IMG/VR virus record: IMGVR_UViG_3300044974_000617
Location: 1-28,991 of that record
Length of the DNA stretch: 28,991 nucleotides
Strand: one strand, 5' to 3'
Origin: a virus
The notes beneath the pieces are model-generated. The model had not been told where the DNA came from. It ran no database searches and worked only from the letters and a program-made list of their open reading frames with translations. A program made the position numbers and the translations under genes. This document shows positions 1 through 28,991 of this stretch, one piece after another; position 1 is the stretch's first letter; every line of letters starts with the position of its first letter.

Positions 1-127
1 AAAGACAGGATAATTATCTGTTTAGTGATACTTTAAATACCAATAGAGAGTCGGATGCTATACCATTGATTTATGGTACTTATTTGTGCCAATCAATACC
101 TGTCCTTAGCTCCAGTATAAGTAAGGT
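1..127. repeat. Terminal direct repeat, left copy (assembly overlap)
   Basis: Bases 1-127 are identical to 28865-28991. The length of exactly 127 equals a common maximum assembler k-mer, and an open frame (gene I) crosses the join. It is best read as the overlap of a circular contig, not as a biological terminal repeat. The unique length is 28,864 bp. Confidence 0.93.
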
Positions 128-140
128 TTCTTCTATTTAG
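1..140 (+). CDS. I: Tail assembly protein I, C-terminal end (wraps from 28453)
   Basis: Bases 1-127 duplicate the right edge. The reading frame enters with codons starting at base 3 and continues to the TAG at 138-140. It encodes the conserved C-terminal region of protein I, including PLIYGTY. This is not a separate gene. Only bases 128-140 are new relative to the right end. In the circular genome the whole gene runs 28453-28864 and then 1-140. Confidence 0.8.
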   Translation, partial: RQDNYLFSDTLNTNRESDAIPLIYGTYLCQSIPVLSSSISKVSSI

Positions 141-160
141 CCTATTTATTACTACTCAAT

Positions 161-171
161 ACTGGTATAAT
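161..171 (+). promoter_or_regulatory. Extended -10 promoter for the GIY-YIG gene at 206
   Basis: The sequence TGGTATAAT (163-171) is a perfect extended -10 element, lying 34 bp before the ATG at 206. No good -35 box is seen, which is normal for extended -10 promoters. The same nonamer occurs on the minus strand before the replication operon at 3492-3500. Confidence 0.55.
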
Positions 172-205
172 TTAATCAGTATTAAATAATAATAATTACA
201 AAAAT

Positions 206-1096
206 ATGAATAGTAAATCAGCAGGAATATACTTAATATTAAGTAAGACAAATGGTAAGAGATATGTTGGGAGTTCAATTAGAATTTGTGATAGATGGGG
301 CAGACATTTATCTGAATTAAGAGCTAACAAACATCACTCACAACACTTACAAAACCACTTTAACAAATATGGTGAACAAGACCTAATATTTACTGTATTA
401 GAGGTGGTTGAAAGAGGTGAGTTAAATTTAAATGACTTTAAAGAGTTACTTCTTAGTAGAGAGCAAGCTTATTTAGATAATTGGGAGGAGTGTCAATTTA
501 ACTCTAGACCTATTGCTGGAAGTAATTTAGGACATAAAATCCAAGGATCCAAATACTATACATATGCAAATGGTTCTTATAATGTCTATTATACTGTGAA
601 TGGATATAACTATTCATTTAGCAATCATTATACTGAAGAAGAAGCTATTAGGGAGGTAGAGTATTTAAAAACTCTTACTAATGAAGAACTAATTGAGTAT
701 GAAAAACAGTGTAGAGCTAAACCTAAAAGATTATATAAGGTAGAAGGTTCAAAATATTATTCATTTAATAAAGCATCTAAGATGTATCTTGTCACATATA
801 GAATTGAAGGCAAACCTGTTAAATTTAGCAATCATTATACTGAAGAAGAAGCTATTAAAGAGGTTGAATACTTAAAAACTTTAACTGATGATGAACTGCT
901 TAAGTATAAACAGGAGTGTATGAATAGACCCATAAAAACCAAAAGAAATGCAAAGCATTATTCATTTGTTAAGCTATCAAATAATTGGAAAGTAAAGTTT
1001 AGAAGTAAGTTTTATGGTTATTTTGCAACTGAACAAGAGGCCATTGATAAAGTAAATGAATTAAAACAAGAATTGAATATTAAACAAGGGGTTTAA
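206..1096 (+). CDS. GIY-YIG endonuclease with three AP2-like DNA-binding modules
   Basis: Probable site-specific (homing-type) DNA endonuclease of 296 residues. The GIY-YIG domain covers about residues 5-110, with G7-I8-Y9, Y20-V21-G22, R30, H34, the metal-binding E86 and N99 all visible. Behind it are three modules of the pattern K-Y-Y ... strands ... TEEEAIxEVEYLK, about 69 residues each. The last is short (KHYSF to the end, with YGYFATEQEAID). These match the AP2-type three-strand DNA-binding fold. A perfect 35-bp direct repeat (616-650 and 823-857) shows recent module duplication. The gene lies 65 bp downstream of tail gene I and has its own promoter. Two paralogues lie at 5453-6112 and 25328-26401. 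Homing is inferred from the family; the target site is unknown. Confidence 0.85.
   Translation: MNSKSAGIYLILSKTNGKRYVGSSIRICDRWGRHLSELRANKHHSQHLQNHFNKYGEQDLIFTVLEVVERGELNLNDFKELLLSREQAYLDNWEECQFNSRPIAGSNLGHKIQGSKYYTYANGSYNVYYTVNGYNYSFSNHYTEEEAIREVEYLKTLTNEELIEYEKQCRAKPKRLYKVEGSKYYSFNKASKMYLVTYRIEGKPVKFSNHYTEEEAIKEVEYLKTLTDDELLKYKQECMNRPIKTKRNAKHYSFVKLSNNWKVKFRSKFYGYFATEQEAIDKVNELKQELNIKQGV
616..857 (+). repeat. 35-bp perfect direct repeat, 207 bp apart, inside the GIY-YIG gene
   Basis: Bases 616-650 and 823-857 are identical (start atttagcaat, end gctatta). The spacing of 207 bp is 69 codons, so the repeat marks two in-frame copies of the DNA-binding module. It gives a substrate for slippage or recombination that would add or remove one module without breaking the frame. 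Confidence 0.85.
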
Positions 1097-1101
1097 TTAT
1101 T

Positions 1102-1380
1102 ATGAAATTATCAAAGAAATTACAAAGTTTATTAATTGTTGATGAGTTTATTGCTAGTCCAAATACTAATAAGAAACTATTAGAAGTGGTCCTTTTAGAG
1201 GGTAATTTAGAACTTCTAGAAGCTTTTAAAGTATATGATGAACAAACTATAGTGGCTACAATTAGAGACGCTACACTATCCTTTAAAGATCAAATGAATA
1301 GGTTTACAGAACCACAACCAATTAATAGTAAAAACTTATTAAAAGTTATTCAGGAAGTAAAATCAAATGAACAGAGTTAA
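1102..1380 (+). CDS. Hypothetical protein, 92 aa
   Basis: The start lies 5 bases after the stop of the GIY-YIG gene, so the two are probably co-transcribed. The product is a mostly helical, charged protein with no membrane segment and no motif I recognise. A GGGG stretch about 13 bases before the ATG is a poor ribosome site. The stop overlaps the next gene by 14 bases. It may be a small virion or DNA-metabolism accessory protein, but the sequence gives no firm clue. Confidence 0.6.
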   Translation: MKLSKKLQSLLIVDEFIASPNTNKKLLEVVLLEGNLELLEAFKVYDEQTIVATIRDATLSFKDQMNRFTEPQPINSKNLLKVIQEVKSNEQS

Positions 1381-1570
1381 AACAACTTTAGAAAAGATAA
1401 AGGATATTGAGAAAGAGTTAAGGTCAATTATTAAATCTGGTGACTTTGAATCAAAGGAAAGAAGATTATATATAATGAGCCAATTTGAAGTACTTAAGTA
1501 TTTATATGAAGTTGAAAAGTCTCTAGATAATGTTAAAGATGACTTCAAAATTACTATTGAATATAGTTAA
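1367..1570 (+). CDS. Hypothetical coiled-coil protein, 67 aa
   Basis: Overlaps the end of the 92-aa gene by 14 bases in another frame, a typical coupled phage arrangement. The protein is highly charged and predicted all-helical (TLEKIKDIEKELRSIIKSGD...), probably a coiled coil or helical hairpin. No family is recognised. An opposite-strand frame at 1363-1548 has a less natural composition, so the plus-strand reading is preferred. Confidence 0.5.
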   Translation: MNRVKTTLEKIKDIEKELRSIIKSGDFESKERRLYIMSQFEVLKYLYEVEKSLDNVKDDFKITIEYS

Positions 1571-1608
1571 ATATATTTTATATATATGCCCATAATTATC
1601 AACTAATT

Positions 1609-1617
1609 TGTTATACT
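1609..1617 (+). promoter_or_regulatory. Extended -10 element before the 40-aa membrane peptide
   Basis: TGTTATACT (1609-1617) fits the extended -10 pattern TGnTATAnT and lies 13 bp before the ATG at 1631, so the transcript leader would be very short. No clear -35 box is present. Confidence 0.35.
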
Positions 1618-1630
1618 ATATATATGTGTG

Positions 1631-1753
1631 ATGGCTTTTATATTTGTTTTATTGTTTGTTATATACTTTTATTATTTGTTGAACTTGTTTTGGTTGTTTG
1701 TGCTTATTTGGTTGATTTATTTAGTTGTTAAACTGTTAAATAAATGGATTTAA
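1631..1753 (+). CDS. Small hydrophobic membrane peptide, 40 aa (holin candidate)
   Basis: A short frame starts at ATG 1631 and ends at TAA 1751-1753. It encodes MAFIFVLLFVIYFYYLLNLF followed by WLFVLIWLIYLVVKLLNKWI, about 33 residues of nearly unbroken hydrophobic and aromatic sequence with a basic end (K, K). It would form one long or two short membrane helices. It lies between an extended -10 element and a strong terminator, so it looks like a stand-alone unit. Small hydrophobic peptides with a basic tail are typical of phage holins and lysis peptides, and no other holin was found. A second frame at 1624-1731 (35 aa) also reads as hydrophobic, which weakens the case because the whole stretch is T-rich. 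Confidence 0.4.
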   Translation: MAFIFVLLFVIYFYYLLNLFWLFVLIWLIYLVVKLLNKWI

Positions 1754-1757
1754 TAAT

Positions 1758-1791
1758 AAACCTCCTGGCTTAATTGCTAGGAGGTTTTTTG
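1758..1791. terminator. Hairpin terminator between convergent units
   Basis: AAACCTCCT (1758-1766) pairs with AGGAGGTTT (1779-1787), followed by a T run. The other strand also ends in a T-rich stretch. It serves the plus-strand unit and probably also the converging replication gene. Confidence 0.8.
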
Positions 1792-1815
1792 TTGTTATTG
1801 TTGGTTGTTAAGGTG

Positions 1816-3315
1816 TTAGTTAAAAGGTTTTTCTACTAGAATTGGATTGTTTAAGCCAGATGTTAAACCAGCTTGTTTGATTGTTTCTTCTGATACTTTA
1901 TGTAGTGTGATAAGTCCATCATATTCTGAGCCTAGAGTTACAAACTCTTCTTTAACTTTACCAAGTACACTCAGATGATGAATAAATGCACTCTCCTGAC
2001 CAGCTAGTATGAAATGAGCTAATGTAGCCTTTGCTTTCCATATCTCCTTGTTGGTGTTTTTGCCTAGCAACTCAGTTACATTTATTCTCATTCCTGTTGG
2101 GTTTGTAATATAAATACATTTGTTTCCTGCTTTATAACCATTCAACAAAATATAAGTTGTAACTAAGTAGTTGTGCCATATATCAAGTGATTCTTTAAGG
2201 GGTTTAATAGCACTAGCATAGGCTTGTAGAGAGGTTATAACTTTGTCTACATCACCTAAGAACTCCTTGTTTAGAGCATCTAATACTGCTGCTAGAGGGC
2301 CTCCATCTTTATCTAATTTAGCTTGTGCTTTCTTAATATCAGTTGGTAATGAAGAACCCATAATAGTACTAATTAATAATTGCTTCCAACAACCAACACT
2401 AACTCCTACAAGAGCAGCATATTCATACTTTGAATTAGGGTTTGCTTTGTAATCTTCTAACCATTTTGTGTTAATATTAGCAGCTTCAAATTGCTGAATT
2501 AAACCATTAACTTGACTAGCTTGTAAGTCATAGTTATGTAAGTCTTTAATGTCTTTATAAGCTATTTCTTTCATCTCTCTACAAGCATTAGTCATAGCTC
2601 CAAATACTTGACATATTCTACCACTCATTTGCACTTCATAGGCTGGAACATAACTATATAAATCCTCTTCAATCTTTATTGGCTTTTGAGCAACTACTAA
2701 ACTATAAGCAGTGTTAGAGCTATAATATTGACCTCTGATAGTATTGAATTGATCTTTAGTAATACTTAAGTTTGTGAAGTAATCTTCCTTGGCTTGTACA
2801 TATAAAGCTTCTTGTTTGTTAATATAAGCTTCTAAAGACTCTAATCTAATAAGACAATAGGGTATGGAGCTCATTGCATCTTTAACTAGTTGTGGTGCTT
2901 GATGAGTGCTATTTGGTAGTTTAAAACTACTTACTTGTTTGGTATTAACAACCCTACCAGTGAATAAATTGTACTTAGTTGCTTCTATGTCTTCTGCTAG
3001 TGGTAGCTTGCCAGCTTCTAGAAAGAGGTCAATTAACTCTAAGTTAACTGTAAACTCTCTTGATTTATGCTCTGTATAAGAGTAATCAGTTGCCTCTATT
3101 AAACCTCTTTCAACTAGTGATTTCCACCTTGCTTGTGGTATTTTTGCTTGAATTAATTCACATCCAATAGGGGCGGCTTCACCCCATTTAATTAGGTTAG
3201 ATACTAATGTGTGACATAAGAATGTTCTTGAATCCTTGGACAAGTCTAAATCATTAATTAAATCTAGTTGGGCTTTATTAACTTTGTAGAAGTCTATTAT
3301 GTATGCTTGTGTCAT
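1816..3315 (-). CDS. Replication protein: winged-helix plus family-A-like palm polymerase, 499 aa
   Basis: Candidate replicase or initiator. Residues about 30-100 look like a winged helix (ARWKSLVERGLIEATDYSYTEH). The second half carries ordered motifs of family-A DNA polymerases and single-subunit RNA polymerases. These are SGR (231-233, like the T-x-GR motif), YDLQASQVNGL (motif A, D263), K311 followed nine residues later by G320 (motif B, O-helix pattern K...G), a helix AHFILAGQESAFIHHLS (433-449, matching the Q-G-x-x-A-D helix) and EYDGLIT (motif C, D466, with Tyr where His is usual). No exonuclease, helicase or primase domain is seen. The gene starts 1 bp after an RHH regulator and lies beside the iteron region, as in plasmid Rep modules. 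The polymerase call is inferred from motifs; the motif order fits well. Confidence 0.65.
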   Translation of the reverse strand: MTQAYIIDFYKVNKAQLDLINDLDLSKDSRTFLCHTLVSNLIKWGEAAPIGCELIQAKIPQARWKSLVERGLIEATDYSYTEHKSREFTVNLELIDLFLEAGKLPLAEDIEATKYNLFTGRVVNTKQVSSFKLPNSTHQAPQLVKDAMSSIPYCLIRLESLEAYINKQEALYVQAKEDYFTNLSITKDQFNTIRGQYYSSNTAYSLVVAQKPIKIEEDLYSYVPAYEVQMSGRICQVFGAMTNACREMKEIAYKDIKDLHNYDLQASQVNGLIQQFEAANINTKWLEDYKANPNSKYEYAALVGVSVGCWKQLLISTIMGSSLPTDIKKAQAKLDKDGGPLAAVLDALNKEFLGDVDKVITSLQAYASAIKPLKESLDIWHNYLVTTYILLNGYKAGNKCIYITNPTGMRINVTELLGKNTNKEIWKAKATLAHFILAGQESAFIHHLSVLGKVKEEFVTLGSEYDGLITLHKVSEETIKQAGLTSGLNNPILVEKPFN

Positions 3316-3316
3316 C

Positions 3317-3463
3317 TTATTTGGCCTCTAAATAATCAATTAGAATGTCATTAATTAAAGCGGAAACACTGTTTATTTTACTATGTGCTTCTACTAATGC
3401 TTCTAGTTTATTTAGTACTTCCTTTGATATTCTGGTGCTAACTGTTACTTTTGTGGTTTTCAT
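3317..3463 (-). CDS. CopG/Arc-type ribbon-helix-helix regulator, 48 aa
   Basis: The short frame starts at CAT 3461-3463 and stops at 3317-3319, one base before the replication gene. The protein begins MKTTKVTVSTRISKEVLNKL, an RHH pattern: a beta strand (KVTVSTRI), a first helix (EVLNKLEALVEAH), a turn (NSVSA) and a second helix (LINDILIDYLEA). Such proteins dimerise and bind operators with the strand. Plasmid CopG represses its own rep operon from the same position, so copy control of the polymerase is the likely role here. An extended -10 promoter lies 29 bp upstream. Confidence 0.8.
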   Translation of the reverse strand: MKTTKVTVSTRISKEVLNKLEALVEAHSKINSVSALINDILIDYLEAK

Positions 3464-3491
3464 AATATTAATTTATTGATTTATACTTTGT

Positions 3492-3500
3492 ATTATACCA
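3492..3500 (-). promoter_or_regulatory. Extended -10 promoter of the RHH-replicase operon
   Basis: On the minus strand this reads TGGTATAAT, identical to the element at 163-171. It lies 29 bp before the RHH start. The AT-rich leader between them is a likely operator for the RHH protein. Confidence 0.55.
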
Positions 3501-3703
3501 TTAATTACTACTATTGTCTACTAATTATTACATTTAATGTATATATTTTTCTCTATGGTAAATCTTAAAACTATTTCAAATAACTACTGTAATTATTGTA
3601 ACAAATATGATATTTATTGGGGGTTGGATCACCAATTTTATGCCTTGTAATGTATATGTAGTAAGGGTTATAGCCATTGTGGATAGTCACCTATACTACC
3701 CTA

Positions 3704-3810
3704 TTTTCCTTCCTTCCCACTTTCCTTCTCTCCTCCTCTTCTCCTCTTCTCCTTTCCTTCCTCCTTCACTTCTTCCTTTCCTTCTTCACCTGCCTCTCTT
3801 CTTCCTTCCT
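3704..3810 (+). repeat. Polypyrimidine tract, 107 nt with four purines
   Basis: Only A3719, A3768, A3788 and G3792 interrupt C/T sequence. Bases 3720-3767 are 48 pure pyrimidines, and a weaker pyrimidine bias continues to 3860. In a genome where T and A dominate, the C content here is exceptional. Such homopurine-homopyrimidine DNA can form triplex structures and blocks or primes polymerases in other systems. Two open frames in it (3607-3867, 3677-3877) are low-complexity Ser/Phe/Leu/Pro artefacts. Confidence 0.85.
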
Positions 3811-3869
3811 ATCACAACTTCACTGCCCTTTCTCTATCTCCAACCTTCCTCTCCCTTCCTTGGATAACC

Positions 3870-3937
3870 TAAATTAGAATTAAATTAGAATTAAATTAAC
3901 TTTAAATTAGAAATTAAATTAGAATTTAAATTAACTT
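3870..3937 (+). repeat. Six 11-bp iterons
   Basis: The units are TAAATTAGAAT (3870-3880), TAAATTAGAAT (3881-3891), TAAATTAACTT (3892-3902), TAAATTAGAAA (3903-3913), TAAATTAGAAT (3915-3925) and TAAATTAACTT (3927-3937). All share TAAATTA. The 11-bp period keeps copies on one face of the helix, as in Rep-binding iterons, and the array is almost pure A/T, so it could also be the unwinding element. Confidence 0.8.
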
Positions 3938-3993
3938 TATTACTAATTCCTTAAGTGGTCTTTTAATTACATTTCATATAAATATCACAATTA

Positions 3994-4064
3994 CACAAGC
4001 ACCAAGTAACTACATCTTTATTAGGGTTTAAACCTATAAATATACTAGTTACTTTATACTTGTG
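3994..4064. repeat. 71-bp imperfect dyad with central palindrome
   Basis: The arm cacaagcaccaagtaacta (3994-4012) matches the reverse complement of 4046-4064 at 16 of 19 positions. The exact centre holds the palindrome GGTTTAAACC (4025-4034). It could be a cruciform at the origin, a binding site for a dimeric protein, a resolution site, or a packaging/nicking site close to the end of the terminase gene. Confidence 0.65.
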
Positions 4065-4202
4065 ATTAGGTGATTCTATGTTTTAAACTACTATCCAAAC
4101 ATTGTTATTATTACATTATATTTAACAATTTGGGCCACATTTGTTTAGTTAATCTAATAACTCTTATCTCCCATTTGTTTAACATATTTAACTATTTATT
4201 AC

Positions 4203-5453
4203 TTATTTTTTATTATTCATAATATATGCTATAACCCCAGTAACAGCATCTAGGATGTGGTCATTGCCTTTAACAAACTTGTCAGCTATGACAGTACCAT
4301 CATCCAATAACACCCTTTTATAGCCTTTAATTTGGTCAATTAGTAGGGTTAAATTTCTATTAATAAACAATGTTTTGTTGTAAAACATATTGTTAGTTTT
4401 ATCACATCTATGACTTGGTTTATAGCCAATAGCATTTCTAGGAATAGTTAAAGCTTGTGTTAATCCTCTTCTTCTAGCACTAATAACAAGATCACTTCTG
4501 TCATCTGGCACACAGACTCTATACAATTTATAGTTGTTATTTAGTAGCTGCCACTTATCTAATATCTCATCAACAGTAACAATTGAATCAGACTGCCAAC
4601 TATCTACAACCTCTAATACAAGGCTGTTATCCTCTAACACTAAGCACTTAACAACAGCATAAGCAGCATTTACAGTTCCACTATCAGTACCTAAGTAATG
4701 TATCTCTTTAACAACTCTAAGAGGGTTCATAACTTGCCTATAACTACCTAAGTTATCCTCTGTAAAGCAGTCAAAAACATTAGCAGGACTATCAATAAAC
4801 TCAGACATAAACTCAGCTTGAAAGGCTTTATCACTTAATATAGTCTTTAAATAGTTAATCTTTTCCTCTGTAAATAGCTCATTGTCATACACAGTAAACT
4901 TAAAATGTTTAACTCCATCTCTCATTGTAAGGCGGTGAAAAGGACTTAATAACCCACTAGAAGCAGTACCAATACATAACACCTGACCATTATCTAAGAG
5001 CCTTGGAAGTATAACATAATCAAGTAAATACTCTACTTTATCAACATCTTGAGTCTCATCAAGATAAAACCTATAAAAAGACTTACCTCTTAGATGACTG
5101 CCAGTATTATCAGTACCCATTCCAGTTATGAGTAAGTCTGGTCTTACTCCTTTAAATCTAACTCTAAGTTCTGACTTGTTATATTCAAGTACAACATCCT
5201 TAAGGTCTTCTTCAATAAAGGATAATAAATATAACCAATGAATGCTTTTAGCAACTACTTGTGACTGCATACATATAACAACCCAAGGCCTATCTAATGG
5301 GCTTATAGGGCCGCTATAATTCAAGCAAGCTATGATTGCACTTCTCAACATTAAGTAGCTCTTACCACTACTTCTAGCTGCAACCATAACCTTTATTTTA
5401 CTAGTTTGATCTCTTTCAACTATTGATTGTATTTTTGTAAATTTGATATTCAT
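4203..5453 (-). CDS. terL: Terminase large subunit
   Basis: ATP-driven DNA-packaging motor and headful/cos nuclease, 416 residues, normal length. The ATPase domain shows Walker A AARSSGKS (about 25-32), Walker B FYLDETQ (about 129-135, D then catalytic E) and coupling motif GTASSG (about 162-167). The C-terminal nuclease domain has YLGTDSG (first acidic residue, about D257), VPDDRSD (about 314-320) and HILDAVTG (last Asp, about 401). The start overlaps the stop of the GIY-YIG gene (TAATG), giving coupled translation. No small subunit is recognised nearby. It acts with the portal encoded at 27000-28361. Confidence 0.93.
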   Translation of the reverse strand: MNIKFTKIQSIVERDQTSKIKVMVAARSSGKSYLMLRSAIIACLNYSGPISPLDRPWVVICMQSQVVAKSIHWLYLLSFIEEDLKDVVLEYNKSELRVRFKGVRPDLLITGMGTDNTGSHLRGKSFYRFYLDETQDVDKVEYLLDYVILPRLLDNGQVLCIGTASSGLLSPFHRLTMRDGVKHFKFTVYDNELFTEEKINYLKTILSDKAFQAEFMSEFIDSPANVFDCFTEDNLGSYRQVMNPLRVVKEIHYLGTDSGTVNAAYAVVKCLVLEDNSLVLEVVDSWQSDSIVTVDEILDKWQLLNNNYKLYRVCVPDDRSDLVISARRRGLTQALTIPRNAIGYKPSHRCDKTNNMFYNKTLFINRNLTLLIDQIKGYKRVLLDDGTVIADKFVKGNDHILDAVTGVIAYIMNNKK

Positions 5454-6112
5454 TATTCAATTCCTAGCTCTAATTTAAGTTGTTTGACTCTATCTATAGC
5501 TTCTTGTTCTGTTGCATAAGAGCCAAAGTATTTGTTCTTACCTTCCAAAATAAATTGAACTTTATATTTACGTTCTAATTTATTAAAACTATAATGTCTA
5601 ACATTTCTTTTAAGTTTTACAGGCTTTGCTAGACACTTTTCTTTATAATTCAACAATTCCTCTTGTGTTAAAGTCTTGATATATTCAACCTCTTTAATTG
5701 CTTCATCTTCTAAATGGTGATAAGAGAAAGTTATCATTTTACCTTGTATATGATAATAAGTTTGATATTGTTTACTACTATATCTATAGTACTTAGAGCC
5801 TTCTTGTTTAAATCCTATTCTACTCCCAGCAGCAGGACAATCATTAAATTCAGGTTTTAGCAAGTCCATATAGTATTGTTCCCTTTCAGTTAGTAAACTT
5901 AAATCAACTACTTCTTCTAATACTTCAAATGTTAAATCTTCTATTGAATATTTATTAAAATGATTTTGTAAGTGATTATTAGGGTTCTTATTATTCTTTA
6001 AAGTACTTAAATGCATCCTCCACCTCTGCCCTATATCAACACTCTGACCAACATACTTTTTACCATTAACTTTACTAGTAATTAAATATATTCCACTTAC
6101 TTTACTTTTCAT
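5453..6112 (-). CDS. GIY-YIG endonuclease with two AP2-like modules
   Basis: A 219-residue paralogue of the enzymes at 206 and 25328. GIY (GIYLI), YVG (KYVGQSVDIGQRW), the following Arg and His, and the catalytic Glu (TEREQYY) are present. Two AP2-like modules follow: GSKYYRY...EDEAIKEVEY and RHYSF...FGSYATEQEAIDRV. The gene is sandwiched in an operon, overlapping the RHH gene upstream by 11 bases and the terminase start downstream by one base. A nuclease beside terL is often a homing element; in some cos phages an HNH nuclease next to terminase takes part in packaging. Whether this GIY-YIG enzyme does so is open. Confidence 0.85.
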   Translation of the reverse strand: MKSKVSGIYLITSKVNGKKYVGQSVDIGQRWRMHLSTLKNNKNPNNHLQNHFNKYSIEDLTFEVLEEVVDLSLLTEREQYYMDLLKPEFNDCPAAGSRIGFKQEGSKYYRYSSKQYQTYYHIQGKMITFSYHHLEDEAIKEVEYIKTLTQEELLNYKEKCLAKPVKLKRNVRHYSFNKLERKYKVQFILEGKNKYFGSYATEQEAIDRVKQLKLELGIE

Positions 6113-6272
6113 TATTAGCCTCTCTTGTTTGTTTAACTTGTAGAAATGTAAGGTTATAATGAGCCATCAATATTTCTGTCATCTTAGTTGTATAGTGTGC
6201 TGTCTCTAACTGCATTAGGTCAACTAGCTCTTGAGGCACTCTTATTAAAACTGCTTTATTTTGTAATTTCAT
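6102..6272 (-). CDS. Ribbon-helix-helix protein, 56 aa, leader of the terminase operon
   Basis: Frame from CAT 6270-6272 to the stop at 6102-6104. The protein has the RHH pattern: strand KAVLIRVP, helix QELVDLMQLETA, then HYTTKMTEILMAHYNLTFLQ. It is clearly a paralogue of the RHH protein at 15821, sharing RxPxEL and YTTKxxxIL-x-HY. It is translated into the GIY-YIG gene by an 11-base overlap. It is probably the regulator of this operon and of the divergent one at 6415. Because no small terminase is seen, a DNA-recognition role in packaging is an untested alternative. Confidence 0.75.
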   Translation of the reverse strand: MKLQNKAVLIRVPQELVDLMQLETAHYTTKMTEILMAHYNLTFLQVKQTREANNEK

Positions 6273-6414
6273 ATATTTATTTAATTAACTATAAATAGTA
6301 TATCACATAGATATCTAATTATGTAAGCACTTATAATATTAATGCACATATTTATATATAAGATTGGTGCTATATTATATATAGTTAATAAATAAAGATA
6401 AACAAATAGGAATA
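6273..6414. promoter_or_regulatory. Divergent promoter/operator between two RHH-led operons
   Basis: The 142-bp region contains inverted elements: 6277-6293 (TTATTTAATTAACTATA) and, facing it, 6380-6396 (TATAGTTAATAAATAAA), which agree closely when one is reversed. TATATT at 6371-6376 is a likely plus-strand -10. The motif TATATTATATATAGT recurs before the RHH gene at 15821. These are candidate operators for the small RHH proteins. Confidence 0.5.
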
Positions 6415-6564
6415 ATGGAAAAAACAGTTAAGAGAAGCATTATTGGTTATTGGGGGACTAAAACTGAAGCCCAACAAACCAAAGAATATGCTAAAAGTTT
6501 AAAACTAACAACCAGTGAATTAATAAGACAAGCCTTAAAACTATACAGAGAATATAATGATTAA
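6415..6564 (+). CDS. Ribbon-helix-helix protein, 49 aa, leader of the K-G operon
   Basis: The ATG at 6415 is preceded by AGGA, one of the few fair ribosome sites in the genome. The RHH pattern is strand RSIIGYW, helix TEAQQTKEYAKSLKL, turn TTS and helix ELIRQALKLYREY. It is divergent from the 6102 RHH gene and is followed by an overlapping 41-aa gene, then K. It is probably an operon regulator. Confidence 0.75.
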   Translation: MEKTVKRSIIGYWGTKTEAQQTKEYAKSLKLTTSELIRQALKLYREYND

Positions 6565-6682
6565 ACAAATTATTGATAACATACTATTTTACATTGACTT
6601 ATTTAAAAAGCTTAATTCTCCAGTATATAGAGATAAAACATTAGACCAGATAAATTCACTTATTATATTAAGAAAGAAATAA
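6557..6682 (+). CDS. Hypothetical protein, 41 aa
   Basis: The frame begins 8 bases before the end of the RHH gene and ends in TAATG shared with gene K. The product starts MIKQIIDNILFYIDLFKKLN and is amphipathic and basic. Overlaps on both sides support translation; the function is unknown. It may simply keep ribosomes coupled into K. Confidence 0.5.
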   Translation: MIKQIIDNILFYIDLFKKLNSPVYRDKTLDQINSLIILRKK

Positions 6683-7383
6683 TGTTATTACCACCTAATT
6701 TATCTAAATTAGAGTTGCCATTAGATAAAGAATCAGTTGGTTTCTATCAAATTATTAATAACAAACCAACTGATATAACTTTATTAACTAACACTTCATT
6801 ACTACCTTCTAGTTACTTTTCATTAAGTGTAAAAGACATAATAATGTTACATAAATTAGATAATGTTGTTATATTTCATACCCATATTAACCAATTATCA
6901 TACCTATCTAATGAGGACATTAAAGGCTCTAATAGTTGTGGTTTTCCCTACTTAATGAGTAACTTAATAACAGGTAAATGGGATTATTATAACCCCAATG
7001 AAGTGCCACTACTAGAAGGTAGAAAGTATAGTTATAGCCACTCTAATTGTTATACATTAGTAAGAGATTACTACAAACAAACTTACAATAGGACATTAAA
7101 TAACTATTATCTAACAACACCAACAGCATATTTAGAAGATGGTTGGAATGAGTTTTATAAATACTTTAAAGCTGAGAGTTTTACCCCTGTTGATGCCCCT
7201 AAAGAAGGTGATGTGTTACTATTTAGAATTGGTAGATGTAATGCTAGTTGTCAGGCCAATCATTGTGGTATTTATTTAGATGATAATAAGGTTCTTCATC
7301 ATTTACAGGATCAAGAATCTAAGATTGAGCCACTAACAACCAGACTTAGAAACCATTTAGTAAGTATAATGAGATTAACATAA
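6682..7383 (+). CDS. K: Tail tip protein K: JAMM and NlpC/P60 peptidase domains
   Basis: The 233-residue protein has the domain order of lambda K. The N-terminal JAMM/MPN metallopeptidase has E17 and the complete H66-T-H68-x7-S76-x-x-D79 motif. The C-terminal NlpC/P60 cysteine peptidase has C123 (SNCYTL) and H194 (NHCGIYL), with further His residues at 206-207. In lambda-like tails K helps tail tip assembly, and the NlpC/P60 domain is thought to cut cell-wall peptides at DNA entry. It starts on the TAATG of the 41-aa gene and ends on a TAATG shared with the next gene. Lambda places K next to L and I; here both are elsewhere. With the M23 domain of the tape measure, this is the only cell-wall enzyme found. 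Confidence 0.88.
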   Translation: MLLPPNLSKLELPLDKESVGFYQIINNKPTDITLLTNTSLLPSSYFSLSVKDIIMLHKLDNVVIFHTHINQLSYLSNEDIKGSNSCGFPYLMSNLITGKWDYYNPNEVPLLEGRKYSYSHSNCYTLVRDYYKQTYNRTLNNYYLTTPTAYLEDGWNEFYKYFKAESFTPVDAPKEGDVLLFRIGRCNASCQANHCGIYLDDNKVLHHLQDQESKIEPLTTRLRNHLVSIMRLT

Positions 7384-7601
7384 TGATACTAATAGATGAA
7401 AATATAGTTCTAATAAACTATATTCAAGAAGAAGATATTTTAGAAGGTCAAGTATTAACCTCTGAAATAATGGTAGGAAAAGACCTTAAAGCTGGAACCT
7501 ATTACATAGAAAAATTAGATATGACAGTCTTAATTCCAGAAGATATGTTTACAGCAAAAGCCAAATTAAACTATAAATTACCTATTGTGGATACAAAATA
7601 A
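7383..7601 (+). CDS. Hypothetical protein, 72 aa
   Basis: Starts within the stop of K (TAATG) and ends 1 base before gene G. Predicted mostly beta (ILIDENIVLINYI, LKAGTYYIEKLDMTVLIP), with no motif or membrane segment recognised. Its position between two tail genes suggests a small tail or tail-assembly role, but this is only context. Confidence 0.6.
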   Translation: MILIDENIVLINYIQEEDILEGQVLTSEIMVGKDLKAGTYYIEKLDMTVLIPEDMFTAKAKLNYKLPIVDTK

Positions 7602-7602
7602 A

Positions 7603-8148
7603 ATGAGAACAGCAGTAAATAAAAACCCATTCATTAAGGCAAAAACAGTAACAATTGATAACTTTAGATTAATCAGTAGAAATTGCTTGACAGTGATGGA
7701 GAAGATTGATTTAACAAACCAAAAAGAAAGTATTTATGTTTCAAATCTTGAGTATTATAAATTAATTGAAGAATCAGCTAATAAATTAGGGATAAGTCCT
7801 GAAGCTTTAATTGATCAAATACAAACTCCAGAGACTAGTACACTTGATCATAAAGTAATTTTAGATATATTAATAAAACTAAAATCAATCAAAGATAAAA
7901 TTGATGATGATGAAGCTGAATATTCTTTTTATGTTATGGGCTACTTGTTAAAAAGTAGAATTGTAAGAGAGCAGATAGAGCAATTAGAAGAGTCCTATGG
8001 CATTACATTAGATTCTGTTGATGATTACATATTCCTAGTTAAACAACTGTCTGAAGAAGTATTTAGAGAGCTTCTGAAGTTCTTTACAGTAGAGGAATTA
8101 GCCTCTAGTAATACAGTACCAGCAACTAAAAAAAAAGTGATGAAATAA
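7603..8148 (+). CDS. G: Tail assembly chaperone G
   Basis: 181 residues from ATG 7603, one base after the upstream stop; an earlier TTG at 7585 is not needed. The protein is acidic and mostly helical (SPEALIDQIQT, LIKLKSIKDKI), has no enzyme motif, and ends in KKKVMK over a run of nine A. A -1 shift there joins it to an open frame of 133 codons. This is the layout of lambda G/GT and equivalents in most long-tailed phages, where G and GT coat the tape measure during tail assembly. The call rests on the frameshift structure and context more than on primary sequence, which is poorly conserved in this family. Confidence 0.7.
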   Translation: MRTAVNKNPFIKAKTVTIDNFRLISRNCLTVMEKIDLTNQKESIYVSNLEYYKLIEESANKLGISPEALIDQIQTPETSTLDHKVILDILIKLKSIKDKIDDDEAEYSFYVMGYLLKSRIVREQIEQLEESYGITLDSVDDYIFLVKQLSEEVFRELLKFFTVEELASSNTVPATKKKVMK

Positions 8149-8157
8149 GTTCTTCAC
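8130..8157 (+). promoter_or_regulatory. -1 ribosomal frameshift site A_AAA_AAA plus hairpin
   Basis: The heptamer A AAA AAA (8130-8136) fits the X XXY YYZ slippery rule in the G frame, inside a run of nine A (8128-8136). A small stem follows at once: GTGATGAA (8137-8144) with TTCTTCAC (8150-8157), one mismatch, loop ATAAG. The G stop lies in the loop. Confidence 0.7.
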
Positions 8158-8537
8158 TGATTAAACAATCCATAAAAAACAGTAGAAACTTAATTGAATT
8201 TTTAAAGAACGCCTATTACAGACTAAACTCATATTCTAATGATCCAGTATTTAACTTTGATAATTACTGGGACTTAGAATATGAGTTTGTAGTCAATTCA
8301 TTAGAGCAATTTACTAAACTTAGAAAAGAAGATGTAATGTTAAATACACTACCAATTGCAATCCTAACATCTATAGTTTATAAAGGTCTAGGAGCAGAAG
8401 AAGATTTACCCTTAGATAGCTTCTTATCAGTTAAGTTTGAAGATAGTCCAATTGATGTTAAAAAGCTATTAGATGAGTATTATAATGACTTACCAGATTG
8501 GGCATTACTAGCAATTGTGAAGGATTTAATACCTTAA
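8136..8537 (+). CDS. GT: GT extension, made by -1 frameshift from G
   Basis: Codons from AGT 8136 to the TAA at 8535-8537 are open for 133 residues. The upstream in-frame stop is at 8127-8129, and no ATG occurs before 8337. The frame therefore has no good start of its own for its first 67 codons, although these read as normal protein (FLKNAYYRLNSYSNDP, FNFDNYWDLEYEF). A -1 slip yields a 311-residue GT fusion. The C-terminal part (8337-8537) might look like a separate 66-aa gene, but it is better read as the end of T. In lambda the T domain binds the tail tube subunit. Confidence 0.7.
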   Translation, partial: SDEISSSLIKQSIKNSRNLIEFLKNAYYRLNSYSNDPVFNFDNYWDLEYEFVVNSLEQFTKLRKEDVMLNTLPIAILTSIVYKGLGAEEDLPLDSFLSVKFEDSPIDVKKLLDEYYNDLPDWALLAIVKDLIP

Positions 8538-8560
8538 ACATAAGAATATACATAAATAAT

Positions 8561-8608
8561 ATAAAACCCTCTAGAGTAGCCTTTTATTGCCTTTCTAGAG
8601 GGTTTTAT
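8561..8608. terminator. Bidirectional hairpin terminator
   Basis: ATAAAACCCTCTAGA (8561-8575) is perfectly complementary to TCTAGAGGGTTTTAT (8594-8608), with T runs on both strands. It separates the converging G/GT and connector operons. Confidence 0.85.
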
Positions 8609-8881
8609 TTATTGAACTGAATCAGCCAGTTCTTGATAATCATACCATCCTAATGTCAAGTCTTTTGGCTTAAGTATTTCCTCTTTATAAGCATTTACAA
8701 GGGCCTCTTTTAACTTTTCATCATAGTCAGGATCAAGTATATCTATACTGGCTGCTATATCTTCTACATTAACTTTTGAAATCCAGTCATAACCTGGGTT
8801 CTTTTTCCCGTTCCTATAAGCAAAGCCTTGGGTTAAAGCTTGGTACTTACCATTATATTTAATATCAATATTATCTATCAT
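8609..8881 (-). CDS. Hypothetical protein, 90 aa
   Basis: Last gene of a four-gene minus-strand unit that also encodes probable connector proteins and a fibre. Acidic C-terminal half (LDPDYDEKLKEALVNAYKEE), with aromatic residues near both ends. No known family is recognised. The stop lies at the foot of the terminator hairpin. A virion or head-tail joining role is possible from position only. Confidence 0.6.
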   Translation of the reverse strand: MIDNIDIKYNGKYQALTQGFAYRNGKKNPGYDWISKVNVEDIAASIDILDPDYDEKLKEALVNAYKEEILKPKDLTLGWYDYQELADSVQ

Positions 8882-8889
8882 ATGTTTAA

Positions 8890-9285
8890 TTATGCATCCA
8901 TAATTATGCCTTCCCAGACATAATTAAGTATAGTATTTACTACTTTAAATTGACTTACAAATATACTTTGTAATTCAAATTTAGACCTACTTAAAACTAC
9001 ATTATTAGCATCAGTTAACACTAAGTTAAGTTTGTTTAAATAGGGATTAAAGATAGTTGGTGGAGACTCAAAGAAGTATAGTTTTACAAGTTGTTGATTA
9101 CTATTTAATTTAGGCAATCCCTTTCTATCCTTAATAAATTTAACATAAACACTATAATTAACTGTAGTTGTTGTAGGTATTAAAGTTCCTAAACTATCAG
9201 TTACATAAGTTACATTAGAGGGATTAGTAACCTCTAATGTATAAGTGTTTAACTCAGAACCAAGTGAAGCAAAAGGACTTGTCAT
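8890..9285 (-). CDS. Possible head-tail stopper/joining protein, 131 aa
   Basis: A beta-rich protein: YTLEVTNPSNVTYVTDSL, then VNYSVYVKFIKDRKG, and a C-terminal LNYVWEGIIMD. Short beta-barrel proteins with this layout and size serve as head-tail stoppers that close the portal channel. It sits 4 bases from the gene upstream. The family is not proven; it rests on fold impression, size and neighbours. Confidence 0.4.
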   Translation of the reverse strand: MTSPFASLGSELNTYTLEVTNPSNVTYVTDSLGTLIPTTTTVNYSVYVKFIKDRKGLPKLNSNQQLVKLYFFESPPTIFNPYLNKLNLVLTDANNVVLSRSKFELQSIFVSQFKVVNTILNYVWEGIIMDA

Positions 9286-9289
9286 ATCA

Positions 9290-9673
9290 TTAATAACCCA
9301 TCATCTTACTAACTTTATTACTAGTTTGTGAGTATTTATTATATAAAGCCTCAACACCAATTAATCTACCTAAATATTGAACTAAACTTGACCCTCTATT
9401 GTAGATAAAGTTACTACCACCAGAGATGTTAAATTCAACAACATCAGCCTTACTAATTTTAGATGATGTTACTAAGTTATCTAACTCTGTTTCTACTGTA
9501 TTAATCTTTGTTAGTTGAGCTTGTACTTCAGTAATGAATGAAGCATCAAAGTCTCTATCTAATATGTTATTTAATAAGGCCAAAGATGTTGAATATTCAC
9601 CTAAAGTATCTAAGTTTGCATAACCTAAATTAGCCTTGATTAGGGTTTTCTGAAGCGTACTAAATTGTGTCAT
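9290..9673 (-). CDS. Possible head-tail adaptor, 127 aa
   Basis: Mostly helical. It ends in a region resembling connector proteins of cyanophage-like siphoviruses: SKADVVEFNISGGSNFIYNRGSSLVQYLGRLIGVE, quoted here only in part as ADVVEF and RGSSLVQYLGRLIGV. Such proteins bind under the portal. Placed between a fibre gene and the probable stopper. Low confidence in the exact role. Confidence 0.4.
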   Translation of the reverse strand: MTQFSTLQKTLIKANLGYANLDTLGEYSTSLALLNNILDRDFDASFITEVQAQLTKINTVETELDNLVTSSKISKADVVEFNISGGSNFIYNRGSSLVQYLGRLIGVEALYNKYSQTSNKVSKMMGY

Positions 9674-9687
9674 TATTTTATCCTTTA

Positions 9688-10728
9688 TTAACTAGACCAA
9701 ATACCGATAATATTAGTTTTAGACCCTAAGAACTCAGTGTTATTAGTGTCACTACAATACTGAATAAAACTATAAAAATGCCTACCAACAGTAGGAGTTA
9801 TAACAGCAGTTGTAGAGGTTACAACAGTTGCATTAGAGTTTATAAGTCCTTCATTACAGTTAGCATTAATAACAGTTGTAGAATCTTCACCAATGCCAGT
9901 AAAAGCAATACCAGTAGATAAGTTATTACCAGCAGTAGTATAATTAAGAGTTATGTTTTGATCAGCAACGCCATTTACTATTTCTAACTGAGCAGTTGAA
10001 GAAGCAGCAAATTGCCTTTTAGTTACACTTCCATAAGTATTATTAATGTTAACAGTCCTATATAAGTTATTAGGTAGTCTATTACTAACATTAAACAAGT
10101 GTCTAAAAGATGGAGTATCAAAAACAACATTAGAAGCTGAAACTAAAAATGTTCCTAAATATCTTCTTGAGAAATCATCTGACTTAACTAAAACACCATC
10201 TTTATATGCTAGAGATGTTGCTCTTGTGGTTGTATTAGTCCAAACAACTGATTGTAATGCCACACCTAAAACACCATTATTATAAGCAAATAAATCATAT
10301 ACAGAGCCTATAGTTAATGAAGCAACAGAGAGTGTAAGTTGAGTTGTAGAGAATAAGTCCCAGATAGAATTAGTAGTATCATAAAGAGCAATTGTATTCC
10401 CATTATAAGGAGTCATATAAATTGAACCAGATGAACTATCAAGAGGGTTAGGATTACCACTAACAACACTTAATCTAAAGTTATTTACTGAGTTATCAAC
10501 TGTATAAACTTTAGCAATAATATCTTTAACAATCCAAGCAGAGTTAGCAGAATTTCTTTCTTTTACTAAGCCTAAAGTTGTATCATACCAAAGTTGATAA
10601 GCGTAAGTTACAGTAGGTGCAGTTGAACCACTATTCTGAGATGCTATAGCTTGAAATGAACTTTGAAGTACTGTACCGTATATAGTTCTAGACTGTGTTC
10701 CATCTAAAACATATGATGCCTGACTCAT
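9688..10728 (-). CDS. Tail fibre protein, 346 aa
   Basis: The N-terminal part holds SIYMTPYNGNTIALYDTTN, then DLFAYNNGVLGVAL, TNTTTRATSLAYKDGVLVKS and RRYLGTFLVS. This string of phrases is common in tail fibres of many environmental siphophages and prophages. The C-terminus is beta-rich, with TVGRHFYSFIQY. It probably trimerises at the tail tip and contacts the host surface. It is first in its operon, divergent from J, which fits a tip function. No catalytic residues are apparent. Confidence 0.75.
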   Translation of the reverse strand: MSQASYVLDGTQSRTIYGTVLQSSFQAIASQNSGSTAPTVTYAYQLWYDTTLGLVKERNSANSAWIVKDIIAKVYTVDNSVNNFRLSVVSGNPNPLDSSSGSIYMTPYNGNTIALYDTTNSIWDLFSTTQLTLSVASLTIGSVYDLFAYNNGVLGVALQSVVWTNTTTRATSLAYKDGVLVKSDDFSRRYLGTFLVSASNVVFDTPSFRHLFNVSNRLPNNLYRTVNINNTYGSVTKRQFAASSTAQLEIVNGVADQNITLNYTTAGNNLSTGIAFTGIGEDSTTVINANCNEGLINSNATVVTSTTAVITPTVGRHFYSFIQYCSDTNNTEFLGSKTNIIGIWSS

Positions 10729-10888
10729 ATAAAATTATTCCTTTTTACTTTTTAATATATTTACTAAATATAATAACCTAAATAATCTTCATTAAGTAAT
10801 CATTAACTTATCTATATTTTTTAGATTACTTATTATGGTTTAAATACATTATTATAAATACATAATAAAGAAGGTAAAAAATACTAGT
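10729..10888. promoter_or_regulatory. Divergent promoter region of fibre and J genes
   Basis: 160 bp, very AT-rich. An inverted repeat TAAGTAATC (10793-10801) / GATTACTTA (10824-10832) brackets a 22-bp T-rich loop and could be an operator. AAGG about 14 bases before the J start is a weak ribosome site. Confidence 0.4.
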
Positions 10889-13800
10889 ATGAATATGATT
10901 ACAGGATCTGGAGGAATAGTTTCTCCTGGTGGTAAGGGTTCTAATAATAGTTCTGGTCAAAGTCAATCAAGAACTCCTGTTGAAGCTCCTAACAGTCTTA
11001 TAAGTAAGGATTATGCTAGATTAATTGGTGTTATATCTGAGGGTCAAATTGCAGGACAAGTATCAAACAATATATTAAAGGATATTTTCTTAGACAATAC
11101 TCCAATAATGAATGTTGATGGTTCTTTAAATTACCCTTATTATGACTTAGATTTTAGACTTGGCACTGCTGGACAAACTAAATTAAAAGGTAGTAATAGA
11201 ATATCTAACACTATTAATATTGGCACTAAAGTAACTAATAGTGGGGGTGGAATTATTCACACCATTACAGATCCAGAAGTGGATAGTTTTGTTATAAATA
11301 TTGCAACTCCAGTATTACAAACTATTGACAATACTAATGGGGATATTAATCCAGCATCTGTTTATTTTAGAGTTCAAATTAGTTCAGGTGGTGGTTCTTT
11401 TGTAACTTATCTAGCTGATGGATTTAACGGTAAAAGCTCAGGAACTTATAGTAGAGACTATGAGTTTAGACTACCTGGTTCAGCCCCTTGGAGTGTTAAA
11501 TTAATTAGAGATACTGCTGACTCTACAAGTAGTAAATTACAAAATGATTTATATTTTAATAGAGGCACTGAGATAAAATTTAACAATAATACTTATGCTA
11601 ATAGAGCAGTTTTTTATGCTTCATTTGATGCTGAAAGATTTAATAGTGTACCTACTGTTACAGCCTTATTAAAGGGCTTAATTATTAAAGTACCTCATAA
11701 CTATAATCCAACAACTAGAGCCTATTCAGGCTTCTTTAATGGCACCTTGGTTAGTGCTTATTCTAATAATCCTGCCTGGGTTTTATATGACATATTGACT
11801 AATACAAGGTATGGAATGTCTATACCAACTGGACAAATTGATGTATTTAGTATGTATAGTTTGGCCCAGTATTGTGATGAATTAGTTAGTAATGGTATGG
11901 GTGGAAGTGAGCCTAGATATGTGTTTAATGCCTATATAAACAGCAAAACAGAGGCTTTTACTCTTATTAATAGTGTATGTTCTGCTTGTAGATGTAAGTT
12001 ATATTTAGAGAGCGGTCTTATAACTGTTGTACCTGATAAACCTAGACCCATTAGTGGTTTTGTTAGTAGGTCTAATGTAGTTGTTGATGATGATCAAATA
12101 CCTTTTAAATACACCACATCATCTGCTTTAGAAAGAACAACAATAGTTAATGTAACTTGGTTTAATCCCGCCAATAAGTATAAAGCTGAAACTGAAAATG
12201 TATTTGTACAAAGTTTAATTAATACTTATGGTGAGCAGTCAACTGATGTTACTGTTATGGGTTGTACAAGTAGAGGTCAAGCAGTTAGATATGCTAGATG
12301 GTTAATATATACATCTTGTTTTCAAACTAAAACAGTTGAATTTAATGTTAGCTATGAAGGGCTTAATTATGCCCCTAGTGACGTTATTTCTATTAATGAT
12401 GAATTACATAGTAAAGTTAGATTAGCAGGTAGATTAGCCCCTAGCTCTACTTCTATATTGAATTTTGACAGTATTATAAATACTGCTATTGGTACTACTT
12501 ATACAGTTAGATGTGTAGATTCTATTGGTAACATTATGAACTCTACTGCTGTTGGAGTTGGCCCAACATCCTCACTAAACTTACAAACTCCTTTAAGTAA
12601 CACCCCAGCAACTAACAGTCCTTTTTCACTAACAACTACTATAATTGGTCAATCTTATCAAGTTATATCTATCAAAGAAAAAGAGAATAAGATATTTACT
12701 GTTAATGCAATTATTTATGATGAAACCAAGTGGCAAAAGATAGAAACTTATTCTTTAAGTACTCCAAGTACATTCTTTAATATAGATAATGTATCTGCTC
12801 CTGTTAACTTAATTACTAATGAAAAGTTAGTAAATATTAATAACTTGTATGTCAGAGTTGACTTGAATTTAGTATGGTCACAGCCTATTACTAGTGTTGG
12901 TTTATATGCTTATGAAGTGGGTTATAAATTGGTTAGTGATGCTAATTACACTGTAGCCACAACCACATCTAATGAGTACTTAATAACCAATGTGGAGCCA
13001 GGTTTATATGATATTAGAGTTAGAAGTTTAAGTAAATTTGGCAACCCTTCAGCTTATAATAGCTCTGAAGTACAAGTCCTTGGTTTATTAGATGCTCCAA
13101 AGGATATTACTAACTTTACTATTGATTCAAACACACAACAAACTGTAACTCTTAGTTGGGATAAATCAGTTGATATAGATGTTGTTATAGGTGGTTTGAT
13201 TGAGATTAGACATAATGTTAGAACAACTTTAATTAGTTGGGAAGACAGTGTATTAATGGGTGTTTATAGTGGCACTACAACAAGAGCTGTACTACCTTTA
13301 TTACAAGGAACATACTTAATAAAAGCCAAGGATAGTATTAATTTATATAGTACTCACTTTGCCTCTGTTAATACTAATTTCATCAAAATTAATGCTTTAA
13401 ATATTTTATTAAATAATAGTCAACAACCATCATTTAGTGGTTATAGAAACTATCTATCTTATGATAGTATACTTGCTGGTTTAATATTGGCAGATACTTC
13501 TAAGTTTGATGATGATGTTGATCCATTTAATAATACAGAAATGTTTAATCTAGATGCTTCTGGATATGCAACATCAGAGGGTTATTATTACTTTGATAAT
13601 AATGTAGTTGAACTAAGTTCTATATATTCAGTAAACATTAGAATGAGTTTAAAAGCAGTTTCTTTTAATCAGTTGGACATATTTAACAATGACACTGAAA
13701 TATTTAATTCTGCTGAAATTTATAATGGTGTTATTGGTGAAAGTAATGTAATGCCTCAAATTAGTATTAGTAATGATAATGTTACTTATAGTGATTGGCA

Positions 13801-14152
13801 ATCATTTATAAATGGCAACTTCTACTGTAAATATATTAAATTTAGAGTTAAATTTACAAGCTCATCTACTGGTGCTAATATTGCACTTCAGGAGGCTAAT
13901 ACTGTAATTGATGTGTTAGATATAATTCAAAATGGATCAGGTACAAGTAGTGCTTCTGGTGATGTTACAGTTACATTTGATAATGAGTTTTATACAACTC
14001 CTATTTACACTGATATTAGCTTTGCTGGTCAAGCATCTGGCTCTACTTATACTATTACTAATATAAGTAAAACTTCAATGAATGTAAGTATATTTAATAA
14101 CAGTGGAATAAGAGTCTCACAGCCTTTTAAATACATTGCTAAGGGTTATTAA
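10889..14152 (+). CDS. J: Tail tip/host specificity protein J
   Basis: 1087 residues, close to lambda J (1132). The N-terminus has the J signature: ISKDYARLIGVISEGQIAG, then IFLDNTPI and DLDFRLGT. The tail-hub region includes NPAWVLYDILTNTRYGMSIP (about 297-316) and LAQYCDEL. Two fibronectin type III-like domains follow (about 650-730 and 735-830: PVNLITNE, PKDITNFTI...QTVTLSWDKSVD). The C-terminal part is probably the receptor-contacting end. J closes the tail at the baseplate and determines host range in lambda. It is a single-gene unit with a promoter region before it and a terminator after it. The opening residues (Gly/Ser-rich, about 5-30) are flexible, as in other J proteins. Confidence 0.92.
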   Translation: MNMITGSGGIVSPGGKGSNNSSGQSQSRTPVEAPNSLISKDYARLIGVISEGQIAGQVSNNILKDIFLDNTPIMNVDGSLNYPYYDLDFRLGTAGQTKLKGSNRISNTINIGTKVTNSGGGIIHTITDPEVDSFVINIATPVLQTIDNTNGDINPASVYFRVQISSGGGSFVTYLADGFNGKSSGTYSRDYEFRLPGSAPWSVKLIRDTADSTSSKLQNDLYFNRGTEIKFNNNTYANRAVFYASFDAERFNSVPTVTALLKGLIIKVPHNYNPTTRAYSGFFNGTLVSAYSNNPAWVLYDILTNTRYGMSIPTGQIDVFSMYSLAQYCDELVSNGMGGSEPRYVFNAYINSKTEAFTLINSVCSACRCKLYLESGLITVVPDKPRPISGFVSRSNVVVDDDQIPFKYTTSSALERTTIVNVTWFNPANKYKAETENVFVQSLINTYGEQSTDVTVMGCTSRGQAVRYARWLIYTSCFQTKTVEFNVSYEGLNYAPSDVISINDELHSKVRLAGRLAPSSTSILNFDSIINTAIGTTYTVRCVDSIGNIMNSTAVGVGPTSSLNLQTPLSNTPATNSPFSLTTTIIGQSYQVISIKEKENKIFTVNAIIYDETKWQKIETYSLSTPSTFFNIDNVSAPVNLITNEKLVNINNLYVRVDLNLVWSQPITSVGLYAYEVGYKLVSDANYTVATTTSNEYLITNVEPGLYDIRVRSLSKFGNPSAYNSSEVQVLGLLDAPKDITNFTIDSNTQQTVTLSWDKSVDIDVVIGGLIEIRHNVRTTLISWEDSVLMGVYSGTTTRAVLPLLQGTYLIKAKDSINLYSTHFASVNTNFIKINALNILLNNSQQPSFSGYRNYLSYDSILAGLILADTSKFDDDVDPFNNTEMFNLDASGYATSEGYYYFDNNVVELSSIYSVNIRMSLKAVSFNQLDIFNNDTEIFNSAEIYNGVIGESNVMPQISISNDNVTYSDWQSFINGNFYCKYIKFRVKFTSSSTGANIALQEANTVIDVLDIIQNGSGTSSASGDVTVTFDNEFYTTPIYTDISFAGQASGSTYTITNISKTSMNVSIFNNSGIRVSQPFKYIAKGY

Positions 14153-14184
14153 TAACCTTTAATGTTAATTTATATAGACAATAT

Positions 14185-14228
14185 AAAACCCTCCTAGAAA
14201 CTTAATTAAAAGGCTTTAGGAGGGTTTT
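14185..14228. terminator. Bidirectional hairpin terminator after J
   Basis: AAAACCCTCCTA (14185-14196) pairs with TAGGAGGGTTTT (14217-14228), with T runs on both sides. It lies between J and the converging receptor-binding cassette. Confidence 0.85.
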
Positions 14229-14242
14229 TATTAAACAGCTTA

Positions 14243-14566
14243 TTATTCTAATTCTAATGCTGTTTTAAATATTAAATCAGTATCTAGACTCAGCTTAGTA
14301 GCCAGTACTTCTATTAAAGGATGATCCTCTTTAATTTCTGTGGCATACTCCCAGTTAACTTGAACAGCTCTGTCTAATGTTAATATAGCTGCTTCAACCT
14401 TGTTTAAAAGCTTGAGTTGAAGAAAAGCCAACCTTAATCTCCTTGCATCAATTGTGCGGATAAGCGCTGGTGATTGATTAGCTGCAATGATTGCATCTAT
14501 CTCGTTTTGAGTGAGCTGGATAGTTTTTAGCTCACCTGTACTTAAATTGTATTCAAGACGTTCCAT
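14243..14566 (-). CDS. Hypothetical protein downstream of receptor-binding protein, 107 aa
   Basis: Begins MERLEYNLSTGELKTIQLTQ, a pattern seen in small proteins encoded next to phage fibres, followed by a helical region (RRLRLAFLQLKLLNKVEAAI). The start is 5 bases after the stop of the receptor-binding gene. It could be a fibre chaperone or a minor virion protein. Its base composition is richer in G+C than most neighbours, as is the preceding gene, suggesting that the two were acquired together. Confidence 0.6.
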   Translation of the reverse strand: MERLEYNLSTGELKTIQLTQNEIDAIIAANQSPALIRTIDARRLRLAFLQLKLLNKVEAAILTLDRAVQVNWEYATEIKEDHPLIEVLATKLSLDTDLIFKTALELE

Positions 14567-14571
14567 AATTT

Positions 14572-15075
14572 TTACTCGTAAAGGATATTAATTGTTCCAG
14601 CATCAAAAACAGCAGTACCTGATGCGGTAGTAATGCGGACTCTATCTAATGCTCCTGAGAGGGCAGGAGAAGAGCCTGCGCTATTCCATCCTCCTGATGT
14701 TACATTCATAAATGCTAGCGTGGAACTTGACACCCAAAGATCCCCCCCCAGAAGACTCAATACGGCTATTCCTGAGAGAATGTTTGTGTTTACTGAACCA
14801 ATACCTCCAAGACTAAAACCATTTGTAACAACACCTGCTCCAGTCCCAGTCCAGCTCTGCGAAACATAACCTGTATTTGAGATAGAGCCAGACCCTATTT
14901 GTATCAAGATAATTGATAATGCTGTATTTGTTGATACACGGTCAAACATTATGGTGATTCTCTTGACCCAACTAGGGATACCAGTAAAATCAATAGAAGT
15001 CCCTGAGGTGCTGGCAACTGAAGCAGCGAGAGTAAGAGGCTGCGTTAGTTTTGCTTGGATTATATCGTAAGCCAT
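14572..15075 (-). CDS. Receptor-binding/tail fibre tip domain protein, 167 aa
   Basis: The protein carries the widespread fibre-tip motif series IDFTGIPSWVKRITIMFD, ILIQIGSG and DRVRITT...FDAGTINILYE at the very C-terminus. In other phages this domain ends long fibres and is thought to bind receptors; here it is almost the whole protein, as if only the tip module were kept or acquired. Much of it is glycine/serine/threonine-rich beta structure. Composition is near 50% GC around 14641-14700, against about 30% elsewhere. A run of eight G (minus strand, C at 14742-14749) lies in the LLGGDLW codons. Confidence 0.75.
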   Translation of the reverse strand: MAYDIIQAKLTQPLTLAASVASTSGTSIDFTGIPSWVKRITIMFDRVSTNTALSIILIQIGSGSISNTGYVSQSWTGTGAGVVTNGFSLGGIGSVNTNILSGIAVLSLLGGDLWVSSSTLAFMNVTSGGWNSAGSSPALSGALDRVRITTASGTAVFDAGTINILYE

Positions 15076-15091
15076 TTGTTTATTTTTCCTA

Positions 15092-15634
15092 TTAACCTAA
15101 GTTATTAATAATGTCAGCAAGAGTTGTGGGTTTACCTTTAATCTTAGTTTTAACATTAGATTCACTCACTGTAACTGCTGGAACTGATGCACCTTTAACA
15201 AGCCACTTACCAGAGGTGTTTAACCATTCACTAGCAAATGTTTTTAAATCAACAACTTTACCATCTTTATTAACATAAACCTGACCATTTTCATCAACTT
15301 CTGCATACTTAGAAACTACATCATCTAGTAATTTTGTTGCTGCTTCTGGGTTAAGTGTATTATTAACATAAGATGAAATAGCGGCCCTTCTAGTTAAGTC
15401 TTTTGTTGCTTTATCTTTAAGTGCCAACTCATCTTTAAGTTGTTGTAATTGTGTTGCAATGCTTTGTTCTTCAAGAGATGTTGAAGGTTGTTTAATAGCC
15501 TTTCTAATGTTTACACTATGACTATTAAGAGTAGCTTGAACTGTACTTAAAAGCTCAGCTTTAAATGCCTCTGGATCAAAGTTTAATTGTTGACCAGAAG
15601 GAGTTGAAGTTATTGTTTCTGTGTTTTCTAACAT
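15092..15634 (-). CDS. Probable capsid scaffolding protein, 180 aa
   Basis: Acidic, helical protein with a central coiled coil (SLEEQSIATQLQQLKDELAL) and a disordered N-terminus, followed by VDENGQVYVNKDGKVV and a basic/polar end. This is the typical build of internal scaffolds of HK97-fold capsids that lack a fused delta domain, and the capsid gene here has no obvious delta domain. It is 16 bases upstream of the receptor-binding gene and far from the capsid gene, unlike the usual order. The function is inferred from architecture. Confidence 0.55.
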   Translation of the reverse strand: MLENTETITSTPSGQQLNFDPEAFKAELLSTVQATLNSHSVNIRKAIKQPSTSLEEQSIATQLQQLKDELALKDKATKDLTRRAAISSYVNNTLNPEAATKLLDDVVSKYAEVDENGQVYVNKDGKVVDLKTFASEWLNTSGKWLVKGASVPAVTVSESNVKTKIKGKPTTLADIINNLG

Positions 15635-15820
15635 TTAGTTATACCTTGGTTTATACAGTCAGTGCTGTTTTTTTAATGTTTTCTATATAGTAATAATATA
15701 CTATATATCTTATTAATAATGGGCACTTTATTCTAATGCTTATAAGTTAATAATAATTGCCCACCTAATGCATCCCTAAGTATAGTATATTATATATAGT
15801 AAACACAACAAACAAATATT
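15635..15820. promoter_or_regulatory. Divergent promoter/operator with nested dyads
   Basis: ATAATATACTATA (15693-15705) and its exact inverse TATAGTATATTAT (15781-15793) bracket a second inverted pair, TGGGCA (15720-15725) / TGCCCA (15758-15763). Both pairs have nearly the same centre (about 15742). The outer elements overlap likely -10 boxes of the scaffold and RHH genes, so this is a good operator candidate for the RHH protein. Confidence 0.55.
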
Positions 15821-16003
15821 ATGTTATTAGATAAAGAGATTAAATTAAGACTACCAAGTGAACTAATTGAAAAGATGAAGTCACAAGAACATCAATACAC
15901 CACAAAGATTAGAGATATATTGTTAGAGCATTATGGTATGACTCTTGTACAAATTAAGTTAGAAAGATTAAACAATTCAATTCTAGTAGAAGAAACCAAA
16001 TAA
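15821..16003 (+). CDS. Ribbon-helix-helix protein, 60 aa
   Basis: RHH fold: strand EIKLRLP, helix SELIEKMKSQEHQ, then YTTKIRDILLEHYGMTLVQIK. It is a paralogue of the 6102-6272 protein. The stop is 1 base before the Bro-N/nuclease gene, so the two form an operon. It probably represses this promoter and perhaps the divergent scaffold operon. Confidence 0.75.
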   Translation: MLLDKEIKLRLPSELIEKMKSQEHQYTTKIRDILLEHYGMTLVQIKLERLNNSILVEETK

Positions 16004-16004
16004 A

Positions 16005-16931
16005 ATGACACAGCAATTATTAACACCACAGACAACTACAACTGATGCTCTTAATGCTTTTACTAATCAATACAATATTAGATATATATTAAGTTCACAG
16101 GGCATTGCTTATTTTATAGCTCAAGATTTATCATTAGCTCTAAACTTAGATAAAGATGATTTTAATACTAATTATTTATGTTCCCTTGAAATCAAAGGTA
16201 ACCCTTCAATCAGACTACTTGAACAAGAATCATTAAAACAATTCAAAGCAGCTTATAAGGAACAGATTGGACCACTCCCCAATTCTTTAAAGTTTACTCC
16301 TAAGCTACTTATTTGTACTTTAGAAGTAGCAACTAACTACATTCTTAAGAGTAAAAAAGAAGTACAAAAACAACTTAATTCAATTACTCTAGGTGCTACT
16401 AATAAGCAAGTAATACAAGAGAATTTACAAACATCTAGTAGTTTAGTTAATCCTCACTTTACAAAAGAAATTGATCTTCAAATGGCATTAGCATTTCTTT
16501 CTACTTGTGGTAATTATAGAATTAGATGTGAGGAATCATTAGCAGATATAACTGCTAATAAACAAAAACACAGAAGATTAGATATGGTTAATATCAAATA
16601 TTCTAAGGGCAAAAAGATAGTTACAATCTATGAATTAAAGGTTAATTCAATCACCTTAGAACTATTAACAGAAAACTTAAATAAACACTATCTAGAGCTT
16701 GCTAGATGCCACTACAAGACACCTTATGTAAAGTTGGTATACATTGCACCTAATGCACCAGAACAAGCTGCTATGGACTTATTAGCATACTCTCCTGATG
16801 TATCTATAATGTTATTAAAAGACTTTACTTCTATGTTACTAAAGAGTGCTGAAAAACGCCACAAATCTGATTCATACTTTGTAAAAAAGTTACTACCTGA
16901 ATCATATCCAGTCAAACAATTAATGTTCTAA
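16005..16931 (+). CDS. Bro-N-like protein with PD-(D/E)XK-type nuclease signature
   Basis: 308 residues. The N-terminal part (about 24-48, NIRYILSSQGIAYFIAQDLS, then LALNL) resembles the Bro-N DNA-binding domain of phage antirepressors. The C-terminal half has HRRLDMVNIKYS (D193) and, after a short strand pair, IYELKVNSIT (E210, K212). This is the spacing D...E-x-K of PD-(D/E)XK nucleases. A mostly helical linker joins them. It may be a DNA-processing or host-DNA-degrading enzyme, or a regulator. The pairing of these two domains is unusual. The nuclease call is motif-based and tentative. Confidence 0.5.
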   Translation: MTQQLLTPQTTTTDALNAFTNQYNIRYILSSQGIAYFIAQDLSLALNLDKDDFNTNYLCSLEIKGNPSIRLLEQESLKQFKAAYKEQIGPLPNSLKFTPKLLICTLEVATNYILKSKKEVQKQLNSITLGATNKQVIQENLQTSSSLVNPHFTKEIDLQMALAFLSTCGNYRIRCEESLADITANKQKHRRLDMVNIKYSKGKKIVTIYELKVNSITLELLTENLNKHYLELARCHYKTPYVKLVYIAPNAPEQAAMDLLAYSPDVSIMLLKDFTSMLLKSAEKRHKSDSYFVKKLLPESYPVKQLMF

Positions 16932-16972
16932 GCCCTCTTAATAACACTTACTTATAATCTGTCATAAACAAT

Positions 16973-17021
16973 AATAAAGCCTCTTAGAAAGCTATTTAAC
17001 AGCTAACTAAGAGGCTTTATT
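16973..17021. terminator. Bidirectional hairpin terminator
   Basis: AATAAAGCCTCTTAG (16973-16987) is perfectly complementary to CTAAGAGGCTTTATT (17007-17021), with an inner AGCT pair in the loop. It ends both the Bro-N operon and the converging tape measure gene. Confidence 0.85.
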
Positions 17022-17043
17022 ACTTTAATAGTCCTAAGTTATA

Positions 17044-20000
17044 TTAGGCAAATAACATACCACCTGGGCGGTTCTTTTCATCAGCTATAACCTTTCTAAC
17101 TGCATCACTTATCTTACTTGATAAGTTAGAGCCTTGTTGACCTGTTATATTAGCACTACCATCATTGTTAATAGTTACATTAACATTACTAACAACACCA
17201 CCACCTTGAGAACCAATAGCACCAATTGATCTGTTTATTGCCATTAGTTCATTAAGTTTTGGTATAGGTAATACAGCCTCACTATCAGCACCTTCACCAA
17301 TTAAAGCTAATGTTGGTTGATTAACAATACCACCATTTGCAAAAGGAATAATACCACCTGTTAAAGCACTTATACCTGCACTTACAATACTACTTCCACC
17401 ACTACTATTAGAATTACCACCAAATAAACCACCTAATAGGTTAGTAATTAACTGGTTCATAGCCATATCTAATATCTTACTAGCAATGTTACTAAGCATA
17501 TCAACTACAGCTTGACCAACTGATTTAGTACCTTGTATAACACTCTTGAAAGCCTCACCAAGACCAATAACTAACTCAGTTGTAACAATCCTACCTAAGT
17601 CTTGGAACTGAGCCTTGATGTTGCTAATATCAGCATTTCTAATCTGTTCAATATACTCAGCAGCCTTCTTAAATTGTTCTGGATCTAATACATCCTTTAA
17701 AGACTCAAGTTGAGCCAAACTATCAGAAGCTTTCTTGTTAGCATCAACAGTGCCTTGTCTACGCTTATAATCATTATAATCAAGAGTGCCCATTGTCTGT
17801 TGATTGTAGCTATCAGCAGTTGATTTAGCCTCTGTTTGTAATGTTTTAATAAAGTCAATTGCACCACTTCTTCTACCACTTCTAGCAAGATCTAGTTCAG
17901 CACCTTGAGCACTTAAAGTATAAGTTTGTTGGTTAACTAACTCATCTTTAATAGCTTGAAGACCCTCAGTACTAACCTTTAATCTAGTATATTCAGCTAT
18001 CAGTTTATCTGTCTCAGTTATTGATTTAGCAACAGCATCTAATTGAACTTTATACTTATCCTTTATGTTATTTAATTGTAAATCATAAGCATATTTAGCC
18101 TTTTTATTAGTGTCTGTTTCTCTTTCATTAAGAGCTTGTAAACCTAATGATGTTGCTTGAATAGCTAGTTGAGCAGTCCTTAACTTCTCCTCTTCAACTC
18201 TCTTTTTATTAGTAAGTTCAAATGCTTTAAGTATGTTTTCTAACTCAATATCTAATGTAAGTAGTTTAGCCTTAGATTCAGCCTTAATAGCTGCAATTTT
18301 ATCATCATTAGCCTTTTTATTAAGAGGTTTTGCTTTAGTATCTAAGTTTAATAATTCAATACCTCTAGCCTCTTCTCTAGCTAAATCTTCTCTAGCATCA
18401 TTGTTCTTGTTGGTCTTTTCAACAAGTGCTTTTAGTTCAGCATTTTCAATGTTTAATGCAGCATCTCTCTTAGCTCTAATAAGTTTTAATTCCGCATCTT
18501 CCTTTTCATATTTAGCTTTTAACTCAGGTAAAATATTATCAAATAAGTCTCTGGTTTCATTTAAAGTGCCACCACTAAGACTTGATAAAGCACCACCTAA
18601 AGTACCAGTACTAGTAGCAACTTTATTACCCTTGCCAAGTAAGTCAGGATAGGTAGGTCTAACACTAAGATATTTATCAATCTCTCCTGAAATTTCAACA
18701 GCTTTACCACCTACTAACTTTTCAATATGTAAGTGACTAGCAGTACTTCCACCAGTACTACCTTGTGTTCCAACAATAGTATATGGGCCAACCTTATCTC
18801 CTTGTTTAACTTTAACTTCACTTAAATGAGCATATAGTACTTCACTGCCATCAGGATATCTAACTACAACATAATTGCCATAACCACCCTCATCATAACC
18901 AACTTCAGTAACTACTCCATCCATAGCACCAGTAGCAATAGGACTCTTATCACCAAAGTCATAATCAGTACCACTATGCATTCTGCCATTTCTCATACCC
19001 ATTGGAGAGGTCATTAAACCAGCATCAATTCTAAGTAAAGAAGATGGACTAACAAGCTCTATGTTATTAGATCCTTTATTAGCAGATCCTATATTAGCAG
19101 ATCCTATATTAGCAGATAATGGTTTTATTCCAGCACTAGCAGAAGTAAGTCCACCTACACCTACAAAGGGATTAACAAAAGAAGGTGTATGGGGAGGAGG
19201 AGCAACTTCTTCATTCAAATAAGAGTTACCTCCATAATTAACAATATTGCCTTCAACAGTACCTTGTGTTCTGAATGAAGTTCTATTCTTAATAACCCTT
19301 TCTGCCTCTCCAGCATATTTATACATATCCCTAAGTTGACCTTCAACATCTTGGATACTATAACCTAATCTACTAGCAATATTAAAAATCCCTGCAACAG
19401 TCTTTAACTCTTCTTTTAATTGCTCCATTGAAAGATTAGTTTTATTTGGAAACAAAGCTGCAAACTGTCCTTCAGCAGCTAACTGATCTTCTACATTAGT
19501 ACCAAAATTACCATAATTAGCTCTCTGTCTGTTAATAACTGCAACGTGAGCGCCCTGACCCTCAACTAAATCTATAAGTGCATAAGCATACCTAGAAGAG
19601 TCATTTCCACTGGATAGCTTTGCACTTTCCTGTCTTGCATAATTATCTATAGCTCCCAACTTTCCTAACTTAGCTGCAAGATCTGCTAACCCCGCAATAC
19701 CTTTAATAATGTCAGCTAATGTCTGCATAACTAACTTCATATTCTCTAAGAAAGCTTTACTGCCTTCAATTAGATTAGTCATATTTTTAGGATCTCTAAG
19801 CCACATAACAACTCCCCTAGCAATATTACTAAGTTCTGTCATAGCACCTTTAGCTAATTGTTGAATAGATTGAGACATCCCTTCAATATACCCAGGATTA
19901 GCTTTTAACCAGTCAGCAAACTCTCTAGCTTGGGCATTAATTTCATTAAACACATCAGCGTTTTTCAAGTCATCTGCTAATGTTGTAAGTAGTTGCATAG

Positions 20001-20844
20001 ATGTATCTAGAGCAGGTTGTAATGCCTCACCACCTTGAGTTAGTATTGCATCAAAAGCATCTTCCATAGTTGATTTAAGACCAACAGAAGTACCTGCTAA
20101 AGCCTTCATTTGACCATTTAACTGGCCACCAACATCAACCATTTTAAGAAATGACTTCTCTACTACCTCAGAGGTTAACTTGCCTTCAGATGCTAATTTT
20201 CTGACACCTAAAACAGTAGTACTTAAGTCTGTTGCTAGTTGTTTAGTTATGTTAATACCTCTAGATTGAAACTGGTTCAAATCCTCAGTCATCCATCTAC
20301 CACCAGCAGCATTCTTGGCATAAACATCCCCTAAGTCTTTTAATCCTTGACCCATATTAGTAGGATTAGCAACAGCAGCAGCATCCATTAAAGCTCTGAC
20401 AACTGTGAAGGCTTTTTGTGCTTCATAACCAGTTGATATTAATTGTTTAGTAACTCCTAATATATCAACCTCTTTAAGAGGGCTTACTTTAGCAATATCT
20501 TGAACTACTTTATATATATCTTCTGCTTGCTTCTTATTACCTTGTAATGATGCAGTAAGTGATGTTAGTTGGGCTTGCTTATTAAAAGCAAGTTCTATAC
20601 CACTTGTAACTAGATTACCAGCAGATCTAAATGCATTACTAATGCCACCTGTAATACTGTTTGTAATAGAAGAACTAATACCAGCAGCAACACCAGCCAT
20701 AAGTGAATTAAGGCCACTAATGGATGACCTAACCTTACTATCATCAACACTTAATGTGGCCCTACCATTAAGACCATTTAAGGATGATTTAACTCTATTC
20801 AAATCATCTATATTAAACTTTATAACAATTGTTTGCTCAGCCAT
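17044..20844 (-). CDS. H: Tape measure protein with embedded M23 peptidase
   Basis: 1266 residues, the longest gene; length sets the tail (lambda H is 853). The N-terminal domain (about 105-240) matches tape-measure families: VSPLKEVDILGVTKQLISTG, GLKDLGDVYAKNAAGGRWMTE, LNQFQSRGINITKQLA. Residues about 608-715 form an M23 (LysM-lysostaphin type) metallopeptidase with MHSGTDYDFGD (zinc H and D, about 623-627) and SHLHIEK (HLH, about 703). Coiled coils fill about 780-1090, and the C-terminus has GGIVNQPTLALIGEGADSEA, typical of H proteins. The M23 domain probably opens peptidoglycan during DNA entry. It is a single-gene unit, divergent from the tail tube gene. Confidence 0.93.
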   Translation of the reverse strand: MAEQTIVIKFNIDDLNRVKSSLNGLNGRATLSVDDSKVRSSISGLNSLMAGVAAGISSSITNSITGGISNAFRSAGNLVTSGIELAFNKQAQLTSLTASLQGNKKQAEDIYKVVQDIAKVSPLKEVDILGVTKQLISTGYEAQKAFTVVRALMDAAAVANPTNMGQGLKDLGDVYAKNAAGGRWMTEDLNQFQSRGINITKQLATDLSTTVLGVRKLASEGKLTSEVVEKSFLKMVDVGGQLNGQMKALAGTSVGLKSTMEDAFDAILTQGGEALQPALDTSMQLLTTLADDLKNADVFNEINAQAREFADWLKANPGYIEGMSQSIQQLAKGAMTELSNIARGVVMWLRDPKNMTNLIEGSKAFLENMKLVMQTLADIIKGIAGLADLAAKLGKLGAIDNYARQESAKLSSGNDSSRYAYALIDLVEGQGAHVAVINRQRANYGNFGTNVEDQLAAEGQFAALFPNKTNLSMEQLKEELKTVAGIFNIASRLGYSIQDVEGQLRDMYKYAGEAERVIKNRTSFRTQGTVEGNIVNYGGNSYLNEEVAPPPHTPSFVNPFVGVGGLTSASAGIKPLSANIGSANIGSANKGSNNIELVSPSSLLRIDAGLMTSPMGMRNGRMHSGTDYDFGDKSPIATGAMDGVVTEVGYDEGGYGNYVVVRYPDGSEVLYAHLSEVKVKQGDKVGPYTIVGTQGSTGGSTASHLHIEKLVGGKAVEISGEIDKYLSVRPTYPDLLGKGNKVATSTGTLGGALSSLSGGTLNETRDLFDNILPELKAKYEKEDAELKLIRAKRDAALNIENAELKALVEKTNKNNDAREDLAREEARGIELLNLDTKAKPLNKKANDDKIAAIKAESKAKLLTLDIELENILKAFELTNKKRVEEEKLRTAQLAIQATSLGLQALNERETDTNKKAKYAYDLQLNNIKDKYKVQLDAVAKSITETDKLIAEYTRLKVSTEGLQAIKDELVNQQTYTLSAQGAELDLARSGRRSGAIDFIKTLQTEAKSTADSYNQQTMGTLDYNDYKRRQGTVDANKKASDSLAQLESLKDVLDPEQFKKAAEYIEQIRNADISNIKAQFQDLGRIVTTELVIGLGEAFKSVIQGTKSVGQAVVDMLSNIASKILDMAMNQLITNLLGGLFGGNSNSSGGSSIVSAGISALTGGIIPFANGGIVNQPTLALIGEGADSEAVLPIPKLNELMAINRSIGAIGSQGGGVVSNVNVTINNDGSANITGQQGSNLSSKISDAVRKVIADEKNRPGGMLFA
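19081..19117 (-). repeat. 15-bp tandem repeat in the tape measure gene
   Basis: AGCAGATCCTATATT occurs twice in tandem (19081-19095, 19096-19110), followed by a partial copy. It encodes the 5-residue repeat SANIG just before the M23 domain. Loss or gain of a unit would change the linker by 5 residues in frame. Confidence 0.8.
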
Positions 20845-21031
20845 ATGTTTATTTTAACTTTCTCTTTAATTCTTTTATTATTTCACATTAACCCCTAATT
20901 AAATAGGTAATTTACTTTTAACAAGATTGATACTTAGATTATAACTTTATTTAAAAAAGCCCATTTATTTAAGTAAAAGTAGGTTATATTATAATAATTA
21001 ATCAATGTTAATATTAAATATAAAATAATAT
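20845..21031. promoter_or_regulatory. Divergent promoter region of tape measure and tail tube genes
   Basis: 187 bp of AT-rich DNA. TATAAT occurs on the minus strand at 20938-20943 (for the tape measure, with a leader of about 90 nt) and on the plus strand at 20990-20995 (for the tube gene). No -35 boxes near consensus are visible. Confidence 0.4.
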
Positions 21032-21700
21032 ATGTCCAGACAAACTGAAATTGCTAAAGGTCTATCTACAAAGGTTCAAGTAGTATTGTTACCTTTAAAT
21101 TCTAGAACCAGAACTACTTATACAGTTACAACTTCTGCTTCTTGTGCTATTGGTGATGTATCTATTCCAATTACTGCTCTTAGTGGTAAAGCATTACATA
21201 GTGGTGATAAACTAACTTTTAATAGCCAAGTTGTTACACTAACTGCTGATGTTGCTCTAGGCGCTACTGCTCTTCCTGTAGTTGCTTTAACAGCTACCAT
21301 TGCTAATAATGTTACTGCTACTCATTTTGGTTGGGAAATCCTTTCAAGTGCTGATTCTGCTGATCTTTCTTATGCTGGTAAAACAGTTGATGTTAGCTCA
21401 TTTGGGGATGGTTTGTACACTGAAAATGCTAAGATTCAAATTGATAACTCAATTAAAGTTAGTGGTGTTTATGTTGGTACTAATGATGCTATTAAATTAG
21501 TTATCTCTGTTGCTGCTAACAGTGTAAGAGAAGTTTACTTCCTAATTACTGATGAAAAGGGTATTTCTAATGAAGGTGTTGCTCTAGTTGAAAGCTACAA
21601 TGAAATGCAAAAATATAGGGATGTTAAGAAGTTTGACTTCAATCTTAAATGTCAAGGCCCTGTTATTACTAAAGATAGTACTGGCGCTGTTATTAGTTAA
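21032..21700 (+). CDS. V: Tail tube protein
   Basis: 222 residues, beta-rich. The N-terminal MSRQTEIAKGLSTKVQVVLL, an inserted repeat-like domain (VSIPITALSGKALHSGDKLTF...VTLTADVALGA, about 40-90), and the C-terminal EVYFLITDEKGISNEGVALV / KFDFNLKCQGPV pattern fit major tail tube subunits of siphoviruses. The insert, with ITAL-SG and GDKLTF, resembles a short Ig/jelly-type decoration seen in several tube proteins. It polymerises around the tape measure, whose gene is transcribed divergently just upstream. The role is inferred from length, composition and neighbours. Confidence 0.7.
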   Translation: MSRQTEIAKGLSTKVQVVLLPLNSRTRTTYTVTTSASCAIGDVSIPITALSGKALHSGDKLTFNSQVVTLTADVALGATALPVVALTATIANNVTATHFGWEILSSADSADLSYAGKTVDVSSFGDGLYTENAKIQIDNSIKVSGVYVGTNDAIKLVISVAANSVREVYFLITDEKGISNEGVALVESYNEMQKYRDVKKFDFNLKCQGPVITKDSTGAVIS

Positions 21701-21722
21701 TTATTAATTAATAAAACATAAT

Positions 21723-21759
21723 AAAAAAGAGTTAGATTTATAGTTTCTAACTCTTTTTT
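21723..21759. terminator. Bidirectional hairpin terminator, first of a pair
   Basis: AAAAAAGAGTTAGA (21723-21736) pairs with TCTAACTCTTTTTT (21746-21759). It lies just after the tube gene. The loop is close to that of the hairpins at 21781 and 25290. Confidence 0.85.
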
Positions 21760-21780
21760 ATTGGCAAAATAATAAATAAT

Positions 21781-21816
21781 AAAAAGCTCTTAGATTTATA
21801 TTTCTAAGAGCTTTTT
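21781..21816. terminator. Bidirectional hairpin terminator, second of a pair
   Basis: AAAAAGCTCTTAGA (21781-21794) pairs with TCTAAGAGCTTTTT (21803-21816). It lies downstream of the capsid gene on the minus strand. The two tandem hairpins insulate the converging tube and capsid genes, probably two of the most highly expressed genes. Confidence 0.85.
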
Positions 21817-21850
21817 ATTGAGTTAAGTTAAATATAAAACTTAACTAAAA

Positions 21851-22858
21851 TTAGGATAGGTCGCCAAGCTGTGCAACACCAGCTCTATTTCTGAATACCA
21901 GTTGAGGGTTAATAGAAACACTAAACTTAGCAGCTTCAGGGTTAGCAGAAGGTAGTTGAGCAACATAGAATGAAAGACCAGGAACTCCATTAGCTTGATC
22001 AACAGTACCCAAGGAATCAGTATGTTCAAAAGAGTAAAGTTTAACTTGATTTTCATTAATGAAGAATACATTACCTACAGGAGCATAAGGATCTTCAATG
22101 ATAGGAATACCTTCAAATTGCAGAGTTGAGTAAGAAATATCAGCAACACCAGCACCATATTGAGGTAGAACTCTAGCATCAAACAAAGTCTTATAAGCAT
22201 TAGCAGTAATAGGGTTCATATACAAAGCAGTAACATTAGAGTTAGTACCAATTGTAGCTCCACTCTTAACATCACTTAATACTGTTCTTAGTAAAGCAAC
22301 AGTTAATGCTCTAGGAGTACCAGCATTCTTATAAACCAAGTTAGTCCACTTAGTATAAGTAGCAGGATCTAGACCAGCATAAACAACAGTTGATTTGTTA
22401 GATGTGGCGGTTGCACCAAGATCAGCAATACCTTTACTAATACCACTATTAGAACCAGCAACATAAAGTCTAGTAGCCAATTCAAGGGTCAAAGCTTCAA
22501 TAGCTGTGTCTACTTCAAATTGAAGCAAGTCAGCAATTTCACCAACACCAATATTAGCAGCTTCCTTTAATTCATTGTTTAGAACTGTAAAAGAGCGTCT
22601 TAGTCTATTATCACCAATAGGTAATGAAGCAGTAGCCATAACATCAGATGCAAAAGAACTAACATCTGCTGTAGATGCTTCAGCAGTAACAGCACCATAG
22701 CCAGTGTCTACGTTCCACTTAATCAATCTTTGTCCAATTTGAGGAAGATTTCCAATTGCACTCAGTCTTTGTAACATTGGAATATTGTAAATACCTGCGA
22801 TTTTGGTTACATCAGGAATTACATTGTATTTCAATCCATTAGAATCAATAAATGCCAT
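21851..22858 (-). CDS. Major capsid protein (HK97-like fold)
   Basis: 335 residues, a usual length for a capsid without a delta domain. It shows the N-arm, a long helix (VGEIADLLQFEVDTAIEALT, about 104-123), P-loop and A-domain features (ALTVALLRTVLSDV, ALYMNPITANAYKTL), GIPIIEDPYAP (about 249-259) and the C-terminal FSVSINPQLVFRNRAGVAQL. The phrase with I-I-E-D-P followed by VFFINENQVKLY is typical of this fold. It is a single-gene unit, flanked by a double terminator and a divergent promoter region. The scaffold candidate is about 6 kb away at 15092-15634. Confidence 0.85.
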   Translation of the reverse strand: MAFIDSNGLKYNVIPDVTKIAGIYNIPMLQRLSAIGNLPQIGQRLIKWNVDTGYGAVTAEASTADVSSFASDVMATASLPIGDNRLRRSFTVLNNELKEAANIGVGEIADLLQFEVDTAIEALTLELATRLYVAGSNSGISKGIADLGATATSNKSTVVYAGLDPATYTKWTNLVYKNAGTPRALTVALLRTVLSDVKSGATIGTNSNVTALYMNPITANAYKTLFDARVLPQYGAGVADISYSTLQFEGIPIIEDPYAPVGNVFFINENQVKLYSFEHTDSLGTVDQANGVPGLSFYVAQLPSANPEAAKFSVSINPQLVFRNRAGVAQLGDLS

Positions 22859-23036
22859 ATATTCTTATTGTTTAAGTTTATTAATAATTTAATATCTATA
22901 ATATACCCTAAAACTATATTAATTAATAGGCAAATTAATATTTTTAATAAGTTTATTTATAATTATGTGCACACATTTTACATAGTAGTTTGTTTTAGTA
23001 TTTATATATAAATTAAATGACTAATTAAACAAACAA
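22859..23036. promoter_or_regulatory. Divergent promoter region of capsid and 136-aa genes
   Basis: 178 bp. The minus strand contains a TATATT element in the stretch at 22899-22910; the plus strand has TATATA before the 136-aa gene. An 8-bp palindrome TGTGCACA stands in otherwise AT-only DNA near 22970. It may be a protein site. Confidence 0.35.
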
Positions 23037-23447
23037 ATGACTTACAAATATAAATGCCTAAATGAGTTTCTTAAACAATATAAAGAAAGTAATTATAAGT
23101 ATAGTAATTATGATTATGAATCTATAAGAGAAGATATGGATAAACATTACTTGGAACTTAAACAAAGAAGAATACTATCAACTAAATATAATGATGTTAG
23201 TATTATGGGGACCAAAATGGAGGGATTATTAAAGTTAGATAGCTTTACTTTAATAGTTAATGAATTTGCTGATGGTAGTGTTTATTTGGCCTATTTAACA
23301 ATTAATCTTAATGGTAAAATAATATTAAATCCTGATGTAATTGTTAGTAAAGTTAAAGCTCCAGCAACTACGGACTTTAATAGAAATAATTATGTTGATA
23401 AAACTTGTTATTCTATTCCTATTAATAAATGTAGAAGAATTGCCTAA
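23037..23447 (+). CDS. Hypothetical protein, 136 aa
   Basis: A single-gene unit between the capsid promoter region and a terminator. The N-terminal third is rich in Tyr, Lys and Asn (FLKQYKESNYKYSNYDYESI) and helical; the rest is beta-like (FTLIVNEFADGSVYLAYLTI). No motif is recognised and no membrane segment seen. It could be an early or host-interaction protein, since it is on its own, but there is no direct evidence. Confidence 0.6.
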   Translation: MTYKYKCLNEFLKQYKESNYKYSNYDYESIREDMDKHYLELKQRRILSTKYNDVSIMGTKMEGLLKLDSFTLIVNEFADGSVYLAYLTINLNGKIILNPDVIVSKVKAPATTDFNRNNYVDKTCYSIPINKCRRIA

Positions 23448-23476
23448 TTAATCTCTAATTAATTTCTAATAAAAAC

Positions 23477-23524
23477 ATAAAACCTCTTAGATTGCTATTT
23501 AAATGGCTCTCTAAGAGGTTTTAT
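23477..23524. terminator. Bidirectional hairpin terminator
   Basis: ATAAAACCTCTTAG (23477-23490) pairs with CTAAGAGGTTTTAT (23511-23524). The stem and part of the loop (GCTATTTAA) match the terminator at 16973. Confidence 0.85.
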
Positions 23525-23588
23525 AGTTTAAAGGTAAGAACATAAGGAGATGCTAAATAAAGGGCCTTGTGGCTCAATCTAAAAGCAG

Positions 23589-24281
23589 TTATTTTATAAA
23601 CTTATTAATAAAATTATTCTTTTTATTATAAATTGCTTCAATATCTTCACAATGAGTTGATATTTGATTTGTGTTCCTGGTTGGATTATGAATACACAAT
23701 ATACCAGTAACTTCTCTATTCTTTAATATCAATATATGAATAATTGATTCTACATCTGTTAAAGAATAATATTCTTGTAAAATAGTTGGTATTTTGATTT
23801 CTTCTTTGTCTGCATTAATTAATGTACAATTAGATATGTTACTAGCATAAAAGCTTTTATTTTGTCTATTAACTAATATTTCAAAGTATGGAATTATACT
23901 ACTAACTGGCACTGATTGCCAATATTCTTTTATAGATTTAAAACTGTTATTAGTTACTTCTAAATAAGTTGATATCTTGTACAAATGGGTTCCAGTTACT
24001 ATTGAGGTACCATTATGAATAGCATCTAATAATACTCTATCTGATCCATAAAACTCTTTAACTTGGGCCATTAATACAAGTAGTTGTTTCTCCTGTTCAA
24101 GTGTCCTTGATAATGAGTTTTTAACTCTGTTTACTTGAGGTTCTATAATATATTTATATACTAAACCAACTCCCATAATAAACAATATAGATAATGATTG
24201 TTGACCTATTAAAACTAAGTTATCTATATTGTTTGATATAGGTATATTCTTTACCTCCTCAATAGCTTTTACATCTTTCAT
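23589..24281 (-). CDS. Membrane-anchored GAF-like protein, 230 aa
   Basis: A membrane helix (about 25-47, LVLIGQQSLSILFIMGVGLV) is followed by a coiled linker (QVNRVKNSLSRTLEQEKQ) and a soluble domain beginning SDRVLLDAIHNGTSIVTGTH. The DRV...HNGT...phrase, then a strand-rich region with ILILKNREVTGILCIHNP, resembles a family of phage membrane proteins with a FHNG motif and GAF-like fold. Its role is not established; holin-like or sensing roles have been suggested by position in other phages. It is the last gene of the U-M unit, 11 bases after M. Confidence 0.55.
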   Translation of the reverse strand: MKDVKAIEEVKNIPISNNIDNLVLIGQQSLSILFIMGVGLVYKYIIEPQVNRVKNSLSRTLEQEKQLLVLMAQVKEFYGSDRVLLDAIHNGTSIVTGTHLYKISTYLEVTNNSFKSIKEYWQSVPVSSIIPYFEILVNRQNKSFYASNISNCTLINADKEEIKIPTILQEYYSLTDVESIIHILILKNREVTGILCIHNPTRNTNQISTHCEDIEAIYNKKNNFINKFIK

Positions 24282-24292
24282 TGATTAATCCT

Positions 24293-24637
24293 CTAATTAG
24301 AATAAAATTGAGTTAATGTGCAGTTTAATGTCCATCTGTTTCCACTCAACAAATTAACAGAATAATTCTTACAATAGTATGAATACTGAGTGGCTTGTCC
24401 AAATGGAGTAAAACCAATTAAGTCTCCTGTTTGTGTATCAAGAAAAGATGTAAGAGTGTCTTTATCAGTGTTAGATAAGGCAACAAAGGAAAGAGATATA
24501 TCTGTCATTCTAGGGTTAATACCTACCTTAGAGATCTGTTTATAGCCATCTCCAAATTGAACTTCTCTTATCTTTAATTCATTAGATGATGAGTATTGAT
24601 TACTTATCAAATGTTGCAAAGGAAGTGGTTGTATCAT
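24293..24637 (-). CDS. M: Minor tail protein M
   Basis: 114 residues, matching lambda M (109) in size. The signature IREVQFGDGYKQISKVGINP (about 23-42) is the conserved FGDGYxQ...G-N motif of the M family. The C-terminus has FTPFGQATQYSYYCKNYSVN and WTLNCTLTQFY. In lambda, M is needed to complete the tail tip between H and L. The start overlaps the stop of the 66-aa gene (TAATG). Confidence 0.85.
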   Translation of the reverse strand: MIQPLPLQHLISNQYSSSNELKIREVQFGDGYKQISKVGINPRMTDISLSFVALSNTDKDTLTSFLDTQTGDLIGFTPFGQATQYSYYCKNYSVNLLSGNRWTLNCTLTQFYSN

Positions 24638-24837
24638 TATTTTTTAGCTACCCTTTTAGATTTAGTTGGCTTTTCAATTACCACTTGATCTTCACTTGAT
24701 ACAGATTGATCTTCAGTTACTTCTAGAAGTAAATGTTGATTATTTTGTATCTCTTTTATAAGATCGTGAGCAGATAGTTCACCTATATTGGCTCCTAACA
24801 AATTTAATTCATATCTTTGTTCAGTTAATGTTTTCAT
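24637..24837 (-). CDS. Hypothetical protein, 66 aa
   Basis: A short protein with a helical first half (LSAHDLIKEIQNNQHLLLEV) and a basic end (KPTKSKRVAKK). It lies between the probable tail terminator and M, 21 bases from the former and overlapping the latter. No family is recognised. The charged, flexible tail suggests a minor virion protein. Confidence 0.55.
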   Translation of the reverse strand: MKTLTEQRYELNLLGANIGELSAHDLIKEIQNNQHLLLEVTEDQSVSSEDQVVIEKPTKSKRVAKK

Positions 24838-24858
24838 TTTATTTTTACTATCCTATTA

Positions 24859-25227
24859 TTAATATTCTATTAGTTTAAAGTCTAAAATTGTGATCTTTAT
24901 TTGTTCAAAAATCTCAGAATCACCATCAGTATAAATCTGAGATACTACATCATAGCTACTCTGTAAGGCATCTACACAATTTTTAAGCTTTAAAGAGGGT
25001 GTAGTGTCATAATTTATTAATCTGATTACTAATTCATCTCTATGGTAATTTGAACCTCCTAACAGCTTAATTGGCGGTGTTGAAGATATGTATGGTAATA
25101 AACATAAGATGCCTGATATGTTTCTACTATAATTGCTGTTTTCATAGGCAATTGCAGGTTGATTTACATCAGTAAATTTACCAAGATTAGAGCTTAGTAA
25201 TGCTTTTATATCATTGATTAAAGTCAT
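24859..25227 (-). CDS. Probable tail terminator/minor tail protein U
   Basis: 122 residues, close to lambda U (131). An N-terminal helix (LINDIKALLSSNLGKF), mixed alpha/beta core (DELVIRLINYD, LKNCVDALQSSYDVV) and a final strand (QIKITILDFKLIEY) match the alpha/beta fold of tail terminators, which cap the tube and join it to the head. It is the first gene of the unit with M. The assignment is by fold impression and context. Confidence 0.5.
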   Translation of the reverse strand: MTLINDIKALLSSNLGKFTDVNQPAIAYENSNYSRNISGILCLLPYISSTPPIKLLGGSNYHRDELVIRLINYDTTPSLKLKNCVDALQSSYDVVSQIYTDGDSEIFEQIKITILDFKLIEY

Positions 25228-25289
25228 ATATTTTTTACTAGTTAATTAACTTAATAATACATTATTTATAAATAATTAATTAGGCTAAT

Positions 25290-25325
25290 AAAAAGGAGTT
25301 AGATTTATATTTCTAACTCCTTTTT
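25290..25325. terminator. Hairpin terminator between two minus-strand units
   Basis: AAAAAGGAGTTAGA (25290-25303) pairs with TCTAACTCCTTTTT (25312-25325). It ends the L/GIY-YIG transcript before the U unit. The inner part is nearly identical to the hairpins at 21723 and 21781. Confidence 0.85.
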
Positions 25326-25327
25326 AA

Positions 25328-26401
25328 TTAACTAATACCTAACTCTTTTCTAACTTCAATAACTCTATCAATTGCTTCTTGTTCAGTTAAATAAGAGCCA
25401 TAATATTTATTTCTACCGTTAGTATATATTTCAACTCTAAATTTACCAGAACACTTATCAACATTATAGTTTTTACCTTGTTTTCTTGTTTTAGGCTTGG
25501 CTCTACATTCTTGCTCAAATTTAATTAATTCCTCATTGGTTAAGGTTTTGAGATATTCAACCTCTTTAATTGCTTCCTCTTCTGTATGATGAGGGTTAAA
25601 GTTTAAGAACTTACCTGATACAGTATAAAAGGTTCTATAAAGTTGATCTTTTTTATTATATGTATAGTATTTGGCATCTTTACGAGGTTTACAAGGTCTA
25701 GATAAACACTCCTCTTTATACTTTAACAACTCATCATTAGTTAATGTTTTAAGGTATTCAACCTCTTTAATAGCCTCCTCTTCTGTATGATGAAGATTGA
25801 AATATATATTATTAAATCTTACTCTAAACATATTTGAGGCTTTATGAAGGTCATAATGTACTGCTCCTCTAGACTCTCTTTGAGGTTTAACTAAGCACTC
25901 TTGTTTATATTTTAATAATTCATTATCAGTTAAAGTTTTAAGATATTCCACTTCTTTAATTGCCTCTTCTTCTGTGTAATGATATCTAAAATTTAACTGT
26001 TTACCTTGTACATTGTAATAGGTTCTATATAAATTATTTTCAAACTTATAGTATTTACTACCTTCTTTCTTATAGCCTAAAGAACTTCCTGCAACTTTAT
26101 GAGTATTAAAATGGCATTCTTTCCAATTATTTAAGTAAGTCTGCTCTCTATCTAATAACAACTGTTTAAAGTCTTGTGAGCTTAACTCACCTCTTTCAAC
26201 TACCTCTAATATAGAGAATACTAAATCATCTTCTCCATACTTGTTATAATGATTTTGTAAATGGGGTGAGTGATGTTTATTACACCTTAATTCATTTAGA
26301 TGTATGCCCCATCTAATGCAAAATCTACTAGCACTGCCAACATATCTCTTACCGTTTACTTTACTTATTATTAAGTATATTCCTGCTTGTTTACTATTCA
26401 T
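25328..26401 (-). CDS. GIY-YIG endonuclease with four AP2-like modules
   Basis: 357 residues, the longest of the three paralogues. The nuclease domain (about 1-110) has GIY at 7-9, YVG at 20-22, R30, H34, the catalytic Glu (DREQTYL) and Asn. Four modules follow, starting near GSKYYKF, VHYDLHK, KYYTYNK and KNYNVDK. Each ends in TEEEAIKEVEYLKTL except the last (YLTEQEAIDRV). The nuclease domain is very close to that at 206. It lies 61 bp downstream of L, on the same strand. Like the others it probably cuts a specific long site, with module number setting the contact length. Confidence 0.88.
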   Translation of the reverse strand: MNSKQAGIYLIISKVNGKRYVGSASRFCIRWGIHLNELRCNKHHSPHLQNHYNKYGEDDLVFSILEVVERGELSSQDFKQLLLDREQTYLNNWKECHFNTHKVAGSSLGYKKEGSKYYKFENNLYRTYYNVQGKQLNFRYHYTEEEAIKEVEYLKTLTDNELLKYKQECLVKPQRESRGAVHYDLHKASNMFRVRFNNIYFNLHHTEEEAIKEVEYLKTLTNDELLKYKEECLSRPCKPRKDAKYYTYNKKDQLYRTFYTVSGKFLNFNPHHTEEEAIKEVEYLKTLTNEELIKFEQECRAKPKTRKQGKNYNVDKCSGKFRVEIYTNGRNKYYGSYLTEQEAIDRVIEVRKELGIS

Positions 26402-26462
26402 ATCCTTGTAATTAGATTAATTATTATACCTAATAATAGCATAATTACAGGCAGAAAAGTAA

Positions 26463-26891
26463 TCAATTCATCAAAAAACTCAGTCTCCCTTTTGGCAGCT
26501 TTACACTAGCAACTTCTAAGGCTGATCTAAGCACAAATGAAACTACTTGTTCATTCTCTTGATAATTAGTTACATAGAAGGTTTGTACATCTCCTGCTGT
26601 CATTGAATCAGACCAAACATAAGTCCTTTTGATAGGTATGTTTACAAAGTCATCATATATGCTTAGTAAGTCAGTTACATAACCATTTATATTAGATACT
26701 GTAATGGTTGGTTGAGGTAGTTTACCTTCACCTGATTTTTCATAACCCTCTGTCTTAAAAGGGTATATAGTGTATGTATTGCCAAGATAAGTTACTTCTT
26801 GAGTATTGCATAAGTATATGGCTGGAACTCCAAGAGAGGTCAAATCAATTTCTAGTAATTCTAGTAATTCAGGGGTAACAAGAGTATTCAT
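26463..26891 (-). CDS. L: Minor tail protein L, short form lacking the Fe-S domain
   Basis: 142 residues that match the N-terminal part of lambda L: VTYLGNTYTIYPFKTEGYEK, GKLPQPTITVSNINGYVTDL, then VNIPIKRTYVW and VVSFVLRSALEVASVKLPKG. Lambda L has 232 residues and continues with a cysteine domain that binds an iron-sulfur cluster. Here the frame stops at RLSFLMN just after the LPKG motif. The stop is followed by non-coding AT-rich sequence, so it is a natural short form or an old deletion. It is first in the unit with the four-module GIY-YIG gene. Confidence 0.8.
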   Translation of the reverse strand: MNTLVTPELLELLEIDLTSLGVPAIYLCNTQEVTYLGNTYTIYPFKTEGYEKSGEGKLPQPTITVSNINGYVTDLLSIYDDFVNIPIKRTYVWSDSMTAGDVQTFYVTNYQENEQVVSFVLRSALEVASVKLPKGRLSFLMN

Positions 26892-26999
26892 AATTATTAT
26901 TATTATTGTTATTTTTCCTAATTATAATGTTTATAAAGTTAGAATAGTAGGACTTTGCTCATAAGATTATGAATAAATCAAATATAATTAAGTAAATTA
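26892..26999. promoter_or_regulatory. Divergent promoter region of L and portal
   Basis: 108 bp. TATAAT lies on the minus strand at 26921-26926 and on the plus strand at 26983-26988. The plus element is only 11 bp before the portal ATG, so that transcript would be nearly leaderless if this is its promoter. Confidence 0.4.
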
Positions 27000-28361
27000 A
27001 TGAATGAATATATGAAAAATTTAACAATTAAACAGTTAATAAGTGCTTGTCCTGAATATTCTGAAGATGTGGCTGAATATGATTTTATTGAGTCTTTGTA
27101 TTGTGGTGATGTAGATGACTATAAAGAGTTGTTAGTTCCAAGGCGCTTTGAAGAGTTAAATGCTCCCTATAAAGCTAGACTAAAATCTTTTGTTTATACA
27201 AATTTATTAGGCGCTGCTATTAAAGAAATACTTAATAAGTTTATTCAAGGTAATATTAGTGTTCTTGGTAGTAGTGATACTTTAACTACTGTTAGAACTT
27301 TAATGCATAAGAATAGTAGTGAGATTTTATTCTTACAAGAGGTTCTTAAAGAAATTCTTTTAAATGAAGATGTTTATATTCTTACAACTTTTAAAGGGGA
27401 ATATGTTGAAGGACTTGTGGCTCAAATAGAAAATGAATATGTTCCAAAGCTACAAATTATTAAAAGACCACAAGTGTTAATCTATCAAGAAGGTGAGTTT
27501 GCTAAGCTACAAACTATTACTTCTAGAACTAACATTGAAGGTGAAACATCTTATGTTTATAAGTGGTTTATAATTGATAATGTAAGTATTACTGAATATG
27601 TTTATGAAAGCCCTACAGAGGTTATTAAAAAGACTAACTATAACTTAGTTATTCAGGGTAAATCAGTTAATCATAATAATGGTTCTATGCCCTTGATGAA
27701 GTTCTCTAGTCCTGATGATGAATCACTTGCTGAACAAATACTTCCTAAACAAAAACAATATACATTGATTGAAAATGGCTTAAATGCTGCTGCTTATGCT
27801 GCTAATATGATTCAAAAGGTTTATACACCTGTTGGTGAAGATATTAGTGTTCCTATTGATGATGTTAATGTTGGTAATGAGTATTTATTAAAGGCTTCTA
27901 AGTTTGAATTTGCTGAAATTCAAGGCACTTCTTTAGAGGTTCAAATGAAACTTCTGGATGCTATTAAAGCTGATATTAAATCAATTGCTTTCTTAAGTGG
28001 TACTTCATTTAATAAAGATATAAAGGTTAGTAGTGGTTATAGTAAGTCATTTGATGAGGATAACCTAGAGGCCTATCTGGAAAGTTTAGGTGGCCTTGTT
28101 AAAAATATCTATACTAAAATATTGAATCATATTCAAAATAATATATATGGTATTAAACAAGAAGTTAGTATAATTGGTCTTACTGAATTTAATGATGAAG
28201 ATAACTATTCTAAGTTAATTCCTGTTATGAAGGATTTAATAACTATTAAGGATCATCTTAGTCCTACTGCCTTTAAACAGTTTGCTACAAGAGTTTCAAT
28301 TTCATTGGTTGAAAATGCATCTCCTGATGTTTTAGAGTTAATCAGAAATGATCTAAAGTAA
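27000..28361 (+). CDS. Portal protein
   Basis: 453 residues, normal for siphovirus portals. It has the N-terminal crown/wing pattern YKARLKSFVYTNLLGAAIKE, a central beta region ending in NNGSMPLMKFSSPDDESLAE, a long helix (LNAAAYAANMIQKVYTPVGE), and the stem/clip region KADIKSIAFLSGTSFNKDI. The C-terminal helices contain EDNYSKLIPVMKDLITIKDH and a FATRVSISLVENASPDVLEL segment. It forms the dodecameric channel that docks terminase and the connector. Three ATGs occur near the start; the first is used because it is in frame and open. A terminator follows, then gene I. Confidence 0.85.
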   Translation: MNEYMKNLTIKQLISACPEYSEDVAEYDFIESLYCGDVDDYKELLVPRRFEELNAPYKARLKSFVYTNLLGAAIKEILNKFIQGNISVLGSSDTLTTVRTLMHKNSSEILFLQEVLKEILLNEDVYILTTFKGEYVEGLVAQIENEYVPKLQIIKRPQVLIYQEGEFAKLQTITSRTNIEGETSYVYKWFIIDNVSITEYVYESPTEVIKKTNYNLVIQGKSVNHNNGSMPLMKFSSPDDESLAEQILPKQKQYTLIENGLNAAAYAANMIQKVYTPVGEDISVPIDDVNVGNEYLLKASKFEFAEIQGTSLEVQMKLLDAIKADIKSIAFLSGTSFNKDIKVSSGYSKSFDEDNLEAYLESLGGLVKNIYTKILNHIQNNIYGIKQEVSIIGLTEFNDEDNYSKLIPVMKDLITIKDHLSPTAFKQFATRVSISLVENASPDVLELIRNDLK

Positions 28362-28369
28362 TAATAATT

Positions 28370-28391
28370 AGGGAGTTTAATACTCCCTTTT
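28370..28391 (+). terminator. Small terminator after portal
   Basis: AGGGAGT (28370-28376) pairs with ACTCCCT (28382-28388) with loop TTAAT, followed by a TTTT run. Short; it may be leaky, which would let transcription continue into gene I. Confidence 0.65.
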
Positions 28392-28452
28392 ATTGCCTAA
28401 CTATATTTAAAAGAAAGTCATATAATTAAGGAAAATATATTAAATAAAAACA

Positions 28453-28991
28453 ATGATTATAAAGTTTATAGGGCTGGATTATCCTGATATAGAAATTAAT
28501 AGCAATAGTTTACAAACTATTATTAAAGGCTTGATTTGTAATTTTGGTGAAGCATTTAAACAAGAAATTAAAGGTATTAAATTAACTACTTATACTACTA
28601 ATAGTGATGATGATGTGGTCCAAGATGTTGGTCAATTAGTTCTTAATGATAAGAGCTATGTGCCTATTGTTGGTGACATTATGTACATTTGTAAGGCTGT
28701 TGAAGGTGGTGGTGGTAACTTCTTTAATATTATATTTGGTGCTGTTTTAATTGGTGCTGGATTGTTATTTGCAAGCCCCTTGTTATTAGGTATTGGTGCA
28801 ACTTTCTTTGTTAGAGGTTTAAGTGGTGTTTTAGCTCCAACTACACAAACTCCAGATAAGGTTGAAAGACAGGATAATTATCTGTTTAGTGATACTTTAA
28901 ATACCAATAGAGAGTCGGATGCTATACCATTGATTTATGGTACTTATTTGTGCCAATCAATACCTGTCCTTAGCTCCAGTATAAGTAAGGT
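28453..28991 (+). CDS. I: Tail assembly protein I, N-terminal 179 codons (continues at base 128)
   Basis: This is the 5' part of a 183-residue protein that reads off the right edge and finishes at 138-140 once the 127-bp end overlap is collapsed. It resembles the lambda tail tip assembly protein I. It has an N-terminal ubiquitin-like stretch (MIIKFIGLDY...), a central glycine run (VEGGGG, about residue 90) followed by a hydrophobic segment (about residues 92-125, FNIIFGAVLIGAGLLFASP), and a conserved tail with PLIYGTY. In lambda, I acts with K and L in assembling the tail tip. Here it follows the portal gene and a small terminator at 28370-28391, so it may have its own promoter; a TATAAT lies near 28423. 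The family call rests on the glycine/hydrophobic segment and PLIYGTY. Confidence is good because the frame stays open across the join. Confidence 0.8.
   Translation, partial: MIIKFIGLDYPDIEINSNSLQTIIKGLICNFGEAFKQEIKGIKLTTYTTNSDDDVVQDVGQLVLNDKSYVPIVGDIMYICKAVEGGGGNFFNIIFGAVLIGAGLLFASPLLLGIGATFFVRGLSGVLAPTTQTPDKVERQDNYLFSDTLNTNRESDAIPLIYGTYLCQSIPVLSSSISK
28865..28991. repeat. Terminal direct repeat, right copy (assembly overlap)
   Basis: Second copy of the 127-bp end sequence. One copy should be removed before the genome is used as a circle. Confidence 0.93.

Follow-up and report, generated by a model that had tools for sequence, protein, structure and literature searches.

Few features of long-tailed phages are as well conserved as the order of their head and tail genes, which serves for their recognition and classification. 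The same virion set (terL, portal, scaffold, capsid, connector, U, tube, the G-GT frameshift, tape measure, M, L, K, I and J) is found in lambda, in the isolated lambda-tailed cyanophages KBS-S-2A and MED4-117, in the sister prophage G005 and in the virus described here. T4 middle and late promoters are many copies of one phage-specific promoter distributed across the genome. A literature search for a shuffled siphovirus found none among the papers covered. The nearest case was the Campylobacter group II phage CP21, a phage with homing endonucleases and transposases whose structural genes are unclustered and oriented unlike those of its T4-like relatives (PMC4546147). Its 183-kb T4-type genome contains four rearranged modules of 28–55 kb, with repeat regions of 1–2.9 kb between them (PMC4546147). 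In our virus, by contrast, single genes are rearranged within 28.9 kb, and there are no long repeats between modules: the repeats are endonuclease paralogues and hairpins of ~50 bp. While lambda-type siphoviruses keep these genes on one strand in a fixed order, the window has them in random order and orientation, and its units carry a promoter-like element and a predicted terminator. This arrangement can be likened to the T4 middle and late regulons, but the element itself (TTGCCTATTTATT, beginning 28 nt before TATAAT) is unlike the T4 late box.

The analysed stretch is IMG/VR record IMGVR_UViG_3300044974_000617, positions 1 to 28,991 (28,991 nt, hereafter the window). As a correction to the first reading, it makes up a single complete circle of 28,864 bp whose ends overlap by 127 bp, the two copies of this terminal repeat being spaced 28,864 apart. 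Contig L002, from a different metagenome, spans the circle junction with 99.97–100% identity. Owing to this circularity, gene I crosses the window ends. Four further contigs (L019, L003, L004 and L010) carry on from L002. Together, these five contigs from other metagenomes tile ~18.2 kb (18309–28991 and 1–7656), are colinear with the window save for one added endonuclease gene, and confirm the breaks at portal/I, I/terL, terL/K, L/portal, capsid/U-M and tube/capsid. Positions 7657–18308 (~10.7 kb, with G/T, the connectors, J, scaffold and the end of the tape measure gene) come from a single assembly, and a search with J as query found no second one. Megablast of positions 4000–28991 against known phages gave no match, nor did Rfam for the window.

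Virion genes were called with PHROG and Pfam and with profiles built against G005. Fifteen lambda-type virion genes were placed on the circle: terL, K, J, scaffold, tape measure, tube, capsid, M, L, portal, I, U and one connector, with G/T identified separately. The annotated genes are as follows:

206–1096, plus strand: GIY-YIG endonuclease GIY1 (PF01541, 9e-8)
1816–3315, minus strand: family-A-polymerase-like protein, probable replication polymerase (AlphaFold model, structure matches, motifs)
4203–5453, minus strand: terminase large subunit, terL (phrog_2, 2.8e-22; relatives)
5453–6112, minus strand: GIY-YIG endonuclease GIY2, overlapping the terL start (PF01541, 1.5e-10)
6682–7383, plus strand: tail tip protein K, NlpC/P60 (phrog_30, 2.9e-41; PF00877; G005 homologue)
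7585–8537, plus strand: tail chaperone G and -1 frameshift G-T (slip near 8127–8136; T frame open 8130–8537)
9290–9673, minus strand: head-tail connector (profile hits in G002–G007 and Lbo402; follows the capsid gene in relatives)
10889–14152, plus strand: tail tip/host specificity protein J (phrog_31, 5.6e-197)
15092–15634, minus strand: scaffold protein (phrog_206, 6.3e-7; profile hits in relatives)
17044–20844, minus strand: tape measure protein with M23 peptidase domain (PF20155, PF01551; phrog_339)
21032–21700, plus strand: tail tube protein (phrog_1407, 7.8e-8; G005 homologue)
21851–22858, minus strand: major capsid protein (phrog_37569, 2.8e-15; 33–41% identity to cyanobacterial prophages)
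24293–24637, minus strand: minor tail protein M (phrog_14, 2.2e-19)
24859–25227, minus strand: tail terminator U (profile match to G005 17571–17963)
25328–26401, minus strand: GIY-YIG endonuclease GIY3 (homing endonuclease family phrog_314, 6.5e-11)
26463–26891, minus strand: minor tail protein L (phrog_18, 6.4e-25)
27000–28361, plus strand: portal protein (phrog_145, 1.7e-8; cyanophage homologues)
28453–28991 and on across the junction to 140, plus strand: tail assembly protein I (phrog_32, E 4.7e-14; wrapped ORF of 183 aa; L002)

The G/T gene has a slippery A-run, and its -1 frame stays open over 8130–8537; the gene is weakly similar (E 0.012) to the G005 gene in the same place, between tube and tape measure. 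One connector, 9290–9673, was placed, while profile comparison gave no confirmation for 8609 and 8890, connectors in the original prediction; the lambda-type head-neck-tail protein set is present, with some neck proteins lacking this confirmation. The small neighbour of K, at 7383, has no similarity in G005. PHROG and Pfam searches of the window recognised no sheath gene. The window also yielded no recognisable terminase small subunit, lysis cassette or transcription factor, so the virus may rely on functions outside those identified. Two small proteins, at 6102–6272 and 15821–16003, are ribbon-helix-helix-like and are candidates for the factor acting on the promoter-like motif described below.

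The order of these genes is at the level of random shuffling. As had been proposed from the sequence, they are scattered over both strands, with 12 strand switches, and a single signed canonical neighbour pair out of 14, G-T, is kept (random circular orders keep 0.5 pairs on average; P(≥1) = 0.39). The U-M pair, also thought to have remained adjacent, does not count as a canonical pair, though its relative direction is canonical; in lambda, V, G, T and H stand between U and M. The proposed synteny comparison with relatives found the usual arrangement: G005 keeps 14/14 pairs, terL and portal lie on the same strand in the usual order in every related locus having both, and canonical order is seen in close to 40 related contigs holding these two genes (with scaffold, capsid and connector too where present), as well as in Picosynechococcus and Calothrix genomes and in KBS-S-2A and MED4-117. 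A second cyanobacterial lambda-type prophage, G309 (contig C53), stands half-way, with 6/13 pairs kept. As in the window, both strands carry lambda-type virion genes, and portal, M/L, K and I-J are displaced; it is surrounded by transposase-like genes, and it shows that movement of tail genes can also be in blocks.

Upstream of the dispersed units, Gibbs sampling found a shared promoter-like motif with 15.1 bits of information, compared with 12.0–12.9 in shuffles. It occurs at 13 sites in the window and at the site of a polymorphic endonuclease. When each site was left out in turn, eight of the 13 ranked 12–15 among ~57,700 positions, right after the training sites, and four more ranked 16–24; the motif before I fell to rank 83. 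The sites, with their leave-one-out ranks, are:

138–171, plus strand: before GIY1 (rank 19)
6297–6330, minus strand: before the 6102–6272/GIY2/terL unit (rank 14)
10770–10803, minus strand: before the 9688/connector unit (rank 15)
10822–10855, plus strand: before J (rank 14)
15693–15726, minus strand: before scaffold (rank 15)
20877–20910, minus strand: before tape measure (rank 15)
20957–20990, plus strand: before tube (rank 12)
22900–22933, minus strand: before capsid (rank 13)
25254–25287, minus strand: before U/M (rank 15)
26433–26466, minus strand: before GIY3 (rank 16)
26921–26954, minus strand: before L (rank 24)
26955–26988, plus strand: before portal, back to back with the motif of L (rank 18)
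28393–28426, plus strand: before I (rank 83, weak)

Upstream of pol, K, 15821 and 23037 the motif was not detected at that spacing, which leaves some units uncovered. A TATAAT box is present at the dispersed units, but in place of TTGACA 16–18 nt upstream there is a conserved TTGCCTA starting 28 nt before it. A sigma-70 consensus scan of the window gave results at or below shuffle level and was therefore left unused. We infer that the motif may act as a late promoter with the help of a factor encoded by the phage. Comparable enrichment was seen in none of G001–G005 or Lbo402. Unlike in the window, no shared promoter could be made out convincingly in G309: a motif of 12 bases stood at shuffle level, and the excess of a 33-base motif came from low-complexity CCTTCTTCC repeats.

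At their other end, units are closed by strong hairpins, found at six of six convergent junctions and at two more places, after U/GIY3 and after portal, with fold z-scores from -4.3 to -9.7:

1758–1787: predicted bidirectional terminator hairpin, 1367 unit/pol (z -6.0)
8561–8608: predicted bidirectional terminator hairpin, G-T/8609 (z -5.8)
14180–14232: predicted bidirectional terminator hairpin, J/14243 (z -5.6)
16972–17022: predicted bidirectional terminator hairpin, 16005/tape measure (z -7.8)
21719–21826: two tandem hairpins, tube/capsid (z -7.3 and -9.7)
23472–23529: predicted bidirectional terminator hairpin, 23037/23589 (z -7.2)
25286–25335: hairpin at the GIY3 3' end, of the type at the tube/capsid junction (family D4; z -5.3)
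28370–28388: hairpin between portal and I (z -4.3; scan)

The prediction of cassette-like units, many with their own promoter region and a bidirectional terminator, is supported by a putative promoter at nearly every unit and a candidate two-way terminator at every convergent junction.

The protein at 1816–3315 is probably the replication polymerase, judging from its modelled family A fold. Neither it nor its homologues matched Pfam or PHROG, and a PDB sequence search gave nothing significant. A single-sequence fold (pLDDT 34) was discarded. The AlphaFold model built with homologues (pLDDT 75) matched Pol theta (Z 22.0 over 318 residues, rmsd 3.2), Klenow (Z 19.9) and T7 DNA polymerase (Z 19.8), and the motifs YDLxSSQ and EHDG are kept in homologues. 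We do not favour the idea of an RNA polymerase that transcribes from the new promoter, as these three top-ranking enzymes are DNA polymerases; the idea is also weakened by G001, whose protein is 90% identical and yet comes without comparable motif enrichment. The nearest relatives of capsid, terL, portal and polymerase are in cyanobacteria or cyanophages, and the host is most likely a cyanobacterium.

In our opinion, the window is a real, complete, circular lambda-type tailed phage of ~28.9 kb, in which the late operon was probably broken up and replaced by a dispersed regulon. Its ancestor would have had an ordinary single-strand late operon, split and rearranged until G-T alone survived as an ancestral neighbour pair, still adjacent because frameshifting holds the two together. 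The single late promoter would have given way to one copy of the element at nearly every unit, and the hairpins closing the units would stop transcription arriving from either side. With its own promoter element and two-way hairpin, a unit could function in any order and on either strand. We would place the rearrangement in the past, as stepwise inversions and transpositions across many generations.

A concern raised with the original observation is that an ordinary phage was misassembled or the contig is chimeric; in its favour, 7657–18308 lacks a second assembly. The colinear contigs reject this for ~63% of the genome; for the remainder, the J, 9688 and scaffold units bear the same virus-specific motif as the confirmed part, which counts against misassembly there, and G309 is a second rearranged case. 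We regard an artefact as highly improbable. Scarcely more probable is a defective element or satellite with decayed virion genes, whose order would be free since nothing is expressed. The genome is small and the replication and lysis genes recognised are few, but every virion ORF is intact and full length, relatives at 93–99.9% identity in other metagenomes keep these ORFs open, and the promoter-like motifs, hairpins and frameshift site are retained.

A further explanation, unlikely but clearly more plausible than the former two, gives the main role to the endonucleases: mobile GIY-YIG enzymes would cut intergenic hairpins, and repair via paralogues or similar hairpins would move and invert single-gene cassettes, in a process still running. 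The window holds three genes with GIY-YIG or homing endonuclease family matches, two of which (GIY1 and GIY3) are inverted paralogues, 79% identical over 309 bp. As suspected, such genes are mobile between virion genes: a fourth, of ~0.99 kb, lies at the capsid/tube junction in L003, L004 and L010 and is absent from the window (21763–21850). One hairpin type is common to the 3' side of GIY3, of this fourth gene and of the GIY-YIG gene of G001, an unrelated myovirus-like contig, and it stands twice, like a footprint, at the capsid/tube junction of the window, where there is no endonuclease. The canonical relatives G002–G005 have no match to the window's GIY genes. However, endonucleases occupy just three of about 17 unit boundaries, hairpin sequences at other junctions differ, and G309 is partly rearranged amid transposase-like genes with no GIY-YIG gene matched. 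What moves between close relatives is the endonuclease and not a virion gene: contigs whose tape measure genes differ by up to ~7% remain colinear apart from one endonuclease. The initial proposal that single genes are excised and reinserted again and again is therefore not supported as an ongoing process, and its attribution to the endonucleases is unproven; they may have taken part in the rearrangement.

The historical break-up of the operon that we favour bears on whether virion gene order is kept by assembly needs or merely by shared transcription, a question that can be tested on the canonical G005, the half-shuffled G309 and the fully shuffled genome. Our results suggest that order is dispensable once each unit owns a promoter, except where translation needs neighbours, as in the G-T frameshift. 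It is conceivable, though rather doubtful, that this lineage has gene order fully freed from selection, each virion gene being a self-contained promoter-gene-terminator cassette that a phage-specific transcription factor reads and that recombination started by endonucleases moves between terminator hairpins. If so, gene order in tailed phages would be 'nearly invariant' as a result of operon transcription rather than of assembly. These observations also call for caution in synteny-based phage annotation.

Identical contig ends are the usual sign of a circular contig, and the first 127 bases of the 28,991-bp virus record are the same as its last 127, at a spacing of 28,864. L002, a contig from another metagenome, runs unbroken from window position 7656 to 1 and then from 28991 to 28386. 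We therefore consider the genome a circle of 28,864 bp, so that the I gene spans both record ends. Genes were called from protein-family matches and from profiles comparing the window with its relatives.

Circular gene order of the window, with strands (GIY1-3, GIY-YIG endonuclease genes; pol, family-A-polymerase-like gene; bare numbers, ORFs named by start position)
I+, GIY1+, two unknowns+, pol-, terL-, GIY2-, 56-aa ORF-
K+, 72-aa ORF+, G+/T+, 8609-, 8890-, connector 9290-, 9688-
J+, two ORFs-, scaffold-, 15821+, 16005+, tape measure-, tube+, capsid-
23037+, 23589-, M-, 66-aa ORF-, U-, GIY3-, L-, portal+

G/T was identified from nine consecutive A before G ends, together with an open -1 frame at 8130-8537; its direct similarity to the corresponding protein of the sister prophage G005 is weak (E 0.012). 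Profile comparison gave no assignment for ORFs 8609 and 8890. By eye, very small ribbon-helix-helix/CopG-like ORFs (3320-3467, 6102-6272, the 6413 region and 15821-16003) head different units and are candidate regulators.

The shuffling of virion genes predicted originally was borne out by comparison with relatives. G005, a prophage-like contig with relatives of the head genes as well as of the lambda-type tail genes, carries them on a single strand as terL-portal-scaffold-capsid-connector-U-tube-G-T-tape measure-M-L-K-I-J (G, T and I placed by position and size). The cyanophage isolates KBS-S-2A and MED4-117 are canonical too. Among the loci that profiles of terL, portal and capsid recovered, including those in the Picosynechococcus PCC 7117 and Calothrix membranacea genomes, terL and portal lie on the same strand in canonical order wherever both occur, as do scaffold, capsid and connector where present. 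The window, in contrast, keeps one of 14 canonical pairs (G-T), in line with random orders (mean 0.5; P(≥1) 0.39), and none if G-T is taken as one unit. Separately, the 757-aa terminase gene of G005 (L044, 9765-12038) appears by eye to contain an intein.

One could argue that this order reflects misassembly or a chimeric contig. However, five contigs from five other metagenomes are colinear with the window apart from one insertion, region 7657-18308 lying outside their cover.

Colinear contigs (window coordinates)
L002: 28386-28991 and 1-7656
L019: 23796-28592
L003: 20206-25292
L004: 18763-21988
L010: 18309-21913

Their identity to the window is 99.3-100%, except in L003 and L010, where the stretch from tube into the tape measure gene is at 93-97%. 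No other part varies as much among conspecific contigs as the tape measure region (93-97% vs >99% elsewhere; L003 4441-6000, L010 1056-4167), and L010 has an unaligned stretch near window 19071-19705, in this gene.

A half-way order also exists. Among 386 cyanobacterial genomes, a lambda L family protein was found in one, G309, on contig C53.

Gene order in G309:C53
portal+, capsid-, scaffold-, terL-, J-, I-
M+, L+, second M+, tube+, G+, T+, tape measure+, K-

This contig keeps 6 of 13 canonical pairs, where G, T and the U that was counted were set by position and size rather than by profile. Rearrangement of lambda-type virion genes has therefore happened two or more times, or gradually, in phages of cyanobacteria, which counts against an assembly artefact. 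The second, partly rearranged lambda-type prophage (G309:C53:3036-53438; L107, L109, L110, L111) lies in a 6.5-Mb genome, has two M-like genes and has transposase-like ORFs close by.

As to what moved the genes, the original prediction proposed single-gene excision and reinsertion, perhaps driven by the three endonucleases. In L003, L004 and L010, capsid and tube are separated by a 277-aa GIY-YIG gene that carries a promoter-like motif of its own. The window lacks this gene, and its capsid/tube junction holds two hairpins of the type found at the end of GIY3; the same type ends a GIY-YIG gene of G001, a myovirus-like contig. Endonuclease cassettes thus come to lie at junctions between virion genes. 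No virion gene was seen to have moved among the conspecific contigs, so the proposed mechanism is no more than a possibility. Taken as a whole, the interpretation in the original prediction has partial support.

Neither Pfam nor PHROG gave a match for the 499-aa product of 1816-3315. Its structure model (pLDDT 75) can be aligned with family A DNA polymerases (Pol theta: Z 22.0, 318 residues, rmsd 3.2 Å). This compact protein occurs in cyanobacterial prophages, in G001 and, distantly, in large Vibrio and Dickeya myoviruses; homologues also adjoin canonical cyanobacterial prophages.

Genes for the family-A-polymerase-like protein
window 1816-3315 (-)
L007 7428-8966
L040 2888-4468
L059, L060, L061

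The G001 gene is 87% identical to the window's in DNA, and the two viruses probably share a host. G001 (3300042561_000572; L007, L050-L053) is AT-rich and 94 kb long, and its 1,546-aa ORF 14200-18840 has a DTDGDG stretch that recalls, by eye, two-barrel RNA polymerases. In several prophages the polymerase-like gene lies near a homologue of 16005-16931, whose product shows by eye a D...ELK pattern reminiscent of PD-(D/E)XK nucleases. Upstream of the window gene, a long purine/pyrimidine-biased tract (3596-3880), partly conserved in G001 and resembling one preceding the polymerase gene of G003, may be a replication origin.

A motif search of unit upstream regions returned a common element with the consensus TTGCCTATTTATT followed by TATAAT or TATTAT, the box starting 28 nt past the first T (15.1 bits, vs 12.0-12.9 in shuffles). 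When each site was withheld and the genome scanned with the remaining ones (~57,700 positions), eight sites ranked 12-15, just behind the training hits (6102 unit, J, 9688, scaffold, tape measure, tube, capsid and U), followed by GIY3 (16), portal (18), GIY1 (19), L (24) and I (83). Upstream match density was 38-fold that of the rest of the window, partly by construction, as the same sites trained the model, compared with 0- to 9-fold, from few hits each, in G001-G005 and Lbo402; the motif is hence virus-specific. Hairpins occur at all six convergent junctions (z -5.6 to -9.7), and two more close GIY3 and the portal unit. Together, motif and hairpins suggest that a dispersed late regulon would take the place of the single late operon. 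In the window, a genome free of fixed gene order encodes a virion of lambda type.

Follow-up and report, generated by a model that had tools for sequence, protein, structure and literature searches.

The window analysed here is a 28,991-nt stretch of viral DNA. Positions 1816–3315 hold a single 499-codon open reading frame (ORF) that fits this span exactly and lies on the minus strand. The original prediction had placed a minimal family A-like polymerase at this locus; the location was right, and the strand, which had been left unnamed, can now be added. Together with the upstream region, the locus contains the following features, in window coordinates.

1816–3315, minus strand: polymerase gene, TV-Pol-like, superfamily A, 499 aa (ORF, fold, homologues, dN/dS 0.084)
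1918–1920, minus strand: D466 of motif C (YDG; HDG in most relatives), Asp in 20/20 homologues, at the hairpin 459–464/467–471
1993–1995, minus strand: E441, in the helix preceding motif C, Glu in 20/20
2383–2385, minus strand: K311 of motif B (K-x8-G) in the fingers, Lys in 20/20, with no Arg at −4
2527–2529, minus strand: D263 of motif A, Asp in 20/20, on strand 259–264 of the model
2617–2619, minus strand: R233 of the SGR motif, adjoining a beta-hairpin, Arg in 18/20
2692–2844, minus strand: minimal thumb of two long helices, residues 158–208 (DSSP of the model), matching the bi-helical TV-Pol thumb in PMC2579912
2983–3288, minus strand: winged-helix-like N-terminal domain, residues 10–111 (separate model, pLDDT 79; MarR, Orc/Cdc6 and Rep matches with Z only 5–6)
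3317–3463, minus strand: RHH/CopG-like ORF of 48 aa directly upstream of the polymerase (translation; RHH matches in the upstream ORFs of relatives)
3663–3699, minus strand: block conserved with contig L004, adjoining the polypurine tract on its downstream side (GTAGTATAGGTGACTATYCACAAWGGCTAYAACCCTT; sequence comparison)
3696–3861, minus strand: polypurine tract on the polymerase coding strand, length about 165 bp, GC content 48% against 31% for the genome (0 in 100 shuffles)
3870–3934, no strand assigned: AT-rich 11-bp direct tandem repeats (TAAATTAGAAT, 5.6 copies; Tandem Repeats Finder), resembling iterons or an unwinding element

The residues on which the polymerase call had rested, S231-G232-R233, D263, K311-x8-G320, G439-Q440-E441 and Y465-D466-G467, are all where they had been predicted. 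All 20 aligned homologues share D263, K311, E441, D466 and G467 unchanged, and since these homologues are divergent, many being just 20–37% identical to the window protein, the motifs are not a product of chance. The two homologues that depart from R233 are Vibrio jumbo-phage rows, which are shifted there in the alignment. The motif C Tyr is confined to the window protein and its L004 counterpart, with His in nearly all other homologues, and the finger position −4 from K311 is V, K or I (V also in gp030 of Microcystis phage Ma-LMM01) and never Arg. Comparison with the L004 copy gave a dN of 0.054 and a dS of 0.638, a ratio (0.084) that reveals strong purifying selection on the polymerase. The replacement of the motif C His and the missing Arg of the RxxxK finger motif could point to a catalytically dead origin-binding protein that has merely retained the fold, but with both Asp, the Lys and the Glu invariant among the 20 homologues we regard this as extremely improbable.

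An AlphaFold2 model of the 499-aa protein, built with 11 homologues, reached a pLDDT of 83 and a pTM of 0.79. As anticipated, fold searching identified it as a superfamily A palm and fingers with a minimal thumb and no exonuclease. Residues approximately 125–499 matched the Klenow fragment (1kfd) with a Z of 17.0 over 318 residues at 4.0 Å, Pol theta with 17.1, T7 DNA polymerase with 16.0 and yeast mitochondrial RNA polymerase with 15.7 and 15.1, and Foldseek agreed with this search. The model runs from the thumb helices (158–182 and 187–208) through a hairpin (213–222), which is followed by R233 (DSSP of the model and alignment), to the palm strand with D263, the fingers, the Q/E helix and the hairpin with D466. 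The marks of a superfamily A palm, two catalytic Asp, the fingers Lys and the hairpin Arg, are thus present in order. Absence of a palm had been named as grounds for abandoning the prediction; the predicted fold has one, and in the model D263 and D466 are both on the expected palm strands. Matches in a viral structure library include phage PolA proteins and the replication protein of the Zamilon virophage, which we take to be a relative of Sputnik. V13 of Sputnik is a described TV-Pol (PMC2579912).

Modelled alone, residues 1–125 show the order helix-strand-helix-helix-strand-strand-helix, in line with the winged-helix-like N-terminus that had been proposed. Among initiators this domain matched a Rep–DUE complex (8ac8, Z 5.7) and ORC2 (1w5s, Z 5.9), and MarR proteins scored alike; the fold search gave no firm initiator-family match, its weak matches (Z 5–6) being indistinguishable from one another.

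The mitochondrial RNA polymerase scores are near those of the DNA polymerases, as would suit a DNA-dependent RNA polymerase of T7/mitochondrial type, whose task would be to transcribe phage genes or solely to supply primers. One mitochondrial RNA polymerase alignment row covers residues 13–494; most rows cover the catalytic part alone. Q268 lies at +5 from D263, the position of the steric gate in Pol I. This position is Gln in the window protein and His in Ma-LMM01 rather than the Glu of Pol I, and a transcriptional role has likewise been considered for divPolA2 (PMC11348598). DNA polymerases nevertheless score slightly higher, no T7-type promoter-recognition domain is seen in the window polymerase, and the gene stands singly beside an origin-like region and is also present on a small plasmid. 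We judge an RNA polymerase to be quite unlikely.

At the sequence level, Pfam, NCBIfam, PHROGs and PDB sequences gave no usable polymerase link, even with a profile, and such a link came only from the fold search and from Ma-LMM01 gp030. Pfam DNA_pol_A (PF00476) matched neither the window nor any of 11 family members; the family corresponds in part to PHROG 30690, for which no function is annotated, and is without a Pfam or NCBIfam model. In hhalign, gp030 matched the family profile with an E of 9.7e-18 across the winged helix, thumb, palm and fingers. It is the only protein in the Ma-LMM01 genome to match the profile, carries motif C (QHDG) at the expected place and is the closest described relative of the family.

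The paper that established the TV-Pol family (Iyer, Abhiman, Aravind 2008, PMC2579912) mentions cyanophage Ma-LMM01 by name. The gp030 gene adjoins a transposase gene, and from this neighbour we infer that gp030 is very probably the TV-Pol described there. The candidate gp014 of the same phage was rejected, as it has no match to the family. The Arg of the TV-Pol finger motif RxxxK is missing in the family and in gp030 alike, so we call the family TV-Pol-like and not a strict member. We also rejected divPolA2 as the parent family, since it showed no significant match to AUR84708 (hhalign probability 5%, E 0.0076).

We conclude that the genome is complete, with a closed map of 28,864 bp, because it bears an exact 127-bp end repeat (28865–28991 equal to 1–127), probably an assembly overlap (k = 127), and because the independent contig L003 crosses the end junction, where the last ORF is complete and continues over the junction. 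Within the limits of family scans and six-frame searches, this complete genome encodes no other recognised replication protein, as had been claimed. Scans of nearly all likely genes returned structural, lysis, GIY-YIG or unfamiliar families only, and six-frame searches, whose positive controls were detected, gave no match in the window to DnaB_C, DNA_pol_A, D5_N, SSB or Toprim_2. A very divergent helicase could conceivably be hidden among the ORFs of no assigned function. Profile searches for a D5-like helicase (PF08706) were negative in the window genome (G000) and in the genomes G002–G006.

The window also carries three homing-type GIY-YIG endonuclease genes with related C-terminal repeats (206–1096, 5453–6112 and 25328–26401), the first and third sharing 74% DNA identity across about 740 bp. 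Near-perfect, terminator-like intergenic palindromes lie at 16972–17022, 21778–21819 and 23473–23529. A conserved phage protein is encoded at 16005–16931 and at 1729–2853 of contig L015, the window copy being phrog_37791 and the L015 copy matched by eye.

Close relatives of the polymerase are encoded by L003 (100% identity) and by L004 (90%), a 94-kb contig with other gene content. More distant ones occur in jumbo phages of Dickeya, Erwinia, Yersinia and Vibrio, in small and large viral contigs, and in chromosomes or contigs of Cuspidothrix, Picosynechococcus, Nostoc and Calothrix. Among named relatives, a Cuspidothrix prophage protein is, with good support, the one nearest to the window and L004 pair, and this suggests a filamentous freshwater cyanobacterium as the likely host. 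The gene is also found on a 13.7-kb Calothrix plasmid and on a comparable Calothrix contig of 13.4 kb beside a serine recombinase. On Calothrix NIES-4105 plasmid6 (L007) the homologue is formed by 12455–13693 joined with 1–486; this likely replication gene is absent from the annotation because it crosses the record start. Prophage copies adjoin RHH and KilAC/Rha/AntA genes, neighbours of the kind reported for TV-Pols (PMC2579912).

Two observations concern individual contigs. In L014, a 190-kb phage, an otherwise intact homologue has an in-frame TGA just past SGR (6688–6690), through recoding, error or decay. L004 encodes, at 14200–18840 on the minus strand, a 1546-aa protein without a Pfam match whose GDTDGDG resembles the active-site loop of multisubunit-type RNA polymerases.

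This distribution bears on whether the enzyme replicates its phage at all. The gene has a patchy occurrence (present in 7 of the 342 genomes from the order that includes G009), its 90% identical copy lies amid the other gene content of L004, the jumbo-phage relatives sit in genomes with their own replication genes, so that the family enzyme is not always a replicase, and G003 also carries a regular PolA. It might then be an accessory or repair polymerase or mobile cargo, with the host replisome copying the whole phage. Strong purifying selection and the repeated link to RHH and regulator genes oppose this, as does the finding that the polymerase is the sole recognised replication gene in the window, in G002, G004 and G005 (for the families searched) and on the small plasmid. 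Overall, we find an accessory or cargo role rather unlikely.

Upstream of the polymerase, the 48-aa ORF has no Pfam RHH match of its own, and small upstream ORFs in relatives do match RHH (L015, RHH_1, 2.5e-7; L022, 6.6e-4, just under the cut-off). The 19-base core of the conserved block was found in viral_contigs only in this phage group and in the contig of L004. The window has no second polypurine tract of this sort, and the predicted excess of RNA:DNA over DNA:DNA hybrid stability in the tract, calculated with nearest-neighbour values, has a z of −6.4, the next best in the genome being −2.5. One or two such tracts also lie upstream in L004, L015 and L016/L023, where shuffles give almost none, and a tract lies downstream of the homologue in L014 and L015. 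Upstream tracts are absent in L007, L022, L024, L025 and L046–L049; we therefore rejected the tract as a universal family signature and regard the R-loop as hypothetical. In L017 a pyrimidine-rich repeat takes the place of the tract, and L049 has a G/T-rich low-complexity stretch upstream of its homologue (527–815), perhaps a different strand-biased tract in the same place. No iteron array comparable to that in the window was found upstream of the homologues in relatives.

The evidence best fits a polymerase that binds the origin, initiates replication there and then leaves the work to the host replisome. We consider it somewhat probable that the gene product is a TV-Pol-like, origin-specific initiating (prim-)polymerase and not a whole replication machine. 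The winged helix would bind the AT-rich repeats beside the gene, and the polymerase would make or extend the first primer at these upstream repeats; this primer may be an RNA that stays paired with the polypurine tract in an R-loop. Expression would be kept down by the RHH protein in the way that CopG restrains plasmid Rep genes, and the forks would pass to the helicase and replicative polymerase of the host, whose DnaB, DnaG and Pol III are at the disposal of the phage. The Klenow-like fold, the gp030 homology, the status of lone recognised replication gene in a complete genome, the Calothrix plasmid occurrence, the RHH/KilAC/Rha/AntA neighbours, the origin-like upstream region and the priming by CcPol-MP (PMC10061031) all argue for an initiating polymerase. 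Against it count the missing tract in most other members, the jumbo-phage relatives with their own replication genes, the absence of the helicase partner that many TV-Pols have, the N-terminal domain without a firm initiator-family match, and the SSB-like partner that TV-Pol priming has so far needed (PMC10061031) and that is not seen in the window. A bolder version, which we think unlikely, is that a single protein serves as origin binder and as primase-polymerase alike: it would open the AT repeats with its winged helix, the primer would be supplied or replaced by an R-loop formed on the purine-rich leader of the protein's own gene, phage helicase, primase and SSB would be unneeded, and the same module would run small cyanobacterial plasmids.

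Both this class of enzyme and the prim-pol proposal were known before. New here are the winged helix at the N-terminus, the missing helicase partner and the origin-like upstream region. In the literature searched we met no account of such a head, of the missing partner, of the compact neighbourhood or of the occurrence of this family in cyanobacterial prophages and plasmids. Searches linking TV-Pol and cyanobacteria, or polypurine tracts, R-loops, replication origins and phage, returned no relevant paper. TV-Pols are considered close to the ancestor that DNA polymerase I shares with T7 RNA polymerase. The 28.9-kb phage is a very small and self-contained example, in which a single enzyme stands with a single regulator-like ORF and a short origin-like region; relatives sit on 13-kb cyanobacterial plasmids, and there is no helicase partner to confuse an assay. 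A tentative function can likewise be proposed for the unannotated PHROG 30690 family, which is spread over cyanobacterial prophages and jumbo phages.

TV-Pols were described in 2008 as minimal superfamily A prim-pols of mobile elements, one cyanophage included, and proposed as combined primase-polymerases (PMC2579912), so a minimal prim-pol is no new idea. A 2024 survey further found some duplodnaviruses without almost all replication genes (PMC11348598). Given both, the replication solution of this phage is less unusual than the original prediction supposed. The window polymerase shares with TV-Pols and gp030 a minimal palm, fingers and two-helix thumb without exonuclease, and with TV-Pols the conserved hairpin Arg and two Asp, a standalone size of 400–600 aa, and recombinase and KilA-type gene neighbours. 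It differs in having no D5 helicase partner, a D5-like helicase being fused or adjacent in a subset of TV-Pols, and in its winged-helix N-terminus, where the described TV-Pol domain is all-helical. Like divPolA2 (PMC11348598), it is a divergent PolA of phages that has a palm and an N-terminal domain of its own and neither a classical thumb nor an exonuclease; divPolA2, however, accompanies a regular PolB, and AUR84708 has no significant sequence match to our family. The CcPol-MP primase of SCC elements (PMC10061031) is likewise an A-family polymerase that works as a primase and is counted among TV-Pols, a likeness to the window polymerase drawn by description only. CcPol primes DNA synthesis in vitro with its partner MP and is said to be without the N-terminal domain found in many TV-Pols (PMC10061031); it differs from the window enzyme in needing this SSB-like partner and in having an operon helicase. 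Finally, bacterial DNA polymerase I differs in its 3′–5′ and 5′–3′ exonucleases, its longer thumb and its Pfam DNA_pol_A match, none of which the window polymerase has, while the two share palm, fingers and motif order, with a Z of 17.
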